Assembly (NCBI GenBank): GCA_900316265.1 | Contig: ONCH01000028.1 | Coordinates: 1 to 52,587 of the forward strand | Length of the DNA stretch: 52,587 nt | Source of the DNA: an uncultured Prevotellaceae bacterium | GTDB taxonomy: Bacteria > Bacteroidota > Bacteroidia > Bacteroidales > Bacteroidaceae | Direction: 5' to 3' | Shown: positions 1 through 52,587 of the stretch, piece by piece | How the letters are laid out: each line of letters begins with the position of its first letter | Position numbering within the stretch: position 1 is the first letter of the stretch | Program-made: the position numbers and the translations under genes | Notes under the pieces: model-generated | Database searches by the model: none | What the model saw: only the letters and a program-made list of their open reading frames with translations | Told to the model about the DNA's origin: nothing

Positions 1-1
1 C

Positions 2-346
2 GGACTTGCCGCTTCTAAAGTGCACACAGCCGCACCCAACATCAATGGCAACAGCGCAGGAGACATCTCGACAGCCGAGCGCTACAGCTTGGACTTTGAA
101 GTAAAAACCGCTGGCAAATACATCATCCAGTTCCGAGAGGAAGGCAGCGGTATGCAGGAGTTTCTGTTGGCTGAGTGCCGTCTCAGGGACCTTAACAACA
201 TTACAGGCATCACGAACCTCCATATTGCCAAACGCCTGCCACGAGGCATCTATAGTCCAACGGGCATACGGCGACAGACATTACAACACGGACTGAATAT
301 TGTGGTCGATGCTGACGGCAATAGCAAGAAAGTATTTATACGCTAA
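2..346 (+). CDS. C-terminal end of a secreted protein (5' truncated by window edge)
   Basis: The frame is open from the first bases of the window, so only the last 114 codons are present. The final residues (GIYSPTGIRRQTLQHGLNIV, then a VFIR end) resemble the short C-terminal region seen on many Prevotella secreted or surface proteins, of the general form GIY..xGxR....KGxxIV.xGKKVxIK. The part before it (SLDFEVKTAGKYIIQFR) looks like a beta-rich extracellular domain. The enzyme or binding domain lies outside the window, so no function can be assigned. A hairpin terminator follows directly. Confidence 0.6.
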   Translation, partial: GLAASKVHTAAPNINGNSAGDISTAERYSLDFEVKTAGKYIIQFREEGSGMQEFLLAECRLRDLNNITGITNLHIAKRLPRGIYSPTGIRRQTLQHGLNIVVDADGNSKKVFIR

Positions 347-360
347 ATAACAAACAGAAA

Positions 361-395
361 AAAGGCAGTCTACACAAGTATTCTGCCTTTTTTTT
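361..395 (+). terminator. Rho-independent terminator
   Basis: Inverted repeat AAAGGCAG / CTGCCTTT with a 14-base loop, followed by a run of T. It closes the gene ending at 346 and separates it from the comM promoter. Confidence 0.75.
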
Positions 396-416
396 CTTTC
401 CGTGACATTTTTTTAT

Positions 417-424
417 TACCTTTG
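417..424 (+). promoter_or_regulatory. Bacteroidetes -7 element for comM
   Basis: TACCTTTG fits the TAnnTTTG -7 consensus. It ends 20 bases before the comM ATG at 445. Confidence 0.6.
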
Positions 425-444
425 TCACATAAAACAATCATATT

Positions 445-1960
445 ATGCTGGTAAAAACATTTTGCGCTGCCGTTAACGGGTTGGATGTCAACACGGTGAC
501 TTGACTTGACAGGACTAGCCGACACAGCAGTCAAAGAAAGCTATGACCGTATCAAAGCAGCTCTCATCAACAATGGTTTCAAGATGCCTACTATGGACAT
601 CACCATCAACCTGTCTCCTGCCGACATCAAGAAAGAGGGCTCAGGCTATGACTTACCGCTGGCTATCGGAATACTGGCAGCCAATGGAAAGGTAGAAGAT
701 GGAAACCTTGACAAGTACATGCTGGTAGGCGAACTGGGACTTGACGGTCATCTGCAACCTATCCGCGGTGCACTGCCTATCGCCATCCGTGCTCGCAAGG
801 AAAAGTTCAAGGGTCTCATCGTTCCCCAGCAGAACATCCGCGAAGCTGCTGTTGTCAACAATCTTGAGGTATATGGTATGGAAACGCTGTTGGATGTCAT
901 CCACTTCCTCAACGGTACCACGACCTACCAGCCCACCATTATCGATACGCGCAAGGAGTTCTACGAGCAACAGAACCATTTCGACCTCGACTTCTCTGAT
1001 GTCAAAGGTCAGGAGAGTGTCAAACGTGCCTTAGAGGTAGCGGCAGCAGGTGGTCACAATCTCATTATGATTGGCCCACCGGGCAGTGGTAAATCGATGC
1101 TGGCCAAGCGTCTGCCTAGCATTCTGCCTCCACTATCGCTCGCTGAGAGCCTAGAAACCACTCAGATACACAGTGTTGCCGGCAAGATTAGTCGTGACAC
1201 CAGCCTTATCAGTCAGCGCCCCTTCCGTGCGCCCCATCACACCATCTCGCAAGTGGCACTGGTGGGTGGCGGCAACAATCCACAGCCAGGAGAAATAAGT
1301 CTGGCCCATAATGGTGTGCTCTTCCTTGACGAGATGCCTGAACTGCCGCGCAGCGTTCTCGAAGTACTCCGTCAGCCATTGGAAGACCGCAAAATCAGTA
1401 TCAGTCGTGCCAAATACAGTGTGGAATATCCGTGTAGTTTCATGCTTGTAGCCAGCATGAACCCCTGTCCATGCGGATACTATGGTGACCCGACGCACAA
1501 CTGCGTATGTACGCCAGGACAGATACAACGTTATATGAACAAAATCAGCGGTCCCCTACTCGACCGAATCGATATCCATTGTGAGATACAGGCTGTACCG
1601 TTCTCGGAGCTATCGCAAATGCAACCGGGAGAACCGTCTGCAACTATCCGTGAGCGCGTCATTGCTGCTCGAAAGATTCAGGAAGAACGTTTCAAGTCGT
1701 TCAAGGGTATCCATTGCAATGCCATGATGAGCGAGAAGATGCTTCACGAGTTTGCAGAGCCCGATGCAGCCTCGATGGATATGCTGCGTATGGCGATGGA
1801 ACGTCTGAAACTCTCTGCCCGAGCTTATAGTCGCATTCTCAAGGTGGCCCGTACCATTGCAGACCTTGCTGGCAGTGAAAAGGTAGAGTCTATGCACATT
1901 GCCGAAGCCATCGGATATCGCAATCTTGACCGTGGTGACTGGGCAGAGCGTGGAATATAA
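445..1960 (+). CDS. comM: YifB/ComM-family Mg-chelatase-like AAA+ ATPase, disrupted by an internal deletion
   Basis: ComM/YifB proteins are AAA+ helicase-like ATPases; in characterised species ComM drives branch migration during natural transformation. The start at 445 (MLVKTFCAAVNGLDVNTVT) is the family N-terminus, but a stop follows at 502-504 and the homologous frame resumes at 506 (LTGLADTAVKES). About 12 family residues between them (the VEV...RG block) are missing and the frame is shifted. Downstream all is normal: Walker A GPPGSGKS near 1074-1097, Walker B-type VLFLDEMPEL near 1318, the cysteine-rich CPCGYYGDPTHNCVC segment, and the C-terminal Mg-chelatase domain. The gene converges on the AsmA-like gene 8 bases away. 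The deletion is either a true pseudogene lesion or an assembly error. Confidence 0.85.
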
Positions 1961-1968
1961 AAGTCCTG

Positions 1969-4086
1969 CTATTCCTCTGCAGCACTAGCCTTAGCAGCTT
2001 CTTTAGCAGCCTTGCGTGCAGCCTTGGCCTCAGCCTTGGCCGCTTTGCGGGCAGCCTTCTCCTCTGCCTTGGCAGCCTTGCGCGCCGCTTTCTCTTCTGC
2101 CTTGCGAGCACGTTCCTCAGCACGAGCAGCACGACGCTCCTCCTTAGCAACAGCCTTGGCTTCCTTCTTAGCCGCACGATGTTCGTCACGCTTGGCCTTG
2201 TCCTCGTCGGACATTTTGTGGAAGCGTATGCCTGGCTTTATTTTGGTCTTTTTCATCTCGTTGGTATTGGTGAACGAGAAGCTGCAGAGTGCATCCACGC
2301 GTTTGCCCTTGACAGTAATATTTCCCGTAGCTACCGCACCGTCGCTCTCCAATTCTGCAAAGAGATTGTTTACCTTAATCTTCTTGTATTTGCCTTCAGC
2401 AACATCAGCACAAACGCTGCCAATAGGGAGTTTTCCACCTTTCAGCTTACGCATCTGAGCCGTACGAGGCTTTGAGATATCGAATTTGAAATCAGCCTTG
2501 CAGGCAATCTTTCCCAAATCAGGCATATCCATGGCTTTACCCAACTCAAAGGAGTCAGTACGCACGGTTCCTAAGACGTATTTGCTCTGTTCGTCAAGCG
2601 TCAGCTGGACATTCAGCTTGCCTGGCACCGTATTCAACACTCCAGCAAACTGCTCTTTCTTCCACAGCACATCAAAATGTCCCTGATAAGTGATACGTCC
2701 CAAGGCGTTCAGCTGCTTCATCATAAATTTCTTGACATCAAACTGGTTGATGACACGCTCGGCATAGGCACCGTCTGTAGACATCTTCTGAACATCGAAA
2801 TGTACACGTAGTGCGTACTTATCTTTTAGATTGCTGATACGTCCTGAAGCGGCGATGGACAATTTCTTATCTGTAGTACTGACCGAAACGTTGCTGAAGC
2901 GCAGCTCATTATCGTTACCACTCATCTGCGTCTGCAAGTTCAGGGGCAACGAGAACTTCTTCAGTACAGGAGCAAAAGTGCGAGCTATATCCTTGAGCAC
3001 CACCCTACCCTTTACCTGAGGTGCCGAGAAGGCCAGCGGTCGCTGTTCCTTCTTACTAGGCAGTTGGATGTCGGCCGAAGCAATAGAGAGCTGTGTATTG
3101 GGCAACTTAATAGAGACGTCACTCAGACGTGCCATACGTTTGTTGGCATTAACCTTCAGCAGCAACTCATTAACAAGGAGTCCTGAGCCACGGTCTTCAG
3201 CCATACCGCTCGTAACCTGTGCTATCAACGTATCTTTTCCAACAGAATCAATCTGAATATTGAGTTTGGCAAGTACATCAAAATGACCCACATCGAAGAA
3301 ACCACGCTTGGGCTTGCCAGTATTCTTGCGCGGCTTATGGTTGTCAGTCTGGTAATTGAGGTTATCAATGGTCAACTGGTATTGAGTGCCCTTGCCAGAT
3401 GCAAACAACGACTCGACGGAGAGGCGTGTATCAACAGGACCTTTCTTCGTTTTCTTTATAAACGAGGTGGTCAAGTCATTAACCTTGGCAAAATGCTGTT
3501 CCTGACTATTCTTTTTGTAGTCCAGAGAACCCAGATGCGCCCGTAAGGAGTCATTGTAGCTAACATTAATGTCTTCCAGCGACACATGCTTGATATCAAC
3601 ATGCAGTGGTTTCTTTTTAGCCTGGGCCGTATCAACAGCCACCGTGTCAACCTGCACCTTTTTCTTACTCTTGAAAGCATCAATGACAAACTGGAAATTA
3701 GCCAGAGAGTCACTATCACTGGCAGGCTTATATAAACAAGCCTCCAAGCCTCGGATCTTGGCTTGCGAGATACTTATCTCATGGCGTAACAGAGGGAGAA
3801 TCTTCAAGTCGACACCCAACTCATCCATCGTGAACATTTTGCGTCGCTGCTGGTCATCAATCTCTACACCATAAAGACGTACTCCCTGATCAATGAAGCT
3901 GACATTAGCCTTTTCTATTCGTACGGTAGTGTGCAGATAGTCGCTCAACATTTGTGTGGCATTCTCTACCAGACGATTCTGCACCGCATCTGTATGGAAA
4001 GCACCGAAGGCAATAGCCAACAGCACGATAATGGCGGCCAACAAGCCACCCACTATCTTCATTATCAGTATCAGGACTCTCTTCAT
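1969..4086 (-). CDS. AsmA-like envelope protein with Ala/Lys/Glu-rich C-terminal repeats
   Basis: This 705-residue protein has one N-terminal membrane segment (about residues 8-30) followed by a long beta-rich body of the AsmA kind. The early segment FHTDAVQNRLVENATQMLSDYL...TTVRIEKANVSF is typical of that family. AsmA-like proteins are inner-membrane-anchored periplasmic proteins linked to outer-membrane lipid or protein homeostasis. The last 65 or so residues are a low-complexity charged tail with repeated KAEEKAARKAA units, probably helical. The gene lies 21 bases downstream of the thioredoxin-fold lipoprotein gene on the same strand, so the two are probably co-transcribed. The precise cargo or role cannot be read from sequence. 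Confidence 0.75.
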   Translation of the reverse strand: MKRVLILIMKIVGGLLAAIIVLLAIAFGAFHTDAVQNRLVENATQMLSDYLHTTVRIEKANVSFIDQGVRLYGVEIDDQQRRKMFTMDELGVDLKILPLLRHEISISQAKIRGLEACLYKPASDSDSLANFQFVIDAFKSKKKVQVDTVAVDTAQAKKKPLHVDIKHVSLEDINVSYNDSLRAHLGSLDYKKNSQEQHFAKVNDLTTSFIKKTKKGPVDTRLSVESLFASGKGTQYQLTIDNLNYQTDNHKPRKNTGKPKRGFFDVGHFDVLAKLNIQIDSVGKDTLIAQVTSGMAEDRGSGLLVNELLLKVNANKRMARLSDVSIKLPNTQLSIASADIQLPSKKEQRPLAFSAPQVKGRVVLKDIARTFAPVLKKFSLPLNLQTQMSGNDNELRFSNVSVSTTDKKLSIAASGRISNLKDKYALRVHFDVQKMSTDGAYAERVINQFDVKKFMMKQLNALGRITYQGHFDVLWKKEQFAGVLNTVPGKLNVQLTLDEQSKYVLGTVRTDSFELGKAMDMPDLGKIACKADFKFDISKPRTAQMRKLKGGKLPIGSVCADVAEGKYKKIKVNNLFAELESDGAVATGNITVKGKRVDALCSFSFTNTNEMKKTKIKPGIRFHKMSDEDKAKRDEHRAAKKEAKAVAKEERRAARAEERARKAEEKAARKAAKAEEKAARKAAKAEAKAARKAAKEAAKASAAEE

Positions 4087-4107
4087 AGGCTTCAGGGCTA
4101 AAGAATG

Positions 4108-5106
4108 TTATTTCAATAGTTTATTGATACGCTCTTCCAAATGTTGCGGCGTCAGGTTGCGCGACAGTACACGTCCTTTCTGGTCTATCAATATATTGGC
4201 AGGGACATCACCCATGCCGAACTTCTGCATCAGCGATGACTCCCACATACGGCCATCACAGACTGTCGACCATTTCAGCGAGTCGCGGGCAATGGAGCGA
4301 CGACAAATGTCAGCTTGTGCATCAAGACATATACCCATTACACCCAGTTTGTCGCCATGTTTCTGCTTCAGTTGCTTCAGACGTTGCTGTAAGGCTATAC
4401 TTGAATAGCTCCACGTGGCCCACGACATAACGACATTGACCTTACCGTTCAGTGATTTTTCCGTAACCTTACGTCCTTGGATGTCAGTAGCCGTAAACTT
4501 CGGGATCTGTGTCTTAACAGCACAGCCCTCCAGACCCTTCAGCTGTTTCTGCAGCTTCAGCAACAGTCCATTGTCAGGGTTCTTCTCCAGCAGCAGTTCC
4601 GCCAGCACACGTGCCTGGTGGTAGTCTGGGTCATTAGCCTGGATGAAGTAGCGCTGCAGAAGATAAATGCTGACGCGCGAGTCAAGATTCTTCTTGATAT
4701 ACTTGCTGACAGCGTCAGGGATGTCGGGCGGTGTGAGGTCATTAAGCTCCATGCGCAACATCGTCATATCCTCATTGTCCGACGTACCCTCGATAATCAT
4801 CTCCTTCATGTGCGTGGCATCACCCTTGATAGTCACCGTAGAACCCGATTCAGCAAAGACGGGCTGTTCGGAGTAGTTGGGAAATACCACCATCAGCGTA
4901 GCCTCGTCGTAGAGTTCCATCTCATACGAGAAACGGCCATTGCGCACGAGGATGGTATCGATGCCAACCATTCCTCCATCAAGACTGTATACCCAAAACT
5001 CGCCCTGATTGATGTTGCGCAGGCGGCCTTCGAGACGGAACTTACCACTCTCGGTGCCGCATGCCACCATCATCAGTGCAAGCAATATATAAGCAATGTT
5101 TCTCAA
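4108..5106 (-). CDS. DUF4369/TlpA-like thioredoxin-fold lipoprotein lacking the CxxC pair
   Basis: A lipoprotein signal ends in LMMVAC, giving Cys16 as the lipidation site. The N-terminal half (FRLEGRLRNINQGEFWVYSLDG...) resembles the DUF4369 domain often placed before TlpA/ResA-like thioredoxin domains in Bacteroidetes. The C-terminal half has the thioredoxin-like fold (FTATDIQGRKVTEKSLNGK; later DVPANILIDQKGRV with the cis-Pro-type region). Where an active member has WCxxC, this protein reads WATWSYSS, so both catalytic cysteines are absent and dithiol redox activity is unlikely. It is 3 bases from the TPR lipoprotein gene upstream and 21 bases from the AsmA-like gene downstream, which suggests one envelope operon. 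Confidence 0.75.
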   Translation of the reverse strand: MRNIAYILLALMMVACGTESGKFRLEGRLRNINQGEFWVYSLDGGMVGIDTILVRNGRFSYEMELYDEATLMVVFPNYSEQPVFAESGSTVTIKGDATHMKEMIIEGTSDNEDMTMLRMELNDLTPPDIPDAVSKYIKKNLDSRVSIYLLQRYFIQANDPDYHQARVLAELLLEKNPDNGLLLKLQKQLKGLEGCAVKTQIPKFTATDIQGRKVTEKSLNGKVNVVMSWATWSYSSIALQQRLKQLKQKHGDKLGVMGICLDAQADICRRSIARDSLKWSTVCDGRMWESSLMQKFGMGDVPANILIDQKGRVLSRNLTPQHLEERINKLLK

Positions 5107-5109
5107 TGC

Positions 5110-6789
5110 TTAATTCTTGAATTCAAGGTCATTAGCAGCGTAGGCCTTCAACGAAGGATCCTTCTGGATAGCTGAACGCAGGAATGACTGTGCAGCATCG
5201 GCATTACCCTGACGGGCATTGACGATAGCCTGCAGATAGTCAGTCATGCCATCGGCCTTCTGCACGTTCTTCAGAGTCTGGGCAGCCTTGGCGTAGTTCT
5301 TATTCATAATCTGAGCCAATGCAGCACTGTTAGAGTTGACACCATTAAAGTCCTGCTCAGCCAGCGCGTAGTTGCCCTGAGCCAGATGCAGGTTACCCAG
5401 TGCCTCAGCCAGTCCCTGTGCATTACCAGCCTGACCAAGATAGTTCTCAGCAGCCTTGACATCACCACGCTGCAGAGCCAGCAGACCGAGGTTGGCCTTG
5501 GTCTCAGCACAAGTAGCACCTGTACCTGCAGCCTGTGTCAGATAGCGCTGTGCCTCTTCGTAGTCACCCTTGCTATAAGCCAATGCAGCGAGGTTGTTAT
5601 AGGCACGGGCCTCCTTCGGATACAGACGAGTAGTAGTCTTCAGGATAGCCTCCTGCTCAGCAGGTGTCTCAGCGATAGAAGCTGCATAAATCAACTCCTC
5701 AACACTCAGCTTAGAAGGATCACTCTTAATCTGATTGAAGATAGCTTCATCATCACGACCCAGTGTCTCGTAATTGATAGTCAGACGGGCACGGCGCAAC
5801 TCTGGCAGGATGCCGTCAGCTAACTCCTGGAAGCCGTGACTCATATTCTTAATCTGCTGTTCACGCTCCTGGGGGTCTTTATACATAGAGAGTACACGAA
5901 GAATAACATCCTTGTCCTGAATATCGCTGGCCTGTACCAACTGCTGGAAGCCCTCCCAGTCCTGTGCGGTATAGTTAGCCTCGACATCAGCCTCCATATT
6001 TGCCTGCTTCATCTGCTGCTTCACGTAGCCCTCGGTATTCTGCTGACGCTTGTTAGCCAGCTTCTCGTTCAGGGCAAAACCACCATCAGGAGAAGCATAG
6101 GCAGATACCTCAACATTAGAAAGCATCAGATTGTCACGATCACCACTGATGCGCTTCAGCAGGTTGACAAACTCCTGTACGCTATTGTTCTGCAGTTCGC
6201 TCTTGCGAAGCTCAGCCTGCTGGATGAGGAACTTGATGTTAGCCTCCTGCTTCTGCTCAACAACACGCTGGAAGGCGTCAGCAGCCACACTGGGCTGAGC
6301 AGAGGTCAGCGTACGATGATATAGTTCACTGGTAGCAATCACACCGTCAGCGACCTTAATGGCAGGAACATTCACCTGTTTGTTGCCCAACTTGGCATCA
6401 AAGGTCAGATAGAGTTCGCTCTTCTGCATAGCAGGCTCATACTCGTAACTGGTTTTCATGGTATAATGACCACCCAGCTGATAGCTGATAGTCTGGTCGT
6501 TACCCAGCACTTTCTCACCTTGGAACGTAGCAGGACGGCCCTTCACAGCCTGCTGTACTCCATTCTTCTCGAAGCGCAGTTCTGGAGTTACTGTGATGAC
6601 AGCCTTTTTGTTCATATATTTCTCAGGGAACACACCATTGATAGTAGCGTCAACCTGGCCGCCGTCAGCCACCAATGGATTGGGGTTCACTTTGAAATAG
6701 TCACCAGAAAGTTGGCCCAGTTTTCCTGAGCACGATGTCAACACGGCTACAGCCATCAGCGACACCATCAGAATGTTCTTTGTTTTCAT
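5110..6789 (-). CDS. TPR-repeat lipoprotein with OmpA-like segment
   Basis: This 559-residue protein has a lipoprotein signal ending VLTSC (Cys20). A beta-rich N-terminal part follows. A middle stretch (VSAYASPDGGFALNEKLANKRQQNTEGYV) resembles the core of an OmpA-family peptidoglycan-associated domain. The C-terminal third has TPR units (EARAYNNLAALAYSKGDYEEAQRYL, ETKANLGLLALQRGDVKAAENYL, ALGNLHLAQGNYALAEQDF). It is likely an outer-membrane-anchored periplasmic scaffold. It heads the three-gene minus-strand envelope cluster. A TAnnTTTG promoter lies about 40 bases upstream. Confidence 0.75.
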   Translation of the reverse strand: MKTKNILMVSLMAVAVLTSCSGKLGQLSGDYFKVNPNPLVADGGQVDATINGVFPEKYMNKKAVITVTPELRFEKNGVQQAVKGRPATFQGEKVLGNDQTISYQLGGHYTMKTSYEYEPAMQKSELYLTFDAKLGNKQVNVPAIKVADGVIATSELYHRTLTSAQPSVAADAFQRVVEQKQEANIKFLIQQAELRKSELQNNSVQEFVNLLKRISGDRDNLMLSNVEVSAYASPDGGFALNEKLANKRQQNTEGYVKQQMKQANMEADVEANYTAQDWEGFQQLVQASDIQDKDVILRVLSMYKDPQEREQQIKNMSHGFQELADGILPELRRARLTINYETLGRDDEAIFNQIKSDPSKLSVEELIYAASIAETPAEQEAILKTTTRLYPKEARAYNNLAALAYSKGDYEEAQRYLTQAAGTGATCAETKANLGLLALQRGDVKAAENYLGQAGNAQGLAEALGNLHLAQGNYALAEQDFNGVNSNSAALAQIMNKNYAKAAQTLKNVQKADGMTDYLQAIVNARQGNADAAQSFLRSAIQKDPSLKAYAANDLEFKN

Positions 6790-6827
6790 GTTTTTATAAA
6801 TAGCTATTTAATCGTTATTCTAATTTG

Positions 6828-6835
6828 CAAAGATA
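6828..6835 (-). promoter_or_regulatory. -7 element upstream of the TPR lipoprotein gene
   Basis: On the minus strand this reads TATCTTTG, 38 bases before the start codon of the gene ending at 6789. Confidence 0.5.
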
Positions 6836-6929
6836 CGTAGAATTCTTCTATTAAACAAAAAAAACATCAAATTTATAGGTGCTAATGCATTTTTTTTACG
6901 TTTCACTTTTCTCTTTTCACTTTTTTTCG

Positions 6930-6937
6930 TACCTTTG
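6930..6937 (+). promoter_or_regulatory. -7 element upstream of tRNA-Val
   Basis: TACCTTTG, followed by about 125 bases of leader before the tRNA. No convincing reading frame lies in the leader. Confidence 0.5.
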
Positions 6938-7066
6938 CAGTGTAAAACTGCGAGAACGGGCTGCACCTCAGCAATGCAACGCCACACTCTGTACCTTTAG
7001 GTCAGAGAATTCGAATATACTCGATTGCATTCGGTTTGCACCGTCCTTGCAACGTAAATAAACGAT

Positions 7067-7140
7067 GTCGGCATAGCTCAGCTGGTTAGAGTATCACCTT
7101 GACATGGTGGGGGTCCTTGGTTCGAGTCCAAGTGTCGACA
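7067..7140 (+). tRNA. tRNA-Val (GAC)
   Basis: A 74-base cloverleaf with acceptor arms GTCGGCA and TGTCGAC (one G-T pair), D-arm around GCTCAGCTGGTTAGAGT, anticodon loop TTGACAT giving GAC, and T-arm GGTTCGAGTCC. The CCA end is not fully encoded. Confidence 0.9.
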
Positions 7141-7146
7141 CAAGAA

Positions 7147-7178
7147 AAGCGCTAACAACACGATGGTTGTTAGCGCTT
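7147..7178. terminator. Bidirectional terminator hairpin between tRNA-Val and the DUF3857 gene
   Basis: Perfect 13-bp arms AAGCGCTAACAAC / GTTGTTAGCGCTT around a 6-base loop. It lies between convergent units, 6 bases after the tRNA and 19 bases from the stop codon at 7198. Confidence 0.75.
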
Positions 7179-7197
7179 TATTATTTGTCAAATTCGC

Positions 7198-9225
7198 TTA
7201 GGGTTTCTTGATAATCAGTTCTTCCGTAGTATATTTAATAACATCGTCGAATATCTGATACAAGTCAGCATAACTTGCCTCCGAATGAACAATCTTGTTA
7301 ATACTGAACTGACAACTCAGCTGCACTCTGCTGTCACCAGTAGTAGTCTGGATACGTCCCTCCAAGCCCTTGTCTTTAGTAATGATGGTCGTATTGCGTT
7401 GGTTACTCCCCAAAACATAGCCTTCAGGCAATGTAATATTGACGACAACACGGTGGGTTCCCAAACTATGGAACTCTACAGGCATCTTACGAACCGACGC
7501 ACTGAAGGGATTATTTGCAATAATGGTGGGGAAAGGACAAATCTTAATAGTGTTGCCATCAACCTGCCCCTTGCGGGTAAACGGTATCTCCTCTGTAACA
7601 TCGGGGGCAAAGGCACTGTTACCTTTCGCATTGCGATAGTTCATGGCAGCCAATCCCTCGTAACGGGTAGTCTGCGTGCCCGTCAATGTGCCGTCAGCAG
7701 CAAGTTGAGCATTGATGATGGTATTCTTCTGCGACTTCGATATCTTCTGCAGGTTTACCCATGCACTCTTGTTCTTTTTCTGAACCAGTCGTGCCTTTTC
7801 TACCAGTAACGGCTCAGCAAGGACGTTCAGATAGCCATTCTTCGACGAAGCATCAAGATAGACATTAGCGCCTGCAGGCATTACAACAGCGACAATGAAT
7901 GTTGACAGCTTGCGTATAGCCGGAAAATTATAAGGCAACAGGCCCTGATCACGTGTTCTAAGTACGACAGGAGCAGCTGTAAGTCCCACCTCATTGAATG
8001 ACTGTATCAGCAACAGATTGATGTCGGCATTGGAGCCACTCTGGTTCTTCAGCGTCTCAGACGTAGGAACAGGACTCATCTCGTATTTACCGTTCCAGTT
8101 CACCTTACTCATCACCAGATTGAACACTGCCTCAGCACGTTCACGCAGGTCGGCAATATCTGCTATTTTGGCTTCCTTCAGTTCCTTAGCCAACGGACTG
8201 CGGTCATTGAGGTGAATACCCAAATCGTCAGAACCGAGAATCATCTCGTCAATCTGCTCCCAGGTACGGGCATAATCCATCTGTCCCATTCCTGGCAGAC
8301 GGTACTGCTTCAGTTCGGCAGTGATACCTGCACAATAGTCCTGTGCGTTCCATACATAGTCGTCTTTCGGCATACCAATCAAGTTACGCCCTACATAGAC
8401 ATAGTGATTGGTCCTGACCTGCGCCTGCTTGGCCAAGGGATCGCTGTCCAACTTGAAACTCAACGAACCAGCTGTACAGGTATATGTCAGGCGCTGAATG
8501 CCGTGGTCCTCGATATTAAAAATCAGATAGCTGGGGATGTTCATATCCAACTTGGCATAAACCACAGGTATCTCACACTGAGCAAACCAGTCGTGCAGTT
8601 CCCAGAACACCTGACTATGGATGGTGTACTCATACTCTATCACCGTACCTTCCTTGACATTTGGGACGGTAAACTCCGTCTGGTAATTATGCTCGTCAAT
8701 CTTCGTCGTGACAACGTCGCTTTTCTTCAAGGAGGTCTTCACTATCTTGCTACCCTCCATATTAAAGGCAGTAGCCTTGATGCTCTCCACGCTCTCATCG
8801 CCATCGGTATCCGAGACACCGTCTGTCATAGATACGCCTTCACCCTCGAAATAGGAATTGGAACTGCCACCTGGCTTGGGGAGGCTCATACCATTCGTTT
8901 TCAGACCTCTGACATTATCACCAGCTGAGATATTCCGCTGAATAGGTACGACGACCTTAGCAAAGCGGACGCCACTGGGCTTTAGCACTTTGATGCGTAC
9001 CTTCTCACGATAGTCGGCAAGGAAGCTGCTTGTCTGCACAGTATATTCTACATCGGTCAATCGACAGAGCACAACAGCCTCTGCGTCGGGGTCTGCGGCA
9101 TACGTCGTCATCTGCATCTCTTCTTTGGTAGGTTTGCCAAACTTCATGTTGACATTGTCCTGAGCCGTAGCCGAATAAACAGGCCAGAAGAATAGAATAA
9201 GTAATTGGAATACGTTTAGTTTCAT
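7198..9225 (-). CDS. Secreted DUF3857/transglutaminase-like domain protein
   Basis: This 675-residue protein has an N-terminal signal peptide (MKLNVFQLLILFFWPVYSATAQ). A DUF3857-type beta domain follows, including YREKVRIKVLKPSGVRFAKV and the EGTVIEYEYTIHSQ segment. The middle resembles a transglutaminase core (AEAVFNLVMSKVNWNGKYEMSP...NADINLLLIQSFNEVGLTAAPVVLRTRDQG). The usual catalytic Cys appears replaced in the GSNADINLLL stretch, so enzymatic activity is doubtful. The C-terminus is beta-rich, as in DUF3858-type tails. Such proteins are widespread and poorly understood in Bacteroidetes. The gene follows tRNA-Leu on the same strand. Confidence 0.75.
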   Translation of the reverse strand: MKLNVFQLLILFFWPVYSATAQDNVNMKFGKPTKEEMQMTTYAADPDAEAVVLCRLTDVEYTVQTSSFLADYREKVRIKVLKPSGVRFAKVVVPIQRNISAGDNVRGLKTNGMSLPKPGGSSNSYFEGEGVSMTDGVSDTDGDESVESIKATAFNMEGSKIVKTSLKKSDVVTTKIDEHNYQTEFTVPNVKEGTVIEYEYTIHSQVFWELHDWFAQCEIPVVYAKLDMNIPSYLIFNIEDHGIQRLTYTCTAGSLSFKLDSDPLAKQAQVRTNHYVYVGRNLIGMPKDDYVWNAQDYCAGITAELKQYRLPGMGQMDYARTWEQIDEMILGSDDLGIHLNDRSPLAKELKEAKIADIADLRERAEAVFNLVMSKVNWNGKYEMSPVPTSETLKNQSGSNADINLLLIQSFNEVGLTAAPVVLRTRDQGLLPYNFPAIRKLSTFIVAVVMPAGANVYLDASSKNGYLNVLAEPLLVEKARLVQKKNKSAWVNLQKISKSQKNTIINAQLAADGTLTGTQTTRYEGLAAMNYRNAKGNSAFAPDVTEEIPFTRKGQVDGNTIKICPFPTIIANNPFSASVRKMPVEFHSLGTHRVVVNITLPEGYVLGSNQRNTTIITKDKGLEGRIQTTTGDSRVQLSCQFSINKIVHSEASYADLYQIFDDVIKYTTEELIIKKP

Positions 9226-9265
9226 TGTTAGTTAGTCTTGATAGTTAGTTACCCTTTTTTGAGTG

Positions 9266-9349
9266 TGCCGCGAGCGGGACTCGAACCCGCACAGCTGCAA
9301 TAGCCAAGGGATTTTAAGTCCCTCGTGTCTACCATTCCACCATCGCGGC
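9266..9349 (-). tRNA. tRNA-Leu (TAA)
   Basis: An 84-base class II tRNA with acceptor arms GCCGCGA / TCGCGGC. The anticodon stem AGGGA/TCCCT carries loop CTTAAAA (anticodon TAA), followed by a variable arm and T-arm GGGTTCGAGTCCC. It lies 40 bases upstream of the DUF3857 gene start on the same strand. Confidence 0.92.
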
Positions 9350-9375
9350 AGCAGACTTCTTTGCGAAATCGCCTG

Positions 9376-9383
9376 CAAAGTTA
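9376..9383 (-). promoter_or_regulatory. -7 element upstream of tRNA-Leu
   Basis: Minus-strand TAACTTTG followed by GC, 27 bases before the tRNA 5' end. Confidence 0.55.
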
Positions 9384-9384
9384 T

Positions 9385-9409
9385 AAAAATTTTGGCACTG
9401 CGCCAAATA
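9385..9409 (-). terminator. Terminator of the pyrE-argH operon
   Basis: On the minus strand TTTGGC-GCAGT-GCCAAA is followed by ATTTTT, about 15 bases after the stop codon of the lipoprotein gene. Confidence 0.65.
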
Positions 9410-9421
9410 TTTTCCTAAGAA

Positions 9422-10009
9422 TTATCGTCTGAACACACTGACAACGCCAAAAGGGCCTGTTGTGGATGCTACATACTTATCGAGTCCACGATCATCCTCT
9501 TCACCATTTTGGACAATACCGCCATTGTTCATATCATACTTCTTGCCACACTTTCCACAAGTGGCAATACCACTGCTTTCCATCGTGACGCGATAGTTGG
9601 GATTGACAGTATTGTTCTCTCGGCGCACACAGTTGGGACACTGCACGTCATAACCTACGAAACCACCATTAACGCCATCCGTATTCAGTGTCTGGAATCC
9701 CACAATGATGCCGTTGTTCAGACCAAGAATGAACTTAGCCTCTACTTCTTCAGCCGTTTCTATCTGCTCTGATTTCATACCCAGGCTACTCTCAAAAACC
9801 AGATAGCGCGCACCTGCACGTGTTTTCTCAGAGATCAAACAGAACACGCCACGCGAATTAGCATCCAAAGCCGAAGCTAACGTAGCATCGTTATGAATCA
9901 TGTTGTTATACGAGAAACGGCATGCATGGGTAGAGTATTCTTCATCAGCCTTGCAACTCGTCAAGAGCCAAAAGCTAAAAGCCCAAAACCAAAAGCCAAG
10001 GTTTCTCAT
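9422..10009 (-). CDS. Zinc-ribbon-like lipoprotein in the argH operon
   Basis: This 195-residue protein has a lipoprotein signal ending LLTSC (Cys19), then about 100 residues without recognised motifs. A four-cysteine ribbon follows: C124-P-N-C127 and C151-G-K-C154. The two CxxC knuckles suggest bound zinc; the spacing does not match a Rieske centre, which needs two histidines. Its ATG overlaps the argH stop by 4 bases, so translation is probably coupled. Why a lipoprotein follows argH is unknown. Confidence 0.6.
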   Translation of the reverse strand: MRNLGFWFWAFSFWLLTSCKADEEYSTHACRFSYNNMIHNDATLASALDANSRGVFCLISEKTRAGARYLVFESSLGMKSEQIETAEEVEAKFILGLNNGIIVGFQTLNTDGVNGGFVGYDVQCPNCVRRENNTVNPNYRVTMESSGIATCGKCGKKYDMNNGGIVQNGEEDDRGLDKYVASTTGPFGVVSVFRR

Positions 10010-11343
10010 GCTAACAGTTTTTTCTCTGCATCCTTCATTCGCTCGAAGGCAAAACCTTCGAGAACACTATGCATTAGCGCTGATATGCGGTCGTTACACA
10101 GGTTGCCGATAGAGCCCTCATGGGTATGGTGGATATCCTTGTTAGGACGGAAAGTGCCTGCCTCAATATCAAGACCTACCTTCTTGTAAGCATCACGGAA
10201 GGGCAAACCTTCCGCAGCAAGACGATTTACTTCCTCCACAGAGAACATCGGATCGTACATGGGATTGTCGAGGATGTCCTCGCGCACTTCTATCTTATTA
10301 ATAATGTAGGCAGCCATCTGCAAGCAATCCTTCAGTTCGTCGAAGGCTGGCAGGAACACCTCCTTGATGATTTGCAAATCACGGAAATAGCCTACTGGTA
10401 AGTTATTCATGATAAGTGTTACCTGTTGTGGCAGTGCCTGCAGTTTGTTACACTTGGCACGAATTAGTTCGAAGACGTCAGGATTCTTCTTATGGGGCAT
10501 AATGCTCGAGCCCGTGGTACACTCCTTGGGAAGCTTCACGAACGAGAAGTTCTGCGAGTTGAACAGACAGGCGTCGAAAGCCATCTTTGCCAATGTGCCC
10601 GCAATGGTAGCCAGTGCAAAACCTACGTTGCGTTCCGTCTTACCACGTCCCATCTGGGCATAAACGACATTATAGTTCATGGAGTCGAAACCCAACAGGT
10701 CGGTAGTCATCTGACGGTTCAGCGGGAACGATGAACCATAACCAGCGGCACTACCGAGGGGATTGCGGTTAGTCATTTTATAAGCTGCCTGCAGGAAGAG
10801 CATATCGTCTGTCAACGACTCTGCATAGGCACCAAACCACAGACCGAACGACGACGGCATAGCCACCTGAAGATGGGTATAGCCAGGCATCAGCACATGC
10901 TTGTACTGCTCACTCTTCTGGATGAGTTCGTCGAAGAGCACCTTAACAGCCTCAGCTACCTCCATCAGTTCGTGACGGGTAAAGAGTTTCAGGTCCACCA
11001 ACACCTGGTCATTGCGACTGCGGCCAGAATGTATTTTCTTGCCCATATCGCCCAACTTACGGGTTAGCATCAGTTCCACCTGAGAGTGGACATCTTCGAC
11101 ACCCTCCTCAATCTGGAACTCGCCATGCTCAGCCATCTGGTAGATATTTTTCAATTCTGCCAGCAACTGAGGCAGTTCATCATGACCAATGAGTCCAATA
11201 CTCTCCAGCATGGTGATATGGGCCATAGAGCCCAACACATCATACTTGGCAAGATAGAGATCCATCTCACGGTCGCGACCTACGGTGAAGCGTTCAATCT
11301 CAGCATTCACCTCGAAATTCTTTTCCCAAAGTTTATTTGCCAT
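10006..11343 (-). CDS. argH: Argininosuccinate lyase
   Basis: ArgH splits argininosuccinate into arginine and fumarate, the last step of arginine synthesis, in the cytoplasm. The 445-residue length is normal. Key family segments are HSGRSRNDQV at residues 105-114, GYTHLQVAMP with His156, NPLGSAAGYGSSFPL near residues 194-207, and the fumarase/lyase superfamily signature GSSIMPHKKNPD at 278-289 with the catalytic serine. The gene is in a tight operon: the upstream SRPBCC stop overlaps its start by one base, and its stop overlaps the lipoprotein ATG. Confidence 0.96.
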   Translation of the reverse strand: MANKLWEKNFEVNAEIERFTVGRDREMDLYLAKYDVLGSMAHITMLESIGLIGHDELPQLLAELKNIYQMAEHGEFQIEEGVEDVHSQVELMLTRKLGDMGKKIHSGRSRNDQVLVDLKLFTRHELMEVAEAVKVLFDELIQKSEQYKHVLMPGYTHLQVAMPSSFGLWFGAYAESLTDDMLFLQAAYKMTNRNPLGSAAGYGSSFPLNRQMTTDLLGFDSMNYNVVYAQMGRGKTERNVGFALATIAGTLAKMAFDACLFNSQNFSFVKLPKECTTGSSIMPHKKNPDVFELIRAKCNKLQALPQQVTLIMNNLPVGYFRDLQIIKEVFLPAFDELKDCLQMAAYIINKIEVREDILDNPMYDPMFSVEEVNRLAAEGLPFRDAYKKVGLDIEAGTFRPNKDIHHTHEGSIGNLCNDRISALMHSVLEGFAFERMKDAEKKLLA

Positions 11344-11756
11344 TATACAAAAGGAATTTGTGATAATGCATCAGCAATTTTCTCTACACCATCCTGCAAG
11401 GGACCACTGACCATCCCTTTCAGCATAAAGGGGATGTCGGCCTTGACTGTGACCTTCATCTTCGACTCAGTAGCAGTGACGGGCAGCACCTGAATCCACA
11501 GGTTAAAAGGCATCGGCGACTGCTCGGTCTCGAACTTCACACACTTATTCTCTTCACGCTCACAGATGCGCAACTTGATGGTACCTACGGGCGATACGCT
11601 GACCTGCACGGAGTCGCTATCAAACTGGAAATCCTGCAACTTATCCTGAGGAACACGGTCGCGTACACGCTCCAGATTGCTCAGGTCACTGATATTACGA
11701 TACACATCCTCTACGGGATAGGGTATCTGCTTGACGCTACTTTCAAACTTTGTCAT
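11343..11756 (-). CDS. SRPBCC-fold (START-like) protein
   Basis: This 137-residue protein has the START/polyketide-cyclase-like pattern: FESSVKQIPYPVEDVYRNISDLSNLERV at the N-terminus, beta strands in the middle, and a long C-terminal helix (GPLQDGVEKIADALSQI). The fold makes a hydrophobic pocket, but the ligand cannot be told from sequence. I chose the ATG at 11756 over the upstream one at 11765 because it forms a 4-base ATGA overlap with the pyrE stop. It sits between pyrE and argH in one operon. Confidence 0.75.
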   Translation of the reverse strand: MTKFESSVKQIPYPVEDVYRNISDLSNLERVRDRVPQDKLQDFQFDSDSVQVSVSPVGTIKLRICEREENKCVKFETEQSPMPFNLWIQVLPVTATESKMKVTVKADIPFMLKGMVSGPLQDGVEKIADALSQIPFV

Positions 11757-12385
11757 TTCTTCCAATTTGAGGGGTCCTTACGCCATTCTTTCAACACTTC
11801 AAGGTCTTCAGCCTTGATATATCCGGTCTCAGCAGCCTGCTCGAGAACAGCATTGTAATCGCTCAGCGTGATGAGTTTAACGCCTGCCTCACGGAAAGCC
11901 TCCTCAGCAACAGGGAAACCGTATGTAAACGAGGCTACCATACCGATGACCTCCACACCATACTGGCGCAGGGCCTCAACAGCCTTCAGGCTAGAGCCAC
12001 CCGTAGAGATAAGGTCTTCTACGACAATGACCTTAGCGCCCTTTTTCAGTTCACCTTCTACCTGGTTACCCATACCATGATCTTTTGGCTTCGGACGAAC
12101 GTAAGCATAGGGCAGTCCCAGTTCGTCAGCGACCAATGCGCCCTGAGCGATAGCACCCGTGGCAACGCCTGCCACAGCCTCGGCTTCAGGGAAGTTCTGC
12201 TGGATAGCATGGCAGAGTTCGAGTTTGACAAACGAACGTACATCGGCATATCCCAATGTCTTACGATTGTCAGTATAGATAGGTGAATGCCAACCACTGG
12301 CCCATGTAAACGGGTCGTTGGGTTGTAACTTGATGGCCTCAATATCCATCAGTTTCTGTGCAAATTGTTTCTTAATCGTATCCAT
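11753..12385 (-). CDS. pyrE: Orotate phosphoribosyltransferase
   Basis: PyrE joins orotate to PRPP to make OMP in pyrimidine synthesis. The 210-residue protein has the substrate loop RPKPKDHG at residues 97-104 and the PRPP-binding motif VVEDLISTGGSSL at 121-133. An in-frame ATG exists 21 bases upstream, but the start at 12385 (MDTIKKQFAQKL) matches the family N-terminus and sits a sensible 18 bases after a TAnnTTTG element. It is first in the operon pyrE-SRPBCC-argH-lipoprotein, which links pyrimidine and arginine synthesis (shared carbamoyl phosphate). Confidence 0.95.
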   Translation of the reverse strand: MDTIKKQFAQKLMDIEAIKLQPNDPFTWASGWHSPIYTDNRKTLGYADVRSFVKLELCHAIQQNFPEAEAVAGVATGAIAQGALVADELGLPYAYVRPKPKDHGMGNQVEGELKKGAKVIVVEDLISTGGSSLKAVEALRQYGVEVIGMVASFTYGFPVAEEAFREAGVKLITLSDYNAVLEQAAETGYIKAEDLEVLKEWRKDPSNWKK

Positions 12386-12403
12386 GTCTCTACAATTTTG
12401 GCG

Positions 12404-12411
12404 CAAAGGTA
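12404..12411 (-). promoter_or_regulatory. -7 element for the pyrE operon
   Basis: Minus-strand TACCTTTG, 18 bases upstream of the pyrE ATG. Confidence 0.6.
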
Positions 12412-12448
12412 CGAAAAAAAAGGGGAATACTTTTGTAGCATCTGCATT

Positions 12449-12481
12449 TTTTTAATTTTTAATTTTTAATTTTTAATTTTT
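12449..12481. repeat. 7-bp tandem repeat (AATTTTT)n upstream of the thiamin operon promoter
   Basis: About four to five copies of a TTTTTAA heptamer lie between the divergent pyrE and thiamin-operon promoters. It may act as an upstream AT-rich element or be a simple-sequence spacer. Confidence 0.55.
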
Positions 12482-12486
12482 CTTCG

Positions 12487-12494
12487 TACCTTTG
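12487..12494 (+). promoter_or_regulatory. -7 element for the thiamin operon
   Basis: TACCTTTG followed by CAC, just before the TPP riboswitch. Confidence 0.6.
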
Positions 12495-12514
12495 CACCCG
12501 ATTTAGCAAAGTGC

Positions 12515-12602
12515 TTGTCAAGGGGTGCTCACTATTGTGGGCTGAGATGATACCCTTCAGAACCTGATACGGATAATGCCGGCGTAGGGATGATAGAGTA
12601 AC
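12515..12602 (+). promoter_or_regulatory. TPP riboswitch (THI element)
   Basis: The THI-box signatures are present in order: AGGGGTGCTC in the first stem, GGGCTGAGATGATACCCTT with the conserved CTGAGA, ACCTGATACGGATAATGCC, and the closing GGCGTAGGGATGA. It sits about 50 bases upstream of a TonB receptor start, ahead of a transporter and thiamin pyrophosphokinase. It should turn the operon down when thiamin pyrophosphate is plentiful. Confidence 0.93.
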
Positions 12603-12651
12603 ACAGAACAACCCCTTATTGTATTAGTTATTAATAAATAAGGTAAAAGAA

Positions 12652-14925
12652 ATGAGAACATTTTTCATGATGGCACTGATGGGCGTAGCGACTGCCCATG
12701 CCGCCGTAGTGGACACACAGTTGGACACGCTGAAAAGCGTAGAGTTGCAGGACGTACAGGTCGTATCGACGCGAGCTTCGCGCAAGACGCCGATGGCCTT
12801 TACCAACATGAACAAGGAACAGCTGAAGGCCGTCAACTACGGCAAGGACGTTCCCTTCCTGCTGTCGTTGACACCCTCTGTGACGATGACCTCAGACGCC
12901 GGTAACGGCATCGGCTACACTTCGTTGCGTGTGCGTGGTACCGACCCCAGCCGTATCAACATCACGGCCAATGGCATCCCCATGAACGATGCCGAGAGTG
13001 CCCAGCTCTACTGGGTCAACATGGGCGACTTCGCCAGCAGTGTGCAGTCTATGCAGATACAGCGTGGTGTAGGAACATCCACCAACGGTTCCGGTGCCTT
13101 TGGTGCATCGTTGAATATGCAGACAGACAACATCGGTACAGAGCCTTACTTTGGCGTGGACCTCAGCGGTGGCAGCTACTACAGCCATAAGGAGACGTTG
13201 CGTTTCGGCACGGGTCTCATCAATAATCACTGGGGTATTCAGGGCCGTCTGTCGAACATCGGATCAAAAGGTTATCTCGATCGTGCCTCAACCAAGTTGA
13301 ACAGCTATTTCCTGCAGGCTGGCTGGTTTGGCGACAACACCGTAGTAAAATTCATCACCTTCAATGGCATAGAAGAGACATACCACGCTTGGAACTACAC
13401 GTCAAAGTACGAACAGGAGCTCTACGGTCGCACCTACAACTCCTGCGGTGAATACTACGATGCCGACGGCAACACGCGCTATTACGACAACCAGACGGAC
13501 AACTACCACCAGCAGAACTATCAGCTCATCTGGAATCAGCGTCTCAACAACGTACTGAGTTTCAATGCAGCACTGCACTACACCAAGGGACAAGGCTACT
13601 ATGAGGAGTACAAGCGCAAGCGCACCCTGTTCGAATACGACCTGGACAACGCCAAGACATGGGCTAAAAGCGACCTGGTACGCCAGAAGAAGATGGACAA
13701 CGACTTCTATGGTGCCGTAGCCTCCATTCAGTATGACAACAAGAGCAACCTGCAGGCAACCGTAGGTGGCGGCTGGAACAAATACGATGGCGATCACTTC
13801 GGACTGGTCAAGTGGGTCAAGAGTCCCGTCGACGCTCTGCTGCCAGATCACAAATACTATGACAACAATACCAAGAAGACAGACTTCAACGTGTATGGTA
13901 AGGTGACCTACGAATTCCTGCGCGGACTGAATGCCTACGTCGACCTGCAATACCGTCATGTGGGCGTCAAGATGGAAGGACCCACGGACGAAATCAACTG
14001 GGACAACAACCAACGCATCGTCTACGACATGGACAAGTCGTTCAACTTCTTCAACCCCAAGTTCGGAATCAACTACGACATCACACCCAACCACAAGGTG
14101 TATGCTTCGTACGCCATCGCTCACAAGGAGCCTACCCGCAACAACTTCGAGAACAATATCAATGCCGAACTGGAGATGCCCAAGGCTGAGCGTCTGAACG
14201 ACCTGGAGCTTGGATACAAGTACCAGAGCAAGGTGTTCACGGCTGGTGCCAACTTCTACTGGATGGACTACAAAGACCAGTTTGTGCTGACAGGCGAAAT
14301 CGACAAGATTGGCGAGGCCATCACTCGCAACGTAGACAAGAGCTACCGCCTCGGTGTAGAAGTAGAGGCAGCGCTGAAGCCCGTCGACTGGTTCCGCTGG
14401 GATGTCAATGCCACATGGGCGAAGAACCAAGTGAAGGGCATCACCGTGAAACTGACGGACAATAGTGTTGCCGACTTGGGTGACCAACCGCTAGCTTTCT
14501 CGCCCGACTGGATTGTCAACAACATCTTCACCTTCAACTACAAGGGTCTGAATGCCAGCATCCAGAGCCAGTACATCAGCGAACAGTACATGACCAACAC
14601 GGGTTTCAAGAGCTACAAGACGCTCGACGACAATGGTCAGCCTACTGATGTCAGCATGATGCTCGACGGACATTTCGTTACCAATATCGACCTGTCTTAC
14701 AACTTCAAGTTGCCTAAGCTGGGCATTAAAGATGCCACCATTGGTGTGACGCTCTACAACCTGTTCTCAGCTGAGTACGACAACAACGGATGGGCCGCTC
14801 CTGCTTACGAGAAGGAGAATGGCAAGGTCGTTGCCACAGGTTGGGGCACCTCTGACCTCTATGAGGCAGGCTTTGCCCCCTCTGCTCCATTCAATATGAT
14901 GGCACATCTCTCAGTCAATTTCTAA
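12652..14925 (+). CDS. TonB-dependent outer-membrane receptor, probably for thiamin
   Basis: This 757-residue receptor has a signal peptide (MRTFFMMALMGVATAHA), a TonB-box-like ELQDVQVVSTRA segment and a plug domain (VPFLLSLTPSVTMTSDAGNGIGYTSLRVRGTDPSRINITANGIPMND). A beta-barrel with many aromatic strand ends follows and finishes in NMMAHLSVNF. Substrate is inferred from context: it is the first gene behind a TPP riboswitch and is followed by a PnuC-type transporter and thiamin pyrophosphokinase. Outer-membrane thiamin receptors in this arrangement are known in Bacteroides. Confidence 0.9.
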   Translation: MRTFFMMALMGVATAHAAVVDTQLDTLKSVELQDVQVVSTRASRKTPMAFTNMNKEQLKAVNYGKDVPFLLSLTPSVTMTSDAGNGIGYTSLRVRGTDPSRINITANGIPMNDAESAQLYWVNMGDFASSVQSMQIQRGVGTSTNGSGAFGASLNMQTDNIGTEPYFGVDLSGGSYYSHKETLRFGTGLINNHWGIQGRLSNIGSKGYLDRASTKLNSYFLQAGWFGDNTVVKFITFNGIEETYHAWNYTSKYEQELYGRTYNSCGEYYDADGNTRYYDNQTDNYHQQNYQLIWNQRLNNVLSFNAALHYTKGQGYYEEYKRKRTLFEYDLDNAKTWAKSDLVRQKKMDNDFYGAVASIQYDNKSNLQATVGGGWNKYDGDHFGLVKWVKSPVDALLPDHKYYDNNTKKTDFNVYGKVTYEFLRGLNAYVDLQYRHVGVKMEGPTDEINWDNNQRIVYDMDKSFNFFNPKFGINYDITPNHKVYASYAIAHKEPTRNNFENNINAELEMPKAERLNDLELGYKYQSKVFTAGANFYWMDYKDQFVLTGEIDKIGEAITRNVDKSYRLGVEVEAALKPVDWFRWDVNATWAKNQVKGITVKLTDNSVADLGDQPLAFSPDWIVNNIFTFNYKGLNASIQSQYISEQYMTNTGFKSYKTLDDNGQPTDVSMMLDGHFVTNIDLSYNFKLPKLGIKDATIGVTLYNLFSAEYDNNGWAAPAYEKENGKVVATGWGTSDLYEAGFAPSAPFNMMAHLSVNF

Positions 14926-14931
14926 TCGACC

Positions 14932-15516
14932 ATGAATATTTTGGAAGCCTATTGGCTGGACATACTGACCACGATACTCGGCCTGATATACATCTGGCTG
15001 GAGTATCGGGCCAGTATTGCCTTATGGTTTATAGGCATCATCATGCCCGCCCTTGACATCATCCTCTACTGGCAGCACGGTCTGTATGGTGATGCAGGTA
15101 TGGCATGCTACTACACGCTGGCTGCAGTCTATGGACTCTTTGTATGGAAATTTGCGAAGACACGCAAAAAGAAAGAGCCACTCCCCATCACCCACATGCC
15201 CCTCAGCAAGTATCTGCCCGCCACACTGTTCTTCTTTGCTGCGTGGGGCGCCACCTACTACGTGCTTATCACGTGGACCAACTCTACCGTTCCCCTACTC
15301 GACTCCTTCACCAATGCGCTGTCGTTTGTCGGCATGTGGGCGTTGGCACGCAAATATATCGAGCAGTGGTTCTTCTGGATTGTCGTCGACGTGGTCTGCT
15401 GCATGCTCTACGTACAGAAAGGTATTCCCTTCAAGGCAGGTCTCTACGGACTCTATGTCGTCATCGCTATAGCAGGATATTTCAAATGGAAAAAACTTTC
15501 GACGCAGTCATCATAG
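14932..15516 (+). CDS. pnuT: PnuC-family (PnuT-type) thiamin transporter
   Basis: This 194-residue protein has about six to seven hydrophobic segments and the PnuC-family character: an early WLEYRASIALWFIGIIM segment, repeated W/Y/N-rich membrane helices and a short charged cytoplasmic loop (AKTRKKKEP). PnuC-type carriers move unphosphorylated vitamins by facilitated diffusion and rely on a kinase to trap them. The kinase here is the overlapping thiamin pyrophosphokinase gene. It starts 6 bases after the receptor stop. Confidence 0.88.
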   Translation: MNILEAYWLDILTTILGLIYIWLEYRASIALWFIGIIMPALDIILYWQHGLYGDAGMACYYTLAAVYGLFVWKFAKTRKKKEPLPITHMPLSKYLPATLFFFAAWGATYYVLITWTNSTVPLLDSFTNALSFVGMWALARKYIEQWFFWIVVDVVCCMLYVQKGIPFKAGLYGLYVVIAIAGYFKWKKLSTQSS

Positions 15517-16100
15517 CCAACGGAGCGTTTCCCACGCACGCCGTACCGTTGAACATTCTCCACCATGCAGCGCATCTCATTGCCTGCGACGGAGCCATCA
15601 CCCCCCTCCTGTTGGAGGGATTGGGGGAGGCTGTTATCATTGGCGACGGCGACAGCGTGCCTGCCGAATACCGCAATCGTCTTATCCAGATTGACGAGCA
15701 GGACGACAACGACCTGACGAAAGCCACGCGCTACTGCATGGAGCATGGCTGGAAGCGCATCGCCTACCTGGGCTGTACAGGCAAGCGCGAAGACCACACC
15801 TTAGGAAACATCTCGCTACTCATGCGCTACTACCGCGACATGGATGTCGAAGGCATCCTGTATACCGATTACGGCTTCTTCACTCCTGCCCACGGCCATC
15901 GCACCTTTCTTTCTATGAAAGGCCAGCAGGTCAGCATCATCAATTTCGGCAGCCATCAGCTCACCTCCACAGGTCTTCGCTGGGATGCCTACAACTTCTC
16001 CGAGTGGTGGCAGGGCACCCTCAACGAATCCCTCGGCGACTCCTTCTCTCTCCAGGCCGACGGCTACTACCTGGTCTACCAGACTTACGACGTCAAGTAA
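15486..16100 (+). CDS. Thiamin pyrophosphokinase
   Basis: TPK transfers pyrophosphate from ATP to thiamin, making the cofactor TPP and trapping imported thiamin. The 204-residue product shows IACDGAITPLL, IIGDGDSVP, the DEQDDNDLTKA motif and GCTGKREDHTLGNISLL, all in family order. The ATG at 15486 lies inside the end of the transporter gene (31-base overlap), so coupling is likely. A GC-rich palindromic repeat occupies 15601-15632 inside the frame and encodes part of the loop between the first two motifs. See the repeat entry. Confidence 0.93.
   Translation: MEKTFDAVIIANGAFPTHAVPLNILHHAAHLIACDGAITPLLLEGLGEAVIIGDGDSVPAEYRNRLIQIDEQDDNDLTKATRYCMEHGWKRIAYLGCTGKREDHTLGNISLLMRYYRDMDVEGILYTDYGFFTPAHGHRTFLSMKGQQVSIINFGSHQLTSTGLRWDAYNFSEWWQGTLNESLGDSFSLQADGYYLVYQTYDVK
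15601..15632 (-). repeat. GC-rich palindromic repeat inside the thiamin pyrophosphokinase frame
   Basis: Read on the minus strand it starts AGCCTCCCCCAATCCC and ends GGAGGGGGG, matching the repeats at 28748-28781, 29573-29607 and 30426-30467. It stays in frame and encodes PLLLEGLGEA. Confidence 0.65.
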
Positions 16101-16518
16101 CCAGCAACGAAAGATTTCCACCTTTTTCTTTGTTGCTTCGGAAAATTCCTATAAATTTGCGACGTATTTCTACCGCAGGGAATTTACGAGGCTTTATTTT
16201 TGCCACATCGTGGACATAGTTGACAAGGGAAGTTGCCGACCTCACGGTTATTGGAAGCAACGGGCCAGCGGGGCGGCACAACTCCAGTCGGAGGTGCAGG
16301 TGAGCAAGCAGGCCACCAGTGTGAGACTGAAGTAATAAATGAAAAAAAACGTCGTATGGTGTAGTGATTGGTATGATAAATGCATTAAAAGTGCCCTTAA
16401 AGTAATAAAGTAATAAGTAATATTGGTCTTTTAAAAAAGTTTCCACAGACTCCTCGCGAGCCAGTGGAAACTCTAAAAAGATAACCTTTAAAAACACCAA
16501 ACATACAAGCTATTTGAT
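16101..16518. other. Intergenic region with a promoter-like element and terminators
   Basis: No confident gene. An AGCAACGAAAG / CTTTGTTGCT hairpin near 16103-16139 may end the thiamin operon. TTTG at 16129-16132 and TAAATTTG at 16152-16159 are 19 bases apart, as in a Bacteroidetes promoter, so a short transcript toward 16438 is possible. A frame from GTG 16211 to 16335 and a 24-codon frame from ATG 16339 to 16413 are open, but neither is recognised. Confidence 0.4.
16439..16471 (-). terminator. Terminator of the HU/smalltalk operon
   Basis: Arms GTTTCCAC / GTGGAAAC; on the minus strand they are followed by TTTTTT. It lies about 50 bases past the smalltalk stop codon. Confidence 0.7.
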
Positions 16519-16632
16519 TCAGAATAGCGGGCCTCGTCCCATGCAGCTGGTAGTGGTCAAAGCCGTGGCAGCGGCAGTGATGGCGGCTACGAGCACCTTT
16601 AGCAAGATTTCCCAGAAGCGATTTTTGTTCAT
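16519..16632 (-). CDS. 'Smalltalk' small membrane-type protein
   Basis: A 37-residue frame reads MNKNRFWEILLKVLVAAITA and continues with a hydrophobic stretch ending TTTSCMG. It matches the 'smalltalk' protein pattern known from Bacteroidales: a short Lys/Asn start, one hydrophobic helix with small residues, and a late Cys. Members are typically found just downstream of HU-family proteins, as here. A strong ribosome site (GGGAGGTGAACC) precedes the ATG. The role of the family is not known. It starts 18 bases after the HU-related gene stop. Confidence 0.8.
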   Translation of the reverse strand: MNKNRFWEILLKVLVAAITAAATALTTTSCMGRGPLF

Positions 16633-16650
16633 GGTTCACCTCCCTTCTGC

Positions 16651-17079
16651 TTAAGGTTCTTTGACGATGCGGTTCTCGGGCAGCTCCTCGAGCTTCAGAC
16701 CATCCAGGAACACCTTCGAGCGGTTGCCCGTGGCGTCAGCCTTGGTCTCTGGCTGGAAGATGATGTGCGCACCCTTGATGTGCTCCCTGGAGTTGAACTT
16801 CTTCGCGGTGGGTGCACCCTTCGACTCGATGCCGATCTTAAACCATCCCAGACCTTCGATGACCACGCGCTTGCCTTCCTGACACTGGCGCTGCAGCACA
16901 TCGACCATTTCGCGAATGACGGCACGCACGTCACTCTCCTTGGCGGTGGCGTTGCGCTCAACGATGCGTGCGATGTCGCGCGTATTCAGCGTGGTTACGT
17001 ACTTGGCGCGTGCGTACCACTTGCCTGAGCGCTTGGTGCCCGTCGACTGGTCCTGGTGGAGTGCATAAAATAGTGACAT
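16651..17079 (-). CDS. HU-related DNA-binding protein, paralogue 1
   Basis: This 142-residue protein is of the larger HU/IHF-related type found in Bacteroidetes. The HU-like core includes RDIARIVERNATAKESDVRAVIREMVDVLQRQCQEGKRVVIEGLGWFKIGIESKG, with the long beta arm region after it. It has an N-terminal extension (LFYALHQDQSTGTKRSGKWYARA) not found in ordinary HU. It is most similar to paralogue 2 next door, sharing QDQSTGTKRSGK.YARA. It precedes the smalltalk gene and probably shares its transcript. Confidence 0.82.
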   Translation of the reverse strand: MSLFYALHQDQSTGTKRSGKWYARAKYVTTLNTRDIARIVERNATAKESDVRAVIREMVDVLQRQCQEGKRVVIEGLGWFKIGIESKGAPTAKKFNSREHIKGAHIIFQPETKADATGNRSKVFLDGLKLEELPENRIVKEP

Positions 17080-17142
17080 ACTCTCTTTCCTTTCTTTTCG
17101 TTAGTTAAACATAGGTTCTTTCTCTCTCTCTTGCCCTAATGG

Positions 17143-17559
17143 TTAGGGCTCAGGCTCAGGCGGTGCATACTGGGGCAGTTCCTTGACGGAGACACCGTCC
17201 AGCAGCGGCTTCTGATGGTTCTTACGTTCTGGAGTGAACACGACGTGCGCACCGACAATCTTCTCCCTGGGGTCGAACGCTTCGTAGGATGCTGCGCCCT
17301 TCGACTCCAGCCCGATCTTGAAGGTACCCAGTCCGTTCAGCTTTACGGACTTCGAGTCCTGCATCTGCTGAGTCATGACCTGAACCACCTCATTGATGAC
17401 GGCTTCAATGTCGGCGCTCTTCACCGTGCAGTTGCGCTGCACCTCTTTGCAAAACTCGTCGTACTCCATCACGCCCACGGGCACGGCACGTGCGTAGAAC
17501 TTACCTGAACGCTTGGTTCCCGTTGACTGGTCCTGATGAATGCGATACATTACTGGCAT
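17143..17559 (-). CDS. HU-related DNA-binding protein, paralogue 2
   Basis: This 138-residue protein has the same layout as paralogue 1: N-terminal MYRIHQDQSTGTKRSGKFYARA, helical pair (EFCKEVQRNCTVKSADIEAVINEVVQVMTQQM), then KLNGLGTFKIGLESKGAASYEAFDPREKIVGAHVVFTPE. The C-terminus ends in a proline/glutamate tail (PPEPEP). It has its own promoter at 17608-17640 with a 16-base block also seen before paralogue 3. The 63-base gap to paralogue 1 suggests co-transcription. Confidence 0.82.
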   Translation of the reverse strand: MPVMYRIHQDQSTGTKRSGKFYARAVPVGVMEYDEFCKEVQRNCTVKSADIEAVINEVVQVMTQQMQDSKSVKLNGLGTFKIGLESKGAASYEAFDPREKIVGAHVVFTPERKNHQKPLLDGVSVKELPQYAPPEPEP

Positions 17560-17607
17560 AATGGTTGATTAATTTAGTTAAACATAGGGTTAATAATTCT
17601 CACAATG

Positions 17608-17640
17608 CAAAGGTACAAAAAAAGGGTACCCTAAGTCAAG
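17608..17640 (-). promoter_or_regulatory. Promoter of HU paralogue 2 with shared CTTGACTTAGGGTACC block
   Basis: On the minus strand TTGAC at 17635-17639 and TACCTTTG at 17608-17615 are about 20 bases apart. The block CTTGACTTAGGGTACC is identical to that at 18184-18199. AGGGTACCCT at 17623-17632 is a palindrome. Confidence 0.6.
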
Positions 17641-17680
17641 TGTTTCGCCATTTTTTTTCTTCCCTTCCCATTTTTTTTTC

Positions 17681-18061
17681 TCATGGGTTTTTCGGCAGCT
17701 CTACGAAGACGGGCTTTTCTGGCATCAGTGCCGCTTCGGGCTTGAATTTCACCCTCAGCCCCCGAATCATCTTCGGCGAGAACGGACGGTCAGGAGGGCA
17801 GGGGTCACACGTGATGCCTAACTTCAGCCATCCCAGCCCGTCGATGTGTACGCGGTGTGAGTCGGCCAGCAGCTGCTGCACCGTCTCGCCCAGCTCTATG
17901 AGCACCGCCATCACGTCGCTGCGCTTTACCGAGCAGTTCGACTGGATGATAGCAGCCAGCTCGCTGGTTTCTACTGTTCTCAGGTTCACGCTGTGCGCAA
18001 AGAAGTGTTTGGGGTAGCGTGACCAACTGGTGTTGTCTTGTCTTACTCTGTACGTTATCAT
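17681..18061 (-). CDS. HU-related DNA-binding protein, paralogue 3 (divergent)
   Basis: This 126-residue protein aligns with paralogues 1 and 2 over the HU-like core (ELAAIIQSNCSVKRSDVMAVLIELGETVQQLLADSHRVHIDGLGWLKLGI). The N-terminus differs (MITYRVRQDNTSWSRYPKHFFAHSV), as does the beta arm (CDPCPPDRPFSPKMIRGLRVKF). It is more diverged and may have separate DNA specificity. It has its own promoter (18167-18199). Confidence 0.75.
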   Translation of the reverse strand: MITYRVRQDNTSWSRYPKHFFAHSVNLRTVETSELAAIIQSNCSVKRSDVMAVLIELGETVQQLLADSHRVHIDGLGWLKLGITCDPCPPDRPFSPKMIRGLRVKFKPEAALMPEKPVFVELPKNP

Positions 18062-18166
18062 ATTGTTACAATTTAAAGTTGATTATCAGCCTCTTTTGTG
18101 AGCGCCCTGTAACGGCTCCGTCTCCAAATCTGATGTTTTCGCCTTCCGCTGTTACGCCTCACATTG

Positions 18167-18199
18167 CAAAGTTACTAAAAAAAGGTACCCTAAGTCAAG
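18167..18199 (-). promoter_or_regulatory. Promoter of HU paralogue 3 with shared CTTGACTTAGGGTACC block
   Basis: Minus-strand TAACTTTG at 18167-18174 with TTGAC about 20 bases upstream. The 16-base block is identical to the one before paralogue 2. Confidence 0.6.
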
Positions 18200-18242
18200 A
18201 GTTCCGCCCAGAAAAGTGAGCTGGCACTCGCGAAAATCTCAA

Positions 18243-18275
18243 ACTACGCAAATACGCAAATACTCAAATACGCAA
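18243..18275. repeat. Left array of 8-bp iterons (TACGCAAA type)
   Basis: Four tandem 8-bp units: ACGCAAAT, ACGCAAAT, ACTCAAAT, ACGCAA. They are inverted relative to the array at 18457-18487. Confidence 0.65.
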
Positions 18276-18307
18276 TAAGCGCCTTTTTAAACTATAGACC
18301 TAACAAC

Positions 18308-18345
18308 TTAATTTATATATATAATATATTATATATATAAATTAA
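18308..18345. repeat. Perfect 38-bp AT palindrome
   Basis: Two 19-base halves are exact reverse complements; the left half begins TTAATTTATATATATAATA. The DNA is pure A/T and could extrude a cruciform or melt easily. It lies between two inverted iteron arrays. Confidence 0.75.
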
Positions 18346-18456
18346 ACATATATTTTAATATCATTGAAAAAATCTGAAAAATAACCCAAACGGTCAGCCA
18401 CTCAAACCAAGCTCCCCCCCAAAAACGCATCAAAACACCTCAAAAACGCCCTTAAT

Positions 18457-18487
18457 GAGTATTTGCGTAGTTGCGTAGTTGCGTATT
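18457..18487. repeat. Right array of 8-bp iterons, inverted
   Basis: GAGTATTTGCGTAGTTGCGT followed by AGTTGCGTATT. Its reverse complement has three to four TACGCAA units with the same ACTC variant as the left array. It ends 16 bases before the umuC stop codon. Confidence 0.65.
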
Positions 18488-18502
18488 TCGGCCCTGTTAA
18501 TC

Positions 18503-19798
18503 CTACTTCAACTTGATGATATCTGACCATCGGGTAGTGGGGTTAGGACTACGGAAATCATGTTTAATGGCATTGGCAAAGACATTGGCCTTTCCTTTTC
18601 CGTCCTTGCGCGTGTACTGTTGCGCTCCTATGACAATGGTCTCTGAGCCTTGCATGCGATTGATGCGATCTACCACCTCGTCCAGTCGTCTCATCTTCTC
18701 TATCTGTTCGGCATTCACATCGAAGAGGTCTTGTTGCAGGGGGCTTTTGGGTGAGATACCCATCACGATGACTCCTGCCTTCTTGTACTGATAGCCCTGC
18801 CGGTATATCTGCTGCAACGCCTCGCAGGCGGCCTGGACTATGGGTATGGTACTGCTGGTGGGTGTGATGAGCCGCGTCTCGTGGAAGTTCCAGTATTGCG
18901 GCAAGTCCTCGCGAAACGTGTTTGTGTTCAGGAATACGCCCACTATCGATGCTACCGTACCCTCCGTCCTGAGTTTCTCAGCACATCGGGCGGCATAGTT
19001 GGCCACGTGTGTACGCAGGGTGTCGAGGTCTGCAATCATGCCATTGAACGAGCGACTGGTGCAGATGCTTTTCTTCTTTGCCAGTTGTTCGTTGGGCACC
19101 ACGTCCTCACCGTTCAGTTCCTGCCACGTGCGCACGATGTTGATGTTGTTGAACGTCAGGCGCACCCAATCCCTGTGGTGCTGTGCGAAGTCATAGGCAG
19201 TCTTCACACCCATCGCCTGCAACTTGGCCGCATATCGCCGCCCTATGCCCCAGACATCTTCTATCGCGCACCACTGCAGCGCCTTCTCCCGCTTATAGTC
19301 CGTGTCTATCATGCAGCAATGGCGGTATGCCTCGTATTTCTTTGCCAGTCGTGAGGCAATCTTCGCCAGCGTCTTGTTAGGAGCCAGTCCTATGCTGACG
19401 GGCATGCCCACCTCGCGCTTGATGCGCTTGTGCAGGTGTTCTCCCCATTGCTGCAACTGGCCCTGTTCTATGCCGTCCAGATACATAAAGCACTCGTCAA
19501 TGGAGTAGCGGAAATAGGCAGGCGTCTCCTGTCGGATAATGCTCACCACACGCCCAGTCAACTCGCCGTACAACTCGTAGTTCGACGAGAATACGGCAAT
19601 CTTCTGACCAGGGAACAACTGCTCCAATTGGAAATACGGCGTACCCTCCTTGATACCCATGCGCTTTGCCTCGTTCGAGCGCGCCACCACACACCCGTCA
19701 TTGTTCGACAGCACCACGACAGGCTTGCCCAGCAGGTCAGGCCTGAACACTCGTTCGCAGGAAACGTAGCAGTTGTCGCAGTCGCAGATGCCGTACAT
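18503..19798 (-). CDS. umuC: Y-family DNA polymerase V catalytic subunit (UmuC)
   Basis: UmuC is the error-prone translesion polymerase of the SOS response. The 431-residue protein has the Y-family N-terminus CDCDNCYVSCERVF with Asp6, the catalytic pair Asp101-Glu102 in YSIDECFMYL, the palm/thumb segment GLAPNKTLAKIASRLAKK, and little-finger and C-terminal UmuC regions. LQQDLFD at residues 354-360 looks like a beta-clamp-binding motif. It starts 12 bases after umuD, giving a standard umuDC operon. It is placed beside the HU-related array, not with housekeeping genes. Confidence 0.93.
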   Translation of the reverse strand: MYGICDCDNCYVSCERVFRPDLLGKPVVVLSNNDGCVVARSNEAKRMGIKEGTPYFQLEQLFPGQKIAVFSSNYELYGELTGRVVSIIRQETPAYFRYSIDECFMYLDGIEQGQLQQWGEHLHKRIKREVGMPVSIGLAPNKTLAKIASRLAKKYEAYRHCCMIDTDYKREKALQWCAIEDVWGIGRRYAAKLQAMGVKTAYDFAQHHRDWVRLTFNNINIVRTWQELNGEDVVPNEQLAKKKSICTSRSFNGMIADLDTLRTHVANYAARCAEKLRTEGTVASIVGVFLNTNTFREDLPQYWNFHETRLITPTSSTIPIVQAACEALQQIYRQGYQYKKAGVIVMGISPKSPLQQDLFDVNAEQIEKMRRLDEVVDRINRMQGSETIVIGAQQYTRKDGKGKANVFANAIKHDFRSPNPTTRWSDIIKLK

Positions 19799-19810
19799 GG
19801 TTTTAAGGGA

Positions 19811-20248
19811 TTAGATTTTCTCGAAGGTACGAATCAGATGGATGACGACACCCCATACCTGGAAGTCGTCGCCAGCCTCCACCTTGAATACGGGATAGTC
19901 CGGGTTGGCAGGTCGCAGTTCGATGTATCCATCCTTCTTGTGCGTCAAGTCCAGATACTTGATGGTGAACTCCCCGTTCCAGAAAGCCACGATGATAGAC
20001 CCATGATGCGCTTCCACAGCCCTGTCGATGATGACCCTGTCGCCATCGAAGATGCCAGCATCCTTCATCGAGTCGCCTTCCACGTCGCCATAGAACGAAG
20101 CCTCCGGATGGCGTATGTAGTCGCGGTTGAAGTCCAGCGTCTCGTGCACATAGTCTTCTGCCGGACTGGGGAATCCCGCCCTTACGCCAGCGTGCATCAG
20201 TTCCAGTTTGGTGTCGAACACCCCTTTCTGTATCTTGATATTTCCCAT
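19811..20248 (-). CDS. umuD: UmuD-like self-cleaving SOS protein
   Basis: UmuD is a LexA-fold protein that RecA stimulates to cut itself; the processed form joins UmuC as Pol V. The 145-residue product has the cleavage site Ala24-Gly25 in AGFPSPAEDY, the catalytic Ser60 in VEGDSM, and Lys97 in FTIKYL. I chose the ATG at 20248 (MGNIKIQKGVFDTK) over an earlier one at 20299, since the longer form adds residues unlike the family and the promoter overlaps that stretch. It forms an operon with umuC. Confidence 0.92.
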   Translation of the reverse strand: MGNIKIQKGVFDTKLELMHAGVRAGFPSPAEDYVHETLDFNRDYIRHPEASFYGDVEGDSMKDAGIFDGDRVIIDRAVEAHHGSIIVAFWNGEFTIKYLDLTHKKDGYIELRPANPDYPVFKVEAGDDFQVWGVVIHLIRTFEKI

Positions 20249-20274
20249 ATATTCTCCTTTTATTCCATTCCTGC

Positions 20275-20308
20275 CACAAAAGTACAAATCATTCTGCAAT
20301 TACGTGCA
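20275..20308 (-). promoter_or_regulatory. umuDC promoter with a dyad (TGCA-N6-TGCA)
   Basis: Minus-strand TACTTTTG at 20275-20282 fits the -7 element. TGCAATTACGTGCA at 20295-20308 has palindromic ends and overlaps the -33 area, where an SOS-type repressor could bind. The operator assignment is a guess. Confidence 0.4.
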
Positions 20309-20387
20309 ATATCTCCCAACTTTTTATCTAATTTCCCCTTTTAACGTTTGTTTTATTATTAAATTTTGAAATTAACGCGAAACGTAT

Positions 20388-20395
20388 TACCTTTG
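20388..20395 (+). promoter_or_regulatory. -7 element for the RNA ahead of the GIY-YIG gene
   Basis: TACCTTTG with TTTTG about 20 bases upstream (around 20364). It is divergent from the umuDC promoter. Confidence 0.55.
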
Positions 20396-20401
20396 TAATC
20401 G

Positions 20402-20553
20402 AGTTTTAGGTAATTATGGGACAATGCGCGTGTGCCGTGAGGTACTTACGTTCCCCCTCATAGATTTTTTAGTTATATTTTTACAATTTTCCATTTTGGG
20501 CTTTTCATTAAGCCTGAAAATCCCCCACCGTTCGTGAGGATAGTGGGGGTTTT
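20402..20553 (+). ncRNA. Candidate leader or small RNA with two hairpins
   Basis: Transcription from the 20388 promoter would cross a 15-codon frame (20416-20463, MGQCACAVRYLRSPS). The end of that frame overlaps a TGAGG/CCTCA hairpin followed by T-rich DNA. Next comes a strong CCCCCAC/GTGGGGG hairpin (20522-20549) with a T tail. This resembles an attenuator or a stand-alone small RNA. No known RNA family is recognised. Confidence 0.4.
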
Positions 20554-20596
20554 AGAAAGAACCTAACTACTATTCAATAAAACAACGAACATAAAA

Positions 20597-21223
20597 ATGG
20601 AATACGGAATAGTTTACTTACTGACAAATCCTTACATGCCTGGACTGGTGAAGATAGGCATGACCAAGCAAGAAGACTTGGATAAAAGGATGAAGGAGCT
20701 CTACACTACTGGAGTTCCTGTAGCCTTCGAGTGCCAATTTGCTTGCAAGGTAAACAACAAGGACTGTGCGAAAATTGAGCGTGCCCTACATACTGCCTTT
20801 GAACCTCAGCGAGTGAACAAGAATCGTGAGTTCTTTAAAATCAATGTTGAGCAGGCGAAGGCCATCCTTGAACTATTCCACCACACTGATGTTACAGAGG
20901 ACGTCACTGAAGAGATACAGAATGACTTGACAGAAGATGATAAAGCCGCATCAACAAAGGCAAAAGGCCATCGTCCTCCATTGAACTTTATCCAGATGGG
21001 TATGCAAAAAGGGGACATCCTAAAGTGGAAGGATGATCCCAATATCACAATATCTGTGCATACAGATAGAACTGTCTTGTATAATGGTGAAGAAATCGCT
21101 ATCAGTGCACTTACCAGAGACCTAAAGCATGCAAAATACTACGTTGCTCCAGGCTCATATTGGACATATAATGGCAAACTGTTGAGCGATATTTACGAAG
21201 AAACTTATCCGTTTGAAGAGTAA
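20597..21223 (+). CDS. GIY-YIG (T5orf172-type) nuclease with C-terminal RAMA-like domain
   Basis: This 208-residue protein has two parts. Residues 1-90 are a T5orf172/MUG113-type GIY-YIG fold: GIVYLLTNP, VKIGMT, Arg31 in DKRMKEL, Glu61 in KIERALHTAF, and NKNREFF. Residues 100-125 are a charged linker. Residues 132-205 (NFIQMGMQKGDILKWKDDPN...GEEIAISALTRDL...YWTYNGKLLSDIYEETY) resemble the RAMA domain, proposed to read modified DNA bases. The pair suggests a modification-dependent nuclease or a DNA-repair factor. It is divergent from umuDC and 4 bases upstream of a C2H2-type gene. Domain calls are by eye. Confidence 0.72.
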   Translation: MEYGIVYLLTNPYMPGLVKIGMTKQEDLDKRMKELYTTGVPVAFECQFACKVNNKDCAKIERALHTAFEPQRVNKNREFFKINVEQAKAILELFHHTDVTEDVTEEIQNDLTEDDKAASTKAKGHRPPLNFIQMGMQKGDILKWKDDPNITISVHTDRTVLYNGEEIAISALTRDLKHAKYYVAPGSYWTYNGKLLSDIYEETYPFEE

Positions 21224-21227
21224 AAGT

Positions 21228-21518
21228 ATGTCAGAAAAAGTTAAGTGCAAAATATGCGGTAAAGTAGGGCTTGCTAAGGACAACAAAGGCCTTATAAAGC
21301 ATTTACGTTTAGCACATAATGATTGTGTCTCAACGGATTTCAATAAAGAGGAATATTTTGAAGCAGCAGATCCCGATTCTATTATAGAAATTAGATCTAT
21401 TTCAATAAAGGATTGGAGAAAAAAGCAAAAAAGGAAATTGACTAAAAGGCTGAAAGAGAACAGTAAGTCAAAGAATCCCTTCGTAAGAATAATATATACC
21501 CCAATGACCAATGGATAA
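21228..21518 (+). CDS. Small C2H2-type zinc-finger protein
   Basis: This 96-residue protein has an N-terminal finger: Cys7-x2-Cys10 and His25-x4-His30 in VKCKICGKVGLAKDNKGLIK and the following HLRLAH. A lysine/arginine-rich C-terminus follows (DWRKKQKRKLTKRLKENSKSK). It probably binds nucleic acid. I chose the ATG at 21228 over an upstream TTG that would overlap the nuclease gene. Only 4 bases separate the two, so they are probably expressed together. No function is known. Confidence 0.65.
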   Translation: MSEKVKCKICGKVGLAKDNKGLIKHLRLAHNDCVSTDFNKEEYFEAADPDSIIEIRSISIKDWRKKQKRKLTKRLKENSKSKNPFVRIIYTPMTNG

Positions 21519-21520
21519 CG

Positions 21521-21547
21521 TGAAACAGGTACCTGGTACCTGTTTCA
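21521..21547. repeat. 27-bp near-perfect palindrome with two GGTACC sites
   Basis: Arms TGAAACAGGTACC / GGTACCTGTTTCA (13 bp each) around one base. No T run follows, so a protein-binding site is as likely as a terminator. It starts 2 bases after the C2H2 gene stop. Confidence 0.7.
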
Positions 21548-21606
21548 AATGTTTCTGATGCACAAAAATGGAGAAATGTGCATTATAAATAATTAACGGA
21601 AAAAAG

Positions 21607-21640
21607 TTCCTGTTCGAGGATTATCGAGCAGGAATTTTTT
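21607..21640 (+). terminator. Terminator ahead of the coiled-coil gene promoter
   Basis: Arms TTCCTGTTCGA / TCGAGCAGGAA, loop of 6, then TTTTTT. Confidence 0.75.
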
Positions 21641-21641
21641 G

Positions 21642-21649
21642 TATCTTTG
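21642..21649 (+). promoter_or_regulatory. -7 element for the coiled-coil gene
   Basis: TATCTTTG followed by C, directly after the terminator. The leader has a CCTC/GAGG hairpin and an AAAAGGAG ribosome site before the ATG at 21721. Confidence 0.6.
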
Positions 21650-21720
21650 CAGTCCTTTCGCCTCTGATGGCTGAGGGGTGGGAGGAACCAAAACTATATA
21701 TATAAAAAAGGAGTAGAACT

Positions 21721-22227
21721 ATGGAATTAAATCAGGGTGAATTTGATTCGGTGACACAACGATTGGAGCAGTATGCCTCGCAGGTGAGCATACTGCAGAC
21801 GAGACTTGAGATACAACCGGAACTGGTCAGGAAGGATGAAGAACTGGCCAGGCTGAGAACGGAACTGAAGGATTCGGAAATGCGCTGTATGCGTGCTGAA
21901 GAGGAACTGGAGGAACTGAAGGGAAAATATGAATTGCTGTCGCATCAAAATGACTCGGCATTGGTAGAGAATGCATGGCTGAAGAATTGTATCCTGCTGT
22001 CGTTGACAAGCATCAGGACATTTATGCGTATGGTGAAGCGTGTAGAGTTGAAGTCATTGTTCATTACATTTCTGCACAAGACGATACTTCCCGACATGGG
22101 GGTTCGTGGTATTCATGCTATCGACGACACGATGGACCTGACGGATATTAATGAGATTGAGAAGTTGGCCGACCAGATTATTCTGGAGAATCACGGCAAT
22201 GTGACACATGGAAAGGTGATTGAGTGA
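21721..22227 (+). CDS. Coiled-coil protein of unknown function
   Basis: This 168-residue protein is not recognised. Residues 5-85 are a strong coiled coil (heptads in VTQRLEQYASQVSILQTRL and RKDEELARLRTELKDSEMR). The second half is more globular and ends NEIEKLADQIILENHGNVTH. The IILENHGNV stretch resembles LVIENHGTM in the next gene. Its TGA overlaps the next ATG by one base (TGATG), so translation is coupled. Confidence 0.6.
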   Translation: MELNQGEFDSVTQRLEQYASQVSILQTRLEIQPELVRKDEELARLRTELKDSEMRCMRAEEELEELKGKYELLSHQNDSALVENAWLKNCILLSLTSIRTFMRMVKRVELKSLFITFLHKTILPDMGVRGIHAIDDTMDLTDINEIEKLADQIILENHGNVTHGKVIE

Positions 22228-22682
22228 TGACTGAGGAAGAGAAGTTGAAGATACTGGAGGGTATTATTAAGAATGGTGCGTCTATTGGCCAACTGGTGAT
22301 TGAGAATCATGGAACGATGAACTACAATGCTGGAGGCGAGAAGAAGGCGAATCTTGACGACGTGACACTGGATGACATGAAAAAGGCTGTCGCGGAGTGT
22401 GGCATGTATATGTATGCTGTGGCAGGAATTACCGTAGCCTACGCCATAGGGCGTGACTTGTGCCATTGGACGCTGTCGCAATCTGACTTTGAACGGAAGA
22501 TGAGGATGGTGGGTTACGACTGCAAGGATGGTACCATTGCCAACACGCTACGCAACAATCCATATATGCGTGAGCACGTCAGCAAGTGGGCTACACTCGG
22601 CGCCAAGAGCGAGGTGCTGAGATTGCGTGACGAACTGCAAAAATCATTGATTGGCATGAAAGAAAAACCTGCCGAGACATAA
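22227..22682 (+). CDS. Hypothetical protein coupled to the coiled-coil gene
   Basis: This 151-residue protein is not recognised. The N-terminus has EKLKILEGIIKNGASIGQLVIENHGTMNYNAGG, with an ENHG motif as in the preceding protein. The centre has a short hydrophobic stretch (MYMYAVAGITVAYAIG). The C-terminal half includes TIANTLRNNPYMREHVSKWA and a helical end. The start at 22227 is preferred to GTG 22224 because it gives the one-base stop-start overlap. A terminator follows. Confidence 0.6.
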   Translation: MTEEEKLKILEGIIKNGASIGQLVIENHGTMNYNAGGEKKANLDDVTLDDMKKAVAECGMYMYAVAGITVAYAIGRDLCHWTLSQSDFERKMRMVGYDCKDGTIANTLRNNPYMREHVSKWATLGAKSEVLRLRDELQKSLIGMKEKPAET

Positions 22683-22713
22683 AGTGCGACATGAACGACA
22701 TGGAATGCGACAT

Positions 22714-22748
22714 GGGTGTCTGACGAACAGTCAGGCACCCATTTTTTT
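22714..22748 (+). terminator. Terminator of the two-gene unit
   Basis: Arms GGGTGTCTGAC / GTCAGGCACCC with one mismatch, loop of 5, then a T run. Confidence 0.7.
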
Positions 22749-22752
22749 GTTC

Positions 22753-22760
22753 TATCTTTG
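22753..22760 (+). promoter_or_regulatory. -7 element of the second island operon
   Basis: TATCTTTG followed by C just after the terminator. It would start the transcript covering 22820-26840. Confidence 0.55.
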
Positions 22761-22819
22761 CATTGTCAATCAGAGGAAACGACGATAATGACAAGCGATC
22801 ATTGAGGCATTGATATAAG

Positions 22820-22936
22820 ATGATTATTACATATACTTTTTTCATAATTTGTTGTGCTTTTGTAATATTGAATTCGGTGGCAAGGCGCTGCCACACCAAC
22901 CAGCCGGTTCGCGAGAATAGGCTGTTCTTCAGATGA
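22820..22936 (+). CDS. Possible 38-residue membrane peptide
   Basis: In the 250-base leader before 23010, ATG 22820 opens a frame with a hydrophobic start (MIITYTFFIICCAFVILNSV) and an arginine-rich end (RENRLFFR), closing at 22936. The ribosome site is weak, so this is only a candidate. Confidence 0.3.
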   Translation: MIITYTFFIICCAFVILNSVARRCHTNQPVRENRLFFR

Positions 22937-23009
22937 ATCGTAATACGATATACATTATTAATTATTTAAAGGTCGCCCTAAGGAAGCGACGTAAAATAAA
23001 GTAACGAGT

Positions 23010-23297
23010 ATGGAAAGATTTTTAATGATTAAGGAGCAGTTGCCGATGAGGGAGCGCTCGTACACTGACCAGCAGGGTCAGCAGAAGGTTTTCGTCAGCG
23101 TGGGATTTGTGCTGACGGATGGTATCAACACCATGTTTGCCGAGGCTGTGGGCGATATGGCCAGGGCGCTGGAACAGCAGAAGCCCGACCAGGGAGTGAT
23201 GCACCTCGTGGAATATGAACTCTCGTGCCGCGAATGGCAGGACAGCCAGCAACAGCGGAGATTTGAGAACGCAGTAAGAATTACTAAAATGGCGTAG
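23010..23297 (+). CDS. Hypothetical protein in the VirE/M15 operon
   Basis: This 95-residue protein is not recognised. It looks like a small beta-rich domain followed by a helix: RERSYTDQQGQQKVFVSVGFVLTDGINTMFAEAVGDMARAL, then VMHLVEYELSCREWQDSQQQRRFENAVRI. The pattern recalls small nucleic-acid-binding phage proteins, but this is only an impression. A GTCGC/GCGAC hairpin lies just ahead of its start. It is first in the run leading to the DUF3987 gene. Confidence 0.55.
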   Translation: MERFLMIKEQLPMRERSYTDQQGQQKVFVSVGFVLTDGINTMFAEAVGDMARALEQQKPDQGVMHLVEYELSCREWQDSQQQRRFENAVRITKMA

Positions 23298-23300
23298 GGA

Positions 23301-23390
23301 AAAATAAAACAATAAAACAATAAAAGAATAAAAAAATAAAACAATAAAAGAATAAAAAAATAAAAGAATAAAAGAGTAAAACAGTAAAGA
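23301..23390. repeat. 8-bp tandem repeat array (AATAAAAC/G)
   Basis: Roughly ten degenerate copies of AATAAAAC or AATAAAAG between the genes at 23297 and 23469. It is A-rich and non-coding. Confidence 0.7.
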
Positions 23391-23468
23391 ACCTGAGTTG
23401 AAGTGAGGAGGATGTTCTCGAGTAAATGGCCAAAGATTCTGACCTTCTCTCACAAATCAACTAAAGGT

Positions 23469-23819
23469 ATGAAAATGAACATTGAAATTCCGGATGAGGT
23501 GCTGGTGCTCCTGCAAACGGGTAAGGCTATTGAGGGTACAATAAAGATGGACCTCATGACATGTGGTATCAGATTTAATGCGTTTCGACGCAAGTCGAGG
23601 GAACGGGGCTATGTGAGGCCTGCAGACGTGACGCTGGCTGAGTCGGTCAGCGGCTGGCTGAAGCGTAGCGTGAAAAAGAACAAGATTTTCGTGAGTGTGA
23701 ACCGCTCGATGGGTAACGTCCGAAGTGCCTCGGAGCTGATGCTACAGGCCAAGGAGCTGACGGACTGCCTGCGACACATGATGATGACTGTGGAAATAAG
23801 TGAGGAGGAGATGCTATGA
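23469..23819 (+). CDS. Hypothetical protein upstream of the M15 peptidase
   Basis: This 116-residue protein is not recognised. It begins MKMNIEIPDEVLVLLQTGKA and has a basic central part (CGIRFNAFRRKSRERGYVRP, SVSGWLKRSVKKNKIFVSVNRS) and a helical end. Starts are possible at 23469 or 23475; both follow an AAAGG. The longer frame back to 23403 has unconvincing residues. The stop overlaps the next ATG by 4 bases. Confidence 0.55.
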   Translation: MKMNIEIPDEVLVLLQTGKAIEGTIKMDLMTCGIRFNAFRRKSRERGYVRPADVTLAESVSGWLKRSVKKNKIFVSVNRSMGNVRSASELMLQAKELTDCLRHMMMTVEISEEEML

Positions 23820-24319
23820 AGAAGAATGAGAAGCTATTTCTGTATGGGCAGTGCACGGAGCACTTCGACATGGGTGAGCTGACGGAGAGCGGTCATGCAG
23901 TAAAGCATGGCATCGTGAACATGCCAGGCGAGGAGCAGCAGGGGAATCTGAAAGTGCTGTGCAGGGACTATCTGGAACCGTTGCGCCTACACTTGGGCGA
24001 GGCGGTGAGGGTGAACAGTGCCTACCGCTGCCCTGAACTGAATGCCCTGGTGGGCGGTAGCCGAGGCTCATGGCACCTGCATGGTGCTGCCGCTGATATC
24101 CACTGCGCTACGATAGGGCGGGCCATCAACGTGCTGCATTTCTTCCGCAAGCACTTTGCGGAACAGGGAGTAAGCTACGATGAGTGCTACGCCAAGATAG
24201 GACAAAATGCATGGTATGTGCATGTGGCTTTTAACCCCGCAGGTCGGCAGCACAACCGTATGAGGGATAACCTGCGTGAAATCCGTGCGCTTTGGAGAAT
24301 GGATAACGAGAGAATATAA
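23816..24319 (+). CDS. M15-family (VanY/Hedgehog-type) zinc peptidase
   Basis: This 167-residue enzyme is of the M15 type, which cuts peptidoglycan stem peptides. The recognisable run is NLKVLCRDYLEPLRLHLGEAVRVNSAYRCPELNALVGG, then SWHLHGAAADI with zinc ligands His87 and Asp94, and the third ligand His136 in WYVHVAF. It has no signal peptide, as with phage-type endolysins of this fold. Amidases or M15 enzymes recur next to HU-related, smalltalk and VirE_N genes in Bacteroidales. It overlaps the previous gene by 4 bases. Confidence 0.85.
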   Translation: MKKNEKLFLYGQCTEHFDMGELTESGHAVKHGIVNMPGEEQQGNLKVLCRDYLEPLRLHLGEAVRVNSAYRCPELNALVGGSRGSWHLHGAAADIHCATIGRAINVLHFFRKHFAEQGVSYDECYAKIGQNAWYVHVAFNPAGRQHNRMRDNLREIRALWRMDNERI

Positions 24320-24353
24320 TGTGTTTAACTTATTAAAATCTGTATTTAGAGAA

Positions 24354-26840
24354 ATGTTTAGTATCCAACGAAATTTTGCTTGCGCAACAGAACTTTGCGC
24401 AAAGGAGAAATTCTACGACATTGTAGGCAGTCAGGCGGTGGCAAGTATTATCCTTGCCTGCCGCAAGGCCGCTGGCGAGGGCAACAAGAAGGAGTATGAC
24501 CGCTGGAAGCGGAAGCTGCCTGCCTTTATCTTCATGTCGGAGGTGATGCCCAACGAGGGCCCTGACGGTAAGGGTAAGAAGCTGCCGCTGGATCGCTGGC
24601 GCAAGCAGCATGCCTGCCGTCTGAACGGATTGGTGATGGTGGATTTTGACCATGTGGAGAACCCCAAGGAGCGCTTCACGGAGTTTGTGAGAGACCATGC
24701 CCACTGGCTTGACGAGACATCGTGTCCTACCGCTATCATGCTGGCCCATGTGACACCCAGCGGTCAGGGTTTGCGGCTGGTATGCCGTGCCGATGTGGAG
24801 GTGGGTAACCTGTTTGACAACGCCCAGCGTGTGGCTACGGCATTCGGCCTGCCGCTGGATGATCAGTGTAAGGATGCCAGCCGCCTGTCGTTTGCGGTGA
24901 CAAAGGACGACCTTCTTTATATTAACGAAAAGATTTTTGACTATGAGAACAAGGAGTATGATGAGAAATTCGGTGGTATCTATCGTAATGGCGGCTCTGC
25001 TGCTGCCACTACAAGTAGCAGTAGTAACGCTGGCAATGCTGCAGGCTCCGCTCAGCAGACTGGAGGAAGCAGCGTGGACGGCGCTACTGGAGGTAGAGCG
25101 GATGTACAGGGAGGCGATGGAGCGCCTCTGACATTTGACGGTGTACCCCTTCAGCAGATAGTGGATGCCTACTTGGCTGTGAATACCAACTACACGGAGG
25201 GCCACCGCAGAGACCATTGCAACCGCATGGCACTGGTGCTGCGGCACTGTGTGGAGAATAGCGTGCAGCGGTTGAAGCAGGTGGTGAGGATGGCTCCCTA
25301 CGTCAGGAAGTGGGAGGAGCAGGAGAAGAATACGCAGGAGATAGACAAGCTGTGTGAGGATGCCTGCAAGGTGCGCTACACCAGTGGTCTCTCGAAGCAG
25401 TTGCGGGATGTGCTGGGACGCGCAGGATGGAAAGACCCTGAGGCTGACGACCAGGAACAGCGCAACCAAGAGCAGCTATCGGCACTGACCTCGCTGGGAA
25501 AACGGCTGCGCCCACTGCTGGCTGCACCCTACGACGTGGTGACACGAGGTATGTCGGATGCTAACGTCCCTGCCGCCGTCTTTGCCTCTGCCACGATGTT
25601 CTGCACGCTAATGACACGCTGCCAGTATGAGCACTACGACGGCAAGCTGCACCGCATGAACCCGCAGGCGCTCATCATTGGCGAACCGGGTACGGGCAAG
25701 GGCGTGATAGACTGGCTGAATCGTCAGATAATGAGTGTGCTGCGGGCCAAGGATGCGATGGGCAGACAGGCCCTGAAGGAGTACAAGAAGAAGCGCAAGG
25801 AGCGCTCCACCAGCTCGAAAGAGCAGAAGAAGGAGGTACTGGTGGAACCCGACAGCATGATACGCTACCTGATGACCAATACGTCGAACAACCAGTTCTA
25901 CAAGCGTCTGGTGAATGCCAAGGAGGAAGTGGACGGTGAGCTGTGGTGGTTGCACGTCTACATGTTTGACTCAGAGCTGACATCAGCCAACAAGGCCAAT
26001 GGCGGAGCGGACTGGATAGGCAAACGAGACTTGGAGCTGAAAGCCTTCCACAACGAGGATGCTGGCTCGGACTATGCCAATGATGATTCGGTGAACGATT
26101 TCGTACCCGTCCATTGGTGCAGTGTAACCACTGGCACAAGGATAGCCCTTTCAAAAAAATTTACACTGGCAAATATCAATGATGGTCTATGCACGCGTCA
26201 GGCTATAGTTCCCATGGATAACAACCGCTACAAGATGATAAGCCGAGGCGACGCTGTGGTCAACCATGAGCAGGAACTGAGCCTGAAGGAGTGGGGCTAC
26301 TGGTTTGACAGGCTGCACGGCACGATGCCGATAGAGAAGCTGATAGACCACGTCTACAACCTCTGTGAGGCGTCGGCAATGGAGGCAAAAATGGCCGCTG
26401 ACGACGAACTCGACACGCTCAGACGCCGTGCTGTGTTCTATGCCACATGGTTCACCGTGCCCCGCATCGTGGCTCGTCTGCGCCATCAGGAGGACGGCAC
26501 GCCCGTAGATTTGCAGCAGATAAAGGTGACAGCGGACGACCTGCAGTTTGCCACCATCATCTACGATGCTATCATCTACTGGCAGGACTACTTCTATGGT
26601 CAGATGCTACAGGACTCATGGGACAATGCTGGTCGCTCGTTCTTGCCGAGGGTGCGGAAGTCGGCTGCATCAACACTCTTTGAACAACTCAACAAGGAGT
26701 TTGCTGTTAAGGACGTGGAGAAGGTACTGAATGTCAGCAAAAGGGCTGCTGAAAGCCACATCTATCGTTGGAAGTCGTCGGGCTATGTGGAGCAAATAAA
26801 GCGTGGTGCATATAGGAAGATATTGAATGAAATCATGTAA
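24354..26840 (+). CDS. VirE_N / DUF3987 primase-helicase-like ATPase
   Basis: This 828-residue protein has a VirE_N-type N-terminal domain (LPAFIFMSEVMPN...LNGLVMVDFDHVENPKERF...MLAHVTPSGQGLRLVCRAD), a fold related to primase/polymerase domains. A Gly/Ser/Ala-rich linker follows near residues 215-260, then a DUF3987-type ATPase core with Walker A GEPGTGKG near residue 445 and an acidic Walker B-like MFDSELTSANK. The end (EQLNKEFAVKDVEKVLNVSKRAAESHIYRWKSSGYVEQI) looks like a winged-helix DNA-binding domain. The ATG at 24354 is preferred; GTG at 24321 or 24276 would extend it. It may act in replication of a mobile or prophage-like unit. Confidence 0.8.
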   Translation: MFSIQRNFACATELCAKEKFYDIVGSQAVASIILACRKAAGEGNKKEYDRWKRKLPAFIFMSEVMPNEGPDGKGKKLPLDRWRKQHACRLNGLVMVDFDHVENPKERFTEFVRDHAHWLDETSCPTAIMLAHVTPSGQGLRLVCRADVEVGNLFDNAQRVATAFGLPLDDQCKDASRLSFAVTKDDLLYINEKIFDYENKEYDEKFGGIYRNGGSAAATTSSSSNAGNAAGSAQQTGGSSVDGATGGRADVQGGDGAPLTFDGVPLQQIVDAYLAVNTNYTEGHRRDHCNRMALVLRHCVENSVQRLKQVVRMAPYVRKWEEQEKNTQEIDKLCEDACKVRYTSGLSKQLRDVLGRAGWKDPEADDQEQRNQEQLSALTSLGKRLRPLLAAPYDVVTRGMSDANVPAAVFASATMFCTLMTRCQYEHYDGKLHRMNPQALIIGEPGTGKGVIDWLNRQIMSVLRAKDAMGRQALKEYKKKRKERSTSSKEQKKEVLVEPDSMIRYLMTNTSNNQFYKRLVNAKEEVDGELWWLHVYMFDSELTSANKANGGADWIGKRDLELKAFHNEDAGSDYANDDSVNDFVPVHWCSVTTGTRIALSKKFTLANINDGLCTRQAIVPMDNNRYKMISRGDAVVNHEQELSLKEWGYWFDRLHGTMPIEKLIDHVYNLCEASAMEAKMAADDELDTLRRRAVFYATWFTVPRIVARLRHQEDGTPVDLQQIKVTADDLQFATIIYDAIIYWQDYFYGQMLQDSWDNAGRSFLPRVRKSAASTLFEQLNKEFAVKDVEKVLNVSKRAAESHIYRWKSSGYVEQIKRGAYRKILNEIM

Positions 26841-26879
26841 TGATTATAAGTTTTTCTTTTGTTACTTTTAGGCGATATT

Positions 26880-26910
26880 TTTCTGCTGGCTCGTGATGAG
26901 TCAGCAGAAA
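26880..26910 (+). terminator. Hairpin terminator downstream of the DUF3987 gene
   Basis: Arms TTTCTGCTGGCTC / GAGTCAGCAGAAA with one mismatch and a 5-base loop, then TTTG. Confidence 0.6.
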
Positions 26911-27141
26911 TTTGTTATACAAACGAATATAATAATATTATTCAAGTTTCGCATTCGCTCAACTTCTTTGTAGTTAAGAAGTTAAGTAGTTATCACTTTG
27001 CTCGTCCTTTCGGACAGAAGTTAAGCCATTACTCTTTTCTACCAAAAGCAGCCTACAGACATTCGGCATAACTTCTTAACTTCTTTAACTTCTTAACTAC
27101 TTCAGAAAGTTGAAATAATATTATATTATTACGATAATACA

Positions 27142-27243
27142 ACTTCGTCGAAAGTACTCTCGCTCGGAAAATTGCAATAAATTTGCATTTTCGCTCGATT
27201 TGCACTACCTTTGACTTCGTCGAAGGTACTTAGCACTCGGAAA
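27142..27243 (+). repeat. Imperfect direct repeat upstream of argS
   Basis: ACTTCGTCGAAAGTACT... at 27142-27170 and ACTTCGTCGAAGGTACT... at 27214-27243, both ending in CTCGGAAA. The second copy directly follows a TACCTTTG element at 27206-27213. Confidence 0.6.
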
Positions 27244-27265
27244 TAAAAAGAAAAGCAAGCATTCC

Positions 27266-27297
27266 TTTTGTATTTCTCTCGTTTTTTCGTACCTTTG
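27266..27297 (+). promoter_or_regulatory. argS promoter
   Basis: TTTTG at 27266-27270 and TACCTTTG at 27290-27297, separated by 19 bases, 21 bases before the argS ATG. Confidence 0.65.
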
Positions 27298-27318
27298 TAC
27301 CCACTTAACGTTAAGAAT

Positions 27319-29066
27319 ATGAAGATAGAACAACAGATAGAGCAGGCCGCGATGGCCGCAGTGAAGGCACTCTACGGACAAGAGGTGCCTGAGAAGATGG
27401 TGCAGCTGCAGAAGACCCCGAACAGACCGGTCAGGAGATTGGCCAGTATCTGGTGGACAACTGCGAGGCTGTCAGCAAGTTCAACGTGGTGAAGGGTTTC
27501 CTGAACCTGAGCATTGCTGACGCAGCATGGCTCAACCTGCTGGAAGACATCGACAAGGACGACCACTACGGCGAAAAGGCTGCGGACGAGGGTTCACCCC
27601 TCGTGATGATTGAGTATAGCTCGCCCAACACCAACAAGCCCCTGCACCTCGGCCACGTGCGCAACAACCTGCTGGGTTGGTCGCTGGCTCAGATTATGGA
27701 AGCCAATGGCAACAAGGTGGTGAAGACCAATATCGTCAACGACCGCGGTATTCATATCTGTAAGTCGATGCTGGCTTGGCTGAAGTACGGCAACGGCGAG
27801 ACCCCAGAGTCATCTGGCAAGAAGGGCGACCACTTGATTGGCGACTACTACGTGGCTTTCGATAAACACTACCGCGAAGAGGTAAAGGAACTCGCCGCAC
27901 AGTATGTAGCTGACGGTATGTCCGCTGAGCAGGCTGAGGAGAAGGCTAAGCAGGAGGCTCCACTGATTAAGGAGGCTCACGAGATGCTGGTGAAATGGGA
28001 GAACAACGACCCAGAAGTACGCGCCCTGTGGGAAAAGATGAACAACTGGGTATATGCCGGTTTCGACGAGACCTACAAGAAGATGGGTGTTGGTTTCGAT
28101 AAGATTTATTACGAGAGCCAGACCTACCTGAAGGGTAAGGCCAAGGTAGAGGAAGGACTCGCCAAGGGTCTCTTCGAGCGCCACGAGGATAACTCGGTAT
28201 GGGCCGACCTGACCAACGAAGGTCTGGACCAAAAGCTGCTGCTCCGTTCTGATGGTACCTCAGTATATATGACACAGGACATCGGTACTGCCGAGATGCG
28301 TTTCCAGGACTACCCCATCGACAAGATGATTTATGTCGTGGGCAACGAGCAGAACTACCACTTCCAGGTGCTCTCTATCCTGTTGGACCGTCTGGGCTTC
28401 AAGTGGGGTAAGGAACTGGTACACTTCTCTTACGGTATGGTGGAACTGCCTAACGGTAAGATGAAGAGCCGCGAAGGAACCGTTGTTGATGCTGACGACC
28501 TGATGGCGCTAATGGTAGAGGATGCCTACAAGACCTCTATGGAGCTGGGTAAATTCGACGATATGACTGAAGAAGAGCGCCGCGAGATTGCTCGCATCGT
28601 GGGTATGGGCGCCTTGAAATACTTCATCCTGAAGGTAGATGCTCGCAAGAACATGCTGTTCAACCCTGAAGAGAGTATCGACTTCAACGGTAACACCGGT
28701 CCTTTCATCCAGTACACCTATGCTCGTATCCGCAGTATTCTAAGAAAAGCCTCCCCCAACCCCCTCCAAGTAGAGGGGGCTACGAAAGCGGTGGAGCTTT
28801 CAAATAAAGAGGTGGAACTCATCCAGAAGATGTCTGAGTTTGGTGCTGCCGTTGAGCAGGCTGGCAAGGACTATAGTCCCTCTGGTATCGCCAACTACTG
28901 CTACGAGCTGACGAAGGTGTTCAACCAGTTCTACCACGACTTCTCTATCCTCAACGAGCCCGATGAGCAGAAGAAGGCCGTGCGTCTGATGCTGGCCAAG
29001 AACGTAGCAAAGATTATCAAGAACGGTATGGGTCTGCTGGGTATCGAGGTACCTGAGAGAATGTAA
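27319..29066 (+). CDS. argS: Arginyl-tRNA synthetase, disrupted near the N-terminus
   Basis: ArgS charges tRNA-Arg. The start at 27319 gives the family N-terminus (MKIEQQIEQAAMAAVKALYG), but after VQLQKT (27417) the frame shifts. The protein resumes at 27420 as EQTGQEIGQYLVDNCEAV, with about 22 family residues (the FEG...TLVVFPFL block) missing. The rest is complete: HIGH-type HLGHVRN near 27646, KMSKS-type KMKSREG near 28458, the catalytic core and the DALR anticodon domain ending EVPERM. A GC-rich palindromic repeat sits in frame at 28748-28781. The N-terminal gap is more likely an assembly fault than real. Confidence 0.9.
28748..28781 (+). repeat. GC-rich palindromic repeat inside argS
   Basis: AGCCTCCCCCAACCCCCTCC then a GAGGGGGCT end. 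It is in frame and encodes about ASPNPLQVEGA in the linker before the anticodon-binding domain. Confidence 0.75.
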
Positions 29067-29072
29067 AAGCCT

Positions 29073-29097
29073 CATGTCGCGACTTTGTCGCGACATG
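29073..29097 (+). terminator. Perfect hairpin after argS
   Basis: Arms CATGTCGCGAC / GTCGCGACATG (11 bp) with loop TTT, 7 bases after the argS stop. The right arm contains the likely ATG of the next gene, so it could also shape translation. Confidence 0.6.
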
Positions 29098-29571
29098 CAA
29101 AAAGAAATTATGGTTCAGAATCCTCCCGACTATAGACATGACACCGTACTGCCCTTGCCCCTTGAAGTAAAGGCAGACGCTTGGGCTGTGGATGCCGCCT
29201 GCAGCGGCAATCCGGGGCCTATGGAGTATCAAGCCATTGACCTGCAGACAGGTGCACAGGTATTCCACTTCGGTCCTATGAAGGGTACCAATAACATCGG
29301 CGAGTTCTTGGCGATTGTCCACGCCCTCGCCCTCTGCTGGCAACAGGGATTGCATGACAAAACCATCTATTCTGATTCCTACAACGCCATCCTTTGGGTG
29401 AATAAGCGAAAATGTAAGACAAAATTAGAGCGCACCCCTGAAACGGAGCCGCTCTATCAGATTATCCTTCGTGCTGAACGCTGGCTACAGACCCACAATT
29501 TCCGCAATCCCATTATCAAGTGGGAGACAAGTAAGTGGGGCGAGGTTCCTGCCGACTTCGGCAGGAAGTAA
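29095..29571 (+). CDS. Ribonuclease H family protein
   Basis: This 158-residue RNase H-fold protein would cut RNA in RNA-DNA hybrids. Acidic catalytic positions are visible: Asp in AVDAACSGNPGP, Glu in NNIGEFLAIVHALAL, Asp in IYSDSYNAILWV, and the terminal Asp in EVPADFGRK. The end KWETSKWGEVPADFGRK is typical of the Bacteroidetes version. A start at 29095 or 29110 is likely; the frame back to 29074 runs through the argS hairpin. It lies directly after argS. Confidence 0.85.
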   Translation: MQKEIMVQNPPDYRHDTVLPLPLEVKADAWAVDAACSGNPGPMEYQAIDLQTGAQVFHFGPMKGTNNIGEFLAIVHALALCWQQGLHDKTIYSDSYNAILWVNKRKCKTKLERTPETEPLYQIILRAERWLQTHNFRNPIIKWETSKWGEVPADFGRK

Positions 29572-29572
29572 G

Positions 29573-29607
29573 AGCCTACCCCAAACCCCTCCCAAAAAGG
29601 AGGGGCT
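29573..29607. repeat. GC-rich palindromic repeat, intergenic copy
   Basis: AGCCTACCCCAAACCCCTCC to GGAGGGGCT between the RNase H stop and the ribD stop. Its CCCCTCC/GGAGGGG hairpin may act as a bidirectional terminator for these convergent genes. Confidence 0.75.
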
Positions 29608-29609
29608 TT

Positions 29610-30566
29610 CTATTCAAGGGCCTTGATATACCTCTTTATATTATTGCCATCATAGTCTGCCGAAGACAGCAGGGTGACGTTGGCAGGAACCTGCGGTGCA
29701 CGTGTGCCGTCACTGACGGTAACAGTGCCTGTCTCTACACGAATCTCATCCCACAGACCAGCAGCAAGGAACGACTCATGGGTCTGGCGACCGCCCTCGA
29801 CGATGAGCGACTGGATGCCCTGCTGATAGAGGTCGTCGATGAGTTGGGACAGGGGGCGCTGGTGTGTCAGGACGACGCGCTTGGGATTGGGACCGTGCCA
29901 GTGGCGGACCGTCAACTGTGGATGTTCACGTACGTCGGTGGTGTGACCCACAAGGATGGCATCTTCCTCAGCACGCAGTTGGTGCGAGAGCATCTGCGTC
30001 TGTTCGTTGGAAATCTGCAGCGCCTTGCCGTGGTCATCGATAAAACCGTTGGCCGTCTGTGCCCACTTGAGGATGATATAAGGACGATGCTTGGAATGAT
30101 AGGTGAAGAAACGGCGATTCAGCCACTGACACTCTTTCTCCAGTACACCCACGGTGACGTCGATGCCAGCATCCTGCAACTTCTTGATACCCCTACCCTG
30201 CACCTCGGCAAACGGGTCGATGGTGCCTACCACCACACGACGCACACCTTTCTTAATAATAAGGTCGGCACAGGGCGGTGTCTTGCCATAGTGCGAACAA
30301 GGTTCCAGCGAGACATATATGGTAGCATCCTTCAGCAACAGTTCGTCCTCTGACTTGACAGAGGCAAAGGCATTTACCTCGGCATGGCCCTGTCCACAGC
30401 GCACATGGTAGCCCTCACCGATAATCCTCCAACTCCCCCTCCCTTTGGAGGGGGCTGGGGGGAGGCTAATCACCGCACCCACCATTGGGTTAGGCCGTGC
30501 TCCCTGGATACCGTTGGCGGCCAGTTGCAGACAGCGCCGCATATATTTTTCGTCTTCACTCAGCAT
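29610..30566 (-). CDS. ribD: Bifunctional riboflavin deaminase/reductase
   Basis: RibD deaminates and then reduces a pyrimidine intermediate in riboflavin synthesis. The 318-residue protein has the deaminase zinc site HAE at residues 61-63 and PCSHYGKTPPC (Cys90, Cys99), then the reductase domain (RPYIILKWAQTANGFI, VEGGRQTHESFL). Residues 34-46 (SLPPAPSKGRGSW) come from a palindromic repeat inserted at 30426-30467. In ordinary RibD this place holds a short turn between GAVI and GRIIGEGYH. The frame is kept. Confidence 0.93.
   Translation of the reverse strand: MLSEDEKYMRRCLQLAANGIQGARPNPMVGAVISLPPAPSKGRGSWRIIGEGYHVRCGQGHAEVNAFASVKSEDELLLKDATIYVSLEPCSHYGKTPPCADLIIKKGVRRVVVGTIDPFAEVQGRGIKKLQDAGIDVTVGVLEKECQWLNRRFFTYHSKHRPYIILKWAQTANGFIDDHGKALQISNEQTQMLSHQLRAEEDAILVGHTTDVREHPQLTVRHWHGPNPKRVVLTHQRPLSQLIDDLYQQGIQSLIVEGGRQTHESFLAAGLWDEIRVETGTVTVSDGTRAPQVPANVTLLSSADYDGNNIKRYIKALE
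30426..30467 (-). repeat. GC-rich palindromic repeat inside ribD
   Basis: On the minus strand AGCCTCCCCCCAGCCCCCTC to a GGAGGGGGAG... end, in frame within the deaminase domain. It is the longest of the four copies (42 bases). Confidence 0.75.
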
Positions 30567-30604
30567 TTTTTTCCTTTTTATTTTTTTACCTTTTTACTTT
30601 TTAT

Positions 30605-30612
30605 TACCTTTG
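30605..30612 (+). promoter_or_regulatory. prmC -7 element right at the start codon
   Basis: TACCTTTG ends only 4 bases before the prmC ATG at 30617, so the transcript would be leaderless or nearly so. Confidence 0.5.
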
Positions 30613-30616
30613 CACT

Positions 30617-31459
30617 ATGACTTACAACGAGATGTGGCGCAAACTGACGCAGGTATATGACGAGGGCGAGGCGAAAGCCGTTGCCCGCATGGTCTATGAA
30701 GTGCGCTATGGCCTCACGTTATCAGACATTTACATCGGCAAAGATACACAATTATCCTTAGACTGCCAAGCAGAACTGGAAGAAATCACGAAAAGACTGT
30801 TAGATAGCGAACCTGTTCAGTACATTTTAGGGCAGGCGGACTTCTATGGTCGCACCTTCCACGTAGAACCAGGCGTACTCATTCCCCGTCCAGAAACCGA
30901 GCACCTGTGCAGCCTCATCACAAAGCATGTGGCAATTGGTTCCCCCAATCGCACCATCCTCGACATCGGCACAGGCTCCGGCTGTATAGCCATCACACTG
31001 GCTCTCGACATACCCAATAGCCAAGTAACTGCCTGGGATATCTCAGAAGTGGCATTGAAAATTGCCCGCGAGAATGCCAAACGTGCCAATGTTCATGTAT
31101 CATTTGAACAGGTAGATATCTTACATCTTCCTTCTGACATCTTACATCATACTTTCGACCTCATCGTCAGCAATCCACCCTATATATGTAATAAGGAACG
31201 CGCGAAGATGGAACAGAACGTATTAGCCCATGAGCCACATACAGCACTCTTCGTACCGGACGACGACCCACTGCTGTTCTACCGTGCTATTGCCCAATAT
31301 GGACAGACAGCCTTGAACCCTGATGGAGAGCTGTACTTTGAAATAAACCCTCTCTACGCCGATGCCCTCAAGGAGCTATTGAGTACGATGTCGTACCACG
31401 ATATAGAAATCAAGGATGACCAGTTTGGCAAGAAGCGTTTTATACAAGCCATACGATGA
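30617..31459 (+). CDS. prmC: Peptide chain release factor N5-glutamine methyltransferase
   Basis: PrmC methylates the GGQ glutamine of release factors. The 280-residue protein has the N-terminal helical domain (LDSEPVQYILGQADFYGRTFHVEPGVLIPRPETE), the SAM-binding loop DIGTGSGC at residues 116-123, and the NPPY substrate motif at 186-189. It is first in prmC-recX-comF. The recX ATG overlaps its stop by 4 bases. Confidence 0.95.
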   Translation: MTYNEMWRKLTQVYDEGEAKAVARMVYEVRYGLTLSDIYIGKDTQLSLDCQAELEEITKRLLDSEPVQYILGQADFYGRTFHVEPGVLIPRPETEHLCSLITKHVAIGSPNRTILDIGTGSGCIAITLALDIPNSQVTAWDISEVALKIARENAKRANVHVSFEQVDILHLPSDILHHTFDLIVSNPPYICNKERAKMEQNVLAHEPHTALFVPDDDPLLFYRAIAQYGQTALNPDGELYFEINPLYADALKELLSTMSYHDIEIKDDQFGKKRFIQAIR

Positions 31460-31938
31460 AGCAAAAAACCGAAAATGATGCCTACCTGACACTGGCAGCT
31501 CTTTGTGCACAGGCCGAACACTGCCAACACGAGATGCTGGAGAAGATGCGTCGCTGGGAATTACCAGAGGAAGAACAGGCCCGCGTGATGCAGCGCTTGG
31601 TCAGCGAGCGCTATGTCGATGACGAGCGCTACGCCCGTGCCTTCGTCAAGGACAAGGTGCGTTACAACAAATGGGGACGGCGCAAGGTGGAGCAGGCACT
31701 ATGGCAGAAACACATCGACGACGACATCCGCCAGCGCGTACTCGACGAGGTAGATGATGAAGAATACCTCGACGTGCTACGCCCCCTTCTCAAGCAGAAG
31801 CGCCGCAGTACTAAAGCCGCCAGCGACTACGAACTTAACCAGAAGTTGGTGCGCTTTGCCCTCAGTCGCGGCTTTACGTACGACATTATCCGCCAGTGCC
31901 TGGACGTCGAAGAGGAGTTTGAAGACGACGATTTCTAA
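31456..31938 (+). CDS. recX: RecX-family regulatory protein
   Basis: RecX limits RecA filament growth. The 160-residue protein has the helical RecX pattern: LAALCAQAEHCQHEMLEKMRRWELPEEEQARVMQRLVSERYVDDERYARAFVKDKVRYNKWGRRKVEQAL, with the C-terminal repeat SRGFTYDIIRQCL. It is coupled to prmC by an ATGA overlap and lies 17 bases upstream of the comF-like gene. Confidence 0.9.
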   Translation: MKQKTENDAYLTLAALCAQAEHCQHEMLEKMRRWELPEEEQARVMQRLVSERYVDDERYARAFVKDKVRYNKWGRRKVEQALWQKHIDDDIRQRVLDEVDDEEYLDVLRPLLKQKRRSTKAASDYELNQKLVRFALSRGFTYDIIRQCLDVEEEFEDDDF

Positions 31939-31955
31939 CAACGGATTATAGAGCC

Positions 31956-32648
31956 ATGAATTGGTGGAGCAGATTTCTCGATTTCATCTCCCCACGACTA
32001 TGTGTGGTCTGTGGAGAACGACTGGCGCCCACTGAGCGTTCCCTCTGCGGTGTCTGTCTGTTCCACCTGCCTCGTACTGATTTCCACCGGAAGCCGCTCG
32101 ACAATCCGATGGCACAACTCTTCTGGGTACTGTCACCTGTCGAGAAAGCCGCTGCCCTCTTCTACTATCAGCCACACGCAGAGATGGCGCAGATGGTGTA
32201 CCGCCTGAAATATAACAACCGCCCTGACATTGGTGAGGACATGGGGCGCATTATGGCCCGCGAAATGCAACTCTCCGATTTCTTCAGCGATATCGACGTG
32301 CTACTGCCTGTACCCTTGTCCCGTAAGCGTCTACGTCAGCGTGGCTACAACCAGAGTGAGATGCTGGCCATAGGCATCAGTGATATCACCCATCTACCCA
32401 TTGTCACCAAAGCCCTACGCCGCAAGGAGTTCCACCAGAGTCAGACGAAGCTGAACCGCTGGGAGCGCCAGGAGAATGTTGCCGACACCTTCCAACTTAC
32501 CGACGACAGCCAACTGAAAGGGCGTCACGTACTGCTCATCGATGACATCTGTACCACAGGAGCCACGCTTATCGCCAGTGCAGATGCTCTCAAAGGCGTG
32601 GAAGGTATCCGCATCAGCGTCCTCACCCTCGGTTTCACAAAAGACTAA
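31956..32648 (+). CDS. ComF-family phosphoribosyltransferase-like protein
   Basis: This 230-residue protein has four N-terminal zinc-binding cysteines (Cys16, Cys19, Cys31, Cys34 in CVVCGERL and CGVC). It then has the ComF/GntX core LLPVPLSRKRLRQRGYNQSEMLA and the PRPP-type loop VLLIDDICTTGATL at residues 192-205. ComF supports DNA uptake in competent species. This family is also common in bacteria not known to be competent. Confidence 0.9.
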   Translation: MNWWSRFLDFISPRLCVVCGERLAPTERSLCGVCLFHLPRTDFHRKPLDNPMAQLFWVLSPVEKAAALFYYQPHAEMAQMVYRLKYNNRPDIGEDMGRIMAREMQLSDFFSDIDVLLPVPLSRKRLRQRGYNQSEMLAIGISDITHLPIVTKALRRKEFHQSQTKLNRWERQENVADTFQLTDDSQLKGRHVLLIDDICTTGATLIASADALKGVEGIRISVLTLGFTKD

Positions 32649-32654
32649 GGAAAA

Positions 32655-32685
32655 AGAAAGTGAGGAACCTTTATCGGTTTCTCAC
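32655..32685. terminator. Hairpin between comF-like gene and tRNA-Arg
   Basis: Arms GTGAGGAACC / GGTTTCTCAC. On the minus strand a T-rich tract follows, fitting termination of the tRNA transcript; it also lies just after the comF-like stop. Confidence 0.65.
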
Positions 32686-32689
32686 TCAG

Positions 32690-32761
32690 TACCCCGACCC
32701 AGAATCGAACTGGGAACTAAGCTTTAGGAGAGCCTTGTTATATCCATTTAACTATCAGGGC
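32690..32761 (-). tRNA. tRNA-Arg (CCT)
   Basis: A 72-base cloverleaf with acceptor GCCCTGA / TCGGGGT (two wobble pairs), anticodon stem AGGCT/AGCTT with loop CTCCTAA (anticodon CCT), and T-arm CCCAG-TTCGATT-CTGGG. Confidence 0.85.
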
Positions 32762-32772
32762 AACAAAAAGTG

Positions 32773-32816
32773 CTGCAAAGGTAGTCATTTTCTGCGAAAA
32801 ATGACTACCTTTGCAG
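32773..32816. promoter_or_regulatory. Divergent promoters in a 19-bp inverted repeat
   Basis: CTGCAAAGGTAGTCATTTT and its exact reverse complement flank a 6-base centre. Each arm holds an outward-facing TACCTTTG -7 element, one for tRNA-Arg on the minus strand and one for the MaoC gene on the plus strand. Confidence 0.7.
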
Positions 32817-32844
32817 TAGAATTTCACAAAATCAATTAAAAAAT

Positions 32845-33309
32845 ATGGGAAAATTAGTGATTAACTCGTACGACGAGTTTGCCGCCCACCTGGGCGAAGA
32901 GCTGGGAGCATCAGACTGGCTGCAGGTTGACCAGGATCGTATCAACCTGTTTGCTGACGCAACCTTGGATCATCAGTGGATACATGTCGACGTGGCTCGC
33001 GCCAAGGAGGAGAGTCCATACAAGTCGACCATTGCCCACGGCTACCTGACGCTGAGTCTGCTGCCCTATATGTGGGATCAGATTATCGAGGTGCACAACA
33101 TCAAGATGCTGGTGAACTACGGTATGACGGATATGCGCTTCGGTCAACCCGTAATTACTGGTTCTAAGGTTCGTCTGGTTACTACCCTGCACAACATCCA
33201 GAACCTGCGTGGCATCTGCAAGGCTGAAATCAAGTTCAAGATTGAGATTGAAGGTGAGCGCAAGCCCGCCCTCGAAGGTATCGCAGCATTCCTATATTAT
33301 TTTAACTAA
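32845..33309 (+). CDS. MaoC-like (R)-specific enoyl-CoA hydratase
   Basis: This 154-residue hot-dog-fold protein shows the hydratase motif INLFADATLDHQWIHVDVARA with catalytic Asp42 and His47. It is followed by TIAHGYLTLSLLPYM and a C-terminal beta sheet (KAEIKFKIEIEG). Such enzymes hydrate trans-2-enoyl-CoA or make (R)-3-hydroxyacyl-CoA. The exact substrate is not known. No other fatty-acid genes are nearby. Confidence 0.87.
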   Translation: MGKLVINSYDEFAAHLGEELGASDWLQVDQDRINLFADATLDHQWIHVDVARAKEESPYKSTIAHGYLTLSLLPYMWDQIIEVHNIKMLVNYGMTDMRFGQPVITGSKVRLVTTLHNIQNLRGICKAEIKFKIEIEGERKPALEGIAAFLYYFN

Positions 33310-33402
33310 GGAGTTAAAGGAGTTAAAGAAGTTAAGGAAGTTAAAGGAGTTAAAGAAGTTAAGGAAGTTAAAGGAGTTAAAGAAGTTAAAGGAGTTAAAG
33401 AA
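33310..33402. repeat. 9-bp tandem repeat array (GAAGTTAAA / GGAGTTAAA)
   Basis: About ten direct copies of (A/G)(A/G)AGTTAA(A/G)G start right after the MaoC stop codon. The unit resembles the GAAGTTAAG stretches at 26970-27110. Confidence 0.75.
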
Positions 33403-33407
33403 GACAA

Positions 33408-33437
33408 TCAGCCCGCCTCCAATTGGAAGCGGGCTGA
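33408..33437. terminator. Bidirectional terminator between MaoC and secDF
   Basis: Arms TCAGCCCGC / GCGGGCTGA with an inner TCCAATTGGA palindrome. The two genes converge here. Confidence 0.75.
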
Positions 33438-33457
33438 TTTGTATATGTCGCTATCGA

Positions 33458-36400
33458 TTATTCAGCAGTAGCTTCTTCCTCACGGATGGTGCGACCCATC
33501 ACGAGGAATGCTGTAGGAGCAGCGATGAACAGTGACGACAGGGTACCGAAGATAACACCCAGAATCATTGCGAACGAGAAGCTGCGGATAGAGTCACCAC
33601 CGAGGATGAAGATACACAGCAATACGATCAATGTTGTTACAGAGGTGTTGATGGTACGAGCCAGTGTCTGGTTCAGCGAGTCGTTGAACAACTGCTGACG
33701 GTCGCGCTTGCCATAGAGCTGGAAGTTCTCACGGATACGGTCGAATACTACCACCTTATCGTTGATAGAGTAACCAATCACCGTCAGGATAGCACCGATG
33801 AATACCTGGTCGATCTCCAGTGACATGGGAACCCAGCCCCACAATACGCTGTAGAAGCCAATCACAACGAGAGCATCCAGAGCCAGTGCGATAGTTGCAC
33901 CAGTAGAGTAAGCAACGTTGCGGAAGCGCAGCAGGATGTACAGGAAGATAGCAATCAGAGCGATGATAACGCTGATGATAGCACCGTATGTGATGTCCTT
34001 AGCTACAGCAGGACCTACCTTAGCCGAGCTGATGATGGAACCACCCTGACGAACATCGGGGTTCTTGAAGGCCTCAACACTTGCCTGACTTACGAAGCCA
34101 CCCTTCTTCAGTGCGTTATAAAGGATAGTCTCAGCCTCGTCGTCAACCGTTGGGCTGTTAGACTCGATATCCCAGTTGGTAGATACACGGATAGTCTTAC
34201 CATCGGTACCCAGAGCGATAACACTGGTGTTAGCCTCCTTGCCGGCATTCTCACCGATAGTATTAACAAAGGCACCAGCCAGAGCCTGACGAACCTGCTC
34301 AACGGGAGTCTCCTTGTCGAGGGTTACAACATAGTTACGACCACCAGTGAAGTCGATGCTCTCGCTCAGACCACGAACGGCGAACGATACGCAGAACAGC
34401 ACAGCAGCAACACCCCAGATGATGAACGACTTCTTGTACATACCCATGAAGTTGTACTTAGCGTTCTGCATCAGGTTCTTAGAGTAACCAGTTACGAAGG
34501 TCAGGTTCAGCCACTTGTCTTTCTTCAGGCGGTTCTCGTAAACCAGACGGGTCAGGAACACAGCGGTGAAGAATGAGCAGAAGATACCGATGATCCAAGT
34601 GGTAGCAAAGCCCTTTACAGGACCTGTACCGAAGAACAGCAGGATGAAACCGGTAATCAGAGAGGTCACGTTAGAGTCGAAGATAGCTGAGAAGGCGTTA
34701 GCATAACCCTTCTGCAGAGCCTCCTTCAGACCGAGACCATGCTTCAGCTCTTCCTTGATACGCTCATAGATAAGCACGTTAGCATCCACAGCGGTACCCA
34801 GTGTCAGTACGATACCGGCGATACCGGGCATCGTCAGTGCAGCCTGGAACGAGGTAAGGATACCCAGTGTGAAGAACAGGTTGAACAACAGAGCGATATC
34901 GGCCAAGATACCGGGGATGAAGCCGTACAGCATAATCATGTAAACCATCAGCAGCACGAAGGCAACGATGAATGAAATGATACCCTGCTTAATTGACTGA
35001 GCACCCAGTGACGGACCAACAACCTCTTCCTGTACGATGCGGGTAGGAGCCGGCATCTTACCAGAGTTCAGCGTGTTAGCCAAGTCCTTAGTATCCTCGA
35101 TAGTGAAGTTACCAGTAATCTGTGAGTTACCACCGTCAATCTGTGTCAGGATACGGGGAGCAGAGTAAACAGCGTCGTCGAGCACGATAGCTACGCCACG
35201 ACCGATGTTCTGCTTGGTAATCTGGCTCCAGCGGCGAGCACCGTCAGAGTTCATCTGCATAGAAACAGAGGGGTGACCCATCTGGTCGAAGTCGTCCTTA
35301 GAAGAGGTGATAACGTCACCCTCCAGTGGAGCACGGCCGTTTGGCTCAGTAATCTTCAGGGCATACAGTGCGAAGATGTCACCGCGGGTGTTCTCGCCAC
35401 CGAAATCCTCAGGCTTAGCACCCCAGCGCAGCTTACACTCAGCAGGCAGGATGGTAGCAGCAATCTCAGAGTAGATAACCTTATTCACCTGAGCAGTATC
35501 GCGGGCATTAGCATAACCTACGATAGCCAGACCCTGTGGAACGGGCTGGAAGACGGCAAACAGCGGATTAGCCTTCAGAGCCTGCTCTTTGTCAGCGCTT
35601 GAAGCAGCTGCATCCTTCTTGGCCAGCTTGGCAGTCAGGTCGGTAGCTGCAGTGGCAGCCGTCGTGTCAACAGCGGCAGTGTCAGCAGCAGCGACAGCTG
35701 TGGTGTCAGCAGCAGCATTGCCGTTCAGGGCAGCATACTTCTGGTTCAGCTGAGTCAGCAGTGGTGCAATTTCCTGTGAGTTGTAGGTCTCCCAGAATTC
35801 CAGGTTAGCAGAACCCTGCAGCAACTTACGTACGCGCTCAGGCTCCTTCACACCAGGCATCTCGACCATGATACGGCCTGACTGACCCTCCAGCTTCTGG
35901 ATGTTGGGCTGTACAACGCCGAACTTGTCGATACGGTTGCGAACAACATTAAATGAATTATCTACGGCCGACTGCACCTCAGCACGCAGAGCGCTCTCAA
36001 CTTCTGAGTCGCTCGACTGGGTGCTCACCTTGCCCTTCATCTGCTGGGTAGCGAACACAGCTGCCAAGGGGCGACCGTTACTGTTCTGCTTCCAATACTT
36101 GATGAACAGCGAGATAAAGTCGTTCTGACTAGTCTCTTCTTCCTTCTTAGCCTCTTCCATTGACTTCTTGTAGGCTGCGTCGGTCTTGTGGTCTGCCAAT
36201 ACGTCGATAACATCGGGTACTGATACCTCAAGAATAACGTTCATACCGCCTTTCAGGTCAAGACCCAGGCCCATCTCCAGTTCGCGGCACTGCTTGAAAG
36301 AATAGATTCCGCAGTACACTTTCTCGTTCATGATTGAGTCGAGGTACTCCTGACCAGCCTGCTCACCCATGGCAGCAGCCTTACTTTCGTAGTGGCGTGT

Positions 36401-36481
36401 CACAAAGGTGAAGGAAAGGTAGAAGCAGCAAACGAGAATCAAGACGATTGCGATAAATTTTACAATTCCTTTGTTTTGCAT
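33458..36481 (-). CDS. secDF: SecDF protein translocase fusion
   Basis: SecD and SecF use the proton gradient to help pull proteins through SecYEG. The 1007-residue protein is the fused form common in Bacteroidetes. It has TM1 near residues 7-28, the SecD motif GLGLDLKGGMNVILEV, a large periplasmic domain with an alanine/threonine-rich insert (around DTTAVAAADTAAVDTTAATA), and five TM helices with GTAVDANVLIYERIKEEL. The SecF half has SIDFTGGRNYVVTL and TVIGYSINDKVVVFDRIREN. Its length is normal. Confidence 0.96.
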   Translation of the reverse strand: MQNKGIVKFIAIVLILVCCFYLSFTFVTRHYESKAAAMGEQAGQEYLDSIMNEKVYCGIYSFKQCRELEMGLGLDLKGGMNVILEVSVPDVIDVLADHKTDAAYKKSMEEAKKEEETSQNDFISLFIKYWKQNSNGRPLAAVFATQQMKGKVSTQSSDSEVESALRAEVQSAVDNSFNVVRNRIDKFGVVQPNIQKLEGQSGRIMVEMPGVKEPERVRKLLQGSANLEFWETYNSQEIAPLLTQLNQKYAALNGNAAADTTAVAAADTAAVDTTAATAATDLTAKLAKKDAAASSADKEQALKANPLFAVFQPVPQGLAIVGYANARDTAQVNKVIYSEIAATILPAECKLRWGAKPEDFGGENTRGDIFALYALKITEPNGRAPLEGDVITSSKDDFDQMGHPSVSMQMNSDGARRWSQITKQNIGRGVAIVLDDAVYSAPRILTQIDGGNSQITGNFTIEDTKDLANTLNSGKMPAPTRIVQEEVVGPSLGAQSIKQGIISFIVAFVLLMVYMIMLYGFIPGILADIALLFNLFFTLGILTSFQAALTMPGIAGIVLTLGTAVDANVLIYERIKEELKHGLGLKEALQKGYANAFSAIFDSNVTSLITGFILLFFGTGPVKGFATTWIIGIFCSFFTAVFLTRLVYENRLKKDKWLNLTFVTGYSKNLMQNAKYNFMGMYKKSFIIWGVAAVLFCVSFAVRGLSESIDFTGGRNYVVTLDKETPVEQVRQALAGAFVNTIGENAGKEANTSVIALGTDGKTIRVSTNWDIESNSPTVDDEAETILYNALKKGGFVSQASVEAFKNPDVRQGGSIISSAKVGPAVAKDITYGAIISVIIALIAIFLYILLRFRNVAYSTGATIALALDALVVIGFYSVLWGWVPMSLEIDQVFIGAILTVIGYSINDKVVVFDRIRENFQLYGKRDRQQLFNDSLNQTLARTINTSVTTLIVLLCIFILGGDSIRSFSFAMILGVIFGTLSSLFIAAPTAFLVMGRTIREEEATAE

Positions 36482-36527
36482 TGTTTGATTTTATTGTTTT
36501 ATTTAATGTTTTCGCATTTTAAGCCTG

Positions 36528-36535
36528 CAAATATA
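36528..36535 (-). promoter_or_regulatory. -7 element for secDF
   Basis: Minus-strand TATATTTG followed by C, 46 bases upstream of the secDF start. Confidence 0.6.
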
Positions 36536-36587
36536 CACATTTTTCTTCATTTACAGAAATTTATTGCAAAAATTCGTGTAATTTTCA

Positions 36588-37688
36588 CTATTTTACCCCA
36601 ATTTTCAACCAACAAACCATTGGAAAGTGGTCACTAGCGTCCATTTTTGTGTCAACTTCGCATTGATAGGGAGTAATGTCTGCTGAGCAGAAAATGTGGT
36701 CTATTCGGAACGAGAAGGCTTTCTGATTATATGACAAACCGACACCTCGGCCACTCTCTACGAAGCAGTCAGTCAACATCTTACCCATCCGATGGCGCGA
36801 AAAGGAGATGGGATTGTCATTGAAGTCGCCGCAGACGATAATAGGGTAACGCCCCAGATACTGGCTGACATACTGACACACCATCTCTATCTGTTTAGAG
36901 CGTACGGCATTGGCCTCTGCCAGCTTCACCATCAGCAGTTGCGACTCAGCGCGCACAGAGTCTCGCGCCATCTCGCCCTTCAGCAGTTGGCGATACTGCC
37001 GGCGGTCCTCTTCATTCAGGTGACAACTCTCAAAGTGGTTGTTCACCACGATGACGGTGTCCTCATTCACCTTCAGCCACCACGCTGCACTACCGTTATT
37101 GCTGACGGTCTTATAGTCTATGCGCTCACGGCGGATAATGGGATACTTGCTATGGATGCCTAAGCAGTTGAAGCGCAACTCGTCGTTAAACAGCACCACC
37201 GTGTCGTTATACGTCAGTCCTCGCTCTTCCAACTGCTTGAAACAGTAGCGACGCCACGAGTCGTTGTCTTCCTGCAGACAGACGATGTCAGCCTTTTCAT
37301 CAACCAAGTAGTCACGCACCTTCTCAAAGCCCTGCTCGTACTTGAAGTTGCCGCCATAGCAGCACACGTTATACGACACCAGCTTCAGCGCACCCTCAGG
37401 AGGCGACGGACTGACGTTCAGTGGCATATATATAGAAATAGGTACGTACGAAAGGATAAAACCCGCCACCGGTACCCACGCCCTGCTCCACTTAAAGATA
37501 AGCCAGAACAGCAAGAAGCCCATGTTGATAACCAGCAAAACAGGGAAAGCCATACCGACAGTCGATACCAGCGGATGGTCAGTAGGATTGAGACGGTCGC
37601 TGAAACCCACCAGCAACATCACGATGACGGTGGCGACGTTCGCTCCCGTCAGCATCTGCACGGTAAATTTCTTCAACTGCTTAATCAC
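36588..37688 (-). CDS. Membrane-anchored endonuclease/exonuclease/phosphatase-family protein
   Basis: This 366-residue protein has three N-terminal membrane helices in the first 85 residues. An EEP domain follows: LVSYNVCCYGG, the metal-binding Glu in DIVCLQEDNDSW, VIVVNNHFESCHL, IIVCGDFNDNP and the final DHFPMVCWL. The family includes nucleases and lipid or sugar phosphatases; the membrane anchor suggests an envelope substrate. It starts 11 bases after the rhomboid gene ends, so they are probably co-transcribed. Confidence 0.85.
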   Translation of the reverse strand: MIKQLKKFTVQMLTGANVATVIVMLLVGFSDRLNPTDHPLVSTVGMAFPVLLVINMGFLLFWLIFKWSRAWVPVAGFILSYVPISIYMPLNVSPSPPEGALKLVSYNVCCYGGNFKYEQGFEKVRDYLVDEKADIVCLQEDNDSWRRYCFKQLEERGLTYNDTVVLFNDELRFNCLGIHSKYPIIRRERIDYKTVSNNGSAAWWLKVNEDTVIVVNNHFESCHLNEEDRRQYRQLLKGEMARDSVRAESQLLMVKLAEANAVRSKQIEMVCQYVSQYLGRYPIIVCGDFNDNPISFSRHRMGKMLTDCFVESGRGVGLSYNQKAFSFRIDHIFCSADITPYQCEVDTKMDASDHFPMVCWLKIGVK

Positions 37689-37699
37689 GACGCTATCTG

Positions 37700-38626
37700 C
37701 TAACTCTTTCTCTGTTCAAACAGTTTCTGTTTCTCCTCCTTCGTCAGACTGTCGTAACCGCTCTTGCGAATCTTGTCCAGAATAGCGTCTATCTCCTCCT
37801 GGTTCTTACGCTGACGCTCGTTATATTCCTCGTCGGTCTCGCGGCGGCGCTCTTCCCAGCGTGTCTGCTCAGCCTGCATGCGCTGGTTGCGCTGGCGCTC
37901 GTCGTACTTTCGCTTCAGGTTGTCGAAGAACTCCTGACCATAGCTACGTCCGAAGCGCTGACTGCCCCCAGGATGCTTCTGCCAGTAGCGTATCAGCAGG
38001 AAGCCAAACAACATACCGCCCAGGTGTGCCATGTGGGCAATACCGTCGCCAGGACCACTCATCGCCGAGAACAGCTCAATGGCAATATAACCCACGATGA
38101 GCCACTTGGCCTTGATGGGGAATGGGAACGGGATGATGAACAAACGCTCGTTGGGGAATATCATACCAAAAGCCAGCAGGATGCCATAGACCGCACCCGA
38201 CGCACCTATCGTTGTCCACATATTGATGTAGGCATTCATCGATATCTGCGCACCGCCCATATTCACATACTGGTAGGCGTCCAAGCCCTGTGCCACATAG
38301 TTGCCATACTGCACCAACTCCTGCACGATACCGGCACCGACACCACACACAATGTAATAAAAAAGGAATTTTTTCGGACCCCACACACGCTCTATCACCG
38401 AGCCGAACATCCACAGCGCAAACATATTGAAAAGGATATGCGTAAAGCTGCCATGAAGGAACATGTAGGTCAGGAACTGGTACACATGGAATTCACTGGC
38501 CATAAAGAAGTGCAGACCCAACAGTCCGTTCAGGTCCACCCCACTACGCTCCAGCACCACCGATGCCAGATATGCCAGCACGTTGATGACCAGCAAGTTC
38601 TTGGTCATTGTCGGTATGTTGTTCAT
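37700..38626 (-). CDS. Rhomboid-family intramembrane serine protease
   Basis: This 308-residue protein has the rhomboid core with six membrane segments: FLHGSFTHILFNMFALWMFG, catalytic Ser143 in GASGAVYG, and catalytic His201 in HMAHLGG. Residues 210-308 are a charged helical cytoplasmic tail (RKYDERQRNQRMQAEQTRWEERRR and onward). Its substrate is unknown. It is paired with the EEP protein gene. Confidence 0.93.
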   Translation of the reverse strand: MNNIPTMTKNLLVINVLAYLASVVLERSGVDLNGLLGLHFFMASEFHVYQFLTYMFLHGSFTHILFNMFALWMFGSVIERVWGPKKFLFYYIVCGVGAGIVQELVQYGNYVAQGLDAYQYVNMGGAQISMNAYINMWTTIGASGAVYGILLAFGMIFPNERLFIIPFPFPIKAKWLIVGYIAIELFSAMSGPGDGIAHMAHLGGMLFGFLLIRYWQKHPGGSQRFGRSYGQEFFDNLKRKYDERQRNQRMQAEQTRWEERRRETDEEYNERQRKNQEEIDAILDKIRKSGYDSLTKEEKQKLFEQRKS

Positions 38627-38701
38627 CTTGTATATTTACTAATTGATAACTAACTGTTTACTATTTTTGAAATAATGCAACAAATGTGCCAATTGTGAGC
38701 G

Positions 38702-38709
38702 CAAAATTA
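38702..38709 (-). promoter_or_regulatory. -7 element for the rhomboid-EEP operon
   Basis: Minus-strand TAATTTTG followed by C, about 75 bases upstream of the rhomboid start. Confidence 0.45.
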
Positions 38710-38791
38710 CGAAAAATATCCGGTTTTCAGCACGAAAACGGTCTTTTACACACTTTTTTTAAAGAAAAAAGAAAATTTTTTCCGTTTTTTG

Positions 38792-38822
38792 TTTGTTTTT
38801 TCCGCAGATTGTTCTATATTTG
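38792..38822 (+). promoter_or_regulatory. Promoter of the HU gene
   Basis: TTTG at 38792-38795 and TATATTTG at 38815-38822 with 19 bases between; the leader to the ATG is about 45 bases. Confidence 0.65.
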
Positions 38823-38874
38823 CGTTCAGAAATCGACTTAAACTATTTATCATTCACTTTAAAACAACAAAATT

Positions 38875-39150
38875 ATGAACAAGACAGAATTAATTGACAA
38901 GATTGCAGCAGGTGCTGGTCTGACCAAAGTTGACGCAAAGAAGGCTCTCGATGCCACAGTAGACGCTATCAAGGCTGCTCTGAAGAAGGGTGACAAGGTT
39001 CAGCTCATTGGTTTCGGTACATTCGACGTTGTTAAGAAGCCCGCTCGTGAAGGTATCAACCCCGCTACCAAGCAGAAGATTAAGATTGCTGCTAAGAAGG
39101 TTGCTAAGTTCAAGGCTGGCGCTGAGCTCGCTGACGCTGTCAACAAATAA
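38875..39150 (+). CDS. hup: HU-family nucleoid protein
   Basis: A 91-residue canonical HU that bends and compacts DNA. It has the helix pair MNKTELIDKIAAGAGLTKVDAKKALDATVDAIKAAL, then VQLIGFGTFDVVKKPAREGINPATKQKIKIAAKKVAKFKAGAEL with the DNA-clasping beta arm. It is of normal size, unlike the larger HU-related proteins near 17 kb. It is a single-gene unit with its own promoter and terminator. Confidence 0.96.
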   Translation: MNKTELIDKIAAGAGLTKVDAKKALDATVDAIKAALKKGDKVQLIGFGTFDVVKKPAREGINPATKQKIKIAAKKVAKFKAGAELADAVNK

Positions 39151-39170
39151 TTCTTGTAAAGAAAAAATCA

Positions 39171-39199
39171 AGAGGACTACACCACTGGTGCAGTCCTCT
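39171..39199 (+). terminator. Terminator of the HU gene
   Basis: Arms AGAGGACT / AGTCCTCT with an inner CACC/GGTG, then TTTTC. Confidence 0.75.
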
Positions 39200-39254
39200 T
39201 TTCGTTTCACCAATAATAAGCCAATACCCCGACTCCATCTTTCCATTCAATTAA

Positions 39255-39286
39255 TTTGGTAGTTTCGCAGCAAATGGCTATCTTTG
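39255..39286 (+). promoter_or_regulatory. Promoter of the phosphatase gene
   Basis: TTTG at 39255-39258 and TATCTTTG at 39279-39286, 20 bases apart. Confidence 0.6.
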
Positions 39287-39328
39287 TAGCATCAAACATC
39301 TATTACTAACTATTCACTTAACACCACA

Positions 39329-40591
39329 ATGAAAAGAATTGTCCATATCCTGCTATTGTTGGGCGCAGTCCTGACAACATGGGCACAAGGAACGAGTGCA
39401 CTGGAACAGCTGAAGGCGGACCCACGGAAAGCCTACGGCACAGACTACCCCTACTCGTATGAAACATTCAAGCTGACAAAGGCACCCAGCGGCTACACAC
39501 CGTTCTACATCAGCCACTATGGCCGCCACGGCTCGCGCTACTACTGGAACGACGTGCTCTACCGCGAGCTGGACTCACTACTGACCAAGGCACACCGACA
39601 GGGACAGCTGACGCCCGTCGGCGAAGCATTCCGCGAGAAGTATGAAGCCTGCAAGGGCGACTTGGCTGTCAGCGTCAGCGAGCTGAGCGACCTGGGCTGG
39701 GAACAGCACCAGTTCATTGCCCGCCAGATGTATAATAACTTCCCAGAAGTGTTCAAGAACGGTGGCGACGTGTATGCCATAGCGTCACTGGTAGGGCGCT
39801 GTGTAATCAGCATGGCGGCATTCTGCCAGGAGCTGGTGCAGTGTAATCCGAAGATTGAGATTCGTGAGCAGTCAGCCCGCAAGACGCTGGACGGCGTGAA
39901 GCCCGACGACCGTCAGAACCCGTTGCGCCGCCGCTACCCACGGTCAGTGCCCCGCTTCGAGAAGAACCGTAAGCAATTCTTGGGCAAAGACTCACTGAGG
40001 GAAGTCATCGTACCCCGCGTATTTACCAGCACGGAGGGACTGCCCGGCACACCGCACCACATAGGCAGCAACCTCATCAACCTCTATACCTCATTGCCCA
40101 GCATCGGTCAGGAAGGTATAATGAAAGGCATTATCACCGACGAGGAACTGGCTGCACGCTGGGAAGGCGAGAACCTGGGCGGCTACACGTGGGTCTTCGG
40201 GCCTCGCTACGATATGATACCCATTTTGCAGGATATCATCAAAAAGGCTGACGACGTGCTGGACGGCAAGACACAACGAGTGGCCGACCTGCGCTTCGGT
40301 CACGATACCTGCTTAGGACCACTAACCGTGTTGATGGGAATTAATGGTGCCGACAAAGACCCAGAAGACCCCTACGAAGTTAAGAACTGCTACCAGAACT
40401 GGGAGACGTGCAAGGCCTCGAACCTGCAACTTATCTTCTATAAGGGCAAGAAGCCTGGACAGGACATTCTGGTGAAGTGCCTGCTGAACAGCCAGGAAGC
40501 TACGCTGCCCCTGCCGTCAGACCTGTTCCCCTACTACCGCTGGCAGGACTTCAAGCAATTCTATACCGAGCGCTGCAATAGTGTGAAATAA
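39329..40591 (+). CDS. Secreted histidine acid phosphatase-type protein
   Basis: This 420-residue protein has a signal peptide (MKRIVHILLLLGAVLTTWAQ) and the histidine phosphatase signature SHYGRHGSRYY with RHGSR at residues 66-70. The second catalytic motif is FGHDT near residue 324, the HD type. Related periplasmic enzymes hydrolyse phytate or other phosphomonoesters. The substrate is not certain. It converges on rpoC with a terminator between. Confidence 0.85.
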   Translation: MKRIVHILLLLGAVLTTWAQGTSALEQLKADPRKAYGTDYPYSYETFKLTKAPSGYTPFYISHYGRHGSRYYWNDVLYRELDSLLTKAHRQGQLTPVGEAFREKYEACKGDLAVSVSELSDLGWEQHQFIARQMYNNFPEVFKNGGDVYAIASLVGRCVISMAAFCQELVQCNPKIEIREQSARKTLDGVKPDDRQNPLRRRYPRSVPRFEKNRKQFLGKDSLREVIVPRVFTSTEGLPGTPHHIGSNLINLYTSLPSIGQEGIMKGIITDEELAARWEGENLGGYTWVFGPRYDMIPILQDIIKKADDVLDGKTQRVADLRFGHDTCLGPLTVLMGINGADKDPEDPYEVKNCYQNWETCKASNLQLIFYKGKKPGQDILVKCLLNSQEATLPLPSDLFPYYRWQDFKQFYTERCNSVK

Positions 40592-40594
40592 AAC

Positions 40595-40629
40595 AACGCC
40601 CACCGTGCATCAGTAGCACGATGGGCGTT
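40595..40629. terminator. Bidirectional terminator between the phosphatase and rpoC
   Basis: Arms AACGCCCA-CGTGC / GCACG-TGGGCGTT; it serves both converging genes. Confidence 0.75.
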
Positions 40630-40651
40630 ACAAGTATAGTAGGAATAATTG

Positions 40652-43600
40652 TTATTCCATCACGTTCTCCTCGCCAAAGTCGAGGACATTCTTCTTATTG
40701 GCCTGCATGCGCTCGTACTCTTCCTTAGAGCCGACGATAATCTTGTCGAACTCGCGGAGACCAGTACCTGCAGGAATGAGGTGACCGGCAATCACGTTCT
40801 CCTTCATGCCTTCCAGATTGTCGCTCTTACCGCGGATAGCAGCTTCGTTGAGCACCTTGGTAGTCTCCTGGAATGATGCGGCAGACATGAACGACTTGGT
40901 CTGCAGTGCTGCACGGGTAATACCCTGCAAAATCTGGGTAGAAGTAGCGGGCACTGCATCGCGAACCTGAACGAGCTTCATGTCGCGGCGCTTCAGGCTT
41001 GAGTTCTCGTCGCGCAGCTTGCGAGCAGTAACAATCTGACCCTTCTGGAGGTTCTCTGAGTCACCGGCATCAACGACAACCTTCTTACCCCAGATGCGAT
41101 CGTTCTCCTCAGCGAAGTCAAGCTTATCGACAATCTGCTGCTCGAGGAACGTGGTGTCGCCCGGATCGTTGATTTCTACCTTACGCATCATCTGACGAAC
41201 GATGATCTCGAAGTGCTTATCGTTGATCTTCACACCCTGCAGACGGTAAACGTCCTGCACCTCGTTGACGATGTACTCCTGAACAGCCGTGGGACCCTTG
41301 ATGGCCAGGATGTCGGCAGGAGTGATGACACCGTCAGAGAGTGGTGTACCTGCACGTACGGCGTCGTGCTCCTGTACCAGAATCTGCTTAGACAGCGATA
41401 CGAGGTACTTGCGCTGCTCACCAGTTTTAGAGGTAACGACAATCTCACGGTTACCACGCTTCACCTTACCCATGGTGACCTCACCGTCGATTTCAGAAAC
41501 GATAGCGGGGTTCGATGGGTTACGAGCCTCGAAGAGCTCAGTGACACGGGGCAGACCACCGGTGATATCACCACCCTTGGCAGCAGCACGAGGAATCTTG
41601 ACGAGGGTTTCACCAGTCTTAACAGTCTGGCCGTCCTCAACAACTACGTGACCACCTACAGGGAAGTTATAGGTACCTACAACGTCGCCATTGGCATCAA
41701 TGATGTCGCAGGTAGGAACCTTCAGCTTATCGCGTGACTCAGTAACGATCTTCTCGGTCAAGCCGGTGGTTTCGTCGGTCTCAGCACGGAAGGTGATACC
41801 CTCGATAACGTCGTGGAACTTCAGCGTGCCAGCATACTCGGTAACGATGACGGCATTGAAGGGATCCCACTGGGCAATCTTGTCGCCCTTCTTAACAACG
41901 TCGCCGTTCTTGAAGTAGAGTGATGAACCGTAAGGAACGTTGACGGTAGAAAGCACGATGTTGGTGTTCTTATCGACGAAGCGCATTTCACCCAGACGGC
42001 TGACAACCATCTCGCACTCGCGGCCATCCTCATCGAACGGTACGGTACGAACCTCTTCGAGCTCAATCTTAGAGTCGTTCTTAGCCACGATGCTGGCGTT
42101 AGCGGCTGCGTTGGCAGCCACACCACCGGCGTGGAACGTACGCAGCGTCAGCTGAGTACCTGGCTCACCGATAGCCTGAGCGGCAATCACACCGACAGCC
42201 TCACCCTTCTGAACCATCTTACGGGTTGCGAGATTACGACCGTAACACTTCATGCAGACACCGTGCTTAGACTCACAGGTGAGCACAGAACGAATCTCGA
42301 CACTCTCGATAGGAGAGTCCTCAATGGCCTGTGCAATAGGCTCGGTAATCTCCTCACCAGCAGCTACGATGAGCTCGCCAGTAGAGGGATGGATGATATC
42401 GTGAACAGAGACACGACCGAGGATGCGCTCATACAGCGTTGAAATGACCTCGTCGCCGTTCTTCAGCGCGGTGCAGACGAGTCCGCGGAGCGTACCGCAG
42501 TCTTCCTCATTGATAATCACGTCGTGCGAAACGTCAACCAGACGACGAGTCAGGTAACCGGCGTCGGCCGTCTTCATGGCGGTATCGGCAAGACCCTTAC
42601 GGGCACCGTGGGTAGAGATGAAGTACTCCAGCACTGACATACCTTCCTTGAAGTTCGACAGAATCGGGTTCTCAATAATCTGAGCACCCTCAGCACCTGC
42701 CTTCTGGGGCTTGGCCATCAGACCACGCATACCAGAGAGCTGGCGGATCTGGTCCTTACTACCACGGGCACCAGAGTCAAGCATCATGAATACGGCATTG
42801 AAGCCCTGGTCAGCCTCGGTCATCTCCTTCATCAGCACGTTACCAAGGTCGTTGTTGACGTGGGTCCAGGTATCGATAACCTGGTTGTAACGCTCGTTGT
42901 CGGTGATGAAACCCATGTTATAGTTCTCGGTAATCTGCTGAATCTCGGCATTACCTTTCTCAATCAGTTCCTTCTTAGACTCAGGAATGATAATATCGTC
43001 AAGGTTGAACGACAGACCTGCCTCGTAAGCCATGCGGTAACCAAGGTTCTTGATACCATCCAAGAACTCACAAGCCTCAGCGAAACCTACGTTCTTGATA
43101 ACATCGGCAATGATGTCGCGCAGTGACTTCTTAGAAACAATCTTGTTGACGAAGCCAACCTCCTTAGGAATGATGCCATTAACGATGACACGACCGACAG
43201 AGGTCTCTACCATGTGCTTGCAAGGCTTGCCATCGACGATATCGTCAACCATCACCTTCACCTGGGCGTGCAGGTCGCACTTACCCTCGTTGTGAGCGAT
43301 GATAGCCTCCTCAGGACCGTAGAAGGTCAGACCCTCACCCTTGGCACCTGGACGAATCTTAGAGATGTAGTACAGACCAAGCACCATATCCTGTGAAGGA
43401 ACGGTGATAGGAGCACCATTGGCAGGGTTCAGAATATTGTGACTCTGGAGCATCAGAATCTGTGCCTCCAGGATAGCCTCATTAGAAAGAGGAAGGTGGA
43501 CAGCCATCTGGTCACCGTCGAAGTCGGCGTTGAACGCGGTACAAGCCAGTGGGTGCAGCTGGATAGCCTTACCTTCGATGAGCTTAGGCTGGAAAGCCTG

Positions 43601-44936
43601 GATACCCAGACGGTGCAGTGTTGGTGCACGGTTCAACAGTACGGGGTGACCCTTCATCACGTTCTCCAGGATATCCCAGATAACAGGCTCACGGCGATCG
43701 ACAATCTTCTTAGCCGACTTCACAGTCTTCACGATGCCGCGCTCGATGAGCTTACGGATGATGAATGGCTTATAGAGCTCAGCGGCCATCAGCTTAGGCA
43801 GACCGCACTCGCCCATCTTCAGCTCAGGACCAACGACGATAACCGAACGGGCTGAGTAGTCCACACGCTTACCGAGCAAGTTCTGACGGAAACGACCCTG
43901 CTTACCCTTCAATGAGTCAGAGAGTGACTTCAGAGGACGGTTGCTATCGCTCTTCACAGCACTTGACTTACGGCTGTTGTCGAAGAGTGAGTCGACAGCC
44001 TCCTGCAGCATACGCTTCTCGTTACGCAGGATGACCTCAGGAGCGTGAATCTCCATCAGGCGCTTCAGACGGTTGTTACGAATGATGACACGACGATAGA
44101 GGTCGTTCAGGTCGGAGGTAGCGAAGCGGCCACCATCCAGGGGAACCAACGGACGGAGCTCAGGAGGAGTGACGGGGATAATCTTCATAATCATCCATTC
44201 AGGACGGTTGATGCCCTTCTCCACTGATGTGCGGAAAGCCTCAACAACCTGCAGACGCTTCAGAGCCTCGTTCTTACGCTGCATAGAAGAGTCGCTGTTG
44301 GCACGGTCGCGCAGCTCATAAGACAATGAGTCGAGGTCGAGACGAACCAGCAGGTCGTAGATGGCCTCAGCACCCATCTTACAGATGAACTTATTGGGAT
44401 CGCTGTCCTCCAAGTAGTCGTTGTCAGCAGGAATCTGGTTGTCGATGAGGTCGTTGTACTCCTCCTCAGAGAGCAGGTCGTACATCTGAGAACCCAGTGC
44501 AGGGTTGCCCTCAGCATCCTTCTTGTTAGCCATGATACCTGGCTGGATAACCACGTAGCGCTCGTAATAGATGATGGCATCGAGCTTCTTGGTGGGCAGA
44601 CCCAGCAGATAACCAATCTTGTTGGGCAGTGAGCGGAAATACCAGATGTGGGCTACGGGCACAACGAGCTCGATGTGACCTGTACGCTCACGACGTACCT
44701 TCTTCTCGGTAACCTCTACACCACAACGGTCGCAGACGATACCCTTATAACGGATGCGCTTGTACTTACCGCAGGCACACTCATAGTCCTTGGTAGGACC
44801 GAAGATGCGCATAGTTGATGGTCTCAGGCTTGGTGACCTCACCGAAAGAGTTCTCAAGGATCTCCTCAGGCGAAGCCAGACCGATGGTAATCTTCTGGAA
44901 ATTACTCTTTATCTTTGTATCTTTCTTGAAAGCCAT
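40652..44936 (-). CDS. rpoC: RNA polymerase beta' subunit, disrupted near the N-terminus
   Basis: RpoC carries the catalytic Mg site of RNA polymerase. The start at 44936 ([42 protein letters not shown]) is followed at about 44810 by a frame change into [17 protein letters not shown]. The 13 or so residues expected between (YRTYKPERDGLFCE block) are missing, a loss of about 38 bases. The remainder is whole: zinc cysteines CAC...[21 protein letters not shown] with the Mg aspartates, the bridge and trigger regions, and C-terminus FGEENVME. An essential gene with such a lesion points to a sequence error. It lies 50 bases downstream of rpoB. Confidence 0.93.
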
Positions 44937-44941
44937 ATTTC

Positions 44942-44983
44942 AATATATAACTCTTAATTCTTAACTCTTAATTCTTAACTCAC
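44942..44983. repeat. 7-bp tandem repeat between rpoB and rpoC
   Basis: On the minus strand GAGTTAA and GAATTAA heptamers alternate about five times. It fills most of the intergenic gap. Confidence 0.65.
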
Positions 44984-44986
44984 AGA

Positions 44987-46822
44987 TTAGTCCATCTTAA
45001 TGCTGAGACCCAGACCCTTCAACTCGTGCAGCAGCACGTTGAGTGACTCAGGAATACCAGGAGTAGGCATAGGCTCACCCTTGACGATAGCCTCGTAAGC
45101 CTTGGCACGACCAACAACGTCGTCAGACTTGATGGTCAGAATCTCCTGCAGGACATGGCTGGCGCCAAAGGCCTCCAGGGCCCAAACCTCCATCTCACCA
45201 AAACGCTGACCACCGAACTGGGCCTTACCGCCAAGAGGCTGCTGCGTGATGAGTGAGTACGGACCAATAGAACGAGCGTGCATCTTGTCCTCAACCATGT
45301 GACCGAGCTTGAGGAAGTAGGTGATACCTACTGTAGCGGGCTGGTCGAAGCGCTCACCGGTCTCACCATCATACAGATGGGTAGAGCACAGGCGAGGCAG
45401 ACCGGCCTTGTCAGTCCACTCAGCGAGGTCGTCGAGCTTAGCACCATCAAAGATAGGAGTAGCAAACTTGACACCGAGACGCTTACCGGCAGCACCGAGG
45501 ATAGCCTCGAAGATCTGACCGAGGTTCATACGTGAAGGCACACCCAGCGGGTTCAGTACCAAGTCTACGGGACGGCCATCCTCGAGGAACGGCATATCCT
45601 CCTGACGTACAACCTTAGAGACGATACCCTTGTTACCGTGACGACCGGCGAGCTTATCACCAACACCAATCTTACGCTTCTTGGCAACATAGACCTTAGC
45701 CATCTGCAGGATACCTGAGGGCAGCTCGTCACCAATGGTGATAGCGAACTTCTTACGCTTATTCTCGGCATCGAGCAGCTTGAACTTCTTCATATAGTTG
45801 ATAATCAGCTTACCAATGAGCATGTTCTTATGTTCGTCATTGGTCCAGTTGCTGGTCTGAATATCACCATACTCCAGATTCTTCAGGTTGGTAACGGTGA
45901 ACTTAGCACCCTTAGAGATAATCTCTGCACCAGTGTAGTCCTTCACACCTTGTGAGGTCTTACCCTTGGTGAGGGTCATCAGCTTCTCAACCAGAATATC
46001 CTTCAGGTCGTCGCACTTTGCCTCGTACTCCTCGTCAATCTTAGCCAGCGTGATCTTGTCCTGCTGCTTGGTCTGACGAGTCTTCACGGCACGGGTGAAG
46101 AGTTTCTTATCGATGATGACACCCGTCAGTGAGGGGTTAGCCTTCAGTGAAGAGTCCTTCACATCGCCAGCCTTGTCACCGAAGATGGCGCGGAGCAGCT
46201 TCTCCTCAGGAGAGGGATCGCTCTCACCCTTCGGTGAAATCTTACCAATCAGGATATCACCGGGTTCTACACGGGCACCGACGCGGATGATACCGTTCTC
46301 GTCGAGGTCCTTAGTAGCTTCCTCGCTGACATTGGGGATGTCTGAGGTGAACTCCTCAGCACCGCGCTTGGTCTCACGAACGTCGAGAGAATACTCATCG
46401 ACATGTACAGAGGTGAGCACGTCCTCACGAACGATGCGCTCGTTGAGCACGATAGCATCCTCATAGTTGTAACCCTTCCAAGGCATGTAAGCTACCAACA
46501 GGTTGCGGCCCAGAGCGAGCTCACCATCCTCAGTAGCGTAACCCTCAGTCAGGATGTCGCCCTTCTTCACACGCTGACCCTTGGCACAGATAGGACGCAG
46601 GTCGATAGTCATGTTCTGGTTGGTACGACGGAACTTAGGAATGCGGTACTCCTTCAGAGCGGGTTCGAAGCTTACGAATTCCTCATCCTCGGTACGGTCA
46701 TAGAGTACGCGGATAGTGGTAGCGTCAACATAGTCGATGACACCCTCACCCTCGGCAGTAATCATGGTACGAGAGTCTTCGCAGACCTGCTTCTCGATAC
46801 CGGTACCTACGATAGGTGCTTC
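44987..46822 (-). CDS. rpoB: RNA polymerase beta subunit, C-terminal part (after frame break)
   Basis: This is the downstream portion of rpoB, starting in frame near [21 protein letters not shown]. It includes [44 protein letters not shown] and the C-terminal [14 protein letters not shown]-type end (here [19 protein letters not shown]). It is separated from the N-terminal part by a frame shift and the loss of about 22 residues (the DDANRALMGSNM...QAVPLL block). Translation alone would not join the parts. Confidence 0.93.
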
Positions 46823-48734
46823 GGTGCTCCAAGAAAGGAATCAGTGATGCAGCGATAGAGGCAATCTGCTGTGGCGATACGTCCATCAGGTCGACCTGTG
46901 CAGGCGGCACAACGGGGAAGTCGGCATCCTGACGACACTTAACGACCTTACGGATGAAGGTACCATCGTCGTTCAGCGGTGCATTACCCTGACCGATAAC
47001 GTGGTCTTCCTCCTCCTCAGCGGTGAGGTAGACGATATCGTCGTTATTGAGGTTGGCAACACCATTCTCCACCTTACGGTAAGGAGTAGAGATGAAGCCG
47101 AGTTCATTAATCTTAGCATACACACAGAGCGAAGAAATCAGACCGATGTTTGGTCCTTCAGGGCTCTCAATAGGACACAGACGACCATAGTGTGTGTAGT
47201 GTACGTCACGCACCTCGAAACCAGCACGCTCACGAGACAGACCGCCAGGACCCAGGGCAGAGAGACGACGCTTATGGGTCACCTCAGCCAGCGGGTTCGT
47301 CTGGTCCATGAACTGTGACAGCGGGTTAGTACCGAAGAACGAGTTGATGACGCTGGAAATGGTCTTGGCATTGATCAGATCGGTAGGAGTGAACACCTCA
47401 TTGTCGCGAACGTTCATGCGCTCACGGATGGTGCGGCTCATACGTGCCAGACCGATAGAGAACTGATTCGACAACTGCTCACCGACAGTGCGTACACGAC
47501 GGTTTGACAGGTGGTCGATATCATCGACAGCTGCCTTAGAGTTGATCAGCTGGATGAGGTACTTGATAATCTCAATGATATCCTCCTTAGTCAGCACACG
47601 GACATCCATATCCGTCTCCAGACCGAGCTTCTTGTTGATGCGATAGCGACCAACATCACCCAGGTCATAGCGCTTGTCAGAGAAGAACAGGTTCTGGATA
47701 ACCTCACGGGCTGATGCATCATCAGCAGGATCGGCATTACGCAGCTGACGATAGATGTAGAGCACAGCCTCTTTCTCTGAGTTGGAGGGGTCTTTCTGCA
47801 GGGTATTGAAGATGATAGAGAAGTCCTGGGCAATCGACTCATCCTTGTGTACGAGGATGGTGCTGGCACCACTCTCCAGGATGTCGAGCATGTTGTCCTC
47901 GGTAATCTCGGTCTCACGTTCCATGATAACCTCGTTACGCTCGATAGATACAACCTCACCGGTATCCTCATCTACGAAGTCCTCATTCCAGCTCTTCAGC
48001 ACACGGGCAGCGAGCTTACGACCAAGTACCTCCTTCAGTGCCTTCTTGTTGACCTTTACCTCCTCGGCAAGGTCGAAGATCTGCAGAATATCCTTATCGG
48101 CCTCGAAACCAATAGCACGGAGCAGAGTGGTTACAGGCAACTTCTTCTTACGGTCGATGTAAGCATACATGACGTTGTTGATGTCGGTAGCAAACTCAAT
48201 CCATGAACCCTTGAAAGGAATGATACGGGCTGAGTAGAGCAAGGTACCGTTAGCATGCACGTTCTGACCGAAGAACACACCGGGTGAACGGTGCAGCTGA
48301 GATACAACAACACGCTCGGCACCATTAATCACGAAGGTACCGTTGGCGGTCATGTAAGGAATAGGACCAAGGAAGACGTCCTGAATCACTGTGCCGAAAT
48401 CCTCATGATCGGGATCGGTGCAATAGAGTTTCAACTTAGCCTTCAAGGGTACGCTATAGGTCAGACCACGCTCCAAGCACTCATCGATGGTGTAACGGGG
48501 CGGGTCGATATAGTAATCCAGGAACTCAAGAACAAAGTTGTTACGCGTGTCGGTGATAGGGAAGTTCTCTGCGAACACCTTATACAGACCGTCATTCTTG
48601 CGTTCCTCAGGCGGAGTGTCCAACTGGAGGAAGTCTTTGAAAGACTTTAATTGCACATCGAGAAAATCCGGAAACGGCATCGGATTCTTGACGCTGCCAA
48701 AGTTTACTCTGTTATCTATTACTTTTGAAGCCAT
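46746..48734 (-). CDS. rpoB: RNA polymerase beta subunit, N-terminal part (before frame break)
   Basis: This is the upstream portion of rpoB, from [32 protein letters not shown] to [17 protein letters not shown] near 46824, after which the frame runs out into unrelated residues. It includes the rifampicin-region sequence [68 protein letters not shown]. No resistance-type change is obvious by eye. The break removes the universally conserved segment right after FLEH. A tandem-repeat spacer and the rplL terminator lie upstream. Confidence 0.95.
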
Positions 48735-48761
48735 ATATTAATAATGTGGGTTATTGTTTCC

Positions 48762-48810
48762 TAGTGAAACTAGTGGTACTAGTCATACTAGTTAAACTAG
48801 TTTTGACTAG
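48762..48810. repeat. 9-bp tandem array (CTAGTnnnn) upstream of rpoB
   Basis: On the minus strand, five to six CTAGT cores repeat, mostly every 9 bases (CTAGTTTAA, CTAGTATGA, CTAGTACCA, CTAGTTTCA). It lies between the rplL terminator and the rpoB start. Confidence 0.7.
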
Positions 48811-48823
48811 AAAAGACAAGAAA

Positions 48824-48860
48824 ATGGTCGGGAACCCTCTACTGGAGAGCTCCCAACCAT
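48824..48860 (-). terminator. Hairpin after rplL
   Basis: Arms ATGGTCGGGA / TCCCAACCAT with inner CTCT/AGAG. On the minus strand T-rich DNA follows. It may attenuate read-through into rpoB. Confidence 0.6.
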
Positions 48861-48881
48861 AGTGTTTATTTGCGGAGTGAA

Positions 48882-49219
48882 TTACTTCAGCTCAACAACG
48901 GCACCAGCCTCTTCGATAGCCTTCTTCAGGTTCTCAGCCTCGTCCTTAGACAGACCTTCCTTCAGAGTAGAAGGAGCACCGTCTACGAGATCCTTACGAC
49001 CTGCAGCTTAGCAGCACCAGCCTCCTTCAGAACTACGTCGAAAGAAGACTTCTCCTCAGCAGCGGCAGCTTCGCCACCTGCAGCGGGACCAGCAGCAACA
49101 GCAACAGCTGCAGCAGCGGGCTCAATTCCATACTCGTCCTTCAGGACTGTTGCCAACTCTTGTACTTCTTTTACTGTGAGGTTAACCAACTCCTCAGCAA
49201 TAGCTTTAATATCTGCCAT
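48882..49219 (-). CDS. rplL: Ribosomal protein L7/L12, disrupted
   Basis: L7/L12 forms the ribosomal stalk that recruits translation factors. The N-terminal dimerisation part and alanine-rich hinge are present ([20 protein letters not shown]... to [10 protein letters not shown]). The frame then shifts and the C-terminal domain resumes as [36 protein letters not shown]. The missing block is the AVKE..GLGLKEAK helix, which binds translation factors; about 43 bases are gone. The in-frame product would end at 48983. Confidence 0.93.
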
Positions 49220-49269
49220 TTTATTTAACTTTTTAATTGTTTTTTAATGTTAATGTTACTTATTTTCGC

Positions 49270-49637
49270 TTATTTGTTACGCTCAGCGATAGCGTCAAGC
49301 AGCCCGTGGAGCTTGCCACCAGCATTCAGGCCAGAAACAACGTTCTTGACCGGAGACTGTTAGCGGGAACATTAGCGTTCTGTGTGAAGAACACTGCGGT
49401 GTTACCCTTCAAGCTATCATACAGGGGCGAGAAATCAATATCAGAAGCCTCGAAAGCCTTGTGAAGAAGGGTGTTCTTCACAACAACCATCTTGATTTCA
49501 TTCTTGAAGCACTTGCGACGGAGATTGCTTGTCTGCTCCGCATTCAGTCCGGTAGTATCTACCAGATAGAAATGAGGATACTCCTTCAGCTTCTGTCCAA
49601 GTTCTACTACGATAGTATCTTTTAATTCCTTTTTCAT
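49270..49637 (-). CDS. rplJ: Ribosomal protein L10, internally deleted
   Basis: L10 anchors L7/L12 to the ribosome. The N-terminal 95 residues are normal (MKKELKDTIVVELGQKLKEYPHFYLVDTTGLNAEQTSNLRRKCFKNEIKMVVVKNTLLHKAF...). After NANVPAN the frame shifts and only the end SPVKNVVSGLNAGGKLHGLLDAIAERNK follows. About 45-50 residues are missing, the largest gap among the damaged genes. The shifted frame alone would stop near 49326. Confidence 0.92.
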
Positions 49638-49656
49638 GTTTCTAAACTTTTACGAG

Positions 49657-50349
49657 TTATTCAACTGATTTAGGATCGATCTTGATACCAGCGCTCATGG
49701 TGCTAGAGATAAAGATACTCTTCATGTAGGTACCCTTGGCAGCAGCAGGCTTCAGCTTGATGATGGTCTGCAGGAACTCCTTGGCATTTCCGTAGATCTG
49801 CTCTGGAGTGAAGGTAATCTTACCGATTGAGGCATGTACAATACCTGCCTTGTCAACCTTGAAGTCAATCTTACCCTGCTTTACTTCCTTAACTGCCTTA
49901 GCAACGTCCATAGTAACAGTACCGCTCTTGGGGTTTGGCATCAGACCACGAGGACCGAGAACACGGCCGAGGGGACCTAACTTACCCATACAAGAGGGCA
50001 TCGTGATAATTACATCAACATCAGTCCAACCCTGCTTAATCTTGTCGATATACTCATCAAGACCAACATAGTCGGCGCCAGCTTCCTTAGCAGCAGCTTC
50101 CTGATCAGGAGTACAGAGAGCGAGCACACGGGTAACCTTACCAGTACCGTTCGGCAGCGACACAACGCCACGAACCATCTGGTTAGCCTTACGTGGATCT
50201 ACGCCCAAGCGTACATCGATATCAACAGAAGCCTCAAACTTGGTGGTGGTAATTTCCTTCACCAGCTCTGCAGCTTCCTTCAAAGAGTATGCTTTCCCTG
50301 CTTCAACCTTATCAGCTACCAACTTTTGATTTTTTGTCAGTTTACTCAT
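49657..50349 (-). CDS. rplA: Ribosomal protein L1
   Basis: L1 binds 23S rRNA at the E-site stalk and can repress its own operon. The 230-residue protein is full length, with [65 protein letters not shown] and the end [10 protein letters not shown]. It shows no sign of the deletions found in its neighbours. It starts 4 bases after the rplK stop. Confidence 0.97.
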
Positions 50350-50353
50350 TTTC

Positions 50354-50734
50354 TTAATTGAAAGCAGACTCGATGGTGAAGCAGTTCAGGTCAGCCATCT
50401 TGTCCTCAGCGATAGCGCGTACCTGATCCCAGGTTACGCTGGCCACCTTCTTACGGTTAGGCTGGGCAGAACCGCCCTTTACCTTTGCTGCCTCCAACAG
50501 CTGAACAGCTGCGGGGGGAGTCTTAATGATGAAGCTAAAAGACTTGTCTGCATAGTAGGTGATAACGACAGGAAGAATCTTACCTGCCTTATCCTGGGTT
50601 CTGGCGTTGAACTCTTTGCAGAATCCCATAATGTTAATACCCTTCGAACCCAGAGCAGGTCCTACGGGAGGAGAGGGATTCGCAGCGCCACCTTTAATCT
50701 GTAATTTGATTAATCCAGCAACTTCTTTAGCCAT
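50354..50734 (-). CDS. rplK: Ribosomal protein L11, C-terminally short
   Basis: L11 binds 23S rRNA at the GTPase centre. The 126 residues match the family up to [10 protein letters not shown], then end at once in FN-stop. Members usually have about 141-147 residues and continue with a KMVAGTARSMGIxVxG segment. Given the gaps in adjacent genes, an internal deletion of about 60 bases joining to the original last codons is likely, though a real short form cannot be excluded. Confidence 0.93.
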
Positions 50735-50830
50735 TTCTGTTTTTAAAAATTTATTGAGTTATATATATGAGTCACGAGAGTGGAAGCCTCCCTTGACCGT
50801 ATATAGAACGAGCATTCCGTAACAAATGCC

Positions 50831-51379
50831 CTATTCTTTCTCTACTTGTGTGAATGACAACTCCAGCGGAGTCTTGCGACCGAAGATCTTTACCATCACC
50901 TTCAGCTTGTGCTTCTCGGTATTCACCTCTTCGATGATACCACTGAATCCGCTGAATGGACCGTCGATAACCTTTACAGTCTCGTCAACACTATATGGAA
51001 TATTGAGCTCAGCGCTCTCAATCGTCGTTTCTTCTGCTGTACCAAGGATGCGGTTGATGTCAGCCTGCTTCACCTCCTGGGGGTTATCCAAACCACCAAG
51101 GAATCCCAAAACGTTGGGGATGAAACGCAGCATGTGAGCAACCTCACCCTGCAGACTTGCCTGCACCAGCACATAGCCAGGAAGGAAAAGCTTCTCCTTG
51201 ATAACGCGCTTACCATTACGCAGCATGGCATACTTCTCAGTAGGAAGAAGAACCTCACCAACGTGACTACCGAGTACATCGTTATGCTTCTTTGCAGCGT
51301 CGATATACTCTTTCACCTTGATTTCTTTTCCGCTAACGGCACGCAGTACGTACCATTTCATTCCTGATGCTTCCGCCAT
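50831..51379 (-). CDS. nusG: Transcription termination/antitermination factor NusG
   Basis: NusG links RNA polymerase to Rho or the ribosome. The 182-residue protein has the NGN domain (MKWYVLRAVSGKEIKVKEYIDAAKK, LFLPGYVLVQ, VLGFLGGLDNPQEV) and the C-terminal KOW domain (VDETVKVIDGPFSGFSGIIEEVNTEKHKLKVMVKIFGRKTPLELSF). It is of normal length and directly downstream of secE. Confidence 0.96.
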   Translation of the reverse strand: MAEASGMKWYVLRAVSGKEIKVKEYIDAAKKHNDVLGSHVGEVLLPTEKYAMLRNGKRVIKEKLFLPGYVLVQASLQGEVAHMLRFIPNVLGFLGGLDNPQEVKQADINRILGTAEETTIESAELNIPYSVDETVKVIDGPFSGFSGIIEEVNTEKHKLKVMVKIFGRKTPLELSFTQVEKE

Positions 51380-51391
51380 TGCACTTAATGA

Positions 51392-51589
51392 TTAGTTAGG
51401 ATAAACGGCACTCATGACTGCCTTGAACGCCACGTCCATCAGCCATACTACTACAGCAATAATCAACGAGGCCGAAAGAACGACAACAGCACTCTGTGTC
51501 AGCTCCTTGTAGGTTGGCCAAGTTACTTTATGGGCCAGCTCATCATAGCAGGCCTTGCAATAATTGATGAATTTCTTAATAATCTTCAT
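51392..51589 (-). CDS. secE: Preprotein translocase subunit SecE
   Basis: A 65-residue single-span SecE, the clamp subunit of SecYEG. It has the amphipathic N-terminal helix (FINYCKACYDELAHKVTWPTYKEL) and one membrane helix (VVVLSASLIIAVVVWLMDVAF). The true start is the ATG at 51589; the longer frame upstream runs through tRNA-Trp. It sits between trnW and nusG in the usual bacterial order. Confidence 0.95.
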   Translation of the reverse strand: MKIIKKFINYCKACYDELAHKVTWPTYKELTQSAVVVLSASLIIAVVVWLMDVAFKAVMSAVYPN

Positions 51590-51606
51590 ATGATCTTCTA
51601 TCTTAG

Positions 51607-51679
51607 CACGGGAAGGAGGACTCGAACCCACGACCCTCGGTTTTGGAGACCGATGCTCTACCAACTGAGCTATTCCCGT
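51607..51679 (-). tRNA. tRNA-Trp (CCA)
   Basis: A 73-base cloverleaf with acceptor ACGGGAA / TTCCCGT, anticodon stem TCGGT/ACCGA and loop CTCCAAA (anticodon CCA), and T-arm GTGGGTTCGAGTCC. Between tuf and secE, as usual. Confidence 0.95.
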
Positions 51680-51708
51680 AAGTAAGCCCCCACCCGAAAT
51701 CCCGTTTG

Positions 51709-51727
51709 TTGCGACTGAGTCGCAACC
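51709..51727 (-). terminator. Palindromic hairpin between tuf and tRNA-Trp
   Basis: GTTGCGAC-TGA-GTCGCAAC, 8-bp arms. It lacks a clear T run, so it may be a processing site and not a terminator. It resembles the argS hairpin at 29073-29097. Confidence 0.4.
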
Positions 51728-51737
51728 TACTGAACGA

Positions 51738-52587
51738 TTAGTCCTCGAACACCTCAGTGATCTGACCAGAACCAACGGTGCGGCCACCTTCACGGATAGC
51801 GAAACGCAGACCCTGGTTCAGAGCAACAGCGTAGATCAGCTCAACAGTGATCTCTACGTTATCACCAGGCATTACCATCTCAACACCTGCAGGAAGAGTG
51901 ATCTCACCGGTGCAGTCCATAGTGCGGAGATAGAACTGGGGACGATACTTGTTTCCAAATGGAGTGTGACGACCACCCTCTTCCTTCTTCAGGACATAGA
52001 TAGAAGCCTTGAACTTCTTGAAGGGCTTGATCTGACCTGGGTGGCAGAGTACCATACCACGCTTAATCTCGTTCTTGTCGATACCACGGAGCAGCAGACC
52101 TACGTTATCACCAGCCTGACCCTCGTCAAGGATCTTACGGAACATCTCAACACCAGTAACAACTGACTTCTTGTCCTCACCGAGACCGAGCAGCTCAACC
52201 TCATCACCTACGTGGATAACACCAGTCTCGATACGACCAGTAGCAACAGTACCACGACCTGTGATTGAGAATACGTCCTCAACAGGCATCAAGAAAGGCT
52301 TGTCGGTAGCACGAGGAGGCTCCTGGATCCAAGTGTCGCAGGTATCCATCAGCTCCATAACCTTCTGCTCCCACTTCTCAACACCGTTCAGGGCACCGAG
52401 GGCAGAACCACGAATGATAGGAGTATCATCCTCGAACTCGTACTGAGCGAGAATCTCCTGAACCTCCATCTCAACGAGCTCCAGCATTTCCTCATCCTCA
52501 ACCATATCGCACTTGTTCAGGAATACAACCAGACGGGGAACGTTTACCTGACGAGCGAGCAGAACGTGCTCACGAGTCTGAGGCATA
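51738..52587 (-). CDS. tuf: Elongation factor Tu (5' end beyond window)
   Basis: EF-Tu brings aminoacyl-tRNA to the ribosome. About 283 C-terminal residues are present, from [33 protein letters not shown] (with the NKCD guanine-specificity motif) through domains 2 and 3 to [15 protein letters not shown]. The G1-G3 motifs lie outside the window. The initial Met here is internal, not the start. No break is seen in this part. Confidence 0.96.

What the first reader, a model, noticed from the sequence alone, without database searches (positions are those of the whole stretch)
15601..30467. Palindromic GC-rich repeat inserted in frame in three proteins
Four copies of a 32-42-bp element with consensus near AGCCTCCCCCAAnCCCCTCC to GGAGGGGGCT occur at 15601-15632, 28748-28781, 29573-29607 and 30426-30467. 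Three lie within genes (thiamin pyrophosphokinase, argS, ribD) in both orientations, and all keep the frame, giving loop peptides such as ASPNPLQVEGA and SLPPAPSKGRG. This parallels the Rickettsia palindromic elements that insert into proteins.
Basis: partly seen in the sequence, partly recalled or inferred. Interest (0 to 1): 0.72.

Follow-up and report, generated by a model that had tools for sequence, protein, structure and literature searches.

The report
Hairpin repeats lodged inside bacterial proteins
A gut bacterium carries a small family of self-complementary DNA repeats that sit between genes and also, without breaking the reading frame, inside ordinary enzymes, at flexible spots where some related species carry other repeats.

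Summary
The window is one contig of a Prevotella-like MAG. Four copies are present (0.01 expected by chance): in ribD, in argS, between two convergent genes, and in thiN, where no gain of length is shown. A covariance model finds 40 copies at 34 sites in the genome. Of these, 21 sites lie inside open frames, among them SOD, mfd (two sites), CoaBC, a CCA-adding enzyme, TatD and GH3; 13 are intergenic. The 7 close pairs of this genome are all inverted with the same ends outward, as in REPINs.

In ribD the insert is absent from 27 of 27 aligned relatives, in SOD from 14 of 16. In the CCA enzyme and at one mfd site, the same loop holds the palindrome in a few species, seven-base arrays or other hairpins in others, and nothing in the rest. 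Best reading: a REP/REPIN-like family whose gene copies are survivors in loops that tolerate extra peptide. The Rickettsia parallel is good as analogy, not as membership. What moves it is unknown: 1 of 32 RAYT-type transposase loci examined has an element nearby, and 12 of 42 relatives with ten or more copies have no such gene detected.

The parts
15601..15632 (-). Element copy in thiN (doubtful: no net gain of length against several homologues)
28748..28781 (+). Element copy in frame in argS, peptide ASPNPLQVEGA, in a loop that differs in length and content between species
29573..29607 (+). Intergenic element copy between the 3' ends of two convergent ORFs
30426..30467 (-). Element copy in frame in ribD (model match 30432-30467), peptide SLPPAPSKGRGSW, net gain 9 residues against the closest relative
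15489..16100 (+). thiN (thiamin pyrophosphokinase) ORF; start codon not established
27453..29066 (+). argS ORF as it is open here; the N-terminal part is out of frame upstream
29610..30566 (-). ribD ORF

Best explanation
A dispersed family of roughly 34-39-base C/G-rich palindromes in a Prevotella clade, of the REP/REPIN kind. Copies occur singly and as inverted doublets, next to gene ends and inside genes. They probably spread as non-autonomous mobile DNA. Insertion is not aimed at reading frames: copies in genes survive where the net change is a multiple of three and the place is a loop or linker that tolerates a Pro/Gly/Ser-rich spacer. The repeat makes this easier because it rarely contains a stop codon in any frame. 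Shown here: the family, the doublet layout, the in-frame location, empty sites in relatives (ribD, SOD), and use of the same loops by other repeats. Inferred: mobility, an enzyme acting in trans, neutral survival, and translation of the inserts.
For: 40 copies at 34 sites with E below 0.1, 21 sites in open frames, 15 of the 18 of these hosts scanned match a Pfam family. Empty sites: ribD 27 of 27 aligned relatives lack the element, SOD 14 of 16; printed PDB alignments lack the residues too. 7 of 7 close pairs in this genome are inverted with the same ends outward; doublets in relatives at CCA (G083) and mfd (G028, G068) have the same layout. Copy number varies from 0 to at least 66 between species of the genus. 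23 of 40 aligned copies have all six frames open against 4.7% of random 36-mers of the window. 10 of 13 intergenic sites lie within 20 bases of an ORF of 90 codons or more, as REPs do (PMC3733652, section 15).
Against: The mobilising enzyme is not found: 1 of 32 Y1-transposase loci has an element within about 1.5 kb. No target-site duplication could be tested, and ribD and SOD show replacement of about four residues rather than clean addition. In relatives, direct arrays also occur: nine copies in a row in L356 and a direct pair in L354, so doublets are not the only arrangement. The best copies of 27 relatives lie inside long ORFs in 7 cases against 61% of random positions. Hairpin strength is not specially kept in genic copies.
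Confidence: 0.7

Rival explanations
1. Repair-based capture: no dedicated transposase. Hairpin-forming or tandem repeats of any kind are copied into new places by template switching or gap repair, and tolerant loops collect them. Palindromes and seven-base arrays in the same loops are products of one process.
For: In the CCA loop 29 of 95 distinct sequences hold period-seven arrays and 14 GC-rich palindromes by rule, 26 are short. The mfd C-terminal and argS loops also hold different repeat types, judged by eye. The inserts in ribD and SOD replace residues. Twelve of 42 relatives with ten or more copies have no Y1 transposase detected.
Against: The uniform doublet layout in this genome (7 of 7) suggests a defined unit. 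Loops may simply tolerate anything, so sharing a site need not mean sharing a mechanism. Tandem arrays can also arise on the spot by slippage.
Confidence: 0.17
2. A RAYT (Y1 REP-associated transposase) moves the family now, as in Pseudomonas REPINs, but its gene is unlinked or missed in incomplete MAGs.
For: Y1_Tnp matches in 64 of 100 genomes; weak positive rank correlation with element number (Spearman 0.23, p 0.02, 99 relatives). Bacteroidetes have their own Y1 subclasses with atypical flanking hairpins (PMC6006769, passages).
Against: 1 of 32 Y1 loci has the element near it; Fisher test for presence against ten or more copies p 0.21; five genomes at 97% completeness or more (G003, G026, G032, G070, G118) have 16-29 copies and no Y1 hit. 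The Y1 gene of this genome is flanked by a different palindrome (by eye).
Confidence: 0.08
3. Ordinary features: transcription terminators at gene ends plus chance matches in C/G-rich codons; no mobility.
For: Many intergenic copies are close to ORF ends. The thiN copy may be a chance match. An 18-base pattern with 2 mismatches found 7 places in the genome against 5 for its reversed control.
Against: Chance expectation in the window is 0.01. ribD and SOD inserts are absent in relatives. Terminators are not expected in frame inside SOD, mfd or CoaBC.
Confidence: 0.05

Closest known systems
REP / REPIN sequences (Pseudomonas and others)
   Same: Short palindromes, dispersed, inverted doublets, close to gene 3' ends; intragenic in-frame REPs are reported in several genera (PMC3733652, section 15 read; PMC3116915, passages).
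   Different: No conserved GTAG or CGTC tag in the alignment (by eye); no RAYT beside it; in this genome 21 of 34 sites are inside genes.
Rickettsia palindromic elements (RPE) and Wolbachia protein-coding palindromes
   Same: Palindromic repeats in frame inside unrelated proteins, with surviving hosts (PMC10969869 and PMC3733652, passages).
   Different: Other phylum; here units of about 36 bases and about 110-150-base doublets; sequence relation to RPEs was not tested.
MITEs
   Same: Doublets have inverted ends and no coding of their own.
   Different: No parent transposon or target duplication found.
Heptanucleotide STRR repeats of cyanobacteria (recalled)
   Same: Tandem arrays of period seven.
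   Different: Other phylum; concerns only the secondary finding of heptad arrays in the same loops.

Membership tests
REP/REPIN | Short (20-40 base) palindrome in many dispersed copies | tested here: met
   40 copies, 34-39 bases; pairing 89.9% of cells with 18 double changes against 4.5 in shuffles, on an alignment fitted to the structure
REP/REPIN | Inverted doublets as a unit | tested here: met
   7 of 7 close pairs in this genome (one member has E 0.33); direct arrays also seen in two relatives' loci
REP/REPIN | Mostly extragenic | tested here: inconclusive
   13 of 34 sites here are intergenic; in relatives 20 of 27 best copies are not deep inside a long ORF
REP/REPIN | Associated RAYT gene flanked by the repeat | tested here: not met
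   1 of 32 Y1 loci examined; the other Y1 matches were not examined
REP/REPIN | GTAG or CGTC tag at one end | tested here: not met
   None conserved in the 40-copy alignment (by eye)
Rickettsia palindromic element | In-frame insertion in unrelated proteins | tested here: met
   21 of 34 sites in open frames; empty sites for ribD and SOD
Rickettsia palindromic element | Sequence descent from RPE families | not tested
   No RPE sequence was compared; the host is a Prevotella-like bacterium
MITE | Target-site duplication | not testable with these tools
   Relatives too diverged at the sites; ribD and SOD show replacement of residues

The most novel reading that the evidence does not exclude
In this Prevotella clade, tolerant loops of core enzymes (CCA-adding enzyme, Mfd, ArgS, RibD) act as collecting sites into which a general, element-independent process copies whatever hairpin or seven-base repeats the genome carries, so that repeat DNA is a continuing source of new protein loops.
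Probability: 0.22. Interest if true: 0.8.

Novelty: new variant of a known kind. Interest (0 to 1): 0.6.

Why it matters
Protein-coding palindromes are best known from Rickettsia and Wolbachia. Here a gut genus shows them in housekeeping enzymes, with empty, palindrome-filled and heptad-filled versions of one loop in sister species. That is a natural series for asking how repeat DNA becomes protein sequence and which sites tolerate it.

Tried and rejected
Y1 (RAYT) transposase as neighbour of the element: not supported as a rule, although a weak rank correlation exists. Tight 18-base pattern as census: 7 places against 5 for its reversed control, so covariance models were used instead. thiN as a third clear insertion: not upheld. 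Selection for the hairpin in coding copies: not supported; in the aligned set of 40, the 23 genic copies fold less strongly than the 17 intergenic ones (-15.1 against -17.8), and swapping arms did not weaken the genic ones. Rfam: no match up to E 1 in 15000-31500. Element in the argS loop of relatives: only one weak hit (L044, E 0.08), so argS sharing rests on other repeats. A palindrome doublet at mfd in G083 was seen by eye but has no model hit and is not counted. Literature: searches with Prevotella or Bacteroidetes terms gave no description of this family in their listings, in an open-access library only; one listed paper was followed in passages.

Biases. R1 was built from 8 copies, four of them from the window, so their E-values flatter; R2 was built from R1's matches. 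At most 30 loci per genome search were fetched, best first, and alignments used those. The CCA regex missed 10 of 110 loci (printed) and counted identical loops once; its classes are rules, and 21 of 95 loops fit none. The heptad census used 265 chosen loci, many centred on these loops. The flanks of the 13 intergenic sites were read by eye and as ORFs, not scanned for broken genes. The structure model is of low confidence.

Full report
What was checked. A 20-base pattern with three mismatches finds these four and nothing else in the window, with 0.01 expected. In ribD and argS the ORFs stay open across the element; the third copy is between two convergent ORFs, 1 and 2 bases from their stop codons; the fourth, in thiN, is open too.

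Where the window comes from. It is one contig of a 2.85-Mb MAG in 93 contigs. The best 80 named matches of its CCA-adding enzyme are labelled Prevotella, Prevotellaceae or Bacteroidales, many with ruminant or rumen isolate names, with 91% identity for the closest. I call it Prevotella-like on that basis.

Genome-wide census. A covariance model built from eight copies finds 40 copies with E below 0.1 in the genome. Merging close pairs gives 34 sites. I read the context of each. Twenty-one sites lie inside ORFs that run through: argS, ribD, thiN (doubtful), a PLP-dependent decarboxylase, mfd twice, a LytTR response regulator, a cation ATPase, a CCA-adding enzyme, a BT4734/VapE protein, a DUF3987 protein, CoaBC (DFP), GH3, a glycosyltransferase, SOD, a C26/M19 fusion, TatD, a biotin-carrier protein, and three ORFs without a Pfam family. 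Weaker matches in LpxB and CobD (E 0.49 and 0.35) are also in open frame and are not counted. Thirteen sites are intergenic; 10 of them lie within 20 bases of an ORF of 90 codons or more. Two of the thirteen touch gene ends: one may form the C-terminal tail of an RbfA-like protein and one the N-terminus of a PurE-like protein (names recalled from the sequence). I saw no site that breaks a gene out of frame, but flanks were not scanned for that.

How far this is selection. Long ORFs cover 90.5% of 1.02 Mb of fetched sequence, a set biased to genes, and 62% of the sites are in genes. So there is no aiming at genes; that the copies in genes are in open frame is what survivors would show. The best copies of 27 relatives are deep inside long ORFs in 7 cases, against 61% of random positions in the same loci, so in relatives gene copies are the minority. 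The repeat is unusually harmless when read: 23 of 40 aligned copies have no stop in any of six frames, against 4.7% of random 36-mers of the window.

Evidence of insertion. In RibD, 27 relatives could be aligned (of 29 fetched); none has the element's residues. Twenty-four have four to six residues where this protein has 13, and three have other, longer loops. Two printed PDB alignments lack the residues. In SOD, 14 of 16 relatives lack the element, and G008 and G074 share it; three printed PDB alignments lack it. The net gain is nine residues in both enzymes, with about four of the original ones gone, so the event was not a clean addition or was trimmed later. For thiN no net gain is shown.

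The same loops hold other repeats. In the CCA-adding enzyme 95 distinct loops were read from 110 loci. By rule, 26 are short (9 residues or fewer), 14 hold GC-rich palindromes of any family, 29 hold arrays of period seven, of which 11 also form long inverted arms, 2 hold arrays of period eight or nine, 3 hold other hairpins, and 21 fit no class. Equal-length windows from the rest of the same ORFs show period-seven arrays in 22 of 1759 and long hairpins in 4 of 1759, against 29 of 69 and 21 of 69 in loops of 30 bases or more. By model, the family studied here is in the CCA loop of this genome and of 4 of 29 relatives (G074, G083, and weakly G065 and G079), and at the C-terminal mfd site of this genome and of 4 of 29 relatives (G028, G068, G074, G075); at the N-terminal mfd site it is in this genome alone. 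Other relatives hold heptad arrays there, judged by eye, and so does the argS loop. In 265 loci, arrays of period seven number 81, those of periods 8 to 14 together 37, 14 of which have period 14. An AlphaFold model of the closest CCA enzyme puts the insert in a coil with pLDDT below 50 between two helices, but its mean pLDDT is only 61.

Doublets. The seven close pairs of the genome are in the order + then -, with the AACCC/AGCC ends outward. Doublets in G083 (CCA) and in G028 and G068 (mfd) have the same layout; L356 holds a direct array of nine copies and L354 a direct pair. The inverted layout is that of REPINs (PMC3116915, abstract and passages).

Distribution. In the order, 14 of 149 genomes, this one included, have any at E up to 0.001, and the others have one to three; only one other genus of the same family was in that sample and had none. 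High copy number was seen only in this genus in these samples.

Mobilising enzyme. Y1 transposase matches occur in 64 of 100 genomes, but 1 of 32 such loci examined has an element near it. Among 99 relatives, 42 have ten or more copies and 12 of these have no Y1 hit, five of them at 97% completeness or more; the rank correlation is weak (0.23, p 0.02) and the presence test not significant (p 0.21). The Y1 gene of this genome is flanked by a different palindrome, by eye. What moves the GC-rich family is unknown.

Comparison with what is known. In-frame palindromic repeats are known from Rickettsia and from GTAG/CGTC REPs in several genera, where tolerance in linkers or loops was already suggested (PMC3733652, section 15 and passages; PMC10969869, passages). 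Bacteroidetes Y1 transposases with atypical flanking structures are described (PMC6006769, passages). My searches found no account of this Prevotella family. I file it as a new variant of a known kind: REPIN-like in layout, RPE-like in effect, without the RAYT link shown.

Noticed in passing
27300-27460: argS is out of frame at its N-terminus: against L041 a stretch of about 22 codons is missing and the frame changes there. It may be an assembly error of the MAG.
   Followed up: partly
12449-12481, 23303-23388, 33308-33403, 44948-44981: Tandem arrays of periods seven, eight and nine in the window; period seven dominates in relatives' loci.
   Followed up: partly
L011 (ribD), L062 (argS), L230 (CCA enzyme): Relatives carry other in-frame inserts in the same loops, including inverted heptad arrays coding SEELRVKSEE...SSLFTLHSS.
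   Followed up: partly
L051:2794-2889 and L060:1759-1854: A different GC-rich inverted pair fills the argS loop of G075 and G065; a like pair is in the CCA loops of L297 and L314.
   Followed up: no
L038:2960-3010: A palindrome like the one flanking the Y1 transposase gene lies in open frame in a neighbouring gene (by eye).
   Followed up: no
G000:C24:4016-4081, C33:2499-2568, C77:99354-99421: A second palindrome (TGCGTGCCACACTCCTACCT...AGGTGGGAG type) is nested in the loop of three element copies (by eye).
   Followed up: no
L039:1249-1902: A weak Y1_Tnp match whose protein carries repeated HRNEE-type units.
   Followed up: no
L356:163-548: Nine direct copies of the element in a row in G016.
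   Followed up: no
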